Shown here: one piece after another, positions 1 through 64,000 of the stretch
Layout of the letters: every line of letters starts with the position of its first letter
How positions within the stretch are numbered: position 1 is the stretch's first letter
Source: Psococerastis gibbosa
Taxonomy: Eukaryota; Arthropoda; Insecta; Psocodea; Psocidae
NCBI GenBank assembly: GCA_963971405.1
Contig: OZ020491.1
Coordinates: 21,818,855 to 21,882,854 of the forward strand
Reading direction: 5' to 3'
Length of the DNA stretch: 64,000 bases
Position numbers and translations under genes: made by a program
The notes under the pieces: generated by a model
Seen by the model: only the letters and a program-made list of their open reading frames with translations
The model's database searches: none
What the model was told of the DNA's origin: nothing

Positions 1-2729
1 CTTTATTACAGCAAAACTGTCAATTATATCGTCATAATTTAACGCTGCCACTATGTCGTGATTTATATTCAGCATTGAAAGATGGCTAAGCCGAGCTTCA
101 GAAGAACTGGTGCGACGAGGATTTTTTATGTGTTTTAGTACGGAAAAAGATCGCTCGCTGCTTATGTTGCCACTCATTATAACTAAGTACATCTTCAAAA
201 GTACTTCTACATTGGGAAAGCTATCAGCTACTCCTCTTTCTAAAATCAAATTGTACATGAACCGTTCAAAACTGATACGTTTTTCTTCGATTATATTGTT
301 TTTTTGTGCATCATCTATCACAAATAATTTCACAAACTCACGAAACTGTACTAGCTCGAAGTACAAGTTACCGTCCAAGTCACCTGTGTAACAACTCACC
401 AGGTTCTCTGCCCTAGTTTTCAAATCATCAGGGCTTATTTTTTCTAAATATTGTAAAAATCCAAATTTCCTATTTATGTCTTCATATGCTGAAATTCTCC
501 GATCCAATGATTGCATAAACTGGTCAATTATGGGAATGAAACTTTCGATTCGGAATTTCTCGCTATGACTGAATTCAGCTTCCTCAGTTTTCCCATAATC
601 CAAAGGATTTAGCCTCACATTTCGGATCCGCTTCCGCAAAGTTTCCGATTTATAAGAATTGTGCCCACACAATTCAACACCCTTTTTCTCATATTCTTGG
701 AAAGAATCCCTAAATTCCCCAATGAAGATCTTAAGGGACTCCATCACACTGATCGAAGTATTAATGTCGATTCTTGGATTCTGGAGATTGATGTTTACTG
801 CATTCACCCTTGCCAGTATATCGTTCCAAAGAACAGCGTAAATTGCTATCTCCAACGTGGTAATTTGCAAATAGAGTCCACTTGCTTGGACATCTTCTTC
901 GGAGAGATCTTTAAGGACTTCTCGTATTTCGTTATAGCCCAAAACTAGGCTATTAGTAGCTTCCGCTCTTGAGGACCACCGGGTTAAACTGATTCTTTTG
1001 GGCACTGGTATGTTGTGGCCATACTTCTTCGCAGCACTTTTTAGAACATTTGAAAGGACGTTGAACCGAGCTGTGGAACTTGTAAAAAATACATAAATTT
1101 GCTCAAGAAAGCTAAAAAATAATTTCGATTGGGAGCAGGAGTCCATCGCTTTTGTGCCCACTAAGTTGAGGGAATGATTGAAACATGGAACCCATAAAGC
1201 CAAAGGATTCTCATTTAGCACCAAAGTGCGTAGACCACTATATTCTCCACTCATAGCGGAAGCATTGTCATACGACTGCCCACGAATATCTTTCAAATCC
1301 AGGCCGAACTTTTTTAAAACTTTGTTGAGGCCATCAAATAATTCTTTAGCTTTATGGCCTTGGTTTGGCATAAAACTAAGAAATCTTTCCTTTGGTGTGC
1401 TTTCTTCTAGATACCTGACAATCACAGTCATTTGATCTATATGGCCTTCGTCAGTTGTTGAATCTACCGAAACCGAATAATATTTGCAGGCTTTTAAGCG
1501 TTTAATTATTTCATCGCTAACTTTGGTGGACATCAGCGCAATTAATTCTTCGCAAATGTGGGCAGATAGGTAGTTAACGCCGCCACTACCACTGCCACGA
1601 TTTCCATGCTTCTCTAAGTGGCCTACTAAAAACGGATCATATTGTGCAATTAGCTCAAGGACTCCCAAATAATTGCCATTTTTGGTTGATCCCAAAATTT
1701 CGTTGTCCCCTCGAAAGGCAAGTCCTCGTCCAGAAAGAAATATTATGACGGAAATCAATCTGTTTAGAACGTTTCGCCAATAAGCAATGCTCTCCTTCAC
1801 TTGTGTGGCCAACTCACGATCAATACGCATTGCCTCGTTTGAGAGATGCTTAAATTGGCAAACTATTTGCAAATGCGTTACGGTAGTTTCATGTCTTTTC
1901 AAACGCTCAGACGCATGCTTCCAGTCAGCAAACCCTTCAGTTGAAAACTGATTTGCTGATTTGCAGAGCAATTTACAATAAAAGCAGTATAGCTTCCCCG
2001 TACTAGGTGAAAAACATAACCAAGAGCGGCTTATAGACTTGCCTGCCTGAGTTTGACGAAGGAATAAACTTGCATGGCATTTTCTTCTTTTCACTGCATC
2101 TACTTGTCCCAAGCTTTTTTCTTTCAAAATATCTTCATTACAATGCTGAGTTTCCAAATTTCCTTTCTTGATCCAATAGTCGATGTGTTGTTGACTAAGA
2201 ACTGCTGGCCACAATCCCACGTCATTTTCTTTGCAAAATCCATCATCAGCAGTATTTTCGGATTCGTCATTGTTATCAATTACTGCCTACAAGTAAAACA
2301 ATTACAGTTGTAATTAATTTTGTAAACAATCCTTTCGGCATGGCCGACTCAAGTTTAGGTAGGTTTAATTCATACAGTAAATTAACAGGAGTCCCCCATT
2401 TTTAATTCCATAAGAATTACTGGGGTGAGTGGGGTCGGTAATTTTTGATTGCGGTCACCTTAATTAAGTAATTAAAGTCAAACTCTTACCTCTTGGGTAG
2501 GGCTAGCAATAACTTGAGAAGATGCAGGAAAATCAGAATCACCACTCATCATTTCAACAAAATTAGAAGTAGAACTAGGAGTAGATGGACCCGTCTCTAT
2601 TTTTGTTACAAAATCCGTTATACGGCGCGTTTTAGATAAAACATCTTGAATTTTGTTTTCTTTATCTGCTGCGATTTTCCGCTTTTCACTGCCGCTTGCA
2701 TATTCGCGTTTTCCCTTGTGACGATCCAT
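1..2729 (-). CDS. hAT transposase, ZMYM/TTF zinc-finger type (3' end beyond window)
   Basis: Two exons encode at least 842 residues with no stop down to base 1, so the C-terminus lies outside the window. Exon 1 is 2490-2729, starting at ATG 2729. A 203-bp GT-AG intron (2287-2489, donor gtaaga, acceptor cttgtag) joins it in phase 0 to exon 2 (2286 to 1). Residues about 145-222 form a TTF-type zinc finger (SPSTGKLYCFYC, then FADWKHASERLKRHE). A DDE-like core follows, with D355 in SVSVDSTTDE and D420 in GQSYDNASAMSG. The C-terminus carries the hAT dimerisation signature SSERSFSVLKHIKNPRR at about 789-805. This is the architecture of ZMYM1-like/hAT5-group transposases, which cut and paste DNA in the nucleus. 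The reading frame is intact, so this is either a recently active autonomous element or a domesticated copy; the associated terminal repeat favours the former. Confidence 0.9.
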
Positions 2730-2834
2730 TATTTCACTACGGAATCAAAAATAAAAATTGTAATAAATTAGTTTTTTCAGAACTCACTAGCCAGAGCCTA
2801 ATTATCTAGTCCACTTGTTCCTATTGCCCTACTT

Positions 2835-3040
2835 AAGATGAAATGTGCAGCCACGTGGTCACCACAAAATCGAATACATTTTATTTTTTATCCCCTTTTG
2901 TATAAAACATCTCAAAATTCCGAATCATGCGTCTTATAATATAACATTTTATGACATATAACATTTTAGACCAATGAATTTTATATTTATAACGTGCTCG
3001 ATTTTGTGGCGACCACGTGGCTGGGCACATTTCGTATTAA
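2835..3040. mobile_element. foldback MITE in the hAT 5' leader
   Basis: The left arm (about 2839-2883, starting GAAATGTGCAGCCACGTGG) and the right arm (about 2990-3036, ending GTGGCTGGGCACATTTC) are near-perfect inverted repeats of about 45 bp. They surround an AT-rich core of about 100 bp. No clear target duplication is visible. It lies between the hAT terminus and the transposase start, so it either inserted into the element or forms part of its promoter. Confidence 0.7.
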
Positions 3041-3515
3041 AATTAATAGGCTTACAAAGTTTTGATGCGTTCTGTGAATTGTGGTAAATGGGCGCAGAAT
3101 ACGAAAAATAAGGACCTTATCTTATAAAGAACAACTATTAGGTACTTCCGCCTCTAATATAAGAATTAACTTATGCTACTTACCTTAACAATATACCAAC
3201 CAGAAAGTGCTGATAAAAGTAGTTTCAATTTAGAAATTTGATTTCAAATTTTCAATTTGTATTTAATGAAGCAAAACAATCGTGGTTTCAGAGCAGGAGT
3301 GGACATACTTCATTTTTTGTTAAATTTTTATCAAAAATGAGTCATTAATGCCACGATGCGTTCGAATTTCCCGCGAAAATTTAAAAAGTTATCTGTTTTG
3401 ATTTTTTTTAATTTTTTCAATTTTTTATTTGTATTTTTTCGTTTTGTGGGGGCCCCATTTTTGTGGGGGCCCTGGGGCCCGGGCCCACAGTGCCCCATAG
3501 CCAAACCCGGCACTG

Positions 3516-3890
3516 AATGTATTGCTGTTATTTCATGTCAGAGAATGTACCTTTGACAAATTTTCGCCTGATGCAAATGAGACTTGTAAATGGTATTGGT
3601 TAGTAACTACATCAATGTAAATAAGGAATAAAATTGAAAATCAACTTGTCTGACAATTTTCTTACTTTTTAGAATCGACACACACTCATCTAAATAATCT
3701 AATCAATTTTATCTAACCTCGTAGCTCCAACCAACCTCCGAGAGAAAAAATTACTTCTGCTGTGATCTTAATAATAAACTTTAATTCAAAACTTCATCGT
3801 CAAATCGATAGGCGGAGTCAACTTAAGGGCGGCCGGCTCCCACCAAATTATGGTTCTGCTGTGGTAAGTGGAAACCAAAGATATAAAATA
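3516..3890. other. intergenic, no gene seen
   Basis: This is AT-rich sequence to the right of the hAT terminus. No coding exon, RNA gene or recognised repeat could be supported. Confidence 0.5.
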
Positions 3891-3892
3891 AA

Positions 3893-4085
3893 AGTCTTCG
3901 ATGGCATAGTGGTAGCTTGTTCATACGTCTACTACATTCTCCACACATCATGCGATCAGTGACCTGTCGTACCTCAACACATGTATTACCTACAGGGGTG
4001 ACTGAAGAAGTTATTCTGATGTTTTCATTGAATTGTTTGTATGCGAATAATCTTTTAAAAAAGAAAACAAAATAAATAAATACAT
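3893..4085 (+). repeat. SINE family 2, copy 1
   Basis: The head GGCATAGTGGTAGC resembles a pol III A box, followed by ACACATCATGCGATC and a body ending in an A-rich tail (aaaaaagaaaacaaaataaataaa). The same order of motifs recurs at 24525-24695 on the plus strand and at about 56395-56560 on the minus strand, which defines a dispersed family. The tRNA-derived origin is inferred from the A-box-like head; the B box is weak. Confidence 0.5.
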
Positions 4086-4770
4086 AGTAGATGGCGCCAA
4101 ACCATGAGCCAGGTAATGCTGATAGCGGCAAAGGTGTTCAAAGGAAATTTGACTGAGTTTGTCGGGTTCCAACATAAACAAAAAAACAAATAACGGCAAA
4201 TTAAGAACAAATCAGTAAGCCGGGATGACAGCAGAACAGACGCAATAAGTTCGGCGCACTTGACCGAGCAATCTTTTAATATCGTACCTTTATTATGACT
4301 GTAATTGAACGGGATAGAAGCCAACGTGAACAAGTGCAGTCAGGTCATTTTGAGAAAAATGCATTTGAAGTTTGAAGATCTGTAACTTTTCGTCGGTGGA
4401 CGTCATGACATCCTATACATCTGATTCTCCACACACTTGACTGTTATGCTAGCATGCGGGGATCCCAAAAAAGTTGGGCATTCCTAATTTTTTTATAATT
4501 ATATTGTATATAGGCCTAGGTTGTGACGAGAACCTCCAACCTCCAGTCACAACTTTATGCCGCTTAATTGTTTACGCTGCGGGTGGCCATCTTATCCGTC
4601 TGGTGGAAACCAACGGGTACTGCAGCATTGGGAAATAGAAATTAGGAAAACCTTCTCTCACTTAAGGCGAGCTTAGAAGTAGGTAACCCGGCTCATTACT
4701 GAATTTCAGAAAACCAAAATACAAAATGAAAAAATCACATTATTTATATTTGTTACAATATACCTACTAC

Positions 4771-5060
4771 AGGTATTTTGCTCCGCGACAAAAAAAAACT
4801 TCTTGGCAGGGGGATATGGCAATTTTATTGATCCCAGATCTGAGCTTCAATAATTGAGACGATCGGAGGGGGAAAACCCTTACAACAGTAAAAATTAAAA
4901 AAATCCCTCTACAACAGGTATTTTGCTCCGACAAAAAAAAAACTTCTTGTCAGGAGGATATTACAATTTTCTTGATCCCAGATCTGAGCTTCAATAATTG
5001 AGACGATCGGAGGGCGAAAAGCCTTACAACAGTAAAAATTTAAAAATCCCTTTCGCCTCT
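4771..5060. repeat. 145-bp tandem duplication
   Basis: The block beginning GGTATTTTGCTCCG occurs at about 4771 and again at about 4916. The two copies match through GATCCCAGATCTGAGCTTC and TTACAACAGTAAAAATT with few differences. The copies are directly adjacent. No coding potential is seen. Confidence 0.85.
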
Positions 5061-5105
5061 GGCCAATCAGGTGTAGGGAGATTCCATAAAACTGGCCTGA
5101 TCAAT
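5041..5105 (+). repeat. dispersed repeat (CCCTTTCGCCTCTGGCC), copy 1
   Basis: The stretch AATCCCTTTCGCCTCTGGCC followed by aatcaggtgtagggaga recurs in inverted orientation at 7880-7965 inside the last intron of the ZCCHC8-like gene. It directly follows the 145-bp duplication. Confidence 0.6.
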
Positions 5106-6645
5106 TTCACTTTAAATGGTCGCCATCTTGAAATCTTTGATTTGTCTCAAAATGTTATTTACCATTATCTTAGATAAAACTACGGGCTTTCAATCAAATG
5201 TTATTCTATACATCTAGGACAAATGTTAACTGAGATATGAATTTTTTAAGTTTTTGATCGGCCGCAATCTTGAAACGGTTTTACGATCGATATTTCTCGT
5301 GCAAAAAACGCGTAGTGGCCGATAGGGGTACTCCGACTTGCTCTAAATGAAATTCCTACCCTTAATTTATAAAACATTGTTTTGAACGTATTATTCTAGA
5401 ATGTTCACCCTACGATACTCACACAGTACAGTATAATTTAAAGACTGAAGACTACATACAGACCATGCTATATTTTATAAATACTTCTTTCTTTGTATCA
5501 GCAGCAATTCATTGCAAGTGCCTTCCTAACTAATAAACCTAATCCCCCACTCGTTTTTTCCTTCCTTCTGATTCTAAAAAACAAAACACACACCCTCCAA
5601 TAGATCATCCCTTTTTTCCTAATAGTAATATAGAATAATAATTAATATAAATTCAGGAAACAATACAAAACATACAGGGTTAACATGAAAACAAGACTTT
5701 ATAGTCTTATTATTCGCCTTTTGGTTTTTCAATAGTCGTCTTTCAATTCAATTTCAAAAAGTATTGAACTAGTATTTTGTGGATATTGGCCCAGATTACA
5801 CACTAATATTTATTGGTACCCTATTCTAGTGTGTAATCGAGGGGATTTGGTAAATTGCGGCAATATTAAATATTTAAAAAAATACTATAACATTTACGAG
5901 CATGTTCAATTTTACTCAATCGATTGAAGTATTATTGCCAAGATTCCTAAAATTCTATTAGGAATACAGAGTAATGTTGTTGTTTTCCATTAATTCCTCT
6001 GAACAACAAACTATTTAAGTTATCTATTGTTTTCTGCCAATGTTTAAGATAAAAGAATTTTCATTGTGACCTAATTTGCAAGGCTTGTTTTCAATCAGTT
6101 TGCCTGATTTTCTTCAAAGGCGAATATTATATTTTAATAGTAAAGAGCGAAGAGCTGAAAATTGACGACCGCGTTATTATTTTGATTTAAAAAAAAAAAA
6201 AACGTTGAAATTTTCTCTGAAATTAAGAATATGAATTATGAAATTTTAGATAGCGTCGGAAGTTTTATAAAACTAAAGCGGGTTTCATTACCTTTTGTTA
6301 TGTAACCTTATAACCTGCAGCGAGCCTACCATGCCGTTCAAAAGAATAACTGAACTTGACAACATGACAATTTCAGAATCCAGTGTGCTGCTGCTCTAGA
6401 ATTGTTCTGTTAACATTTTAAAACCGCAGGTTAAGTTATTATTAAACGTCAACCACCGAGACGAGACCTTATTAGGGCGACCAATTATGTTAGACCTAAG
6501 ATTATTCTATGCCGTGATGGTGTTCACTATTCCAAAGGATGGGAATGTTCGTTGTATTGTTATCATTATTATTATTATTATTATCTAAAATTGGTTTAGC
6601 CAACACATCGAAAACAAACCTCGTAGATTTAGAAAAACACCTCAC
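5106..6645. other. AT-rich intergenic stretch with one hairpin
   Basis: No gene is seen. A perfect 12-bp inverted repeat (GATTACACACTA at 5794-5805 and TAGTGTGTAATC at 5827-5838, 21-nt loop) could form a hairpin. An ATT trinucleotide run lies near 6566-6585. Confidence 0.5.
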
Positions 6646-6649
6646 CCTC

Positions 6650-6796
6650 CAGCAGCCTGATCGGGGCGTTTATAATACCGATATTTATTTAATCCACTGG
6701 TAAACCAGATAATTTTATAATGGAAAATGCTATTCAAAATTTGTTTGTTTACCGTTATAATCCTAGGGTATTATAAACGTCTCGATCAGACTGCAG
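6650..6796. mobile_element. 'CAG' MITE, copy A
   Basis: The termini CAGCAGCCTGATCGGGGCG and CTCGATCAGACTGCAG are inverted. The interior carries GATAATTTTATAATGG, ATTCAAAATTTGTTTGTTTA and near-palindromic TTATTTAAT/ATCCTAGGGTATTA arms, as in the other copies of this family (6792-7352, 42276-42443, 59641-59969). Confidence 0.75.
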
Positions 6797-7352
6797 CAGG
6801 CTGATCATGGCGATTATAATATTTATTTTATCCCCTGGTATTAGAAATGTAAACAAGATAATTTTATAATGGAAAGTGCCATTCAAAATTTGTTTGTTTA
6901 GATTTTTAATACCAGGGGATTAAGGCTGTGTTCAAAATGTTTTGTAAACAAGAAATTTTGCTGATTTTTTTTGACGAAAATAATTTATTGCTCATTCCAC
7001 AGATACAAAGATAACAAAGTGAACAGATAAAAAAACTCATAAAAAATCCAAGTTATCGCTGGAAGTTTATATTTTCTGAACTGAAATATTATTACCTTAA
7101 AAAAATTGGATAAAGAGCCTTAAACCCATTTTGTAGCACAGTTGTAAATCTGTAAGGAAAATAGACAGCTTTCACAGAAAGCTCGTATTTTTTAAGATTT
7201 TTCCATCTGTTCTCTTTTACATCTTTGTGGCTGTGGAACGCGCAATTAATTAATTTCGTCCAAAAAGTAAGATAATTTCTTGTTTATAAAACATTTTGAA
7301 CACTTAGGCTAAAATAAATACCGGTATTATAATCGCTATGATCAGGCTGCAG
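6792..7352. mobile_element. 'CAG' MITE, copy B, split by a TTAA MITE
   Basis: The left part (6792-6919, CTGCAGCAGGCTGATCATGG and on) and the right part (7314-7352, ATAAATACCGGTATTATAATCG to GATCAGGCTGCAG) together make one family member. In the uninterrupted right half at 44026-44085 the same place reads aggggattgaataaatacc. Here the GGATTAA point is opened and 390 bp of another element (6920-7313) sits in it. Confidence 0.85.
6920..7313. mobile_element. TTAA-flanked MITE, copy 1
   Basis: It is bounded by TTAA (6920-6923) and a mutated TAAA (7310-7313). Terminal inverted repeats are GGCTGTGTTCAAAATGTTTT and AAAACATTTTGAACACTTAG. A second copy in the opposite orientation lies at 22371-22763 with TTAA on both sides. 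TTAA target choice is typical of piggyBac and some Kolobok elements; no transposase is present, so the superfamily is an inference. Confidence 0.85.
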
Positions 7353-7406
7353 GTACATTGCAGAGCCTAAACTTTGAGCATCTCCGATATGCTCATCATG
7401 CAGTCG

Positions 7407-7685
7407 TTAATTATTCTCTTTCTCTCTGTATTCTCGGATCCTTGCAATAGATCCCACCATTTTCTCATAAGTACCAGTAGAATCAGGAAGGTTCTCGTAA
7501 TTGATAACGTCACTGACAGCAGTCGCAAACTTGTCTCTGTCGGGAAGCTTATTGAAAGGCGAGTAACTCGACAATATCGGAGTACCCAAGTTCACCTGAA
7601 CGGGTTTTATGGCTGAGACTTTCGGAGTTGCAGGTAAGGCCACAGTTGGGGAATTGATTGCGTCGTTTGACGTCACCGATTCATT
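7407..7685 (-). CDS. ZCCHC8: ZCCHC8-like exon 4 (C-terminus)
   Basis: 279 nt including the TAA stop, phase 0 from acceptor attgcag|AAT. It encodes 92 residues ending in the conserved family tail (LGTPILSSYSPFNKLPDRDK and following). Confidence 0.9.
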   Translation of the reverse strand, partial: NESVTSNDAINSPTVALPATPKVSAIKPVQVNLGTPILSSYSPFNKLPDRDKFATAVSDVINYENLPDSTGTYEKMVGSIARIREYREKENN

Positions 7686-10600
7686 CTGCAATAATATGAC
7701 AATAATTCAAGTTGATGTTTAGTCTCCCAAAATTGAAGCTTAATTTTTAGTTTTTGAGGTGACAATAAGTCGATGAACGCTGGCTGGAACACAGCGCATG
7801 CGCGAAAATTTTTCCTTAAATCCTGCCTGATGACGTTATAAGGTCTTAGTTTAGTTTAGCCCCCGCCTTCATTCTGAAACTTTACGCCTCTGGGTAGCGT
7901 AGAGGAAACGCAGGGTCTGCGGAGTCTCCCTACACCCGATCGGCCAGAGCCGAAAGGGATTTTTTTTTGTGCGTTTGTAATGGAAGAGCATGGCAGGAAA
8001 TAACCGCACCTCCATTCTCATGTTTTCTTTGATTGCCAACGGCCTTACTATGTTGAATCCATGAGAGCAGAGCATATTTCAAACTGCGACAAACTTGGTA
8101 ATGTGCAAAGCGATGGCAGGGGAAGATAGATAGAATCCCGCCAAGTCCTTTTACTTAGGCGCCCATTCCACCGACCTGCTAGTGCTAAAAACAAATACGG
8201 TGACGTGGTAGCAGACATTCAAGACTTAGGTGGCGTTTCCACCGACCTGGCATTGCAGAATGCAAATGAAATTGACGGAAATTAGAATTTTTCTTTTTAT
8301 AGAAATCTATTAAAATGTTTGTACTTAACATATCCCATGACGCCATTTTTTAATTTTAGTTTGTTTGTGATTTTACTGTATTATCATTGATCAATTTTAA
8401 CTATGGCATAGAGGAAAATAAACATTTCCGTCAATTCTGCAATGCGAGGTCGGTGGAAACCCCGTCTAAGTCTTGAATGTCTGCTACCACGTCACCGTTT
8501 TTGTAAATAGCCCTAGCCGGTCGGTGGAATGGGCGCCTTATCCTCTAATTTCAGTTATTAATGTTTACTTACTGAAGGACCAGCAGGTGAAATGGGATCA
8601 TTATCATTGTCTCCGCTTTCAGAGCTACTATCTTCAAACTTCCGCTTCCGTCGTACATACGATTTCATAGCATTCGGTGCCAGCGATTCCTTCAACTTTT
8701 CTAAACTTTGATCTTCAGAAAATGGAGGGCAATTACATTTTTCAGGTTCCTGAAAATATAATATGAAATAAATAAATATTGACTTTTTGCTCCATTACTA
8801 AGCCGAGCGGAGAAAATATAGCAAATTAACCAACAACCTTTGGAGTCAGAGTCTGTAGTTTCTACAAGGCAATTAATAAGTTATAAGGTATTTTTATTAA
8901 TCAAAAAAACACAATACAATTAATAAATATCAAAGGGTTGGTCAACTCCCCTTTCCCCGAGGTGAAAGTGAAGCCCTTAGGGTGCCTCAAGTTAACAAAC
9001 AGACTCACTCCCCCCGCCAGGCTAAAAGGGTTGCTTAAAGCAGAAATGCTGAATGCAGGCGTTTTTTTTTTTTTTTTTTTTTTTTGCGGTGCCTCCTTAA
9101 GGTAAGGTTCGTTGCGTCGACCTTTGAGATCTATTGCAGCCGCTTAAATGCAGGCGTTAGAAACTAACTATATCAAAAGGGCCACACTAAGTGCAACCTT
9201 ATTTTCTGATTTTTAGGTTCTCACAACCGTTAAGGCAGAAATTCTGGGCTAGCGAGCCAAAACACTCGTTTTCACATCCAATGTAGGGTTTCTCTCGTGA
9301 CTTCGTGGAAACGAAACATAATGTGTAGAGTACCGTAGTAAATTAAACGACTTTTGCACAAAAATATATATATAATTAAAATTCTATAAAGAAAGCATTG
9401 TTTAATGGTTGTAATCTGATAAATGACATAACTTTCATACATCCCTCCCCACTCCTCGACCTGGCTGCCACTGTTCCCCTCCTCCCTCCCATCCCATTCG
9501 TTTAAAGCTTAACGTTAGGTAGAAACTTGTTAAACTGATGATGGTGAAACACCGAAACAGCTGTAACTGAATTTTAATTTTAATGGAGTTCTTGCGTAGT
9601 GACGTCACAGTAAGAGGGCGGAGCTAACAGCGCATGCGTGATTGCCAAAATAATGTAAACAAAATCAGCTGTTCGGCCATTGGAGGATATGAAATGCATT
9701 GAGCGCTATTGATTTTTATAGTTTTAAGTTGTTATTATTCATATTTCTAGCGTTATGGTCAAGCATTGCTGCTATGGCTTGTGTAATAGTGATAGCCTAC
9801 ACCAGGACAGAACACATATGAGAGAGGTCCGAATTATATCGTTCCCCAAGCCACTGGAAAAAATTAAGAAATGCAAGTGGAGGGTGCATCTTTGTGGCAG
9901 AACGAAGTCCACAATATTTAAAGTTACAAAATACACATATACAGTATATGCATGGCCGTACCCAGGAGGTGGCCCATGGGGTCCGCACCCCCCCCCCCCC
10001 CCGAAATAAATTTCTGCAGGTAAACCTGTATGGTTTGACGAATTTATCCATTAATTCATTAATAAATTACATAAAAAAATGTTTGGACCCCCCCCCCCCC
10101 GAAATCATAACCTGGGAACAGCCTTGTATATATGTTCAAAACATTTAGTGGATCCTAGTGGGCCAACAAAAGATTTTCCAGATCCAATTGGACAGTCGAT
10201 TGAGATCATGGCCGTAGCCAAGGGGGAGTTCAACCTCCTCCTCCTCCTCCCCCCCCCCCCCCCCCCCCGGTGATGAAATGGCTTCATACTAAATAGAATC
10301 GGATTTTAAGAGGAAAATATAAACTACTATGTAATATCCTATTACATTTCTGAACCCCCCCCCCCCCCCCCCGAAAAATCCTGGCTACAGCCTTGATTGG
10401 GATCAATAATGTATATTAATATATATCGTCGTTACTTTCCAGTGGCCATGGCCGTGCCCAGGTGGGTGGTCCATGGGGTCCGGACCCCCCCCCCCCCCGA
10501 AATAATTTTTTTATGTAAACCTGTGTTGCTTGATGACCATTAATTAAATAATAAATTACGTTAAAAAAAATTGGACCCCCCCGAAAAATCCTGGCTACGG

Positions 10601-13376
10601 CCTTGATTGGGAACAATAATGTATAGCCGTTACTTTCCAGTGGCCATGGCCGTGCCCAGGTGGGTGGTCCATGGGGTCCGGACCCCCCCCCCCCCCCCCC
10701 CCCGAAATAATTTTTTTATGTAAACCTGTAGGCCTATTGCTCGATGACCATTAATTCAATAATAAATTACGTTAATAAAATTTGGACCCCCCCCCCCTGA
10801 ATACAAAAGCTGGGCACGGCCTGTGGCCCTACGAAAATTAACTGCTTTGGTGATCAGATACTAAATTGAGTTCTTGTGATAGTATTATGGAGAGACAATA
10901 ACCCTTTTTACGCTACTAATATTTACAAACAACATGATAGGCTAGCGTGTCGGCAGCCCAGTCGACTAGGCTATATGCCATGGTAGTTATGCAGTAAAGT
11001 TGTATGGTTATGGTAATAAATCATTACTAATACATTAATTGTAATATGTATAGGCAAGCTTAGGCTCACATACCCATTTAAAAATCTGTTCTGCCTTCGC
11101 GGAAGTATCACAACCAATGAAATAAAATTAGATACACAAGTAAATAATATTTTTCGACAATTATTTGCAGCTACTTTGCCGTAATTTTTTGTCAGTACCC
11201 GCGCAAGTATTGAAGGAACATATAAATAGCACTAATTTGCCGTTTAAAAGCGAACATTTCTTAAAATAAAATAAATTTCTTTGGAAAGCCTATACACTCC
11301 ATGTTAAAATGAGGGGGTGATGTCCGAGAATCAGGGGTACCCCCTCCCTTTCCGACAGCCCGCCATCTTTGTTTTACCTGCGCAAGAACTCCATTATATA
11401 TAATTTTGTGAATTTTTTTTTTTTTTTTTTAAGGCGCGGAAATGTGGAAATTGTGCAAGTCGTTTAATTTACTACTCTACACTCGCTTTCTCTTTAAAGA
11501 GCGATTGGAAATAACTTTATTAAAAGAATACCTTTTTCTTTTAAAGTCAAGCTCATATTGCAAAGCTTAATACAGGCGGTCTAAAATCTGCGGGTGACCT
11601 CAGGTCGATGTTTTCCAGTCTACATACTTTTTTCTTTTCAATTTCTTATGTCTAGGCCTAAATCAAGTTAGAGAATAATTAATATCTATTTATGAGGCTA
11701 TGTTGATGACAGGGCGATTGTCTACTAGTTGCTAATGGACACTAATCGCCTAGACTTATTATGTTTTATTTATTGTACATTGGACAAACTCTTGAATAAA
11801 ATACTTACGTCCACGATGCCTTCAGGAAGAGGTGCATTGAACCCAGGGAATGTTACTAATTTTTTTATGTCGTAAAGATCCTTGCCTTCATCAACAATTT
11901 CTCCGTCTTCATCACCCTCTTCGAAGACAATGCCATTTTTCCCATATACAGTCACACCAGAATGAGCAATTTTTGCTTCCAATAGCCAGCCAGGTGGGTA
12001 GCCATACTTTCGCATTCTATACACATGCAAAGGCAATTGGGTTGCACTAAGACCAAGTGCACAACGAAGATCATCACTTATTTGTCCTGGGGCAAATTCG
12101 CTGTATCTGTCAATTTCAGCGTGGTAACGGCTATAAATAACAAACATTAATAAAATAGTGTTCCTTGCATTATTCCGCCAAAGTTCTAGAATAGTTAAGC
12201 AAGTGGGTTTAAGGAAGTCATAACAGAAAAGTCTAACGTTCCATGGAAATAAAGTTTCAGTCGTTAAAGATGTTATAAAAAAATCTAACATTATTTTGTA
12301 AATTACGGTAGAAAAACCACTGTTATGCACAATTGGCCTGACTTCAGATACATATTCTCCGGACCTTCCTAGTTCCTCTATTACTTTTTTTAAGACATAA
12401 TCTAATAATAATTTATCATTTTATGTAAAGTAAAGTAAATGTATTTCAAAAATTTTCCTTCGTAATACATTAATAAACATATGGGGCCCGTTAGCATTTT
12501 TGAAAGGGAATTAGGCACTTGAATATATAATTTTAATTCACTTTATTCCATGCGAGTACTAAATACAACAGAATAAACTTACCCCGGCTGCTTTGCTTTG
12601 TTCTCCATAAATTTCTTTCTGTTTTCGTTAATGACAGTATAGTTTTTGGGCCTTGTACAGTCACGAAGGGAGTGACAACCCATGCAATTAAAGCAAACTC
12701 CACCTTTCCTAGAGCTTTCTTTAGTCGTTTCTTCTTTATCAACTAGTTTTCCTAGCTCGTTCTTGTTATAAATGGGTAGCCCATCCCTTCCAAAAGGCGT
12801 TGTGTCAACTTCAAAATTGAGGAAATCATTTTGCATAACTTCAATTAACCACGGTTCATGGCTGGTTGTTTTTGAAGACCCAAACATTGTTTTACATAGA
12901 TTCAGCATAAACTTAGAGTATTCCCTACAGAATGCGTCGTCATGAAAAACTATAGACATAACACCCAAAGGAGCTGCTATTGTTTTAACCAGTTCTTCAG
13001 TCTTTTCCTCGTGTAAAACAAATATGCACAAATCGTTTGAGTCAACCATAACATGACCAAATTTCAAAACCATTTGCGTCTCAATTACACCCCTGTTACT
13101 TTTGGCAAACTTTTCGTCGTGAAATGTTATTGTCATAGCTACGGGTTTCGTGTCAATGGTGCACCCTTTTTCTTCACCTTCCGAATCGACATCCATTTCT
13201 GCTTCACTTATGACAGTTTTCTGGCTCTGCTTTTCCGACCATTCGCGAATAAAGTTATCCTTTCGCTGCTGCTCTACTTCCTTTTCTGTCCTATCCTCGT
13301 CTTCAATATCCGATATTTCACCTTCTTCAAAAATAAAGCAGTGCCTGCTACTACTTCTAGGCTTACGGCAATCCAT
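7407..13376 (-). CDS. ZCCHC8: ZCCHC8 homologue (NEXT complex scaffold)
   Basis: Four exons with matching phases (13376-12583, 12130-11809, 8749-8573, 7685-7407) give 523 residues. The family protein scaffolds the nuclear exosome targeting complex, linking the helicase MTR4 to RBM7. Visible features, in order: an acidic N-terminus (FEEGEISDIEDED); a region resembling the family N-terminal domain (MSIVFHDDAFCREYSKFM); a CCHC knuckle at C228-C240; a PSP domain at about 265-360 (ISDDLRCALGLSATQLPLHVYRMRKYGYPPGWL); and a C-terminal segment resembling the MTR4-binding end (LPDRDKFATAVSDVINYENLPDSTGTYEKM). Human ZCCHC8 is about 700 residues; the linker before the C-terminal segment is shorter here. 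The CCHC spacing is unusual (CX2CX3HX4C). The introns host several mobile elements. The start ATG at 13376 opens the first long exon; an upstream non-coding exon is possible. Confidence 0.92.
7797..7806. promoter_or_regulatory. NRF-1-like palindrome in intron 3
   Basis: GCGCATGCGC matches the NRF-1 half-site palindrome. A similar GCGCATGCG occurs in the P-like element leader at about 9631-9640. Sequence match only; no evidence of use. Confidence 0.3.
7880..7965 (-). repeat. dispersed repeat (CCCTTTCG.CTCTGGCC), copy 2
   Basis: It is the inverted counterpart of 5041-5105. Read on the minus strand it runs aaaatccctttcggctctgg, then ccgatcgggtgtagggaga. Confidence 0.6.
8155..8540. mobile_element. 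foldback element E1 (nested palindrome)
   Basis: TTA lies on both sides. Outer termini are GGCGCCCATTCCACCGACC and GGTCGGTGGAATGGGCGCC. Each arm continues with GACGTGGTAGCAGACATTCA and then a second terminus-like block (GTTTCCACCGACC / GGTCGGTGGAAAC) with an AT-rich core. It is nearly identical to E2 at 40307-40692. It lies in intron 3 of the ZCCHC8-like gene. No coding capacity. Confidence 0.88.
8573..8749 (-). CDS. ZCCHC8: ZCCHC8-like exon 3
   Basis: 177 nt, phase 0 at both ends (acceptor ttttcag|GAA, donor TCA|gtaagt). It encodes 59 residues with a basic motif YVRRKRKFEDSSSES that looks like a nuclear localisation signal. The foldback element at 8155-8540 ends 32 bp downstream of its 5' splice site. 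Confidence 0.85.
8768..8850 (-). repeat. SINE family 1 fragment
   Basis: The string ttgactttttgctccattac then taagccgagcggag matches the 3' part of the SINE copies at 55225-55415 and 63190-63375, with the middle deleted. It lies in intron 2 of the ZCCHC8-like gene. Confidence 0.55.
9061..9086. repeat. poly-T tract
   Basis: An uninterrupted run of about 25 T, probably the tail of a minus-strand retroposon. The flanking sequence could not be assigned to a family. Confidence 0.6.
9598..9625 (+). promoter_or_regulatory. CRE and GC-box pair in the P-like element leader
   Basis: The CRE consensus TGACGTCA at about 9600 and GGGCGGAGC at about 9616 lie some 150 bp upstream of the THAP start codon. 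Motif match only. Confidence 0.3.
9755..9950 (+). pseudogene. THAP-domain exon, truncated by a MITE
   Basis: The frame opens MVKHCCYGLCNSDS and continues with ISFPKPL, KKCKWRVHLCGR and FKVTKYTYT. This is the start of a THAP zinc finger (first Cys pair, FPKP, W, LCGR). Where the family would continue to the second Cys-X2-His pair, the frame instead runs into the C-rich MITE at about 9951. The domain therefore lacks half of its zinc ligands. THAP fingers bind the termini of P-type transposons; this copy cannot encode an intact one unless spliced around the insert. Confidence 0.75.
9951..10822 (+). repeat. four C-rich MITEs in a row
   Basis: Copies start at about 9951, 10208, 10447 and 10644 with CATGGCCGTRSCCA. 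The first three end with versions of CCTGGCTACGGCCTTG; the last ends GCTGGGCACGGCC. Each is 150-190 bp with two long C runs (9-20 C) around an AT-rich core (AATAAATTACGTTAA). The third and fourth copies plus spacer are a near-exact tandem duplication of about 200 bp. Confidence 0.75.
11396..11768. other. intron 2 remainder
   Basis: AT-rich sequence with a short A/T run. No further exon or repeat could be supported between the P-like element and exon 2. Confidence 0.4.
11809..12130 (-). CDS. ZCCHC8: ZCCHC8-like exon 2 (PSP domain)
   Basis: 322 nt. Acceptor ttatag|C completes a Gly codon with exon 1 and leads into RYHAEIDRYSEFAPGQISDD. Donor GAC|gtaagt is in phase 0. It contains the whole PSP (proline-rich in spliceosome-associated) domain. 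Confidence 0.92.
12583..13376 (-). CDS. ZCCHC8: ZCCHC8-like exon 1
   Basis: 794 nt, ending in phase 2 at donor GG|gtaagt. It encodes residues 1-264 plus two bases: the acidic N-terminus, the N-terminal domain and the zinc knuckle CFNCMGCHSLRDC. Confidence 0.92.
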
Positions 13377-13439
13377 AATTTATAAACGTTTAATTAATAA
13401 GCAAATTTTTTAAATAATTATTATTCAAATAATTTATCC

Positions 13440-13560
13440 ACATCCATAAAAGTATGGCGGCTTGTTGATTTCCTTATTTGGGCCCTGAGAATCAGGAATA
13501 GGGCCCTAAAAATGTGTTCAGCACGCGTCACGTCACTGCCTTCTATAATGAGCTACACGG
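13440..13560 (-). promoter_or_regulatory. probable promoter/5' region of the ZCCHC8-like gene
   Basis: This is the sequence directly upstream of the first coding exon. It has a more GC-rich patch with gcgtcacgtcactgcc (CRE/E-box-like) near 13525-13540. Placement by position only; no TATA box is evident. Confidence 0.3.
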
Positions 13561-15415
13561 TACATTTTTCACTTCTAAAAGGGCGGTAAATTAAAAATTT
13601 GATTTCATCCCATTCGCATCGCACCTATTTAGAAAAATTTCTGGGCTAATTGGCTTGGCTACATCATACATATGATATCAAAGGGGTGTCAGCGACTCAG
13701 AGGATATATATATATATCCATAACGTCATAACCAACTTCCTATGCAATATGCATCCTGATTGGACCCCTTTCAGGTAGAAATCCAAGATGAATGTTCTAA
13801 CTGCAGCCAATGGTAAAGCTTGAAAATTTTCCAATTTCATGTTAGATTCGAAAAGATTCTCATACTATTGGTCAGATTATTGCCGCCATAAAGTAACCAT
13901 AGGAAACGCTTCCGACACTTTAATACACTGCCAAGACTTACCTGGACGCAAAGCATTTGTGAAATGTGCATGAACTACATGAAGTTAACCCATTTGTTGA
14001 CGTTCTCGGAGACGAAGCATGGTAGTCACTTCCTAAAAACCCTATAGCCGTACCGTATGAAACCCAGGATCGACCTACCAGCCTATTTCTGCTGTTGATA
14101 CATAAAGTACCGTACCTACCTACCAGCAGTACGTTCCGTACTGCATTCCTATATATATATATATATACTGTATTAAATTTCAGGGATTCCGTTGATCTAA
14201 AAAAAAAATAAAAAAATCAACTCACGGAAGCACTACATAGCATATCCTTCCTGTATGTGGGGCAATCAAACTTGTGGTTTTTATGTTTCAGCATATACAG
14301 TATATATACAAGTTCAAACTAGGCTAACTTGAGTTACACAGTATTTCACAAAATTGTTAGGCCTATTCAATAGTCTATCATTGGATTCGTCTTGAGATTT
14401 ATAATTTTGTTCTGTGGGGGTTATTCATCATATAGGCTAATCTTACTCTTATCTCCAAATGGAAATGAAAAAAATCTTCAAAATAGGGTTTACAACTCTC
14501 GAGTTGTCCAAAAGAATAAAATTGCATTCCTATTAAACAAGCAAACTTAGCAGTGTAACTCGACTTACCCCAGTTGGCACATACCAGTACTACTTACGAG
14601 TGCAGGTGCATTATCCAAACGCAACGCAAAGTACTATAGGGTAGGTAAATCATTGCAGCCTGAGCATGGATTTAATTTTTCGGGGGAGTAACGCAGTTGT
14701 CCACTATGCAAGAAGTAATTTAATTGATATAAAATTGAGGATTATTAGGAGCCCGTTAATTTCTCCAAAATTTGTCAAATTAGCCTATTTAAAAAAAAAA
14801 TTACCTCGAAACTCACTATATACCCACATTAGCCTATTATGAACTTGTACAGTTGGCATGGCAGAAAAAGTTTAAATTAAAAAAAATATATATTGCAACG
14901 TTTTTGTTTTGGGATATGGGCCTAGTTCTAAGTTCATCCTAAATTGGCCCTTAACCACTGACTGGGCTACATAAGGATAATATTGCCCCCCGCCTCCACA
15001 GAACTGGATTGAAAAAGGCTATAGAAAGTGGTTAACATGATTAGACTATAACTAGGTATCTACAGTGTCTAACTTTTTGAGAAATGGGCATAATTCTGTA
15101 GGTACTTTCAAAACCAGTAACCAGGCTGTTCAAGGCTATTACCCCCCCCCCCCTCCCCCCAGAACTAGAATGCAGCAGGTCCCATAGGAAGCGTCGAATA
15201 TTATTTAACGCATACGGTACGGCCTACAACAGGATAGGTAATGAATTTAAGAAGTCAAAACGTACTCTCGGGTACAACAAATAAGGAAATGCCTCAGATC
15301 TCCGACTCTTAATGGGTGAAATAGGGACGCCAACCGGATGGGGGTTTAGGCGGGTGTATTCGCCTATTATATCAGCGCCAAAATTAATAAATCGAGGCCC
15401 ATGAGTTTGGAAGTA
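13561..15415. other. intergenic, no gene seen
   Basis: Contains TA microsatellites near 13705-13718 and 14150-14166 and a C run near 15142. No coding exon is supported. Confidence 0.5.
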
Positions 15416-15419
15416 CCAT

Positions 15420-15695
15420 TGGTAGAGAGGGTAGCGAAAAGACTGCAATGGTTCGAGCAATTAAACCGAAATCGATAACAACAGGTGCAGGAGGAAAATT
15501 GTTGGCTGAAGAAATAGGGCGAACACGAAGAAGGGGACGACAAGCAAGAGGTGCAGGAACCAGATTGAGGACAACCTAAGAAGAGTGGGACCAGAGGAAG
15601 AAATATCAGAAGTGGAGAGGCAGGAGGGAGTGGAGGAGGCTCAAATATCACATCTTGGCAAATGGAGCTGACTAACAATTGATGGTGGTAATAAA
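15420..15695 (+). repeat. RTE-type LINE remnant, 3' end
   Basis: Split over frames, the conceptual product reads VAKRLQWFEQLNR, then a GRTRRRGR-type basic block and EEISEVERQ/EWRRLKYHILANGAD. These are typical of the C-terminal end of RTE-clade ORFs. Stops and frameshifts show it is dead. Confidence 0.55.
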
Positions 15696-16850
15696 TGAGT
15701 TTGGAGTTTTGGGTAGCGGGTACACATTGAGATTGCCACTAAGCCTACAAATCGAGCATTTGTTCAACTTACGCAGTACTAGTATCATAGAATGGAGTCC
15801 TTAAAACTCTGAAAGAAAAAAAGGGACTTTGGCAACTCTGATAGTGGAGGGTTAATAGTCTGAGGCATTTCGAATGCTGCAGGGACCAGCACCTCGTAGG
15901 CAGCTTATATGATGTACTCTGCTCATCGGTTCATTCGGTTCACACATGCATTTTGCATCAAGTATGAACCGTACCTGGTCAAGCAATATTTAAAAAAACA
16001 TAGAAATTTAAGGAAATTGAAGTGCTTGCACATAGGGGTACCAGCCTATTCACATATCCCATGTAACTCTAAAGTGGCTAACTCCGATAAAACGGTGAGT
16101 TTGCCATAAATTGAAAACGAAATTTCCATTGCTAATTTATTTTCTTCCAATTTTTTTCTAATGTACCATTATACAGAGTAAATGAGTTTCCCAATTGCCA
16201 TGGGATATGGGAGTAGTCTCACACAGGAACAACAATTGAAGGCACGAGTGGATGAAGGTGATTTAGTTAGGAATTTTCATTTTTCTGTTCCCTCACATCC
16301 CACGAGATCATCTCTTTGCGGTATTTCTAAATTAATTGCAAAGGAACATGGTGGAATATGATCAGTTGAAAAAGAAATCGGGAGACATTCAGTATCAAAG
16401 AACTTAACACACTGTATACATTGTGAAGGTAGCCGGTATCAGCAAAAACTTTAGATGTGTTTATCTCAAAATGACAATAGGCCTTTTGCGAGTCAATACC
16501 TTCACATACTTGTGTCTTCAATTGCATATTACTTTCAGTATAAACCATTGACAATACACATATCCCATGGCAAATCTAGTTAAAACGCCAAATGCGAAAT
16601 ACAATTATTGTAAAAGAAATACAATATGCAAACAAAATTCCGATTACTTGGGCTATTTAAGGTATACTTTTCAATTTGCAATGAACAATGACTTGACCTT
16701 GGGATATGGTAGTAATTTCACATAACATGCATAACATAACAATGCAATACACGAGTGGATGAAGGAAATTAATTTTAAGTGGATTATTTATTGCATAAAT
16801 GAAGGTGTTAACAGATTTTCTGTCGGAGACCAACACTGGTGTTCAGAGTC
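15696..16850. other. intergenic with an imperfect direct repeat
   Basis: No gene is seen. The words GGGATATGG, agtctcacacagg and ACGAGTGGATGAAGG near 16200-16255 recur in the same order near 16698-16775, a diverged direct repeat about 500 bp apart. Confidence 0.4.
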
Positions 16851-16997
16851 AAAAAAGGTAGCATACAGTGCAGTATATGCATTGAGAAGGGCAGCCTAGT
16901 TGGTAGCCCTGCTTGGGAGATAAACAACTTGGTTTAATTAAGTGCAATTTTTATTAATTTTTGGTGTTTAAAAGTATTTTTAAGTGTTTTATTTTTA

Positions 16998-18206
16998 GTG
17001 AGAAGGTTAAATAAAGATAAAATAGGTATGAAAACCAGGAGTGCGCGTAGAAAGAGGAAAGGAGTTGGCGATGAAGCCAATGAAAAATGTGATACGTGTC
17101 ATAACGATGACCCGGAAAAGAATGATTGGATTTCGTGCGATTCCTGTATGAAGTGGCATCACGCCGAGTGTCAAAGTGAAAGGATAAATATTGAAATAGT
17201 CAAACTGGTCGAGCAAATTAGAGTGAAGGAGTCAGAGTTAAGATCTTCTGGAATTGAGGTGTTCTTTAAATGCAGGTCCTGCAAGGATAAGATAGAAGCT
17301 GAAAGCCGGGAAATAAAGGACATAAAAGTACAGGTTCAGAACCTTGAAGCTAAGGTAGATGAAAAATTAGATGAGCTAAAAGAGATCATTAGGGGTGAAA
17401 GCATTAGTTCTACTACTACACAAAGCTATGCCAACAGTGTGAAGAAGAGAAATGGGGAAAAATTTCCTACACTGATGTTGAGGCCAAATATTGATCATGA
17501 TGATGCAAGGAAAAAATTTTATGACAACTTCCAGAAGTCAAATAATGAGTTCAAGATTAATAAGATATACCACAATAGAAATGGTGAGATAAAAATGGAA
17601 TTAGGCAGCAAGGGTGACTCAGAAAAGGCAAAGAAGTTCGTTGCAAAGGAGTTAAAGAGAGAATTCACAACGTCAGAACCTAAGATGATTAAACCAAAGG
17701 TAAAAATAAGAGGCTTTCAGAAACTCATGGGCTTTTCGAATGAACAGATTAAAGAAAGTCTTGTCAAGTTGAATGAATTGAAATGTGACGCAGCCCAGGA
17801 TATGAGTGTAATCAAAAGGATCAACGAGCAAAGTGGAGAGACGGAAACAATAATACTAGAAGTGGAACCAAAGGTGTTCAAGACAGTGGTTGGAACGAAG
17901 AGGTACATTGGTGGGCAGAGACTTTGGGTAAACGAATACCTAGCGATAAGGAGGTGTGGTTTCTGTTACGACTTTTCACATGGAACTGGGCAATGCGTAA
18001 AAAAGGTAAAATTGTGCTCAAGATGTGGAAGTGATAGGCACCTCCAGAAGGAATGTCGAGAGGCGAACCCCAAATGCATAAATTGTGAAGAGAGAAATGT
18101 GAAATATAGCCGAAGAGATGACATACAGCATCATATGTTATCGCATGCTTGCCCCATGTATAGGGATATGGAGAAGAGCATAAGGCGAAGGATAAGCGAT
18201 GACTGA
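16998..18206 (+). CDS. LINE ORF1: PHD-like finger, coiled coil, CCHC knuckles
   Basis: 402 residues. A PHD-type zinc finger lies at about residues 30-95 (CDTCHNDDPEKNDWISCDSC, then WHHAEC). A predicted coiled coil follows (KVQVQNLEAKVDEKLDELKE), then a basic RNA-binding-like middle. The C-terminus has clustered Cys/His knuckles (RRCGFCYDFSHGTGQC, LCSRCGSDRHLQKEC, KCINCEE). ORF1 proteins of this kind coat the element RNA. The stop overlaps the start of ORF2 in ATGACTGA (18199-18206), suggesting termination-reinitiation coupling. Upstream frames give no earlier in-frame ATG that I could support. Confidence 0.85.
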   Translation: MRRLNKDKIGMKTRSARRKRKGVGDEANEKCDTCHNDDPEKNDWISCDSCMKWHHAECQSERINIEIVKLVEQIRVKESELRSSGIEVFFKCRSCKDKIEAESREIKDIKVQVQNLEAKVDEKLDELKEIIRGESISSTTTQSYANSVKKRNGEKFPTLMLRPNIDHDDARKKFYDNFQKSNNEFKINKIYHNRNGEIKMELGSKGDSEKAKKFVAKELKREFTTSEPKMIKPKVKIRGFQKLMGFSNEQIKESLVKLNELKCDAAQDMSVIKRINEQSGETETIILEVEPKVFKTVVGTKRYIGGQRLWVNEYLAIRRCGFCYDFSHGTGQCVKKVKLCSRCGSDRHLQKECREANPKCINCEERNVKYSRRDDIQHHMLSHACPMYRDMEKSIRRRISDD

Positions 18207-21019
18207 TATACTGTATATGAATATTCAAGGTATGAACACGAAAGACTTGGATGAGCTGAAGCAATTAATAAGGAAATATAAGGATCCTAGTTTTGTGCTA
18301 TTAGCCGAAACTCATATTACAGACGTGTCAGATGAAAAATTATTTGATTTGGGTGAGATTGGTTACAATGCTATCAACATGGTGTCACACAGTCAGAGCA
18401 CGGGAGGAGTAATACTGTATCATAAAATAAACATAAAAGTGGAAATTTTAATGACTTATGATAGCAAGTGGATATGGGGTATAATTGTAAAAACTAAGAG
18501 CTTGAAACTGAACGTAGTAGTAGGAGTGTTCTACAGATCGCCGAGTGGTAAGGAAATGGATTTTGTTGTGGCAATGAAAGAATGGTTAACTTGGTTGGAT
18601 AAAGTGAAGAAAGAGTATAGCATTGTGTTATGTGCCGACGCCAACATAAACCTAAACGATGGTTCGAATACGAAGTATAAGAGAGAGCTGCTAGAGGTAA
18701 TACGTGAAGAGGAGATGAAGCAGATAGTCAAAGAGGATACGAGAATCACAAATAAATCTAGTACATTGATAGACCACGTATATACGAACAATGAAAGTGA
18801 CGTCGAGTGCACGTTAGATATGGAAGCATGCATAGCGGACCACGTCGTTATTGCTATCTCCTTACGGAAGGGGAGGATAACGGGTGAGCAGAAGCAGGAC
18901 ACACTGGTAATACCTGGCAAAGTTGATTGGCGGAGAGTAAAGACGGCGTTGACGGGCTTCGTGGCCGAGGGAAATGGGAGTAATGAAATATATGAAGAAC
19001 TGCACAAAAAAATTCAAAGCGTGATACGTGACGCAACCCTACCTAGTGTAAAAATAAAAAGGAATAGATACTGTCCATTTTTTACTAGAGAGGTTCAAGA
19101 AGCAAGGCGAGCTAAAGTAAACTTGTTTAAGAAGTTCCGTTACATGAAGAGGGTGTTTGAGGAAAACAGAACAAGGTCCAATAGAGTTGCGATGGATGAA
19201 ACGTGGTCCGAGTTTAAAAGAGCAAGGAATAAGTTTACAGTGTCACTGAGAAACAGTAAAAACCAGTATTACCTCAATAAAATTGAACAATGTGGTAAGG
19301 ATCAGAAGAAAATGTGGAGGGAACTAAAGTCAATATTGAATATTAGTAAGAATGAGGTGACGATTGATGCAGGGCGGGGGGGATGAGGTAAACAAGTACT
19401 ATATCGAGAGTATAGAGCAGCTGATAAATGCAAATGTGAAAAGCGTGAATTTTTTTGATGAGGAGGAAGGGCAGCTCGAGAGGATTCTAACGGATGTACA
19501 AGTACCGTCAAAACAAAAGTTAAAGAAAATAGTAGCCACTTTCAAGAACGGTGGGTCGGTTGAGCCAAATGGAAGAACGCTTAAGGAATGCTGGACTGAA
19601 GTGGAAGATAGTGTATTCAAACTAGTCGAAGCATGTATTAATGAAAATAAAATGCCGGACCAGCTGAAGATATCGATTATAACCCCTATTCCGAAGGTAA
19701 GGGGGGCATCTAAGCCGGAAGAGTTTCGTCCTGTGAACGTGCTGCCAGCGCTCGAAAAAGTCGTAGAGACTGTATACTTTGATGAACTGAAAGCACACAT
19801 CGAGAACAACAAACTACTATCATGCTACCAATCTGGTTTCAGGGAGAAACATTCCACGGAAAACGTGTTGCAATTTGTCTTAGAGAGGTGGAGAGTGGAA
19901 AAAAAGAGGAACAAAGTAATTATTGCTGTGTTTTTAGATTTGAAACGAGCATTTGAAACAGTGGACAGGCAGCAGCTAGTGAAAGTGTTGGAGGGAATGG
20001 GAGTTCGTGGAAATGTCCTGGAATGGTTTAAGAACTACCTGATGAATAGAAAGCAGAGAGTGAAATATAAAGACGGCATATCTGATCCAAGAAGGGTGGA
20101 GTTCGGTGTACCACAGGGTAGTAAATTAGGAGGAATTCTCTTCATTCTGTTTATAAATTTCCTACCAAAGCTGGCCAGAAGTTGTAACATCCAATTGTTC
20201 GCTGATGACGCATTAATTTATATTATAGGTGACAATGTGCACGAAATGATTCGGAAACTGAATATTGAGCTGGATAGAATTTTTGGATGGCTGTCGGCCA
20301 GGAACCTGGTGATTAACATTGGTAAGACGAAAGTGTTAATGATAAACGTAAAATCTGATCAAAGGCTAAATGATGTGGCAATGGGAGGGATGAAGATCGA
20401 AGCAGTGGATAAAATCAAATATCTAGGAGTGTGGATTGACAGTTCTTTGAACCTAAAATCACAATTTGAGGCAGTATACAGGAAGCTGAAACAGAGACTA
20501 TCACTATTCAGAAGGCTGCGGTACTGCCTACCGAGGGAAACGAAAAAACTCGTCTTTACGGCTCTGATTAAACCACACATGGACTACTGTGGAACTCTAT
20601 GGTTCTTTGCAACACAGGATGTACGCGACAGATTGCAGAAAATTATGAATCAGGCGATGCGAGTGATTCTGAAGGCGAAATGGGACACCCACATTAGTAC
20701 CATGTTGGATGAGTTAGACTGGTTAACAGTGGGTGAGAGTATTACGATTAACGCCCTAACATTTATATATAAGGTGGAGAAGAGAATGGTCCCGGACTAC
20801 TTACAAGTTCTAAATCGCGGGCATGATGTTCACGAGTATAGAACAAGGCGTAGGAGTGATGTGAGTGTCATCGGATCGCAAGTGAAATCTATGTTTGACG
20901 TAATACCTGAGTATAACAGACTTCCCAGGGAAATAAAAAGCGTAATGGACCCAAAGAAGTTTAGAGTAGCACTGGCAAAAAAATTGAAGAGCGAAAGAAT
21001 GCGGCACCAAAGGCAATAG
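18199..21019 (+). pseudogene. LINE ORF2: endonuclease and reverse transcriptase, frameshifted
   Basis: The first part (18199-19386) encodes an APE-type endonuclease: NIQGMNT, AETH, GVFYRSPSG, ADANINL, STLIDHVYTN and ADHVVI in the family order. The second part (19364-21019) encodes the reverse transcriptase, with FLDLKRAFETVD, GVPQGSKLGGILF and the catalytic FADDALIY. It ends in a thumb and C-terminal region (FNVIPEYNRLP-like). The two parts are in frames 1 and 2 and meet at a run of seven G (19376-19382); one base gained or lost there breaks the protein. A sequencing error in the homopolymer is an alternative explanation. No RNase H domain is seen. Confidence 0.88.
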
Positions 21020-21098
21020 TCAATCAGTGATCTGAAGTTGGAGATTCTGAATAAGCGCGCGGCGCTTCTGAGATTCAACAACAACAACAACAACAACA

Positions 21099-22370
21099 TA
21101 TAAAAGTAAAAAAAAATCTGTGTTCTCAAAACTACGATAATGTTCATTAACACCTTCATCTACTCGTGTATTAAATTATTGCATTGAGTAATTATTACAA
21201 TTATCAAGGCAGGCGGTAGGCATAGTCTAGGGTAATCTCACAATCACATACAGTAGGGAAAAACAGGGGCACCGGGGTTTGAGAATCAGGGTGGGAAAAA
21301 GCTAGCCAAATTTTGAAGTTTTAAATCGACATGAAGTGACTGCAGACACCAGACTAAGCTAAGCAACGCTGAGATAACTTGATTGGCTTCAAAATGTTTT
21401 GATGGTTTTCGTCAGAATTAATTTTCTTGGTGTCTCGATCAGGCTGCAGGGAGAACAATAATATTATCACATTCAGTTGTTATAAACAACTAACAACAGC
21501 AATGTGCGATTAATACAGTTAATTAAATATTCATTTGGTCTCTCTTGTGAACAATATTACGATACCACCGTTTAAACAACTTGTACCATATACCAATAGC
21601 CAGCAGACGAAAATAAATCCAGAAAACTTTGCCATTTAAATACAATAGACCTTCACGGATGACAAAGCAGACATTTATACAAAATTTCATAGTGTCCTCC
21701 ACCCATTTCAAGGTGAGCCTGGTTTCTAAGGGAGCACCAGACTTCGTAGACGACGGGCGGGGACGCTCATAGTTGATGTGGAGGAATGGTGGCAGGACGT
21801 CAAAAGATAATGCAAATAAGGTGGCATACTACAAGTTACAATTTATAAATTAAACAATGTTTCCGATTAGCATCATGTACCATTTATTAACATCAGCTTC
21901 ACCAATACGGTACCGTAACAGGTATCGCATGAGCATGCTATCAGGTCCTGTTATATGTTTATATTGTAGGCTTAAAGTCCCAACTAAAAGCCCCAAACTA
22001 TCTATATGAGTACGCTTCATATTGATAACTCCCAAAAAATGACAGTGGCAATTTTTTAAAATTTAACTCCAATAACATTTGAAGTCTAGCCCAATCTCTG
22101 CAACCAGTTATGTCAGTGAGGCATGGCAGCCATTTTTTTTTTTTTTTTTTTTTTAAACATGTTATTGAAGAAGAAGAAAATAATCTATACATTGGCCAAG
22201 CCACAGAATACTATAATATGGGCCAAGCTGATCATCATAAAAAGGGACAAAACCATCAGTAGCTTCTTACACCCTCATAAGCATTGGAGAAAATTTCATT
22301 CAAATGTAATTACTTTTACACCCCCGTCTCCATCCTTAAAGTAGCCTATCGGGCATTTACGGTTACACCC
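21099..22370. other. intergenic, no gene seen
   Basis: Contains a poly-T run at about 22132-22154. A 'CAG'-type terminus (CGATCAGGCTGCAGG) near 21437-21451 is an orphan MITE end. No exon is supported. Confidence 0.45.
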
Positions 22371-22763
22371 TTAAGGCTGAGTGTTCAAAATGTTTTGTAA
22401 ACAAGAAATTATCGTACTTTTTGGACGAAATTAATTAATTGCTCGTTCCACAGCCACAAAGATATAAAAGGGAACAGATGAAAAAATCTTAAAAAATACG
22501 AGCTTTCTGTGAAAGCTGTCTATTTCCCTTACAGATTTACAACTGTGCTACAAAATGGGTATAAAGCTCTTTATCCAATTTTTTAAGGTAATAATATTTC
22601 AGTTCAGAAAATATAAACTTCCTGCGATAACTTGGATTTTGTATGAGTTTTTTATCTGTTCACTTTGTTATCTTTGTATCTGTGGAATGAGCAATAAATT
22701 ATTTTCGTCAAAAAAATCAGCAAAATTTCTTGCTTACAAAACATTTTGAACACTCAGCCTTAA
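22371..22763. mobile_element. TTAA-flanked MITE, copy 2
   Basis: TTAA at 22371-22374 and 22760-22763. Terminal inverted repeats are GGCTGAGTGTTCAAAATG and CATTTTGAACACTCAGCC. The interior matches copy 1 (6920-7313) in reverse orientation. About 390 bp, no coding capacity. Confidence 0.9.
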
Positions 22764-22769
22764 TTAGTT

Positions 22770-24520
22770 TATATTTTGTATTTCAAAACTTTAAATTGAG
22801 TTAACGTTGCGTGGCTTGCCCGGAAATTGTTATCAGGATACGATGCAAAACCAGTACCTGATTAATTATTAATTATTTTTCCCCTTTTAGCACTGACTTT
22901 TGTCCGTTTAGTGATGGGCTCGCTGTGTATTCCTGCTGTAATAGAAAAAAAATATAGTATAATCAGAAAAAATAAGGAGTAGGCCAAATATTGGAAATGA
23001 GCAGGAGGAAACATGATTGGGATCCATCTTGGCTGAGCTTTGTTTTTTTCTGATTGTGTTGCTAATTTGAAGGACGGAAATTAATTTTTTTATGAGCTCT
23101 ACCTTTATTTTCTTTCGGTAAATGAAATAAATAACATGGAGTAAGAAGCCCGGAGAGATTGTGGGGGACCACCCCTTGGTGGGGACCCGAACGTGAGTTT
23201 TAAGACATTGCCCGAGGATGCAGCCGAGGATAATGTACGTGGCAGATTTTAAAGCCTGGGCATCTCTGGTTCAACGACGAGGGCTGGACGGACTGGGCGA
23301 GTGTTTTAAGAGGTATTACTGAACTACATGTCTTCTAAATAAGGTACAAGTTTCTTTTCTCAACGGCGCAGAATAAAGGACCCATACATTACCATCAATT
23401 TAAAACAGTGTTGTTACTTATTTTTTTAATTACAGAGCCACTACCTTTTCATTATTTTAGTATTAATTGTATAGATATCCAGGATGCGTCTTACAAATAA
23501 ATATTCCTAAATACTGTTCGTTAAGCACAAAGATTTTATAACTTTCATTCTGGTGGCGCTTTATAAATAGAGTTTGCTTAACTTCGGTTATTCAGTATAA
23601 ATTAAGTTGTGGCTCGTTTCATTATCTTTTGTATTTTCTAACCGTATTTAATGTTTAAAATTTGAGTTTCCGATTCACTATACTATACACTTACCTTTTC
23701 ACACTACACACATATTCTGATCACCTGTTTTGTTTTGTATTTAAGAAATATATTTTCCATTTCCTTTGATTAAATAAGATGAGCCAGCTTTGTTAATACA
23801 ACCCTGAGTGCGAGAAGAGTCTACGGTGAATCCTGGCTATTGGATAACAATTCTGCTATATAGTTTATGTTTAAGTAATGTTTAGCCATGCTGGCATTTA
23901 TTAAGTCAAGGATGCTATTTGTTCCCCGTGGCTGATATAGCCTACAGGATTCACCGGAGATGCTGCTGCCAAAAGTCGTGTGAGGTTGGTCATCTTTTTT
24001 GAGCTAGTCGTGTTGGGCATTTAACACCAGATGGACTCTTCACACGATCATGGTAAGGAAATAACCTTCTACTTTTATTTAGAACAAACTCGTAAATATT
24101 ACACTGCTCGATCGTGCTCACTGATTATAATTTGCGAAAAACTGTCCCTGAAACTCTCTGCGTGACCCATAACTTATTAGCAGGCATTACTGTGTTATAG
24201 TTCGTAATAGGGGCATATTTTATTATAATTAATTCATCTCTGGCCTACTTTCACTGAATTTGTGGCACATACAGAGAGATTTAAAGGATGCTTTATAGGA
24301 CAAATTCTAGAATTGGCCATAAGTAGCCTATGGTGCACATCGATCGCTAGAGTCCAGGCGACCGCATTTGGTAGTTATTTTCCAACTTGCCTTGCCCATC
24401 AACGCCTAGTGGAAAAAGGAGTGGAGAAAGGCGTTCAAATGCGAGCAAGCATCGAGTGTTGAAAAGGATGTACGGTAAACAATGCCACGGACATAAGAGA
24501 AATTCTAACCCATTAATAAT
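22770..24520. other. intergenic, possible LTR-element leader
   Basis: No gene is seen. At 23176-23193, TGGTGGGGACCCGAACGT is complementary in form to a tRNA 3' end (T-arm plus CCA) and could be an LTR-retrotransposon primer-binding site. No reverse transcriptase or paired LTR was recognised nearby. Confidence 0.25.
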
Positions 24521-24524
24521 TAAT

Positions 24525-24695
24525 TAACCGGTAGCATAGTGGTAGCCTGCTTGAACTTGTGACAGTCTCACTACACACCATGCGATCGGAGACGTTCAGT
24601 AACTCAACACAAAGTTAATTATAAGCGACTGAATAGGTAAATCGTATACATTCATTAAATGGTTTTTATGCGATTAATCTTTAAAAAGGGGGGGG
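24525..24695 (+). repeat. SINE family 2, copy 2
   Basis: It shares the ordered motifs GGTAGCATAGTGGTAGCC, CACACCATGCGATC, AACTCAACACA, a GCGACTGAATA-like word and an A-rich end with 3893-4085. Confidence 0.5.
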
Positions 24696-24971
24696 GGAAT
24701 CATAATAATAGGAGTATTCACTATCCGGCATTTATCATGCAAAACCGTGTTAAAAATATTTTAATTCGAGAATCTCATTCTCGATCGTAAATTATAACAT
24801 AACTTTGTGTAAACAGCCTGGCGGCCGCGGTCCTTTTAATTTTATTATATTTTAAAATTCTTTATCACTATTTAGAGTGAGGGTTTATTAATTAATTATT
24901 TATTATTATTTTCATATATTTAATTTATATTTATTTTTATTATTTATTATTATTCCTATTTATAGTACAAG

Positions 24972-25222
24972 CTAGTCAGAATGGCGTAGAGGTAACGACT
25001 CGGACTATCATCCAGAAGGTGACTGGTTCGAGTCCCACCCGAATGCCAAAATTTTCTAGTGGTACAATTAATTATCTTCTGACTACCATGCTTCGGAGGG
25101 CATGTAAAGTCGGCGGTCCCGGCAGTCTTCCCTGACTGTCGGTAGGTTAAACAGGAGGCTGTTGATGCAACCTGAAAACTCCTGTACCACGGGTAGTACC
25201 ACCCCGACACGAATTTACTTTT
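24972..25222 (+). mobile_element. tRNA-derived SINE (family 1) with 13-bp duplication
   Basis: The duplication TTTATAGTACAAG lies at 24959-24971 and 25223-25235. Inside, the head has an A-box-like GGCGTAGAGGTAACGACTC and a B box GGTTCGAGTCCC about 60 nt in, spaced as in tRNA. The body contains CTTCGGAGGGCATGTAAAG and CGGCGGTCCCGG, shared with copies at 55225, 62690 and 63190. The 3' tail (CAGGAGGCTGTTGATGC and on) differs from those copies, so this is a second subfamily. Confidence 0.85.
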
Positions 25223-25235
25223 TTTATAGTACAAG

Positions 25236-26180
25236 AAAAAGGAAAGCTTTGTGAGGTCGACATTTCCGATTTCAAGATTTCAGTGGATTTACGTTTTGAG
25301 GTCCCAGGAACTAAAAAAAAAAGTGGTTTTTACGAAATTTCTAAATTTCTGTCTGTCTGTCTGTTCATGAATTTGCGGGCCAAGTACCGTAATCAGTTTT
25401 CATGATATTTGGCATGTAAGTTCACAAAAATTATGCCTAAGGACAATTTTTATTTAATTTGGGCAAACTCAATTTTGGTGGTTTCTGTCTTACTCGGACC
25501 AGTTTTATTTTTTTACATTTTATGAGAAATAATTAGTTGAATTACATTTTGCAATGACTAAGCCTATATAGAATAAAGGTACCTTCAAGATGTTTACGTT
25601 TCCGAATTTAAAATTTTGAACATGCTGAATAATGTAGTGAATACCCTTAATGACTACTCGTATTCATGGCTTCACTTCGCAATGGCGACATACATGAGTA
25701 GGGTGACCAATCTGATTTTTACCACAGGACACCAAAATGAGTGAGTTGGAATTTATTAAAGTCTTTCATCATTTTTAATTCATTTTTAACCAATTAAAAA
25801 AAAAAATAGTGGCAGCCTAGATAGAGTACCCCGTGACCCACAAAAGCTAAGGAGAGGAGAGTTCATGTTTTGCTTTTTTCATGACTGCTGGCTAGCGATA
25901 AAGGCCTACGTAGCAAGAATGAATTCCATTATTTTTTCTTATATTTTGGCACGCAGCTTAACTCATTTAGCAAAACTGTGAGAAGAAAGATACTCAGAAA
26001 ACAAGACCCCTTCCCCCACCCTTAAAGCTCAATAAAGTGCCATAACTCGCTCAGAAAATGCCATATAAGTGATAAGGTGCCCTTCATTTAGTAGGCTAAC
26101 CGTGAACATCTATTAGCTATGCCCGTCACTGTATTTACACATCAAGTTCTAATTTAGCTAGAATTTTTCAAAAACGACTA
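25236..26180. repeat. dispersed repeat with TCTGTCTGTCTGTTC
   Basis: The stretch 25250-25440 (gatttcagtggatttacgtt, TGTCTGTCTGTCTGTTC, atttgcgggc, ATATTTGGCATGTAAG) recurs in diverged form at 29310-29420 and 48750-48910. The family could not be named. No gene is seen in the remainder. Confidence 0.5.
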
Positions 26181-26184
26181 AATA

Positions 26185-26880
26185 CTAACGGTTAAGATTA
26201 AACCTGACTACCCCCACTACGCGTTTTTTTATACAAAGTCGATTTTCACCAGAAATATCGTAGAGCCGTCTAAAATATCTTGGCCTCGGGACTTACCCAT
26301 CAATCGTTTTTTGTACAAATCATACAGTTAGTAGGCTACTTGAAAATTTTTGAAACCTATTTTAATGTTATATTATAGATTTATTTTATGCCCTTTAAAA
26401 AAATTTCCCCAAAAAAAAAACATATTTAGTTAGCACAAAAATATTTTTCGCATCAATTTAAGTTTGATGATTAAAACGACCGCGGTAGCAGTACCATTAG
26501 TAGGCTATACCAAGTATCCGAAACGTGACGTCATTTTCTTGTTACCCATGCTTACCGGCGTTTTGACTCTTTTAATCCACCGTTAAATACATTATTAATT
26601 TATTTTCAATATTTCCATTCATGCAAAAAACACATTGAATTATTATTGTTAGCCTATAAGCTTACCTAGCACGTTTTATATTATAATGTTACAACTGACA
26701 AGTACGATAGCCTCTATCGTGGCCAATCTGGGTTAGAAAGAGAAAGTACATAATTATTATCTTGTATCAATGTACATTATTATCATGTATCAATATGTTC
26801 AGAAAAAAAAAAATTCTGCTCGTCCTGATTTTTTTGACAGCTCTACGATTGATATTCCATGAGATAGATATTTGATTTTG
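26185..26880 (+). repeat. dispersed repeat shared with 61050-61370
   Basis: Matching words in the same order: ACTACGCGTTTTT, caaagtc.attttcac, GAAATATCG, GTAGA.GCCGTC, GGCC.ATCTGGGTTAGAAA and GATTGATATT/aattgatttt. Family not recognised; no coding capacity. Confidence 0.5.
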
Positions 26881-26889
26881 GCACCTATA

Positions 26890-28310
26890 AAGCTTTTACC
26901 CCTCTGTCTTTTAAACCACTTTCAAAATAAATCCCCAGGGGAGTGCCCCCCCCCCCCCACCCCATCCTAATCCTGTTGTTTTTAGAGTTTCTGGTCACCC
27001 TACAGAGTTGCCGCCATTGGATGCCCCAAGTCGACTATAAGCTACCGGGACCTTAAATCACTGATTGGTAGGAAACTTAACAGGGAAATCCTAACCGATC
27101 CCACAACATGCCTCAAACAATCCAAGTTGTCCGTGTCATACGCATATTCTACGTCTAACCAGGGCCCTCAGGGTGCAACAGTTTTAAAAGCTACGCTCTT
27201 AATTCTCAACGTGCTCAATCTAATGTGCCTTACGAGCTACTGTTCTATTGATGATCAGGTTCGGCTCTGTAAAGACTTAATACATTGGCGGCATTCGTGC
27301 GATACAGCCCCCAAAGTACACCAGTTGCAGATCAATTTCCTAAGGCGCACAGTAGTTTCTTATAATGTGTTTTCCAGAAGAGGAATCTTCACAACCTGAG
27401 CTGTGGCAACGTCAAAGTTCCTCAAATGTTAAGCTCTTGTTATCAGCGACGAATAGAAGACAATCATATGCATGCATTCATATGATTATCAGACAATATT
27501 CGACTCAGATCTCAAGCGACTACCACTGCTCAAGTTCAGTTTGGAATGGAGTGAGTGTCTGAAGTTCCATATTGGAATTTCCCTAAACACCAGTGGACTG
27601 ACCAGTGCCATGGTCATTAGGCAGCACAATGGTGTATTTAAGGACTGACAATTAGGTGTTGAGTTGCATGACGTGCCACTGATAGTAGCTGAGTCCAAGA
27701 CAAGTACATAGACTTCAGTGCTCAGAACACGTCTGGAGTGCATATACCCGACAGAAGAGCGGAGAAGAGCCCTGGATTGAGAACTTTCTGTGGGCGTCGC
27801 TGTTTAAAAAAGGCATAATATGATGCAATGACAGTACACGGACCAACGCCAGGCAGCTAAGTGTCTGAACCCTACAAATCACATTCACTTCACTTCACCA
27901 AATACCTAATTTAAGCCTAAGCACTGCACAATTCTTCATCTCCTCTTCTTTCTTCTCAATTCACAGACACTTCACCAGACCCTAGTTCTAGACTCTCAAG
28001 ACACCCAGCTGCCCGAAGGCATCCATCTCATGTATACTGTCAAGTTTCCGATCTTATAAAATGCGGCCATTTTGGGCTCCCGTCCAGTAGCCCTAGCGTG
28101 GCTTACAATGTTAATTTAGCACGGTTGTTGAAATTTTTTCACAACATGTGAATAACTATGGCGGATTGATAACGCAAAACGGGGGATGTAAGAAAGAGAT
28201 AAAAATATAATATTCTTGGGTCACTTGGTATTTAATAAGAAGATAAAGATGCTGCAGTCTAGAAATACGGTACACCTCTTCCTACTCGCAAAGTGTGATA
28301 CTATAGGCTT
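26890..28310. other. intergenic, no gene seen
   Basis: Open stretches around 27127-27743 on both strands have no recognisable domain, and I found no convincing splice context. A C run lies near 26946-26960. Confidence 0.35.
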
Positions 28311-28311
28311 A

Positions 28312-28430
28312 ATATTGGATGTGAAACTTGGGCTATGAGGAACAGAAACAGTCGAATAGAGGCGCTCAAGATGAAGTGCTAAGAAAGAATCTTATGGGCA
28401 GTGATAGTCAGATGGATTGGGTGCTGGGCT
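28312..28430 (+). repeat. RTE-type LINE fragment
   Basis: The conceptual translation GCETWAMRNRNSRIEALKMKC resembles the stretch just C-terminal to the RT domain of RTE-clade LINEs (YG-ETW followed by IEA-EMKC). Stops follow. Confidence 0.5.
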
Positions 28431-31248
28431 GGAAAAGTACGGTAATGTATACAGAAGGAACCAACTTACAAGAAGAAAACTTAACTGAGGTAGGTACTAA
28501 ATAAACATGGTAGGTCATGATAGGACAGCAGACCTTCGTCGTTCTTCTTTCGTGTGTTCACTATGAATACGAGTACATTTCTTGTACTCAGCTGCAATAG
28601 TTCATCCGCTATACAACTCATACACTTGCCTGTATTATTGCAATAATCCACTCCAAACACCTCGTCGCATTCCAAACTAAAGTTAAACTAGCCTTTGAAG
28701 AACTTAGAGGCTAGCCGTTACTCATTTTGCCAAGCAATCTTTTGGAAAACAAATTTGGAGAAGCCTCAACCCTTTAAGAAGAGGACCTTGTCTGGTATAC
28801 ATCGCAAACTGTACGCAACAGCAACCGATGAACCAAATCGGTATACTGAGGCTATCGAACCTTACCAAAAATAGACAGTAGCTCTGGGCACAAAAGATCC
28901 AGCAAATCGAGAACGGGAGCGCAGCCTTCAAATCTGCTGCAGCCAAAGTAACGCTGAAGAGACGTAGAATATGCATTGACGCAAAACAACATAGACTGTG
29001 TAAGGCACGGTGAATAGGACCTTTAGGAACTTTCCCATTCCAAGCTTCCTACTAAACTAGATGTTTGAGGTCCTTCTACCAATAATTCAATTTAGTGTTC
29101 CAGACCAGACACAGGGCCAGCGCGTGTTAAATATTTAGTGTTCAAAATACAATTGCAATATGCAATATCGACTACGCTAATTACTCTACCTCACCAGTAG
29201 CGTAGTGTGTATGTAGGGAGTTCCTTCACTTAATAATTAAGCGCAAAAAATAAAAAGGGCTAGCATTACATAAAACATTATTGCTTCCCTATTTATACGT
29301 AGTAGCTTATAAGGAAAGCTTTGTGATGGTAGAAATGTCTGTTTGCCTGTTCATCGATTTGCGGGCAAACTACTCGATGGATTTTGATGAAATTTGGCAT
29401 GTATCATGTACAGTCAATCATATTTATTTATTTTTATTTTTTAAACTAACCAAATTTTAGGGGGTTTTACCAAAAACACTTTAAAACAATTATTTCATTT
29501 TCTAAATTATTTCAAAAATGAATCCAACGATTTCTTTTAAATTCTCATAGCCCATCTATGTTAATTATGTTAACAAACGCAATAGGCGCTATATCGCTTG
29601 ACTCTTGAGAGTTTGCTTCCGAGGATAAAAAAATAAAAATGACTCAATTTTCATGAAAAGATGACTAAAAAATAATTTTTCTGTGCAGTCTTTCTATCAC
29701 AGCTATCTTACTTCAGGTATGGTTAAGGTGTTAAATAAAGTAATGAAGCCGAACAGATTGGTTTCCCAAAAAAGATTTAGTTTTGAACAAAAAATAATTT
29801 TTTGAAGAAATAATAAGAATATTCATGTCCATTACATAGCGTAGCATACCCTGCCACTATTACAGTTTTGTATCGTATTATATTAGTCTGCTCATTCTTG
29901 ACTATGCAACCGTCCCAACGATCAATTCAGTGCTTTGGGATAGGGAAGTTCGAAATTGCGAAAAATTCGAAGGAAAAAAACCGACTTTATATTGAGTGGG
30001 TCTCGTATGACTGACTACCTACTTGATAAGCTAATAAGCAAGGCTGCATTAATCAGTTATGGAAATTGTCAGAGACGGAGGCGAGATTGTTGATACCTTG
30101 GATACGGATGCATATGAGCATTGCTTGATTGGATCTAAGGAAAGATTATGCGTCACATCTCACCTATGCCCCATCAAGGCATGTTTTCCATGATGGTACC
30201 TAATACGTGAGTGAATTGACCGTTGGTATTTTTATTTTATGCCACTTTTTTTTTTTACTACATACTTTTGTTCCTTTTCATGATTCTAGTCTAGACCACC
30301 CCGACTCCCTACACTATTTTTAACTACACTACGCCACTGAGTCACTGACTCTCACGCGCCGGCCCATGGAACATGGCTGGAACATGGAACTCACCGAAGA
30401 AAAAATTCTGGCTACATTCGATCGCATTTCCTGCATTTATGTTTATGTTCTACAAAATTATATCCTATACCTATTGTAGTATTGTATTGTATTATATGCA
30501 AATGAGGGAATCAAATATGGGTTCAAAATTTCTCTCAATTGCGGCTTGTCTCTACAAATGGCTCTCAACTGTTCAAAAATAACATAGGCTAAGTTATTTA
30601 GGAATTTACTGATGAAGCTGGGTTAACCTATTGTTTCTGGTTTGCATGGGGAAAAAACAATTAAAAAATGTAATCAGGTTCAGGTTAAGTTACAGGACCT
30701 GTTTTGAATAGGAACCCATTGGGAAATGACGGCAAACCCCCATGATTTAAATAAATAAATAAATAAAATCACCTTTAATGAAAAAAAAAACCAACAACCA
30801 TTTTCGTAGCGAACATTAGGGCCAAAGGCCCCCTCTTACAATTTACTGTAACTGATTGGAAGGATCTGATTGGTTATCTAGTTCTGTGGTTCCCATTAAG
30901 AATATTTCGCGGACCCCCTTTAAGCACAATGGCTCTTGTAAAATAATTAGTGCTCTCACCGTTGATATGCCATCCCTGAAGAGTTCAACGGATTGGCTTG
31001 GAGGCTGTGTTATTTTTTTAATGCAGAGTTTGGGCTTTTTCTATGTTAGATCCTTGCGCTACACATAAAAATTCAATTAGGCTCATACTGCTTATGCGGT
31101 AACAACAGTAGTGATGCATGCCGGAAACACTAAAATATAGAAAATAACCAATAATAATTAAATACCTTCAACAGGAAGATGGCTGTCTAACGTCCTGCTG
31201 CCATGTTTTAAGGCCCAGCAGGCACTAACAAGTCACGGACTAGTGCGA
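28431..31248. other. intergenic, no gene seen
   Basis: Includes a diverged copy of the TCTGTCTG-type repeat (29310-29420) and short A/T runs. No exon is supported. Confidence 0.4.
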
Positions 31249-31249
31249 C

Positions 31250-31832
31250 TAGGCGGCCATTCCACTTGAAAATTGACTTTGTCATTGGCCTTTGTTTTGT
31301 TTAAGGCGGGGTTTCCACATACGTCAATCGTCAATGAAAAATGTGAAAATTACGTAAAAATGACGTAAATTGACGTGGTAGCACTAGAGCACATACTACT
31401 GCAGTGCTCGGACCCATGCACAAAAGATCCTGTGCACGCCGAACATGTAGGCACTAGCGTCAAGGGGATTTCTGAGACATCAGGCAGTCGGCATCACCTG
31501 AGCTGGAAGCCCTGTACTAAGAAGTAAGAAGTAAGAAGTAAGTAACGTGGTAGCAGAATTTTTGGAATGTCTTTAATGTCTGCTAAAACGTCATTTTAAC
31601 ATTTTTCATTGACGATTGACGTATGTGGAAACCCCGCCTAAGGAGACTATTATATAGATACTTAACGTATCTATTATAAATTAAGTTATAACATGGTAGA
31701 GACTTATTAATGATGTCTGCCACCATATCATAACTTAATTTAACATAGATAAGTTAAGTCTCCTTAAAACAAAACAAATGTCAATGACAAAGTCAATTTT
31801 TCAAGTAAATTCGCCGGTGGAATGGCCGCCTA
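31250..31832. mobile_element. foldback element E3 (compound, nested)
   Basis: Outer termini are AGGCGGCCATTCCACTTG and GGTGGAATGGCCGCCTAA, with arms running to TTTGTTTTGTTTTAAG. Inside the left half lies a second foldback (31302-31642) with termini AAGGCGGGGTTTCCACATAC and GTATGTGGAAACCCCGCCTT-like, and arms with GTCAATCGTCAATGAAAAAT. The inner element carries the GACGTGGTAGCA module and is itself split by a retroposon (31384-31544). The right half has a third palindrome around AGTCTCCTT. Confidence 0.82.
31384..31544 (+). mobile_element. 5'-truncated LINE tail with 11-bp duplication
   Basis: ACGTGGTAGCA is duplicated at 31373-31383 and 31545-31555. The 161-bp insert ends in an AAGTAAG repeat after a stop codon. 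Its frame (LLQCSDPCTKDPVHAEHV, ending WKPCTKK) looks like the extreme C-terminus of a non-LTR ORF. It inserted into the shared foldback module, so it is younger than E3. Confidence 0.75.
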
Positions 31833-31839
31833 AGTGCAT

Positions 31840-31978
31840 TGTAGCAAATGGGTATAGTTGGAAAGCCACCGAGGCAATTACAGGAAGAACCGTGCACCGG
31901 TATGCGATCGGCTTCACGCCAGACTCAAAAAACTTCTAAAGTTAACTCAGTGGCTTTCCAACTACCCATTTGCTACAA
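31840..31978. mobile_element. foldback MITE
   Basis: Inverted arms of about 33 bp (TAGCAAATGGGTATAGTTGG and CCAACTACCCATTTGCTA) lie around a core of about 65 bp. It is directly to the right of E3 and of a different sequence family. Confidence 0.75.
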
Positions 31979-32059
31979 AGACAAAATTCATCGGTGACTC
32001 GCGCGTGCCGAATCGTCCGGGCCATAGACTATAACAGGTACAATAACAGCTCATGTACG

Positions 32060-32246
32060 TGCGCCGCCGTCTACGAGGTGCGGGTAACATAGAGAAATAG
32101 TTTGGAGGGGGCGGCAGCGGTGGTCCGACTCGTGTTCCATCATCTGCTGGTGTTGGCGGGAGGTCCCGGGAGGCAAATTTATTCGGGAGCAAACTGAAGA
32201 GGCGTGTCGCTGGAGGTGAAGACTGCTGCTCCATCTCTAGCAGAAA
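32060..32246 (-). CDS. candidate exon of an unidentified gene
   Basis: Acceptor tttttcag|TTT at 32247-32248 opens FLLEMEQQSSPPATRLFSLL, followed by DLPPTPADDGTRVGPPLPPP and NYFSMLPAPRRRRRT. The proline-rich composition and clean acceptor suggest a real exon. I could not recognise the family, and the donor (perhaps gtacat near 32055) is weak. It is in phase with the candidate exon at 39697-39852. Confidence 0.3.
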
Positions 32247-32410
32247 CTGAAAAATAAATAAAAATTATTAGAATCTCGTCCTATCTTCTACCTACGGACT
32301 CTCGCAATTTACATAAAGGACGCCCTCAACAAAGTTGTCTGGAAACGCCGCTGCCGTGCCACCGACCCTCCTTGAGGACAAGGGCGGCGTAAAAGTATAA
32401 AAGTAAAGTA

Positions 32411-32778
32411 GTAGTAGTAGTAGTAGTGTTCGCCGGGTTAATAACGACTTAGGCCTCATATTTGGGCCCATAAAGCGACCCCGACTTGACTGTCCTACGC
32501 CAGCCCGATTTCCTTGTAGAAGTCCACAATGGCCCCCAAAGCTTAATGACCCGGTGCTGCCTGGACTCCAGCGTGGAAAATTCAAAATCCTTCAGTCTTG
32601 CTCGCCAATCCGCCGGACATTCCGCTAAAATCTGCCATCCTGTCTCTTCTTCCTCGCAGTACCGACACATTGTTGATTTCACGGGTACCCCCAGCTTAGA
32701 TAGATGGTTCCGAAAAGGACCGTGTCCTGTAAGTAAAGCCGAGATGATCCGTGTGCTGCTTCTCCCCCGGGACATGCA
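32411..32778 (-). pseudogene. 5'-truncated LINE C-terminus with 13-bp duplication
   Basis: The fragment encodes the end of a non-LTR ORF (LLTGHGPFRNHLSKLG, CRYCEEEETGWQILAECP, stop), a post-RNase-H Cys motif seen in I/R1-type elements. An ACT-repeat tail follows. Read on the minus strand, TACTTTACTTTTA occurs both before its 5' end and after its 3' tail, giving a 13-bp duplication. It sits in the tail of another LINE fragment (32784-33160). Confidence 0.75.
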
Positions 32779-32783
32779 TTTTA

Positions 32784-33160
32784 AAAGTAAAGTAAGTATC
32801 GCCTTTATTTATTTTCACAAAAAAGGCCAATTTCTTTCCGAATCGTAGACAATACAATAGACAATACTTTAACAAGTCACTTTTAACCGACAATTAGGTA
32901 CGTGTAGCTTGCAGGTACCTACGGTTTTCGACGTCGTCTTAAAAAAACGAGACAAGAATAAATCTAGAAACAGTCCTAATTTAAAATCTAATAACTAATA
33001 GGTAATATAAACTAATTTACTAATTAGATGCTAACTTGAGAATGACAGCAGGGAGGGAGGTTTGCTGCGAGAATTTGTTCACGGAGTAAGGGCAACAACT
33101 CATTAGGAGTCCCTTCACCTTGCTCGCTCTTGAACGCGTTAGGGCTAATAACCCTGTGGA
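32784..33160 (-). pseudogene. CR1/L2-like LINE 3' end
   Basis: The conceptual end ISPNAFKSEQG, LLPLLREQILAANLPPC parallels the fragment at 57560-57930 (ISPNVFKSKVKG, NEFLATNLPPC), identifying two copies of one family. A 3' UTR follows, with AATAAATAAA near 32800-32815 and a short repeat tail. Its right end abuts the foldback E4. Confidence 0.6.
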
Positions 33161-33163
33161 AGC

Positions 33164-33368
33164 TTAAGGCGGCTATTCCACCGACCTCGTTTTGCATAAT
33201 GCAAGTGCATGACGTGGTAGCAGACATCATTAACTTAATTTATAATAGATAAGTTAATTATCTACATTATAGTCTCCTTAAAATATGGCAGAGACTTATT
33301 AATGATGTCTGCTACCACGTCCTGCACTTGCATTATGCAAAACGAGGTCTGTGGAATAGCCGCCCAAG
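33164..33368. mobile_element. foldback element E4
   Basis: Arms of about 70 bp: AAGGCGGCTATTCCACCGAC, GTTTTGCATAATGCAAGTGC and GACGTGGTAGCAGACATCAT on the left, inverted on the right up to GTCTGTGGAATAGCCGCC. The core contains ATAGATAAGTTAATTA and GTCTCCTTAAAATATGG, also found in E3. Confidence 0.88.
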
Positions 33369-33659
33369 TTAAGCGGCCTGGAGCGAAGCTGGGAAGGGCC
33401 CTTCAGTAGGTACCTTAGTGAGCCTGATGGGCCCCCAATTGAATATCACCCCTTCTCCGGGTGCACTGATGGGGAACCTCATAAAACCCTCCCACCTTAC
33501 TAAGACTAGCAAGTCTACTATATAAAGAGGAAATAAAAACGATAATGGAGGAGTCCTTAGCTTATGTGAATATCGGACCCCCCCCCCCCCCATGCATTGG
33601 GAAATGTTGACCGCCGTGGAGTCATCAATGAGCCACCACAAGTTAGAATTAAGGCGAAA

Positions 33660-33955
33660 CGTTTAATGGCACTGAAAATGCTTCTCTCTTATTACTTAAA
33701 CATGAATATCTCTGTAGGCGGCCATTTAACACATCTAATGGCACTGAAAAGGCTTCTCTCTTATTACTTAAACATGAATATCTCTGTAGGCGGCCTATTA
33801 ACACATCTTATGGCACTGAAAATGTTTCTCTCCTATTACTTAAACATGAATATCTCTGTAGGCGGCCATTCAACGCATCTAATGGCACTGAAAATACTTT
33901 TCTACACTTATTTGTCCGTCAATGACGCTGTAAGCGACTGTTATTATTCTTAGTG
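33660..33955 (+). repeat. 72-bp minisatellite (four units)
   Basis: Units start with ATGGCACTGAAAA at 33666, 33738, 33810 and 33882, exactly 72 bp apart; a degenerate unit follows near 33990. Because 72 is divisible by three and the unit lacks stops, the array reads as a 24-residue repeat. There is no other sign of coding. Confidence 0.92.
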
Positions 33956-33959
33956 TTAT

Positions 33960-34768
33960 TTTTTTTGGAACTAATTTCAATATTCAACACATCTCCGGGC
34001 ACTGAAAAAACTCTGTCAAAAAACGGCTACTATTATTTTGAGCTTTTGAAATCTTCAACAGATATCGACTACTAACAACGAAAATGTTTCTCCTTTACCA
34101 ATATTTTCTGATATTAATCTGACAAATTTATTGCATGTAAAGATTCTGTCCGAAACTCAAATGTGGGCGCGTCGAATTTCACATCTCTTGTAATGAAACT
34201 TCTAACTACACCATGTCTGGTTTCATTTTCACAAAATTTTTTTAAGACGTCAAATTTCACAGGAAATATTGAGCATATAGCTTAATGAGAAGTCAGAAAA
34301 TAGAAGAAATCTTCCTCTACAATTTTACACAATGATGAGGGACTCGGAAATCTCCATCCTCCTTTCCAACAAAATAGCTCAATTTTGTAATTAAGTTTTT
34401 TTTTCCCTGCAAAAAAGTTTGAATTTTGCTTTTTTTACAAATGTACGCCTATATATAGTTTTCACTTCGGCCGAACGGTGCCTGAGGCAAATCAAAATGT
34501 ATAGGAGCATTTATTATATTCTCATTTACGGCCTTACGCTCGATATTTCATGAGAAATTCGACTTTGTGCAAAGAAAATCGCAGAGGTTGTCCGATTATG
34601 GTGGCAACATTTCCAGGAACATTTTTTACAAAAGCCTCAAGATAATTTCTTAAATTTAACCTTGCCTCATTTATGAGCAGAAAAATACTCATTCAACTTA
34701 CATTTAGAAGTAAACTTATTTGGCAGCTACATGACTGCATAATTGACTGAGTCATTGGCCTTGCCAGC
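33960..34768. other. intergenic, no gene seen
   Basis: AT-rich, with no exon or repeat that I could support. Confidence 0.4.
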
Positions 34769-34781
34769 AGCCAGGCTTTAT

Positions 34782-35301
34782 AGAGCAAGGTCGGGAGTTG
34801 GTGATGCAGTGGACTCCGAGTCACGTCAACATACTTGGAAATGAAAAGGCGGACTTCTTGGCAAAGATGGGCACAAAACTACCTCAGCCCAGCAAAGCAA
34901 CACCCCTCACGGCTGTGAAAAACCTCATAGACATATCAGTACGGAGGCCAAACCAGGACAGACTGCGACTAGCCTCAAGTGGAAAACAATGGAGCACACT
35001 GTTGAACAAACCCGTAAAGAAGAACCTACCACGGCCCACTTCAGTAGCAGTCTTCAGAACAATAACCGGGCACGATCTTTTGGCATCCCACCTCCACCGA
35101 ATTGGAATATTGAGGTCCCCCGACTGCGTCCTGTGCGGGAGTACCCCTATGGCCGCCAGCCACCTCAAGGACTGCCCGATGCTTGATGATGAAAGAAACG
35201 ATCGACTTACCGGAGATGAACACACGGCACATCTATACTGGTCAGCGCGGCGCCTGATGGCAGAAATGCCAAGGGTGGGCGTTGGCTAGTAAGTAGTAAG
35301 T
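34782..35301 (+). pseudogene. 5'-truncated I-like LINE (RNase H end) with 13-bp duplication
   Basis: AGCCAGGCTTTAT at 34769-34781 is repeated at 35302-35314. The 520-bp insert encodes only the last part of the RNase H domain (MQWTPSHVNILGNEKADFLA) and the C-terminal Cys motif (CVLCGSTPMAASHLKDCP), ending HLYWSARRLMAEMPRVGVG and stop. A TAAGTAG tail follows. It is related to, but diverged from, the full copy starting 500 bp downstream. Confidence 0.9.
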
Positions 35302-35314
35302 AGCCAGGCTTTAT

Positions 35315-35800
35315 TGAGGAATCTTCCACTCGTCTCATCGGCAGCGCCAACGCAAAAGCTGCCACAGCCTGTCCGGAACGGAACGTTGCGCAAGCTGCTC
35401 ATTAAGTAGGCCTATTCCCCGAAGAGTACCTCCGCTAATGCCTCTCGTCATCTTTGGGGATGACGTAAAGAATGCTGAAACAACAAAATATTGTAATTTA
35501 AAAAATCCGTCCAATCACCTAGTGTAGGCAGATCTCTTAAGACTGCTTCCGATATTGAGGCGTGTTGTAGCCTACTTTTGAATTATAACTCAGTGGTAGC
35601 CACTATATGTATAAATTAGGAAATGTAAAATAAACTGGTCGGTATGGTCGGAGCTGTCAGCCTGCCCTATCCGGGCAGGCTAACAGCTAACAAAGTATTG
35701 TCCTGCACTCTACCGTTGGCTCGGATCAAGAACCCTTGTAAGTTATATTCCATGAAAGAGGAATCGCCAATGAGCTATTTTGTACAACATTATGAACGTT
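35315..35800. other. spacer or 5' region of the I-like LINE
   Basis: No gag-like ORF is seen. A GC-rich hairpin (GCCTGCCC TATC CGGGCAGGC form, 35661-35681) lies 120 bp upstream of the long ORF and may belong to the element's 5' UTR. Confidence 0.35.
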
Positions 35801-38800
35801 AATGCAGGTAAGTAGTTCTCTCTTGCTCTCTCGTGGTGCACCCTGGATAACGCTAAATCTGCTACGGCGATCGCCGAAGAACACCTTCTCAAGCCACTCC
35901 GGTATGACTGAAAGAACCGCCAACAGCCCTTCTCAGGGCTTTGACGAAGCCCTGCGCATCATTTTTTGGAATGCAGGAGGGCTGAACATATCGAAATTTA
36001 CCGAACTAAGAACTATTATTACTGAATGCGACGCAGACATCTTTATTATTGTCGAAGCGGGAGCTTCAACTGAAGCGCAATGTTTTTATAACGTGACAAA
36101 CTACTCCATTCACACACTTAAAAGATCAAGACAAGTAGCATCGGGCATAATTGTGGGAGTCAGCAACAAATTTGCCAGTAAAGTAACCAATCTGCACGAA
36201 ATGACCGAAACTGACAAACTGGAAGCCGTGCGCATAGACGCTTGGCCCAATGGGACACACTTTAAGATAATAGGACTCTACAACCCACCAAACAACGTCC
36301 CAAGCACAGAAGAAATAAAAAACATCTGCAACCATAGCAACAGCATAGTCATCGGTGACTTCAATGCGCACTCGACAAGATGGGGATACCAAAACCGAAA
36401 TCGCACAGGCCAAACGATCGAAGACCTACTGGACAACTCCGTCCTGACGCAAATACCATCTGAACCAACATTCCTGTCGTTCTCTGGATCAACTAGTAGC
36501 CCCGACCTTGCTCTTGTGCATGCAAACCTCCTCGCAAGAAGTCAGCTGCAACTGTTGGACGCTGTTGAAGGCTGCGGTCACCGGGCTCTAAAGTTAAGCA
36601 TCGCTAACAAGAAACAAACCAAACCGCAACTACTACCCAGGTGGAGCTTTCGAAAAGCCAACTGGAAAAAATTTGTAGCTCTCACCAATGAAATCCTACC
36701 TGCCAGCGTAATAGAAGGAAGTATCGACAAGGCAGCGGCACGCTTCGCAAATGGGATCCTCGAGGCAGCCAAAAAGAGCGTACCAAGAGGCCAAGTAAAA
36801 AAGCACAGACCCTTCTGGAATTCAACTCTCACTACACTGAAAAGAAGCAGAAACTATGCTAGAAAGAGAGCGGAAAGGACAAAAAACATGGCTGACTGCA
36901 TAATCCTAAGAAAATCTCAAGCCACCCTCACGAGAGAAATACTTCAAGCCAAAAGATCAACATACAGAGACTTCGTCGCAAAACTAGATTTCCGGAAGGA
37001 TGGACTAAAAGCTCACAGATTCATTGGTAGCCTCAACAATGACAAGTCACAACATCGCTTCGAGCCTATTGTCAAAAATGGAAGAACACTAACAAAACCA
37101 AGAGATATAGCCAACGCATTATGCAAACACTACGCAGCAGTGAGCAGGACCAATCTCACCCAAGCCGAAAGGAGAAATCTCAGAGATCAACCAACCGCCG
37201 CTTGTCCTACTAAATCGGAGTACAAGACAATGTACAAAAAATTTAACTACAATGAACTCGAAGCCGCTTTATCAACTCTGAAAAAAGGCAAATCAGCTGG
37301 GCCCGACAAGATATTCCCAGAATTTCTACGTAACCTTGGATCTGAAGCAAAGAAAACGTTTCTAGACCTCATCAACGCTACCTGGGATGGAACTGTGCCG
37401 AACGCTTGGAAGAAAGCCACGATAATACCCCTGCTTAAAAAGGGCAAACCACCCACCGAACTCGAAAGTTATCGTCCCATTTCTATCACAAGCGTCTGCT
37501 GCAAAGTGGCTGAAAAGATGATTGAAAAAAGACTAAGAGAATATCTCGAGAGTAAATGTCTTCTGAGTGACCACCAAGCAGGATTCCGCAAACACCGCTC
37601 CACGATAGACCAAGTGGTTAAATTCACGCAGGCAGTCAAAGACGGCTTCCACAAGAAACAGTCCACCCTGGCAGTACTTATCGATTTCAAGGCCGCTTAT
37701 GACAAAATTCTACGCCCTATGCTTATAAAGAAACTAAAACTCCTTGGTATTAAAGGAAAAATGCTGCGCTGGATAAAAAGCTTCCTATCACAGCGGTTCA
37801 TCAGATGCAACTACAAGAATGTTGCTTCATTTAACAGGCAACAGCGTCAAGGCCTGCCACAAGGGGCCGTCCTCAGCTGTTTACTCTTCAACATAATGAT
37901 CAACGACTTCCTCGAAGCAGTAAATAAAACACCAGGCGTATCGTGCTTACTATTCGCCGACGACATCGTAATCTGGGCAACCAGCAGCCATATTAAAGGT
38001 CTCGAAACCACACTCAACGCAACCCTCAAAAACATAGAAGAGTGGGCGGACATAAATAAGATGACTATAAATACACAAAAAACCTTCACTCAACTATTTA
38101 CAATGAGCACAAGAAGACATACAATCAATCTCCACTATAAAGGATCCTTGCTCGAACAAGTCACAACATCGAAATATCTCGGTATGACGCTAGATACGAA
38201 ACTAACTTGGAAGGACCATATTCAGCAAACTTCGGAGAAGGCCCAAAAACGAAACAATTTACTTAAACGTCTTACGGCGACTGAATGGGGGGCGACTCAA
38301 GATGTACTGGCGACTGCTTACAAAACCTACGTAAGGCCGGCAATGGAATATGGCACAGAAGTAATTGCACTTGCCGCCGAGACAAATTTATCGAAATTCG
38401 ATATAGTTCAGAACAATGCACTGCGAACAATAACAGGTGGCGCCAAGTCGACACCTATACCAGCAATGCAAATGCAGACAGGGATTGAGCCTTTGGAATC
38501 AAGGCGCGACAAACTCAATCTTAAATTCTGGGAAAGAGCCAAACCTGTAGACCACAAGTACTGGAACACCTACCGACAACCAAGCCTCCGTCTAAGAACG
38601 CAAAACACGCCTTTAGCACATGCCCAGTCACTAGTCGCAAAGTACAATCTTCAGCTCGGCGAACCCGCCCCACTGACTCAATATACATCAATCGTCGCCG
38701 CCCTTCCAAACGCCCAATTGACACTCAACAGCCTGAATTCGTCCAAAGCAATGACAAATCCCCTAGAACTACAAAAGTGCGCATTGGAAACCATACACCT

Positions 38801-39625
38801 AAACTATCCCTCGCACGAATGGGTCCACATCTACACCGACGGGTCATATATACCACAATCGAGTTCAACAGGGGCAGGCGTCCACTCAAGCCTCTTCGAG
38901 AAATACACTGCAGTTGGCAAATACTGCAGCAACTTCGACGGGGAATTAAGCGCCATTCACGAAGCAGTCTCCTGTTTGCAAAGTTCAAGCACCCAACTAA
39001 GACGTGTTGTATTCCTCATTGACTCTCAATCTGCTATCCAAGCGCTGAGCAGAAACACCCCCACAGACTGCCAAAGAACTATGCAATGCCGCAGTTCACT
39101 TGCGAACCTAATATCCAAAGGTTGGACGGTATGGCTGCAGTGGATCCCGAGCCATGTTGGGATCATAGGAAATGAAAAAGCGGACGAGCTGGCCAAGAAA
39201 GGGGCAATGGAACCGCAACCTATTCTGCCCCAATCCCTACAAGCAGCTCGCAACCATATTGACTCTACCATCACACGACATACCGCGAACAAGTTGAAGA
39301 GCGATGGTGAGGGGAAAAAGTGGGAGAGCCTCTCCACCGAGGCCGGGCGAATCCCTAAGAATCTCGACCGCCATGCATCTGTGGCCCTATTCCGCACATT
39401 GACGGGACACGACTATCTCCAAGCACATCTTCACCGAATTGGTCTAGCAGAGGAAGAAATCTGCCCCCTATGCCGTACAGGAAGAATGGACAGCGATCAT
39501 CTCTACCAGTGTCCTCAACTGCAGGCAACACCACAAAACACAGTCAGTCTATACTGGGAGGCTCGACGTCAGATGGCAGAACGGCCACGGACGGGCGTTG
39601 GATAAAGTAAAGTAAGTAAGTGCAT
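35640..39625 (+). mobile_element. I-like non-LTR retrotransposon, near-complete
   Basis: It consists of the 1267-residue ORF plus a terminal tail TAAAGTAAAGTAAGTAAGTG directly after the stop. Simple repeats of TAA-containing units at the 3' end are characteristic of I-clade elements. The 5' boundary is approximate and no target duplication was found. Confidence 0.75.
35802..39605 (+). CDS. I-like LINE polyprotein: APE endonuclease, RT, RNase H
   Basis: One uninterrupted 1267-residue ORF. The endonuclease begins at about residue 50 (RIIFWNAGGL) and includes GDFNAHSTRWG and SPDLALVH. The reverse transcriptase has STLAVLIDFKAAYDK, GLPQGAVLSCLLFN and the catalytic LLFADDIVIW at about 710-720. 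RNase H follows at about 1005-1130, with TDGSY, GELSAIHEA, LIDSQSAI and PSHVGIIGNEKADELA, so all acidic positions are kept. The C-terminus has CPLCRTGRMDSDHLYQCP and ends RQMAERPRTGVG. Such proteins nick target DNA and copy the element RNA in place. No ORF1 precedes it, so the element is single-ORF, 5'-truncated or relies on ORF1 in trans. The ATG at 35802 is the first in frame; the functional start may be the later Met before the endonuclease. Confidence 0.93.
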   Translation: MQVSSSLLLSRGAPWITLNLLRRSPKNTFSSHSGMTERTANSPSQGFDEALRIIFWNAGGLNISKFTELRTIITECDADIFIIVEAGASTEAQCFYNVTNYSIHTLKRSRQVASGIIVGVSNKFASKVTNLHEMTETDKLEAVRIDAWPNGTHFKIIGLYNPPNNVPSTEEIKNICNHSNSIVIGDFNAHSTRWGYQNRNRTGQTIEDLLDNSVLTQIPSEPTFLSFSGSTSSPDLALVHANLLARSQLQLLDAVEGCGHRALKLSIANKKQTKPQLLPRWSFRKANWKKFVALTNEILPASVIEGSIDKAAARFANGILEAAKKSVPRGQVKKHRPFWNSTLTTLKRSRNYARKRAERTKNMADCIILRKSQATLTREILQAKRSTYRDFVAKLDFRKDGLKAHRFIGSLNNDKSQHRFEPIVKNGRTLTKPRDIANALCKHYAAVSRTNLTQAERRNLRDQPTAACPTKSEYKTMYKKFNYNELEAALSTLKKGKSAGPDKIFPEFLRNLGSEAKKTFLDLINATWDGTVPNAWKKATIIPLLKKGKPPTELESYRPISITSVCCKVAEKMIEKRLREYLESKCLLSDHQAGFRKHRSTIDQVVKFTQAVKDGFHKKQSTLAVLIDFKAAYDKILRPMLIKKLKLLGIKGKMLRWIKSFLSQRFIRCNYKNVASFNRQQRQGLPQGAVLSCLLFNIMINDFLEAVNKTPGVSCLLFADDIVIWATSSHIKGLETTLNATLKNIEEWADINKMTINTQKTFTQLFTMSTRRHTINLHYKGSLLEQVTTSKYLGMTLDTKLTWKDHIQQTSEKAQKRNNLLKRLTATEWGATQDVLATAYKTYVRPAMEYGTEVIALAAETNLSKFDIVQNNALRTITGGAKSTPIPAMQMQTGIEPLESRRDKLNLKFWERAKPVDHKYWNTYRQPSLRLRTQNTPLAHAQSLVAKYNLQLGEPAPLTQYTSIVAALPNAQLTLNSLNSSKAMTNPLELQKCALETIHLNYPSHEWVHIYTDGSYIPQSSSTGAGVHSSLFEKYTAVGKYCSNFDGELSAIHEAVSCLQSSSTQLRRVVFLIDSQSAIQALSRNTPTDCQRTMQCRSSLANLISKGWTVWLQWIPSHVGIIGNEKADELAKKGAMEPQPILPQSLQAARNHIDSTITRHTANKLKSDGEGKKWESLSTEAGRIPKNLDRHASVALFRTLTGHDYLQAHLHRIGLAEEEICPLCRTGRMDSDHLYQCPQLQATPQNTVSLYWEARRQMAERPRTGVG

Positions 39626-39696
39626 TATTAAGTGCACTTATTAAGCATCAGTAGTAATGACTCGGTCTAGCTCCGTATATTAACAGTTGGACTTAC

Positions 39697-39852
39697 CATT
39701 TCACCGCCGGGCCTCCGGTTGGGTTTACTCCTGTTAGGCCACATGTGGGTGCCACGAAATTGATTTGGGCGACTTCTAAATCAGCCCAGCCTGGTGACGC
39801 CGCCAGTCACGTGGGATACATTGAAAGGTGAAGACGCATTGTTGTGTGTTAG
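39697..39852 (-). CDS. candidate first coding exon of an unidentified gene
   Basis: Acceptor ttctttcag at the right and a strong donor ATG|gtaagt at the left. An ATG in favourable context opens MWPNRSKPNRRPGGEM and ends in phase 0 at the donor. This would splice in frame to the candidate exon ending at 32246. Family not recognised; could also be a non-coding exon. Confidence 0.3.
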
Positions 39853-39859
39853 CTGAAAG

Positions 39860-40305
39860 AACCAAAATTGATAATGGATTAAAATTGAAATTCCGAAAAA
39901 AATGTGTATAGGCTACACAGTTGTTCATCCCATGTGTCCCTGAATCAAAAACCGCCAAAATGTTTGGTATTTGTATATAAAAACCTGCAATCCATCATGT
40001 CAACGGCATTAGTTCAACATTTGTGGGCGACATGCCTTGATGACTTTTGATGGGAATCTACAGTATGATGGTCAATGATTACAAAAAAAAAAAAAAAAAA
40101 AAAAATGGAAACATTTGGTCGCACATTTTCAGACATCGGCATAGCTTGTGGACATACAGTGCCTCTTATTGGAATCTCCGACTTGCCACAACTTGTCCAA
40201 GTGAATAATCTAAGCACTGATTGAGACTGCCGAAAACCAGTACTGTAGTAATGCTTAACAGTAATAGGTCCGATAGGGCTTGGCTTTTCCTCCACATTTT
40301 CTTGG
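39860..40305. other. intergenic or intronic, no gene seen
   Basis: Contains a 23-nt A run at about 40082-40105. A minus-strand open stretch (about 40110-40295) has no recognisable domain. Confidence 0.35.
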
Positions 40306-40306
40306 G

Positions 40307-40692
40307 TTAGGCGCCCATTCCACCGACCGGCTAGGGCTATTTACAAAAACGGTGACGTGGTAGCAGACATTCAAGACTTAGGTGGCGTTACCACCGACCT
40401 CGCATTGCAGAATGCAAATGGCATTGACGGAAATTAGAATTTTTCTTTTTATAGAAATCTATTAAAATGTTTATACTGAACATATCCCATGACGCCATTT
40501 TTTAATTTTAGTTTGTTTGTGATTTTACTGTATGATCATTGATCAATTTTAACTATGGCATAGAGGAAAATAAACATTTCCGTCAATTCTGCAATGCGAG
40601 GTCGGTGGAAACCCCGCCTAAGTCTTGAATGTCTGCTACCACGTCACTGTTTTTGTAAATAGCCCTAGCCGGTCGGTGGAATGGGCGCCTTA
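40307..40692. mobile_element. foldback element E2
   Basis: TTA on both sides. Termini GGCGCCCATTCCACCGACC and GGTCGGTGGAATGGGCGCC. The arms carry GCTATTTACAAAAACGGTGA, GACGTGGTAGCAGACATTCA and the inner GACCTCGCATTGCAGAATGC. It is nearly the same length as E1 (8155-8540) and closely similar throughout; E2 has the cleaner left arm. Confidence 0.9.
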
Positions 40693-40699
40693 TGTGGGT

Positions 40700-42270
40700 A
40701 AATAGGTAACTAGCTAATTCATAGGCTAACTATATCATCATAGTTTGAACTGTGAAATACAGTACATAAAGCTTACTCGCAAGTTGTATCTTAGCGATTT
40801 AGTAGGCATGCAGGCCCTGAAGGTCCTTTTCGACTGTATTTTTAAATATAATTTTATTTATAATTTTATAATTGTAGTTTCTGTCTTGACTATATTTATA
40901 TCAGGATTAGGGGCTATTGTGGCCACTGGTCTTGCCACTGGGGTTGGTATGGGTTTCACCACTGCGGGCAGTGATAGTCTCATTACAACGGGCGGTCATG
41001 TTTTGGCTATGGGGTTCATTTGTGACGCCATTTTGTAGATGGCAGCACCAGTTGCAATGATATCAAAGCGTTGATTTTTCCATAAGCCTCAATACTATTT
41101 TAAAATTATTTTTAATTACGTCTTATTTTAAAGTGATATTTTTCTATAAATCATGGAGAATATATATATTAAATTATATGCAGCGAAATAAGGTCCAGGC
41201 ATAGTAAAAATACTATAAAAAATATTAAAAGAATTAATCAGATGCTAAGAGCTTAGTTTTCGCATGCAAACGGCGGCCATTTTGAATAATATGGATATCG
41301 GTTTGTCGTCAGCGAACCTAGTGACCAAAACTGTCCCTACAGAACCTCATTGACGTCCATACCACTACAGGTGGGGTTGGTTTTGGCACTACTGTAAAAA
41401 TAACAAAATGTTATGTACCCAACGTCAAGTTACACATGAAATGAAAGAACTTTCTGAGGCCTAAAATTTGGTATGCCAAATGGTATGCTTAATGGACCTG
41501 CTGTAAATTAAGATCTTTTTAATTAATTTTTTGTGAACCTAACTTATTAGGTAGACATGCCAATTATAGTCAAATTTTGTAATTTCGTAAAAATAAGACA
41601 GGTTCCGTTGTACATCAAATTAAGGTCCTTGAAATATTAATTCATTCGATATACAGTATAATAGTGTATATTTTTGATATTAAATTAATCTATACAATAT
41701 AAATAATAATATATATAAGTATATTAATTCGCTTAATCGTTCCCAGATTTTTCCAAGAGTAATTAATAGCGAACTTGAGGCGCAGACTCATAATTAGTAT
41801 GTCAAATTATTTGCAATTTTGAAGGGCTCAAGGGCTCGAATACGTTATATTTTTTTCATGTTATTATATTTTAACAAAATTGGAAAAAAATTTAATGTTC
41901 CCAGATAGGCCTACCATTTGGATGTAGGATAAATTTTTTTTGCCGATCCCTAAATTCCCGATAATAACTTAAATAAAGGGGCGGGCTGGAGGTGTGTGAC
42001 TCGCCCAGCACATGCAGTAGCCGTTGTCCAATACAAAAAAAATTGAAATCAAAAATTCTGTAACTGCATCTGTACATAATACATAAAATCGTCTCTTTTT
42101 TAAATTTGCAATACATTTATTAATGACTGTACGTAACTTTTATTGCTCTAGAAATTTACCTGCTGGCCTATTATGCCATTTATTCCTGGGGTTAAAAATG
42201 AAAACAAAATAATTTTGAATAGGGCCTATCACTTCGATTCCACTGTAAAATTACCTTGTTTACATTTTAA
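40700..42270. other. intergenic, no gene seen
   Basis: AT-rich with long A/T runs. An open stretch at 40745-41038 has hydrophobic, Gly-rich composition (VVSVLTIFISGLGAIVATGL) but no supported start, splice sites or homology. Confidence 0.4.
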
Positions 42271-42275
42271 ATCCA

Positions 42276-42443
42276 TGCGGCCCGATCATACCGGGGTTAA
42301 TATAATACCCTGGTATTAAAAATGTAAACAAGATAATTTTACAATGGGAAAGTGCTATTCAAAATTTGTTTGTTTACAGTTACGATATAATCCTAGGGTA
42401 TTTATTTAACCCCGGTATTATAAACGCCTCGATCAGACTGCAG
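42276..42443. mobile_element. 'CAG' MITE, copy C
   Basis: Contains AATGTAAACAAGATAATTTT, CAAAATTTGTTTGTTTACAG and ATCCTAGGGTATTTATTTAA, with the right terminus CTCGATCAGACTGCAG. The left end (GCGGCCCGATCATACC) is of a variant type. A related GGCCCACAG-type fragment follows at 42470-42540. Confidence 0.75.
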
Positions 42444-43644
42444 GAGAAAGTTAATACCAATCGCCATTATCGGCCCACAGCTACAGCAGGATAAGATTAA
42501 AAATAATCGCCATAGTTGGTCCACTGAAAGAATTATTCAGCCTATCTACCTTGTTTGCCCCAGGTTGTTCCGGTAGCACCCTGAATAAACCTCGTTCGTA
42601 CAAAAATCCAAAATGCCGGCTGTATAGAAAAACGTCGTCTAAACTCATTGCCGTGGTTGGTAGGTAGGCCGCTTAAGTTAGCCGGATGCACTTTCCTATA
42701 CATGGGCTACTATGGCTTCAAAATGCGCTCAAGCCTCTTCTCGGGCGTCGTTCTGAAATAACAAAAAATTTTATAATGATTAAAATGGGCTATTCAAAAT
42801 TCTTCAGCAGGCTGATCATGGCGATTATAGACAACGAATATTAATTATCACTGCCACCTAAATTTTTCGTTTTTATCACGTGGTCACCGCCTTCCCGAAA
42901 CTGGAAGGCAGGTCAGCCAAGGCGCTACCTTGTTTATTATGGTTTTGGATTGCGGTGTGGGTTCATTTTAAATAGCTATAATTGTGTAATTTGTCGTGTT
43001 TTTTATTTTATATTTGTGTATAATAGTAGTTTGTTTTATATAGTTTTCAAATTGTTAAGTTTTTTTGTGAAATGTCGCCTGTACGGTTGAAACAAAGCGA
43101 TATTCTAAAATTGTTTTTTTGGGTTATGCGATCTTTCTGGATGATTGCAGCTGGGCACTGCCGTTGGCTTTAATCTCCGTCTTAATGCATGGTTGGGTTC
43201 ACCTGAAATTAAAGATAAAATATATTACATGATGCTGATATATGCGACAGGGCACTGTTGGTTAAAGAGAAAAGATTTGGTCTAGGGTAGTCTTGTTATG
43301 TTCCCTACATAAAAGTAATCAAATTCTAAGCCAAAAGCCTCGATTTGTAAATTAATATGAGCTGGACTTACACATTTAGACCCGGCATGGAACCAACAGC
43401 TCAACTAAGCAGGTTTACTTCCCTTCACGGCCATGGGTCCAGGCACAGAAATTGAATATGACCAAGAAACTGGCATTTTCAATAATTAAATAAAAAACCG
43501 CAATGGAAATTGCCACCCAAAGCAAAAACGTACAGGGTCTACTTCATAGCTCCCATGAAAAGAATGTTTGTAAGCAAATGGTACACAGCCTACCCTATAT
43601 CAATGCTTGGAACCAATAATTTAAAATATAAGTAATATTACTTA

Positions 43645-43892
43645 CCTATTTCGTAATAATCGCTTTCTTTAAAATGCTTGGAACAAATTCTCATATAGTT
43701 AGACGCTTTCTTGCTCATTTTTAAAGCTCTAATCCAAGCGTCTCTTCCGTCAATTTGTTCAACCGCCCCAAATTTGTTGACAATTTTAACAATTTCACGT
43801 TTAGGTTTTGGGAACAAGTGAAATGATAGTTCCTTATCTTTCTCCTTATTAGATTTGCACCCAAAAACACTATAAAACGTTTTATTTACCAT
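43645..43892 (-). CDS. THAP zinc-finger exon
   Basis: From ATG 43892 the frame reads MVNKTFYSVFGCKSNKEK, LSFHLFPKPKRE, DAWIRALKMSKKASNYMRIC and SKHFKESDYYE, then a donor ATAG|gtaagtaat at 43645. It shows FPKP, W, the second ligand pair C-SK-H and the following F of a THAP finger. The first Cys pair is reduced to one clear Cys (FGC), so zinc binding may be impaired. It sits inside the CAG-type ends at 42805-46040. No downstream exon was recognised. Confidence 0.7.
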
Positions 43893-44727
43893 TTTAAAAG
43901 AGAATCACACGCCGCGGAATGTAAAAAACAATGGCACTTCAACAAAACAACCTGCCTTACGATTTAGTTCAAACACTGGCCACCAGGCGCGCATTTTAAT
44001 ATTCGTCGCGTATACAACCGGTACTTATTTAATACCAGGGGATTGAATAAATACCGGTATTATAATCGCCATAATCAGAGGCTGCCAGGGCTGCCACATT
44101 CCGTGGTTTACCTCGGAATTCCGTGGGAAATAATTTTATTCCGAAAAATTTCCGGGGTCAACAATTTTTGAGGTTTTTCTGTGGGATTTTAGGGAAATTT
44201 GTTTTTATTTTATTTTTTAAGATTTTTGTCGAATGACCATTGATTCTCTCGCGATTTCATAAAATTTTCGCAAAAATTCAAAAAATATAAACACTATTTC
44301 CACCCCGAGCCCTACACCTCCATATGATTTGCATGCTGAAGCAGGGGACCAATCGAAAGTCCACCATATTTTGGCCTAAAATTTTCGCGCCAAATGAAAC
44401 TCAATAGTTATCTTATGGCAGTTATGACAGTTAATTGTCAGCTATTTATTACGACTTAGCTGTCGTGTATTTCCCGCCACTAGCGCACTAAAAATTATTC
44501 TAGATTTCTGCATGTTTTTAAAAAGTTACTAGCTTGAGTAGCTTCAGCTTTGTATAATGAATAAAACTTAGATGAACCTGAAATAAGATGCCGGGAATTT
44601 CATATCAGCCTATAAAAGTGTGAGGGTGAGAAAAAAGTCAAATCAAATGATTAAATCATGGGAGCCTATTGCATTATTTCCATCACAAACCTATTTCAAG
44701 AAAGGTTTGTAAGTTTATACATACATG

Positions 44728-44800
44728 CATGGGCGTAAATAGGGGGGGGTCCTGGGGGGGGGGAGGCTAAGCCCGCAGCCCCCCCCCCAGGATTTCTGGT
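44728..44800. repeat. G-run/C-run palindrome
   Basis: GTCCTGGGGGGGGGGAGG and CAGCCCCCCCCCCAGGA form an inverted pair within 60 bp, preceded by a run of eight G. It could be a MITE terminus; strong G-quadruplex potential on both strands. Confidence 0.5.
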
Positions 44801-45077
44801 GACAAAGACGTTATGGAGGTGAAAGGCATAGTATCCACAATAACGAAAGGGAAATTAATTCTTGATACTCGGTATGCTTATTTTACATTAAAGACATCAT
44901 GAAAAAATCAACACGTTGACTTATTTTCACGAAAATATATTACTCAAAATGCTTAAGATCCCAATAGGCCTATTTCAGACCTATGTTTTCAAGCTTTTTC
45001 TTCGGGGGGACCCCCGGGCCCCCTCAGTGGTAGGTTTATTTGTCGGTACAATCTCAACTGTACTGCTTGCAAAATTC

Positions 45078-45365
45078 GTAAAACCTCACTAATTTGGACC
45101 TAGGCCTATATACATCAATTTTCCTTCTCCGGGGGAAACCCCCGGCCCCCCATTCTCCAGGGTTTAATATGCGTAAAACCTCACTAATTTGGGCCTATTT
45201 ATCAATTTTTTTCTACGGGGGAGACCCCCGGACCCACCTATCACCAGGGTATAAAATGCGAAAAACCTCATTAATTTGGGCCTACTTATCATTGTTTTTT
45301 CTGCAGGGGAGACTGCGCCCCCTTCTCCAGGGGGACAAAATGTGTAAAACCTCACTAATTCAGGT
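45078..45365 (+). repeat. 84-95 bp degenerate minisatellite
   Basis: The anchor GTAAAACCTCACTAATTTGG (with variants) recurs at about 45078, 45173, 45260 and 45344. Each unit contains a CCGGGGG/CCCCCGG hairpin and TTATCAATTTTT. It lies inside the non-autonomous hAT. Confidence 0.8.
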
Positions 45366-45792
45366 TTACCATAACATTAATGGCTTGGATTTACGGAGAA
45401 CAGCTTAGATCTGATAATGACAACCCAAACAACCTAGCCCCCCCCCCCTCCAGTCTCCAGAAGGTTACGCAGCCCCCTATAATGCTTTTCTCAGCGCTCC
45501 AAGTATTTTTAATTGTCAGCAACTGCCAATTTTGAATTTGCCACAATTAAAGGTACCTACTTATGGTATACGTGGGTGTAGCTTAGGAGCCTTAGACTAT
45601 ACTGCTCTAGCTTCTGAAAATTAGCAAGATTAAAAGATGAAAACTGGTGAAGTAGGCATGGTGACGTACAGCAGTCGATACTCTCAAAAATAATAAAAAT
45701 CCGTCTATGCTTAGCATACTACATGAAAACAAACTTTATATCAAGTTTAATTTGTAACATCCTTGGTGTTCAAAAATGAAAAAAATCATATA

Positions 45793-45938
45793 TAAGGCGC
45801 CTTCTCGACCAACGTCAATAGTGATAGTAAATGTGGTATCGACGTGGTAGCAGACATTAAGACAGTCTAAAAATGTCTGCTACCACGTCAATACTACATT
45901 TACTATCACTATTGACGCTGGTGGAATATGCATCTAAA
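45793..45938. mobile_element. foldback element E5
   Basis: Arms of about 65 bp: CGTCAATAGTGATAGTAAAT and GACGTGGTAGCAGACATT on the left, inverted on the right, with an almost loopless centre (aagacagtctaaaa). The outer termini (AAGGCGCCTTCTCGACC and GGTGGAATATGCATCTAAAG) have diverged from the family core. Confidence 0.85.
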
Positions 45939-46047
45939 GGGAACCAACATTTAAAAAAAATTCCGGGGTATTCTGAGGAACTATTTAACAATTTCCGAGG
46001 AATACGGCAGAAGTCATTTGGCAGCCCTGGAGGCTGCTGAAGCAAAG

Positions 46048-46127
46048 CCTGTTGTTGTTGTTGAAACTCAGAAGCTCCGCGCGCTTATTTAGAATCTCCA
46101 ACTTCAGATCACTGATTGTCTATTGCC
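46048..46127 (-). mobile_element. orphan 3' end of the 16.9-21.1 kb LINE
   Basis: Read on the minus strand it starts GGCAATAGACAATCAGTGAT, continues CTGAAGTTGGAGATTCT and GCGCGCGGAGCTTCTGAG, and ends in a CAACAACAACAACA tail. This matches 21013-21090 closely. Only about 80 bp are present, so it is an extreme 5' truncation. Confidence 0.85.
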
Positions 46128-46129
46128 AT

Positions 46130-46890
46130 AATAATAATAATATTATTATTATTAAAATCTATGGCTTTGCCCTGTGCTTTTAAACTTTTACTACGTAGGC
46201 TACAAAAAATACAACGATTATGGCCAATTATACCTAAAAGATAAGTCTTCCACAGAAACAATAAATTCTTTGCACAAAAAATTAAAACTTATTCGAACAT
46301 ACAGACAAAAAATTTTGAAATTTGAAATCAGTCACGGACCTGACGGACCAGGGGAGTAGGAGACCACGGTCAGTTGTCGTAGGCTTGTTACTTTGTCGCA
46401 GTTTTACAAAGGTACTAAATAGTTAAAATAGTAAATTAAGGTACTGAAGGACGAAGGTAGCTAAATTGTAAATTTAAAAAATATGGCCACCAAAAAATAA
46501 ATATTGATACATTTGCAATATGCATTATAATTTGTGGTCTTTATGGTAATATAGGCCTAGTAATACCCCATGCGAAAACAATGATAAGTACGTAAGAAAT
46601 GCCATATGTTATTATTGTTGAGAGTAGCTTGTAATGCTAATGATTGCCATTTGCCAATAAATAATAATCCATCGATCACAATAATTAAATTTACGTAAAT
46701 ATTTCTCAATTGTTTGATTATCCTTATAGCTGCAGTAGCAGTGGGCCTAACTTGGCAATCAAAATGCTCATATTTGCTCAACCGGATTCGCCTTCTGAGC
46801 CAAAAATAAAATGCCAAATTTGAGGAAAGAATCCAAAAACTACTTGGCAGCTAAAGTAAATAATTACCAAAATGAAAAAGGATACTTACA
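46130..46890. other. intergenic, no gene seen
   Basis: Begins with an AAT/ATT trinucleotide run (about 46131-46155). No exon is supported. Confidence 0.4.
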
Positions 46891-46891
46891 A

Positions 46892-47110
46892 GCTGAAATT
46901 CAGAGCGTACGGTACCAACAGGCGAGCTAGCAGGCAGCGGCTTGGCCTAGGCAGTTAGGCAAATAGGCATAACAAAATAGTGCGGTGAGTCCATGCGCCA
47001 ACGCCTTCCGATTACCAACCATCTTGAGGACTGGCCCGAACAAGAATGAACAAGATCAATGCCGTCTGCCGCGGTGAGGGGTTGAGTGTGAGTTACCAGC
47101 CAATCACCTG
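46892..47110 (-). promoter_or_regulatory. possible promoter and non-coding first exon
   Basis: Read on the minus strand, this more GC-rich patch has GTGATTGGCTGG (inverted CCAAT box) near 47095-47106 and ends with a strong donor-like TTCAGCTT|gtaagtatcc at about 46892. It would suit the unidentified minus-strand gene with candidate exons at 39.8 and 32.2 kb. Inference only. Confidence 0.25.
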
Positions 47111-47764
47111 CATTTCTAACTACAAGCTGCCTCGAAATTGTGGCAACGCTTTTAATCTGTTTAGGCCCTACTATAATCAAATCAACTGATGTAGTCTAAA
47201 TTCTCTCTTTATGTAGTCATTTAGAAATCTGGACCGCAAGATCAGCTTTTCAGATTACCGTACCGTAATTTTTTCCACTCACTTTTCTCGATTACTCACG
47301 CAATTTTTTTTTTTAATGATAAGTCTGCAATAGAGGATAACGATTATATTTAGCCTATATTCTCAAGACGTACTGTAACCGTAAGCCTTTATTGTAGATG
47401 TGTCAGAAAAAGAGTCGAAAAACACCCATAACCACAAAAAGAGCGAATCCGCAGCTCTGGCGGCTATTTTGGCCGGTATCTTGGAATTCATGCATTAAAA
47501 TTTCATAATAAGCATTTTATATTATTATTCCAATGAATTTGGCTTCCGCGAAAACTCCAAAATCAAATCGACGTCTTAGGCTCTACTCATTATTTAGAGC
47601 CAAAATAATAACTATAAATATGTTAATGGAATGTAACTGCAAAGGCTTGCAACTTTCATTACAATACAATACAAAAATTGGAGTCCCCGACCAGCCAGAG
47701 CCGGATCGACCGTGTCAAACAAAAATAGCCACCCGAGAGAGTTTTTTACGAAAGAAGGACCTCC

Positions 47765-48025
47765 TCCTTAAATAGTCCAGCTCCTGGGGTCGTACTCATC
47801 CAAATTATATAGTGAGGCGTCAATAAATCTGCTCTTAATGTATGTTCTGAAACAAGCTGGATCCAACTGACTTACTAAAAATGGTAGCTTATTGTAAAGC
47901 CGGTGTGCAAGTATTGGATAAGAATCCCTCGACTTGTTTAGGCGACACCTAGGCGTATCAAACCCTTTTGCCGATCGTGTATTATAGGAGTGCACTGTAC
48001 TCCGAGCTGGCAATCCAGGATTCAT
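47765..48025 (-). pseudogene. 5'-truncated LINE, C-terminal end of RT ORF
   Basis: The frame HSYNTRSAKGFDTPRCRLNK, SYPILAHRLYNKLPFLVSQL, ending SLYNLDEYDPRSWTI and stop, is the typical C-terminal tail of CR1/Jockey-type ORF2 proteins (YNTR, NKLP, F...K..L). No RT motifs remain upstream. Confidence 0.7.
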
Positions 48026-49355
48026 CTTTACGGATACATCTTACATCATTTCGACCACGGCCCGTCAACCCGGATTCTACTGGTTCTTCATAAGTTATTG
48101 GAGATCAGAGTAGCCCGGATTTTGGCCGCCTTTTTGGATTCCATGCTGACGGAACCGGGACTCTGATTTTGGACCCCAGAAAATCTGTCTTGGGCCATGG
48201 AAAAGTTTGTAATTTGAGAAGGGATCATCCTGCAAATATTTCCAGTGTTATCATATTACAATGTAATAATGCAGAGCTATCTGGCGTTAATTTGTTACAG
48301 TAAATGATAATAATAATAAATTCCAATGGCACAGGAAATAGAGAATGCGCAGGAAATTAAAATATAGGCCTACTGTATATTACAGTATTTATAATCGGAG
48401 GTTCTGAATCCCTAGAATAATTATAAGTGGCCGTCTAAAATGTTGCGAGAGTGAGACTGACTTATGGACCACCCAGTGCCGATTCCACCTGCGTTGCGAA
48501 CGTGTTGCTTGTCTGGCCGTCCCCGCATTCCTCTCCTGTTGAAACTTGCACATTTCAATTGGTTCGCTTTTGTAGGTGACTTGATAGGCGAGGCCTATAG
48601 AACAGTAGGCTATACACATAGGTTTCGAGTTTGGAAAAATAGTTACAAGCTCAATTGGTCAAAACTACCCTAAAATACCATGTAGGTACGCTACGCTAAT
48701 TTTTTTTCTGGGGGTAAGGGTCCCCAAATTTAATTTTGTTTTCCTAATTATTCAGAGATTTCACCGGATTTACACGTTTTGAGGTGAGAGAGGTCCCAGG
48801 AACCCAAAAGTGTTTTTTTACGAAATGTCTGTTCGTTGATTGCGGACACACTACTCGGTGGATTTTGTTGAAATTTTGCATGTAGGCTATATCCACAAAA
48901 ATCATGCCCCGGGACTATTTTTTTTTAATTTTAACTAACTTAATGTGGGGGGTTACCCTAAAAAAATTCATAAAAAAACTGCTAAATAAGTTATTTCTTT
49001 AAAACGGCTCCAACGATTTCTTTTAAATTCACATATTGTACCTAATCGTTATTAACGTTAACAAAACGCGATGGGTCGCTATTGTACCTTAAGTTTTTAG
49101 TAGCACTGTTTGTTAATTGAAAGATCTATTTATAAACTATTACTAATTTTGTCTATTAGCATCTTGCTAGTTCATTTCTGAAAGTCTTGACCCTGTAATT
49201 GTTGTTATGTTCCTTTCCTTTTTTCTTCTTTACATAAAAACTCTTACATTCAGGCAAAACAAATTAAATTCCAACGGCAATATATTTACACGGTACATCC
49301 GTTTTCCTAATATTCCTTATTCAGATTCTTTTGCATAAAAATGTATTTTTTTTTT
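48026..49355. other. intergenic with a diverged repeat
   Basis: 48750-48910 is a third copy of the repeat at 25250-25440 (gatttcaccggatttacacg, ACTACTCGGTGGATTTTG, TTTTGCATGTAGG). The first exon of the downstream THAP gene should lie in or upstream of this stretch, but I could not identify it. Confidence 0.4.
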
Positions 49356-49358
49356 TAG

Positions 49359-49502
49359 GTTTTCAAATTCCGTTCAGAAGCTAACTGGCTGAGATCATTA
49401 AGGATAAATGAAGAAGTGGGAAGGTTCGACGCAGCATGTCAGGCACATTTTCCATCTGATCGGACTGAAGGATTACCAGGAATGTTAATGTCTCACATTG
49501 AT
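49359..49502 (+). CDS. THAP finger C-terminal exon
   Basis: 48 codons between acceptor tttttag|GTT and donor GAT|gtaagatt. Phase 0 at both ends. Confidence 0.7.
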
Positions 49503-52315
49503 GTAAGATTGCCCATTTTTTTTTTGTTCTTACTTAATTTTGTACAAGTCTTCGATTACAGTCGTAAGAAAAGTGTTTGCCGTTGTCAGCTTTATATTTC
49601 ACATGAATTTTAACTTTTTAATCAGTCTATTTCCCCAAAGAAATCCTTATTTTGCACACTTTCAGGGTTGCCCATGAACATAGGGTGCCTATAACATTTA
49701 GAAAACAGCTCGCTGACTTTCTCTATAGAACACATTCATTAAATTTTACGGAATATATTTGGGGTAGTTTACTTTTAAGAGTGGACTATAACGGGGAAGC
49801 TCCAACGTATTTTGTTATATTATGTCCTCCTGCTTGTTCGGCAGTTGATGACTTTGTATTTTATTTAGAGTTGTTTCTCTACGGGGGGCGGTTCCCTAAC
49901 CTTGCCAGGGTTACCGTGCATCTCATCGAGGGGACGAGCCTTCCCCCCATACCTAGTAACACAGCAGAATCCGTTGCAATATTAACAGTGGGTTCCCCTT
50001 GGCGTCTTGGCCAGTTGGCGGCTCGAAAGGTGTCTTGTAGAGAATTCTACAACCGTTACGGAGAGGTAGCTAATGGCATCATAGTAGGTGATTTAGCACT
50101 TATTCTCACTTATGTATTTTTGGGTAAGCGTTCGTTTTAAACTTGGATTTTGGCTTGTGAGATAAGAATTTTTTTTTGTAATTTTCGTGATCGGGTAATT
50201 TTAACAATTCTTACTGATATACAATGCTGGTCCCATCTATAAACTTTTGTCCTGGGGTTTGGTTGTTTAATATACTACTAGTCCATCATATGTAGGTACC
50301 CTTAGTGAAAGGGGTATTTTGGTTTTTAAGTTAATTTATGGGTCGTAACGCTCGTGTTTGTTGTTAGCAATTCTCTGATTTACTGTAATTGGGTTATAGT
50401 GTGGACGATGGCTCTTATATTATACTAATTTCTATTTTCATAGTTTCCGGGTGATTTATTGTTTGAAAAAACAGGGAGGCAGCAACTTCATAATTATTTT
50501 GATGGTCCATTTAAAATTTTGGAAGTCGATCATGCAAGTTATAATGTAACATTAGAAATAAACAATAAAACTGTTATAGTGCATAAGATTAATAGGCCTA
50601 GGCTACTATTATATTGTGGTATGAACAATTTTCTGTTAACCATTCTTGTAATTTGGGTTAAAAATTCGTATTAGTAGACTATATGATATTAGTTGTTCTG
50701 TTTAAACTTGTAATTTGGGGTTAACGGTTATATTGGGATCTAATTGTTCATTGTTGGTTTAATTATTTTGGGGTTTTGTTGTATTTTCCCCTCATGAAGA
50801 AAAAAAAAAAAAAAACGGGGGAGATGTGGTATAGTATGGGTGTGGCTTGTAGAGTGGATGAACTGAAAATAGGTTAGTGCTGAATAAGTTGTTACCCTGC
50901 GTGGTACGGGAGGAGTGTTGAGGACTGTGATGGGAGTAGTAGGAGTGTGTGTACAATACATGGAGATGGAAACTTAATATCGAGTGCTTAATTACGCGAA
51001 CGTAACTTCACATTGTTGTTATCCATTAGGCGGCTCGCTGACCGGTATAGACCGGTACTGTGACTGTGAGTACTAAGCATGTCATAGCCTTCTACTAGCC
51101 TACTTGGATAGACCAAATGTTTATAACCTGTATTGAATTACATTACAAACATACTCTAAGCCAACCTATTTTGGAGTGATCTAGTGGAAGCCAATATCTA
51201 TGGCCAGTTTCCTCTTTTAGGTAAACCATTTGGTGCTGTATAAAAACGCTATGAGAAGTCCTGACAACTACTCATAGTACTCTTTTTCGATCAGACAAGC
51301 CAAAAAGCCCAAATTATAGATTTTTTATACTGGGTGCCACAGTTTCTTCCACTCCTGTGCTCGCCAGATCGAGCATGCAGTTATTCCATCCCGTCTTTAC
51401 ATTAGCAGAGGCAGACTATTTTAAATTTATAATGCTGAACCCATTTTTAATTAGGCTAATTGTAACAGTTAAAAGTTATCTTTTATTCCTAATTTTGGCC
51501 TATATCTTGTGCCCATTATAATAACTTTGTCAATACCAATGTATGCCGACTACTACCTCTCTTTCTTTCAGACTGACGCTGTCGTGCCACCAGTTATAAA
51601 TCGGACAAAAAACATGAAAAACGATCATATGATCTATGATCATGCTGACCACTCATATCCAAGCACAGCGAAGCCCTATGCCACACCTAAATCTGCTAAC
51701 TTACCTTTAATACTTAAGCCTATTGTCACACCTAAATCTGATACCTTGCCTTTAATACTTAAGCCTATTGCCACACCTGAATCTGCTACCTTGCCTTTAA
51801 TACTTAAGCCTATTGTCACACCTGAATCTATTACCTTACCTTTGACATCCAAGCCTGCTGCCGCACCTCCATTTGTAACCTTGCGTATGGCATCTAAGCC
51901 TGCTACCGCACATGATTCTATCGCCTTGCCACTAACACATAAGCTTGTTGCCGCAACTAATTCTGTTTCCTTAACCCCACTTATCAAGCCTAGGCGTAAG
52001 CGTACTGTGCGCCACGTCATGCCTAAATTTTGGGACTTGCCTAGAACTAACCCTAAATTGCCGCCACCTCAAGCTGTGCCACGTGATAGTGACAGCAATG
52101 ATGCAACACAAAACGAAAGGATTCAACAATTGGAACATGAAGTGAGACAATTAAAAGCGAGAAATGAGAAATTGCAGGCAGACCGCCGGACTATGCGAAA
52201 AAAGACGCATGCCCTAACGAAACAATTAAATCGTAGAAATAGGGTCATACGATCGTTGAAGGAAACCCAAGAGATTATTATTAAGAAGATGAACCTGAAA
52301 CCCACCGTTTTTTAA
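49359..52315 (+). CDS. THAP / coiled-coil protein, 5' exon missing
   Basis: Two exons join in phase 0. Exon a (49359-49502) begins after acceptor tttttttag and reads VFKFRSEANWLRSLRINEEV, AACQAHFPSD: the C-terminal half of a THAP finger, with the Trp and the C-X2-H ligand pair. Exon b (51572-52315, acceptor tttctttcag, 247 residues then TAA) has a Pro/Thr-rich array of about seven 15-residue repeats (consensus LPLILKPIVTPESAT). A basic stretch (IKPRRKRTVRHV) and a leucine-zipper-like coiled coil (ERIQQLEHEVRQLKARNEKL) follow. THAP finger plus C-terminal coiled coil is a known arrangement of DNA-binding THAP regulators and of P-type transposases. The small first exon with the first Cys pair was not found, so it may be a gene or a pseudogene. 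The intron hosts an LTR-element fragment. Confidence 0.65.
49665..50140 (+). other. unrecognised open reading frame in the THAP-gene intron
   Basis: About 160 residues are open (VAHEHRVPITFRKQLADFLY to LILTYVFLGKRSF). No domain is recognised. It does not splice in frame from the upstream THAP exon (phase 0 gives an immediate stop). It may belong to the LTR element downstream. Confidence 0.3.
50440..50680 (+). pseudogene. Gypsy-like integrase C-terminal fragment
   Basis: The frame FPGDLLFEKTGRQQLHNYFD, GPFKILEVDHASYNVTLEIN, VIVHKINRPRLL matches the end of LTR-retrotransposon pol (GPF.I.EV, V.VHK.R...). No protease, RT or integrase core is seen upstream, so only the 3' part of the element remains. 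Confidence 0.65.
50802..50824 (+). other. polypurine tract of the LTR element
   Basis: A run of A followed by CGGGGGAGA lies directly before the LTR start TGTGG. This is the expected position and composition for plus-strand priming. Confidence 0.6.
50825..51341 (+). mobile_element. 3' LTR of a Gypsy-like element
   Basis: Starts TGTGGTATAG and ends GGGTGCCACA, a TGTGG/CCACA terminal inversion, about 517 bp. A TATA box with downstream start-like context (CTGTATAAAAACGC) lies near 51237-51250. The polypurine tract lies immediately upstream. No matching 5' LTR is visible. Confidence 0.7.
51572..52315 (+). CDS. repeat and coiled-coil exon of the THAP gene
   Basis: 247 codons plus TAA. The 45-nt units (anchor cttaagcct/catccaagcct) begin near 51668 and recur at 51713, 51758, 51803, 51848 and 51893, degenerating by 51938. 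Units stay in frame. The coiled coil covers the last 70 residues. Confidence 0.7.
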   Translation, partial: TDAVVPPVINRTKNMKNDHMIYDHADHSYPSTAKPYATPKSANLPLILKPIVTPKSDTLPLILKPIATPESATLPLILKPIVTPESITLPLTSKPAAAPPFVTLRMASKPATAHDSIALPLTHKLVAATNSVSLTPLIKPRRKRTVRHVMPKFWDLPRTNPKLPPPQAVPRDSDSNDATQNERIQQLEHEVRQLKARNEKLQADRRTMRKKTHALTKQLNRRNRVIRSLKETQEIIIKKMNLKPTVF

Positions 52316-52715
52316 AGGCAGTGTAGTGGTTGTTGGTGCGACACAATTACTATTATTATAATAATAATTACTGAAATATTGCCTTCGAGCTTATAGCGGT
52401 ATTCCCTATGCTAGATCTGAATATTAGATAATTGGCAGCAGTCGGCCATTAAAAAGGTCTACCGCATTTGCGACTGAGATGAACTGGGTCTGAATTGTTT
52501 ATGTAAGGTCAAATATATTGTACAAAGTTAATCTACACATGACAAATTTTTTTACAACCGTAAGTTAATGTAATATTAGCTTATTCTACACCTTTATAGT
52601 TTTAGATTTTGTCGATAGCACTGAGATATGGGGAAATTCAAATGGATGTATGGGAAAACATATAAAAGTTAAGGTAATTGTGTTAAACTGTCACATGGAA
52701 ATTACGTAAAAAAAT
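52316..52715. other. spacer after the THAP gene
   Basis: No exon is supported. No clear AATAAA was seen close to the stop. A short ATT/AAT palindrome lies near 52350-52370. Confidence 0.35.
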
Positions 52716-52717
52716 GA

Positions 52718-53015
52718 GACCGAAGTGAAGATAGCGAGAAGACTGAAGGGCTTCGGACACGTAAAGCAGATAGGCAAGGAAAAGACCGGAGGAAGAAACA
52801 GATGCTAAACGAATATAAGAAATCGTCTCCTTTTATGTATGTGATATTTTTATTAAGTTACTGATTACTATAAGGGAACACAAAGACGAGGAAGACCAAA
52901 AAAGAGATAAAAACCAGATTGAGGACGATCTCGGAATAGTGGGACTAGTACCAGAAGAAGTAGGCAGACAGAAAGGAGTGGGGGAGTCATTATTGATGAT
53001 GATGATAAGTATATT
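52718..53015 (+). repeat. RTE-type LINE 3' end with ATG-repeat tail
   Basis: The frames give KIARRLKGFGHVKQIGKEKT, GTQRRGRPKKR and ERSGGVI, the C-terminal signature of RTE-clade ORFs (RLxWFGHVxR, RRGRPxKRW). The end is TTGATGATGATGATAAG, the simple-repeat tail usual for RTE. Stops show it is dead. Confidence 0.65.
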
Positions 53016-53910
53016 GAGTTAGATAACAACTTGGGAACTAATAGAGCTCATGGAGAAGCTGTCACCTGTCAGGCAAGCAAAAGGCTATTAGGCTACCATT
53101 AGATTCATCCATTTTTTCATAAGTATTTCCTCCCAGACAATATAGAAATAAATGTTTCCTCTTGTTATCAGTCTGACATCTTAAAAATGCTAATATATAT
53201 TCAGCTAACATAATGTACAATTTATACACAAACTTAATTAAGTCACGCTAAAATGAGAGCTAACAATCAGTTTTTGTATCGCCGACTTTGATGTAGGTAG
53301 GCCCACCTGTACAGTCTCATATAAGAAAGGCATTTCAATAGCGCATGAGTATGTTTGGGGCGTTCATAGGGTTCCATTGGCGGAGCGTGGGATAATTGCG
53401 AGTGTAATGCTTGCAAATATTTATTTATGCGTTAAAAGTTTAAAAAGAAAAAAACGCATCATTTTATATAGGCCTTTTATCTTCTTAAAAAGTAAAAATT
53501 TGAAAACAAAAAAGAAAACATTTGAATTTTAACGTGGCGAGATTCTTAATTTTCTTAGACTGCGTTGATAACATCATGCTCATGCAATCTTAATTGCTCG
53601 GGGCTTCCTATAGATTTCAACGAAAGATTTGTTGAGTGTAATGCGGCATTACGCACCTTACATGAACGCTCCGCCACTGTAGGGTTCTAAGGAAAGTGTA
53701 GACATCCCACGGCCAAATGTGTAGTTTGGTGCCCGCAGGACCTTATTTTGTAGAAAACCCCAATCAGCAACTTTAGCTTAATTATAAAGGCAGGATTACC
53801 TACAACCCCGTAGGGGAAAGATACAAACTCAGCAATTGAAAATAAATGGTTTGGCGAGAAACAATTTGGTGCATATCGTACAAAGTGCGTGTGGGCTCTA
53901 AGGCTCAATC
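53016..53910. other. 3' flank of the corin-like gene
   Basis: It would contain the 3' UTR of the minus-strand corin-like gene (stop at 53916). No further coding sequence was recognised. Confidence 0.4.
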
Positions 53911-53915
53911 TTTGG

Positions 53916-54104
53916 TCATGTTGATGAGGTAGAATGTAGCGTTGTTTTGATCCATTGCAAGTTGGGCTGAACTTTATCGTACATTCGCGGTCGTTCCAAG
54001 CCAGGCTGCTGACAGCCTATCCTCCAATTGCTGACTCCCACCAACGTCCACGATGTCTTCTCGGGCGAGAGGCACAACAGAGGACTGCCTGCGAATTCTT
54101 CTTC
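53916..54104 (-). CDS. corin-like exon: protease end and stop
   Basis: 189 nt including TGA, phase 0 (acceptor ttttttag|GAA). It reads EEEFAGSPLLC (GDSGGPL in active enzymes), SWTLVGVSNWRIGC and the terminal helix YDKVQPNLQWIKTT. The Ser position is Ala. Confidence 0.88.
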   Translation of the reverse strand, partial: EEEFAGSPLLCLSPEKTSWTLVGVSNWRIGCQQPGLERPRMYDKVQPNLQWIKTTLHSTSST

Positions 54105-57100
54105 CTAAAAAATACTGTAAAATCAGCCAGAAAATTCTTTAGGGCTCGGCAGGGAAAATTGTCATGGGTCACGTGCCTCGACATTTCCATGTATTCTGTA
54201 TATAATTTGACCTACCACTTACAATGCTTATTGAAAGATAACTTTTGCCATGCAAGAGTGCTCCACCACAATATTCCAGTCAACTCCTGTAATGCTTTTT
54301 ATGCCTATAGCTAATGCCAACTTAGATTATTCTATCTTTATTGGCACTGTTTCCACACAAATAAATTGCCAACTAGCACATTTCCTAGTTGTCACCCTAC
54401 ACCCGTTGCAATAGATAATGGATTAGCTGCGACATGCTTACCATTGTCTGTAACCGACGTAAGCCAGGCTTAATCGCAAGTATGTGTGTGCACAAGTATT
54501 TTGAGGATACGGTTTGGCGTAGCCTATGCACATAAGCCATGGGTTTTATTTTGCCCCCTCGCTGAGTATTCCTAATACTTTTTTCATAAGACTCTTTTCC
54601 TTTATTAAAGGCTCTGAACTATGCCCTATTTTGGCTTCGCTAATTTCCGGGTATGCCTTACCATACCGAAGCCGCTCCAAAACTGCAAACTCCCATCAGA
54701 ATAGCACTTGTGTGCTTTCTGACAACTCTAAGCAATCTCATGTACACGGTCATTGAGACCATTATAGACATAGCAGAGATCTGGTTCACAACGTTTGAGC
54801 AATAATAGGCTACTACAAGTCAATATTTCCAACAAAAAGAACTTTGTCTTGAGAAGCTATGCCTTACAAGTTTAACCTGTCAAAATGCAAAACAAAACCT
54901 GGAAGCATTATTTTGATGATTTTGACTTACATTGCAGTCGGTTGAAGAGAAGGGCGATTCTGTGCAAAGGCTGTTGACCGTGGGAATACTGATATTTTCA
55001 CAGATCCCCATTGGCGTCATTTCCAGATCTATCCTTTGAAGATGTTTTTCTAAAAATTGAAAATTATCTCAGTTAGTCAGACACTATGCTTCTATTGTGA
55101 GGTCTTAAAGGGCAAGGCAGGATCGACCAATTGAAGTTGGTATCCTATTACAATTATTAATATTATTACTATTATTCGAGCTGGCATAGTATAAACATAC
55201 ATTAAGAAATACATACATATATACGGTATTGACTTTTTTTGTTCTATTACTAAGCCAACCTAGCGGAGTTAGGGCTATAAAGCCCTCTCTTACACCCAAC
55301 TAGGAAGGCCCGGGACCGCCTGCTTTACATGCCCACCGAAGAATGGCCAGAAAATGCAGCTAGTGTAGGACTCCAACCAACCAACAACCTTTCGGGTGAA
55401 AAGCCCCTGCTTGGTCCCCTTGGTACTATGATTTTGTTTTCCTAATTTAGAACACTAGGCCTACTCTACTAACGTATTGCAGCATTAATGTTTTTGTTAT
55501 AAATCCAAGTGCGAGGCAGACGGGTGTTTCCGTTATTCGATGGTCAGTTTTGGGTAGAATTTTATTACATTTCCTTCGCATATCAACTTGTAGTAGTAAT
55601 TCTTGTAGGGCGTTTTATGGACCCAGGCCTACTTATAGTGGGCCATAGGCCCCTTGTCAAATGCCAACGACCCCATGGATTTTGGACAATATTTTTATTG
55701 TTTCCGCATGAACCTTTGGCCATTGGCAAACTGATGTCAACCTACACCGGCTACAAGCGATAATTGACAAGCTGAGACAAGCTTACCATTGACACAATGA
55801 AATAGGCGAAAACATAACTTAACCAAGCACAGATACGAGTCTGGCATATCTACTTACTCGTTGTAGACCATCCAAGCGTTGTGCATGTATTGTAGTTATC
55901 ACTTCGAGACGCGGGATCAGGCAGGCAAATGGGCCGGACAAACTGGCTGAGAACTGCGGGCTCATTCAGGTTGAGCAACACCAGAGTGCTGCCCTCCACC
56001 GGGGACTTCAACATGCCCACAATTAACCGTTCTTGTTGCCATGGCGACGCGCTCTCAATCCTTATGGCACCTCCGAGCTTGGCAAGCCACTCTGCCTTAC
56101 TTTGCCTGTAAGAAAATTTGGTCACATCAATTACTCATTCCAATTTCTATGGAAATTTAAATGGGCAAAAATAGAGGTGTATATGATATGGAACATTGGC
56201 ACCCGCCAAGGATATCTTTTGAATTTACCGCGTATTCTTCGAACAATCAGAGCTTCGACTAATTAACACACATCTTCCTTTGACCACTATTTCAAATTAT
56301 TCATAATCAATTACAATAATTTTGTAGGTAGCCTTCCTACTGTATGACTAAAGTTATAGAAACTATTTATTTATTATTATTTTTGAATAAAAGATTAAAC
56401 GCATACAAGCGAATATATCTGAATAACTTATTCAGTTGCCACTCTAGGTAATACCTGTGTTGAGTTACAACCGGTGTCTAATCGCATGATGTGACAAGTA
56501 CGAGCGCACGCTACCGCCACGCCTACGATGGCCCTAACTAATTTAAAAAGCATAGTAGCTTCTATGGTCGGAATGGAAATAACTAGGTATTCGATCAGAG
56601 GCATTTATTTTTAATGTTAACCAGGGATCAAAAATGAAAAAAAGATAATTTTAGAATGAAGTCATATTCAAAATTGTTTTGTTTACATTCTTAACCCCAA
56701 GAATAAGTAAATACCAAACGACATAGTCGGCCCGCAGCACTTTTAAGGAAACAAAACACTTTTCCCATGTATAGGCAAGTGAAGTAAGCATGTTCCTGTG
56801 GTCGTATTACAAAAACACAACCTACATACTGGTACTAAAATTACATCAGCTACATAACAAAATACACTTACCCCTGGAAACACGAGGCCGTCGTTATAAC
56901 CCATTCTGGCGCCAAAAGCGTTCCGTCGCATAAATGTACGCCATCTTTGAGAAGCGCCACATGCCACGGCCAGTCTCCGTAGGCCGCCATCTTGGGTAGC
57001 CCGTGAATGCCACTGTGCTGTCGTAGCACCTGCCGGCCACATTCAGGTACTTGACATGCAACGTGAAGAACTTTCTTTTCGGAGCATGGTGTTGAGAGAA

Positions 57101-60100
57101 ATAATGGCCGAGTCGCCTCCAGGTCATCTACTTCGACGTACTGAAGACTCTTGCTGTCTTTGCTTTCCTGGTCTCTTTCTGATCGGTAACTTTTTACCTT
57201 AAATTACCATACACAGTATTATTGGGAGTTAGAGCAGGTGGGACGTAGCAGTCTTGGAATAAGCCTAACCCGGGAGGACGGGGTACAAGACGACGCTAGG
57301 TGACTGTGAATCTGAGGATGGCGCCGTCAAATGGCAAAAAATTATGGAGCAAGTCCTACCCCGACATGAAGATATACCTACAGTAGGGGCGTCTTATGAC
57401 TTATAGCATGGCTCCCACCATAGTAGGTAAAGCTGCGGAAAGTGAATCCAAAGAAAACCGCCATATCTGCCTACATGTAGCCCGTGCCTTACGTGAGAAG
57501 GCTAACGGGCAACTGGAGCTGATTATTGACGAGTGACGACGATGATGCCTATTTATGGTCATTTAGGTCAACAAGCTCCCACAGGGTCTAAAAAGAGATG
57601 ATATTAGTCCTAACGTATTCAAGAGCAAGGTAAAGGGTCTCCTAGTGAGTTGTTGCCCCCACTCTGTGAATGAATTTCTAGCGACCAACCTCCCTCCATG
57701 CTCACATTCATAAGTGCCTATTGTATATTATTAAGTTGTGGATTTTAATGGATAAGGATCGTATTGATGATTATATGTAGTTTCTTTTAATTCTATATAT
57801 ACATAGTTATTTATAGTTTTGACGGTGCTGAGCACGTCATGCAGTAACTCTTATTGTAACACTGTACTGTATGTGGTTAAAATGACCTAATATAATTTCA
57901 TTTCATTTTATTTTATTTATTTATTTAAATAATGTCCTGACCGACGTTTTTATGAACCTAGGCCTACTTATAGTGGTCCACTGGGCCCTTGTCCAATGCC
58001 AACGACATTATTTATATTGTTTCCGTAAGAATTTTGGGCCATTGGCAAACTAGTATATGTCCTCGATGTCAACCTACACCAGCTACAAGCGATAATGGAC
58101 ACGCTGTGACAAGCTTACCAGGCGAAGTGTAACTTAACCAAGTACAGATACGAGTCAAGATGTCTATTAGTCAGATATTCTACAGGTTGATTGAATTCGA
58201 AGCGAGCTGATTGAAAAGCGTACATTAAGCTAACTGTTATATTTTCACAACTCACCTAGCCAACTTAACAGCGTAACGGTCTTTATTCGAACTGGTTTAA
58301 TTGCTTACCGCACTGTAGCTGGATAGTCTGCAAACACTGGCTGCCAGATCCTGTAGGTCTGTGTCGTCTTCTGTCGAGTTGAAACTGTCGACACACACTT
58401 TCCGGAACACTCCATTTTCCTGGGCTACCACATACCCGGCCGCGTTGATACTGTCTTGATGGGGTGTTCTAGACTGAAGAGTCATCGCAGAAGTTAATGG
58501 CGAGGCAATAGACACTGTAATTATAATCATACTGCATGGGAACGACAGAGTAGCTCAATTGGGAGAGAAGGGGACTAGGAAAAAGTAAGTTCGAGGCTCA
58601 ATTCGAAAAAGAAAATATTTTCGCTGGCTCCAGGTTCCCCTAGCCACAAAAGGTTCACTAGGTATCTCTAAAATTTGTCATGTACCTTAAAACGTAATTT
58701 AAAAATTGGTGCGACAAATGAAAGGCCTTATGGATAGATGTCACTTGATGTGCAACATGACTTAAGTTTACATGTGAAAATTCGGAGATAGGCTACCTCA
58801 TATGAATCCCACCCCCCCCCCCCAAAAAAAAACTGAGTTTGACCCCAATTTTAATAGTAAGTTTTTTTTTTAGCAGAAACAAAATTCGTCCTAGTAACGG
58901 AAAGAAATTGGGTGGACAGGTGGGGTGAATCTCCCTGTTAAATCAGATAAAACCAGACGTATTTTCAGTTATTTTTAAATTTGGGCGGACCAGTTTTGAG
59001 TCAAAATTGAGCACAAGCGAAGTATAATTGACGAGTGAATTGGCATGTCTGCATGCATGGTAAAAGCATGAATAGAACGAGATTGGTGGCCATAAGTACT
59101 GTTTTGGTGTCCTCTGTGGGGCCCGTTCATTATGGAGACGTGCCGCCCATACCAATGGCACGAGAGGGGACGTGTGTCATAGCAAACGCCTTCCGGACGT
59201 GATCCAGAGCAAGGGGACACTGCACCGTTGTCGCGACTACAGGTACATGTTAACTCAACCAAGCCCATCTTAGATTTGGCTGAGCAAGGCTAAATATGCA
59301 AAACAATATTTAGGGACTAGCTGTGGAATAGATAAGACATGGTACCAGAGGTATTAAATGTACTCTAAACTTTACGCTCTAATAATGCCAAAGGCTAAAG
59401 GCTGAAAGTGTTTGAAAGTGGTTACAGAAGGACGCTTCGAATCAGCTGGAGGGAGAACGTGACAAATAAAAGAGTCCTAGAGGCTATTGAAGAAGAGAGA
59501 CAGCTGCTACCTATTATAAAAATTAGAAGAGCGAAATGGGTAGGGCATTTCTTAAGACTTGAAAATCTGGTACAAACCATCACTGAGGGGACAGTGGAAG
59601 GAACCGATAGACGAAGAAATTCAATCAATTCATGGATCAACTGCAGCCTGATCGAGGCGATTATAATACCGGTATTTATTTAATCCCCTGGTAGTAAAAA
59701 TGTAAACAAGATAATTTTATAATGGAAAGTGCTATTCAAAATTTGTTTGTTTACAGCTTTAATCCTAGGGTATTTATATAACCCCGGTATTATAATCCCC
59801 TCGATCAGCAGTCTGATCGAGGCGTTTATAATACCGGGGTTAAATAAATACCCTAGGATTATAACTGTAAACAAACAAATTTTGAATAGCACTTTCCATT
59901 ATAAAATTATCTTGTTTACCAGTGGATTAAATAAATACCGGTATTATAAACGCCCCGATCAGGCTGCAGGCTGCTGAATGAGCATGCAGGCGCTCGAAGT
60001 TACCAAGAACTGAAGGGGAAGGCGCAGGACCGAGAGAGCTGGAGGATATGCAGTTGCTGCCATCCGATGTAATTGTGACCTCAGAAGAAGAAATGTGCAC

Positions 60101-62622
60101 ATGCAACCTATACCAAAGCCAATAAGGCAGAGGTTTTAAAATATTTTGTGAACGACCAAGTATTTTTGAAGGAATTAATTAACTCCTAGTTCAGCAGTCT
60201 CAAAGATATGAGAATCGTCAGATGAAAAATGCATAGGAGGCACCACTAATCCAAAATGGAAAGAAAATCTCTGGCTCAATAGATTTTAATTGGTAGAGGT
60301 TGAAACTGTTTTAATTACGAACCTCGGAAAACTTGTACTTTGACCTCTGTCTCTTAAAGCTGAGTTCTATGGTACGTACATAAGGGCTGTCGTAAATCAC
60401 ACAATAAATTGTCTATCACTGGAATTTAAATTAAAATGCGAATATTTTTATGAAACTTGCGTAACTCTGTATCATTCTACTCTCCGGGTTTTCCATCTCA
60501 GTTCCCACTACCCAAATACAAAACTTTCGACTTACAGCAGTTGCGCTCGTCGCTGCTGTCGGGGCAGTCGGGCTCTCCGTCGCAGAGCTTGCCCCGTGGT
60601 ATGCAGACCTTGCCGGCACCGCAGTGCAGGTGTCCTCGACCGCAATAGCTGCACGACGTCTCGTCCGACATGTCCGGGCAGTCTATCACTCCGTCGCAGA
60701 CGCGGACTCCCATTCCAGACGCGTGCAGATCCTCGACACAGCCTGGTGCTGGCAAACATGACCCCGACGAGCTTGCCTGCGAGAGAGACTGTCACTATAT
60801 TCATTAAACTGCAAGACTACCACAAAGAATATAGGGAAGTCCTTTGGGCCCAGTTGGCAATTGTTTTCCATGTTAACGTTAATAGCAGAAATGCTTAGAA
60901 AGTTAAAATTGTCATTTGAACTGCAGTTAATATTGTAATAGCCAATATTACATTATTATTATTAATATTTGAAATGTATGCGACTAGGTGGTGGAGTATG
61001 GGCCTAGGAAAAAGAACAATAAATTTTTTTCCTAGACAGCATAGTTAAAGAGCAAATCGGAGTGCCCCCCCCCCCCCCACTACGCGTTTTTAAACAAAGT
61101 CAATTTTCACAGGAAATATCGATCGTAGATGCCGTCAAAAATATCCTTTAAATTAGCAGAAATGCCCCTCTACATTTCAATATCACCTTTCTTGAACTCC
61201 TTCTTCGGGAATCGTTTTCTGTAGGTACTGATCAAATTGAGTAAATGTGGCCGATCTGGGTTAGAAAACAGAAACATCAAAAGACTGAGAATAACAATTA
61301 TTCCTTCTGTTCTCTGTCTCGGTCTTGACATTGTTGACAACTCAATAATTGATTTTCAAGGGATACATTAGTTTTACACTTATAGTGCTTTTCCCCCTCC
61401 GACTGTCTCCAGCGGGCCCTGTATGGCGATTAGTATTAACTTATTCTGGGGGTTAAAAACGTATACAAATCAATTTGGAATAGCACTTTCCATGCTTATA
61501 TTATCTTGTTTACATTTTTAATCCCAGGTTAAGATTAAAAATAATCGCCACAGTAGGCCCGCAGGTTGAGATTAAAAATGTAAACAAGATAATCTTACAC
61601 TAGAAAGTTTTATTCAGAATTGGTTTGCTCACATTTTTAACCCCAGGAATAAGTTATTGCTTAGGCAGGTATTCCACTGGTCAATTTTACTTCAAATTTG
61701 ATTTGCGATTTTTGATTTTTGTTTTACTCTATGACATTTTCCATTTTAATTTCCTCATGTTAAAATTGATCAATGATCATAGAGTAAAATCACGCGTTAC
61801 AAATAATAACAAACTAAAATTAAACAATGGCGTCGCCTAGAACTCTAGAGTTGATAAATAATTTAAATTAATTTCTTGAGAATGAACGAATTATTTCGAT
61901 GTTTAAGTCATAAAATTTCATGTAGATTATAAAATTAAAAAAAAGACTGCGGCAAACTTACAAATTTGGAAAAAATTGAAAACGAAAATGATCAATTGTT
62001 GAAAACAAGTGGAATGGGGTGTAAAAATAAATAATGCAACATTGATGATTTTCGGTCAACGACAAAATCAAATTTGAAGTAAAATTGACCAGTGGAATAC
62101 CCGCCTAAACGGTACAGTAGGCACACAGGAAAATTCAAATTCAGCTTAACTTACCTCTGGAAAAGTAGAACAATCCAACGCAGCTCTCAGATGACTAGAA
62201 ACCCTACTCCCACAACCCTTTAAGAAATCATTACAAAAACTTCTACACGGAAACTGAATCGTTGAATTTTTACATGATGGCTGCAACAAGTTACAAACAA
62301 ACTCGTACGCATGTCTGTAGCACTCAGAGTCCACAATCTCTCGGAATCGGATAACATCATCCAAGACTTCACCGTAGTTTTTGTGGCCCAGGATGTTGGG
62401 GTAGGAAGTCAGATTGTGGGTCAACTGCCCGCAGTAGCCCAGTTGAACGGGAGAGCATTGGCGCGGCTGCTCGGGGGTAGTAGGGGGTGGCAGCGTCGTC
62501 AAAATGGTAGGAAGACTGGTGGAGAGATCCAGTGAGCTCTCCTTGACGCTGAGGCTCTCCAGAGGGATGGTGAGGTTGTTCAGGTACACTGGTTCCCGCT
62601 GCGTGATCTCGCGGGAAAGAAC
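53916..62622 (-). CDS. corin-like mosaic protein with degenerate protease domain (5' partial)
   Basis: Seven exons with consistent phases (62622-62155, 60776-60536, 58514-58309, 57140-56872, 56105-55858, 55049-54931, 54104-53916) give 579 residues to the stop; N-terminal exons lie beyond the window or were not found. Domain order: Frizzled (residues about 55-165, with the tenth Cys across the first splice), a short LDLa-like module, a complete LDLa module (CGRGHLHC to SDERNC), a scavenger-receptor-like domain (GYVVAQENGVFRKVCVDSFN to VACQVPECG) and a trypsin fold. This order is that of corin, the type II membrane serine protease that activates natriuretic peptide in vertebrates, and of its arthropod homologues. 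The triad is lost: His to Ser (TTASC, codon 56885-56883), Asp to Thr (STLVLL, codon 55987-55985), Ser to Ala (EFAGSPLLC, codon 54092-54090). The activation site lacks a basic P1 residue. It is most likely a binding or scaffold protein, not a protease. Confidence 0.9.
54931..55049 (-). CDS. corin-like exon: protease C-lobe part
   Basis: 119 nt, phase 1 in, phase 0 out (acceptor tttttag|AA, donor AAT|gtaagt). It reads HLQRIDLEMTPMGICENISI then SLCTESPFSSTDCN. Confidence 0.78.
55225..55415 (-). repeat. SINE family 1, minus-strand copy
   Basis: Read on the minus strand it has the body with GGCATGTAAAGCAGGCGGTC, ttcctagttgggtgtaagag and a TTGGCTTAGTAATAGAAC end, nearly identical to 63190-63375. 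It lies in a corin-like intron. Confidence 0.75.
55610..55850. repeat. duplicated intron segment, copy 1
   Basis: Matches 57945-58175 over about 230 bp (GGCCTACTTATAGTGG, AATGCCAACGAC, GGCCATTGGCAAACT, GATGTCAACCTACACC, GCTACAAGCGATAAT, AGATACGAGTC) with small indels. Its right end lies at the 5' splice site of the exon at 55858. Confidence 0.8.
55858..56105 (-). CDS. corin-like exon: protease middle
   Basis: 248 nt, phase 2 in, phase 1 out (acceptor ttacag|G, donor ACGA|gtaagt). It reads LVLLNLNEPAVLSQFVRPIC then TCTTLGW. The DIALL aspartate position holds Thr. Confidence 0.9.
56395..56565 (-). repeat. SINE family 2, minus-strand copy
   Basis: Read on the minus strand: GGCGTGGCGGTAGCGTGC, CACATCATGCGATTAG, AACTCAACACAGGTATTACC, gcaactgaataagttattca. 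This is the same order as at 3893 and 24525. Confidence 0.55.
56590..56745. mobile_element. diverged CAG/GCGGGCC-type MITE
   Basis: Contains AAAAGATAATTTTAGAATG and TTGTTTTGTTTACATTCTTA, with ends CGATCAGAGGC and GTCGGCCCGCAG. It is related to copies at 42470 and 61425-61580. Confidence 0.5.
56872..57140 (-). CDS. corin-like exon: SR end and protease N-lobe
   Basis: 269 nt, phase 0 in, phase 2 out (acceptor cttcag|TAC, donor CAGGG|gtaagt). It ends the SR domain at CQVPECGRQ and starts the trypsin fold (WPWHVALLKDG, HLCDGTLLAPEWVITTASCF). The expected AAHC is TASC. Confidence 0.9.
57555..57935 (+). pseudogene. CR1/L2-like LINE 3' end
   Basis: The frame NKLPQGLKRDDISPNVFKSK, VKGLL, NEFLATNLPPCSHS and stop matches the fragment at 32784-33160. 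An AT-rich 3' UTR ends in an ATTTC/ATTTT-type tail near 57897-57930. It lies in a corin-like intron, antisense to the gene. Confidence 0.6.
57945..58175. repeat. duplicated intron segment, copy 2
   Basis: Direct-orientation partner of 55610-55850, 2.3 kb away in another corin-like intron. Confidence 0.8.
58309..58514 (-). CDS. corin-like exon: SR domain, first half
   Basis: 206 nt, phase 1 in, phase 0 out (acceptor attacag|TG, donor GCG|gtaagc). It reads GYVVAQENGVFRKVCVDSFN then LAASVCRLSSYSA. Confidence 0.82.
58543..58640 (+). repeat. tRNA-like SINE head
   Basis: CAGAGTAGCTCAATTGGGAG resembles a pol III A box and GTTCGAGGCTCAATTC a B box, about 45 nt apart. It lies directly upstream of a corin-like exon on the opposite strand. 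A third, unrelated SINE type, or a decayed tRNA. Confidence 0.45.
59404..60095 (+). pseudogene. RTE-type LINE fragment interrupted by twin MITEs
   Basis: 59404-59640 reads YRRTLRISWRENVTNKRVLE, IKIRRAKWVGHFLRLENLV, ITEGTVEGTDRRRNSINSW: the conserved C-terminal region of RTE ORFs. After the MITE pair (59641-59969) the family end resumes (SYQELKGKAQDRESWR) and then stops. Confidence 0.75.
59641..59969. mobile_element. two 'CAG' MITEs end to end (copy D)
   Basis: The first copy runs from CTGCAGCCTGATCGAGGCG (59641) to CTCGATCAGCAG (59811). The second runs from about 59807 to GATCAGGCTGCAG (59969) in inverse order. Together they form a palindrome of about 330 bp: GTAAACAAGATAATTTTATA and CAAAATTTGTTTGTTTACAG appear in both arms. 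Confidence 0.88.
60096..60530. other. corin-like intron, no feature
   Basis: No exon or repeat could be supported. Confidence 0.4.
60536..60776 (-). CDS. corin-like exon: LDLa modules
   Basis: 241 nt, phase 0 in, phase 1 out (acceptor tcgcag|GCA, donor TGCT|gtaagt). Carries the last Frizzled Cys (GSC), a five-Cys LDLa-like stretch (VCDGVIDCPDMSDETSC) and a complete six-Cys LDLa (LCDGEPDCPDSSDERNC) with Ca-binding acidic residues. Confidence 0.9.
61050..61370 (+). repeat. dispersed repeat shared with 26185-26880
   Basis: Contains a C run, CCACTACGCGTTTTTAAAC, AGGAAATATCG and GGCCGATCTGGGTTAGAAA, in the same order as in the first copy. Internal deletions make it shorter. Confidence 0.5.
61425..61655. 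mobile_element. two diverged GCGGGCC-type MITE pieces
   Basis: Each piece has an AATGTAAACAAGATAAT or ATTATCTTGTTTACATTTTT block and a TATGGCGATTA/TAATCGCCACA end; the junction is GTAGGCCCGCAGG near 61552. They are related to the CAG MITEs by the interior. Confidence 0.5.
61661..62109. mobile_element. foldback element E6
   Basis: Termini TTAGGCAGGTATTCCACTGG and CCAGTGGAATACCCGCCTAA. The arms continue TCAATTTTACTTCAAATTTG and its complement. The interior has an inner inverted pair (TTTTACTCTATGA / TCATAGAGTAAAA). It ends 46 bp from the Frizzled exon's 5' splice site. Confidence 0.85.
62155..62622 (-). CDS. corin-like exon: Frizzled domain
   Basis: 468 nt, phase 0 at both ends (acceptor ttgcag|GTT, donor GAG|gtaagt). 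A Ser/Thr/Pro-rich stem (LSTSLPTILTTLPPPTTPEQ) precedes nine of the ten Frizzled cysteines (CSPVQLGYCGQLTHNLTSYP through CRSFCNDFLKGC). Confidence 0.9.
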
Positions 62623-62689
62623 CTGCAATAGAAGGGAGGGGGAATTAATTGAAAGTTAGGTGAGTCTAATTGTACAACCAGAGGAGGTT

Positions 62690-62870
62690 ACAGAGTAGTG
62701 GTACAGACTCCAACTATCACCCGGAAAGTTGTTCGTTCGAGTCCCACACTAGCTACAGTTTCAGGGCATGTCAAGCAGGCGGTCCCGGGCCTTCCTAGTT
62801 GGGTGTAAGAGAGGGCATTATAGCCCTAACTCCACTAGGTTGGCTTAGCAATAGAACAAAAAAAGTCAAT
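62690..62870 (+). repeat. SINE family 1, plus-strand copy
   Basis: The head CAGAGTAGTGGTACAGACTC and B box GTTCGAGTCCCACAC are followed by the body CAAGCAGGCGGTCCCGGGCC and a 3' end TTGGCTTAGCAATAGAAC. Confidence 0.75.
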
Positions 62871-62879
62871 ATTTATTAT

Positions 62880-63185
62880 TTATTTGTTTAGAGTATGCTG
62901 CCCCCTGAGATCTCACCCTGGTTTCACTCCCTGACTCCTGACCCAACTCATTTGGATCTCCAGCCCTAAATGAAACACCTACTTATTTATTTACTTGACT
63001 TTTGTGCTAGTTTGTTGTACCTATTCCTATTTGGTATTTTGGGTTGACACTCTGTCCTTAAAAGCAGTGGTCTTGTGCACGAAGGTGGACTGTTGGTTTA
63101 TGCAATTATTCAGGCTACACCCTTCTCATTGCCGAGAAAATACCTACAGTTGGATCATCAAGATAAATAAATAAATAAATAAATA
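62880..63185. other. spacer between SINEs
   Basis: No exon is seen; ends in an AAAT tetranucleotide run (63162-63185) that may be the tail of the next SINE's target. Confidence 0.35.
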
Positions 63186-63189
63186 AGGA

Positions 63190-63375
63190 CATTTTGTTCT
63201 ATTACTAAGCCAACCTAGCGGAGTTAGGGCTATAAATCCCTTTCTTACACTCAACTAGGAAGGCCCGGGACCGCCTGCTTTACATGCCCTCCGAAGCATG
63301 GCCAGAAAATGTAGGAAGTGTAGGACTCGAACCAACAACCTTTCGGGTGAAAGTCAGAGTCCTTACCACCACATG
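63190..63375 (-). repeat. SINE family 1, minus-strand copy 2
   Basis: Closely matches 55225-55415: GTTCTATTACTAAGCCAACC, GGAAGGCCCGGGACCGCC, ACCAACAACCTTTCGGGTGA as read on the plus strand. The tRNA-like head is at the right end (gtggtaaggactctgactt on the minus strand). Confidence 0.78.
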
Positions 63376-63379
63376 TCCC

Positions 63380-64000
63380 GACCGATGATGAATTTAATTA
63401 AGGATCTTAAGAAGTTTTTGAATATAATAAAACCCCTTGTTTTTTCCAATAATTGAATAAACCTTGTGCTTATACAAATGAAATGGAAGAACCTCGGGCA
63501 GTGTTTCGCACTCCAATGATTCTCAAAATCATTGAACGTTCCCAATTTTTCTTCAAACTGATCACAGTAGTACCATGAATGAAGCAGAGTCTATTAACAT
63601 TAGCACACTCAATTATGCAAATTTTCAACAAATGAAATTTGATACATAACACCTTCATCCTTTCCTTATCTTCAATCTCACTTGTACAATATTGGCTGCT
63701 AAAGACTTGTTTTCGCTCGTACTGGGAAGGCTTACTCTCTATGTTCGGGAGAAGAAACCGCACAGGTTGGATGGATGTTAAAAGTGGTCTGGTTGTAATC
63801 AGTAACAGAGGCGTAAAGTTTTTGAATGATGTCGGGGGCAAAACTAAGTAGACCTTATGACGTCATCAAGCAGGATAACGAAAAATTGAAAATATAAGAG
63901 CAAAATAGTAGGGTTTTACGCATTTTAATAGTTGTAAAGTATAGCTGTAGATTTTACAAAGCTAAAAAAGGAATGACTATATTCATATTGCTGCAAAGGG
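63380..64000. other. window end, no gene seen
   Basis: Open stretches on both strands (63470-63851) lack recognisable domains. An upstream corin-like exon could lie here or beyond, but none is supported. Confidence 0.35.

Follow-up and report, generated by a model that had tools for sequence, protein, structure and literature searches.

Foldback elements with common ends, some lying inside others, in a 64-kb window of the Psococerastis gibbosa genome

Several palindromic elements with similar ends lie in one stretch of the P. gibbosa genome, some of them within others. What kind of element they are, what could have moved them and how one came to lie inside another are the questions raised by this locus. 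The window, i.e. the whole stretch of DNA analysed, is 64 kb long and has a GC content of 39%. An initial annotation had described six foldback elements, E1 to E6, and had suggested that the family grows by insertion into its own palindrome centres. As it gave no coordinates for the single elements, the boundaries and numbering of E1-E6 and of E3i used below are a reconstruction made in this analysis.

Common ends, a common module and foldback structure

The elements and their parts, with the triplets that flank them on the left and right, are as follows.

E1, 8158-8537, no strand: 380-bp palindromic element, outer arms of 71 nt, flanks TTA/TTA
E1 inner block, 8229-8466, no strand: 238 bp, terminus-like ends of its own (GGTGGCGTTTCCACCGACC / GACGGGGTTTCCACCGACC), flanks TTA/TAA
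E3, 31252-31830, no strand: outer element, 242 bp after subtraction of E3i and one triplet, flanks CTA/TAA
E3i, 31305-31638, no strand: complete smaller foldback inside the left arm of E3, flanks TAA/TAA
SINE-like insert of E3i, 31384-31544, plus strand: 161 bp, labelled by eye, GTAAGAA-type tail, 11-bp direct repeats
E3 core, 31639-31762, no strand: X at 31639-31688, Y' at 31686-31725, inverted X at about 31727-31762
E4, 33168-33364, no strand: foldback with Y as its arms and block X in its loop, flanks TAA/CAA
Block X in E4, 33231-33280, minus strand: 92% identical to 31639-31688 of E3
E2, 40310-40689, no strand: second copy of E1, 96% identical, flanks TTA/TTA
E2 inner block, 40381-40618, no strand: structure as in the E1 inner block, flanks TTA/TAA
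E5, 45796-45934, no strand: 139-bp palindrome, inner block absent, flanks TAA/TAA
E6, 61664-62105, no strand: 442-bp element, arms of 41 nt, module absent, flanks TTA/TAA

The terminus GGCGGNNWTTCCAC is common to all six foldback elements. With up to three mismatches allowed, the terminus pattern TTARGCGGNNWTTCCAC matched the window 23 times, against a mean of 5.2 and a maximum of 15 in 100 shuffles; 17 of these matches are ends of elements or of inner blocks, and the remaining six are at about the level of chance. Both termini of E5 are degenerate, the left one too much so to be counted among the 23. The internal module GACGTGGTAGCAGACAT, exact or in degenerate form, is found at 11 sites in the window, with 0.05 expected, and is present in five of the elements. 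Eight copies are exact and form pairs in E1, E2, E4 and E5; three are degenerate, two of them in E3i and one in the E3 core. The module lies 44 nt from the element end in E1 and E2, 43 nt in E4, 45 nt in E5 and 46 nt on the right side of E3i, and the left-side module of E3i, which is interrupted by the insert, lies 67 nt from the end. Five of the six elements fold back over most of their length, the exception being E6 with its short arms. Eight of the 19 local inverted alignments in the window with an E-value below 1e-5 lie in E1-E6, and no palindrome alignment arose in any of 20 first-order Markov simulations. The shared termini, the module common to E1-E5 and the palindromic structure reported by the initial annotation are therefore real and far above chance, with the reservation that the module copies in E3 and E3i are degenerate, and E5 and E6 extend the set beyond the interval of 8155-40692 in which it had been placed. 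These results support the view that E1-E6 are related foldback elements that form one set and share their ends, and that some of them lie inside others.

No match to the window was obtained in Rfam at gathering thresholds or in a tRNA search, and a full-text search of the paper collection consulted, for the letters of the module and of five termini, also returned none. The foldback ends of E1-E6 are likewise absent from the passages of PMC4482050, PMC3310237 and PMC3695323 on which we draw. Matches to the module in one viral contig (L001) and in prokaryote genome contigs (11 matches, L002-L012) were treated as chance; all 12 loci hold a single exact module, with neither an inverted partner nor, within about 400 nt, an exact GGCGGNNWTTCCAC, and three longer patterns searched in viral contigs gave no match.

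Other repeats are found in the same window. A second foldback family, with ends TTAAGGCTGAGTGTTCAAAATG, has copies at 22371-22763 (TTAA on both sides) and 6928-7303. A third palindromic family is represented at 59641-59969 by a 329-bp foldback with ends CTGCAGCCTGATCGRGGCG and 88% self-complementarity, with partial relatives at 6649-6923 together with 7312-7352, at 42196-42441 and at 61437-61656. A relative of this 329-bp foldback is interrupted near position 40 (289 in mirror) by the second-family copy, which spans about 6924-7311, and the 329-bp foldback has TTAA at the split point. One unit of a 72-bp tandem repeat (33659-33936, nearly four units) contains GGCGGCCATTCAAC / TAGGCGGCCATTCAAC, which differs from the terminus by one base, and no palindrome was found at this repeat. 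An inverted pair at 62695-63372 appears by eye to be tRNA-derived and SINE-like (GTGGTGGTAAGGACTC...GGTTCGAGTCC), and 55227-55381 is also similar. At 51671-51985, a 45-bp tandem repeat lies in a 268-aa ORF with a weak Pfam match to DUF4763, below its cut-off; this ORF possibly encodes a repeat protein.

Target flanks and the kind of transposase

The flanks of the inner block are alike in E1 and E2 and were counted once, which gives eight insertions with 16 ends. TTA or TAA adjoins 14 of the 16 ends, where the background frequency of the two triplets is 5.3%; the terminus pattern starts with TTA and is thereby biased towards such flanks, and a shorter pattern recovers the same ends. An exact 3-bp direct repeat flanks four of the eight insertions (E1, E2, E3i and E5), three are one base off and one is two bases off. 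The test named by the initial annotation, a constant target duplication, gives a mixed picture: seven of eight insertions are within one base of a TWA repeat, but only half are exact. In E3, E6 and the E1/E2 inner block the flanks are symmetric or nearly so (TTA or CTA on the left, TAA on the right), and a direct repeat is absent. As a random middle base would match in about half of the cases anyway, exact repeats are not by themselves sufficient proof of a 3-bp duplication. The flanking triplets therefore speak for TWA targets, and more weakly for direct duplication. With the ends set inside TWA, the first base is G at all ends.

We consider it likely that E1-E6 are non-autonomous foldback MITEs with one end-type, GGCGGNNWTTCCAC, and TWA targets, presumably mobilised by a PIF/Harbinger-type (PHIS) transposase. 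In this window they are short and non-coding, have terminal inverted repeats and occur in multiple copies with the same ends. According to the relevant passages of PMC4482050, PIF/Harbinger elements make TWA duplications, their first TIR base is usually A or G and their TIRs measure 5-1042 bp; PMC3695323 describes MITEs that fold along their whole length as well as nested ones, for example a Tourist-like element lodged in another MITE. E1-E6 resemble PIF/Harbinger (Tourist-like) MITEs in their TWA flanks, the first base G, the near-complete foldback, the lack of visible coding capacity and the nesting. They differ in that a partner transposase was not seen in the window and that the exact TWA repeat is missing in four of eight insertions. 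In its simplest form, represented by E5 and by the outer part of E1 and E2, such an element would be a palindrome of 139 bp in which a subterminal motif lies 44-45 nt from each end, and this motif is plausibly a second contact for the transposase. The closed-up lengths of E4 (128 bp) and of E3i without its insert (162 bp) differ from 139 bp, and these, together with the left module of E3i at 67 nt, count against the proposal.

The transposase itself would be encoded elsewhere in the genome and would have moved E1-E6 in trans. With a minimum length of 75 aa, the window holds 120 stop-to-stop ORFs. All 98 that lie mostly outside the two LINE regions were scanned against Pfam, three of them as start-to-stop versions, and the E-value limit was 0.001, 0.05 or 0.01 depending on the batch; the other 22 lie mostly inside the LINE regions, and four LINE ORFs were scanned. 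The coding features that bear on the question are the following.

LINE-type reverse-transcriptase elements, two: ORFs at 16998-21019 and 35802-39605
hAT-type open frame, 1-2286, minus strand: 762 aa, runs off the window, DUF4371 (E=1e-19)
THAP open frame, 43641-43904, minus strand: 88 aa, THAP DNA-binding domain (E=7e-10)

In addition, exon-sized open frames with PSP, Fz, trypsin, LDL-receptor class A and THAP domains were found with Pfam. None of the 98 ORFs matched a PIF/Harbinger transposase, and the only hint of a Myb/SANT partner in the scanned ORFs was a weak Myb-like score (E 0.007, below cut-off) within the hAT ORF. The earlier statement that no transposase with the ends of E1-E6 is visible therefore holds for these 98 ORFs as scanned against Pfam. 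Judged from its domain match, the 762-aa ORF probably encodes a hAT-type transposase; its match to the hAT dimerisation domain is weak, below its cut-off. It is an unlikely partner of E1-E6, since hAT target duplications measure 5-8 bp in the passages of PMC4482050 that list them. The THAP frame could be of host origin or derived from a transposon, and we see no link between it and the ends of E1-E6.

It is unlikely that the elements are instead MITEs moved by a different superfamily whose ends begin with GG and whose target is short and AT-rich, i.e. ISL2EU, NuwaII, Zator, Kolobok or piggyBac. Insertion at TTAA is a feature of piggyBac and Kolobok, and no element has TTAA on both sides; a TTAA duplication was accordingly rejected. 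Insertion at TA is a feature of Tc1/mariner, and a TA duplication, also rejected, fits E3, E6 and the inner block (three of eight insertions) and fails for E1, E2, E3i, E4 and E5. The ends of E1-E6 do begin with GG, which is typical also of ISL2EU, and ISL2EU transposases carry a THAP domain such as that encoded at 43641-43904 (PMC4482050, in the sections on these groups). The same sections give the ISL2EU duplication as AT within A|AT|T and the NuwaII target as C|TNA|G. However, AT directly abuts no element end, AT duplications are absent, which led us to reject the ISL2EU pattern, and C and G around TNA are not constant. The long inverted arms also recall foldback transposons (Galileo, Tetris, FB). 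FB elements have tandem subrepeats in their arms, whereas E1-E6 are short and no such subrepeats were seen in them by eye.

Composite elements and their order of insertion

The initial annotation had noted a second terminus-like block at the centre of E1 and E2, and this was confirmed, with bounds of 8229-8466 and 40381-40618. The block is exactly central, with 71 nt left on either side. Without the inner block and one triplet, E1 and E2 each measure 139 bp, the same as E5, and their closed loop, ATTCAAGAC-TTA-GTCTTGAAT, aligns with the short loop of E5, ATTAAGAC-A-GTCTAAAAAT. The equal length and the loop alignment support the view that the block entered an E5-like unit at its loop. No similarity is seen between the 200-nt flanks of E1 and those of E2, whereas the two elements are 96% identical, which indicates that one composite was copied; the same identity leads us to count the inner block, on sequence grounds, as one ancestral event. 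The interior of E6 at 61759-61834 resembles that of the inner block in a gapped local alignment of 76 columns, with 78-79% identity and E-values of 9e-14 to 2e-15, a likeness that would be expected if both had arisen by deletion from one longer parent. If E1-E6 are PIF/Harbinger-mobilised MITEs, the ancestor of E1 and E2 would have been a 139-bp unit that took up a related MITE, with an E6-like interior, in its TWA-containing loop, and that may then have transposed as a composite. Plant MULEs with tandem TIRs offer a parallel, as terminus blocks, an outer and an inner one at each side, are amplified together, and their inner TIR, which lacks a clear duplication, is possibly comparable to that of E1 and E2 (PMC3310237, in the passages on tandem TIRs). 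They belong to another superfamily with other ends, and for E1 and E2 there is E5, an empty unit of equal length; nested insertion is therefore better supported for E1 and E2 than the tandem-TIR parallel.

The complete smaller foldback described within E3 is likewise present. E3i lies in an arm of E3, whose closed form measures 242 bp; the insertion point follows position 53 and is thus off-centre. Removal of E3i and one TAA gives back the sequence of the opposite arm of E3 except for one T (opposite arm GTTTTGTTTTAAGGAGACT, closed-up occupied arm GTTTTGTTTAAGGAGACT), so that E3 carries its own empty site, apart from this T. This internal empty site supports a 3-bp duplication at E3i. E3i in turn holds the SINE-like insert after position 79 of its 162-bp closed form, between 11-bp direct repeats, ACGTGGTAGCA, that derive from the module; no second copy of this insert was found in the window at an E-value of 0.01. 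The nesting gives the order of events as E3, then E3i, then the SINE-like insert, such that E3 would have taken up E3i in its arm and E3i would later have taken up the SINE-like insert.

The E3/E4 exchange and growth through palindrome centres

The AGTCTCC..GAGACTT blocks were found to be common to E3 and E4 in different arrangements, as had been claimed, and the difference is an exchange of order. Block Y' of E3 (31686-31725) is 90% identical to 33278-33317 of E4. In E4 the order is Y-X'-Y' and the stem is Y; in the E3 core the order is X-Y'-X' and the stem is X. Simple insertion does not account for this exchange, which is the least ordinary point of the locus. Fold-back copying at a short inverted repeat inside Y', an unproven process, would explain it. 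More specifically, template switching in a hairpin at TGGYAGA/TCTGCYACCA, a pair recognised by eye, could have turned an E4-like Y-X'-Y' into the X-Y'-X' of the E3 core, and similar copying could have made the inner flanks of E1 and E2 symmetric, a sequence of events to which we assign a low probability. Taken generally, i.e. with one arm serving as template for the other and with no transposition involved, hairpin-directed copying would account at once for this rearrangement and for the flanks of the inner block, which are fully symmetric (GACTTA/TAAGTC), as well as for those of E6, which are symmetric at TTA/TAA, and of E3, which are nearly so. However, one substitution likewise converts TTA/TTA to TTA/TAA, and the closed loop of E5 at the point of the E1/E2 inner block fits plain insertion, and we regard this general explanation as quite unlikely.

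The proposal that the family grows by insertion into its own palindrome centres was upheld in respect of nesting; growth through the centres was not established. The window holds five nested insertions. Three of them (the E1/E2 inner block, the E4 central insert and the SINE-like insert of E3i) lie in the middle of the host unit or close to it, and two do not, i.e. E3i in E3 and, in another family, the unrelated foldback near position 40 of a relative of the 329-bp foldback. The E4 insert has TTAA on either side and lies at the centre of a CATCATTAATGATG palindrome; it and the SINE-like insert are without the ends of the family, which leaves only two cases in which one family member has entered another, the E1/E2 inner block at the centre and E3i away from it. 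TWA occurs three times in closed E1 and three times in closed E2, in each case once at the centre, and five times in E5; with three sites, a central hit has a chance of about one in three without any preference. A preference for the centre is therefore unneeded, and five events neither establish nor exclude one. Repeated insertion with a preference for the hairpin tip or a cruciform would fit the three insertions near the middle; against it stand the two off-centre insertions, the two inserts without the family ends and just three TWA sites per closed E1 or E2 unit, and we regard it as quite unlikely.

Judged from this window, the family is of a known kind, MITE-like with TWA targets and probably PIF/Harbinger-mobilised, in which nesting is real and one rearrangement is not accounted for by simple insertion. 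It adds a foldback MITE family with a modular anatomy, i.e. a 139-bp form, a conserved subterminal motif and composite descendants. Apart from the E3/E4 exchange, this is ordinary genome biology. The swapped stem and loop of E3 and E4 provide a concrete case for asking whether hairpin copying reshapes MITEs; if template switching did occur, new MITE lineages would arise by permutation, and not by deletion from an autonomous parent.
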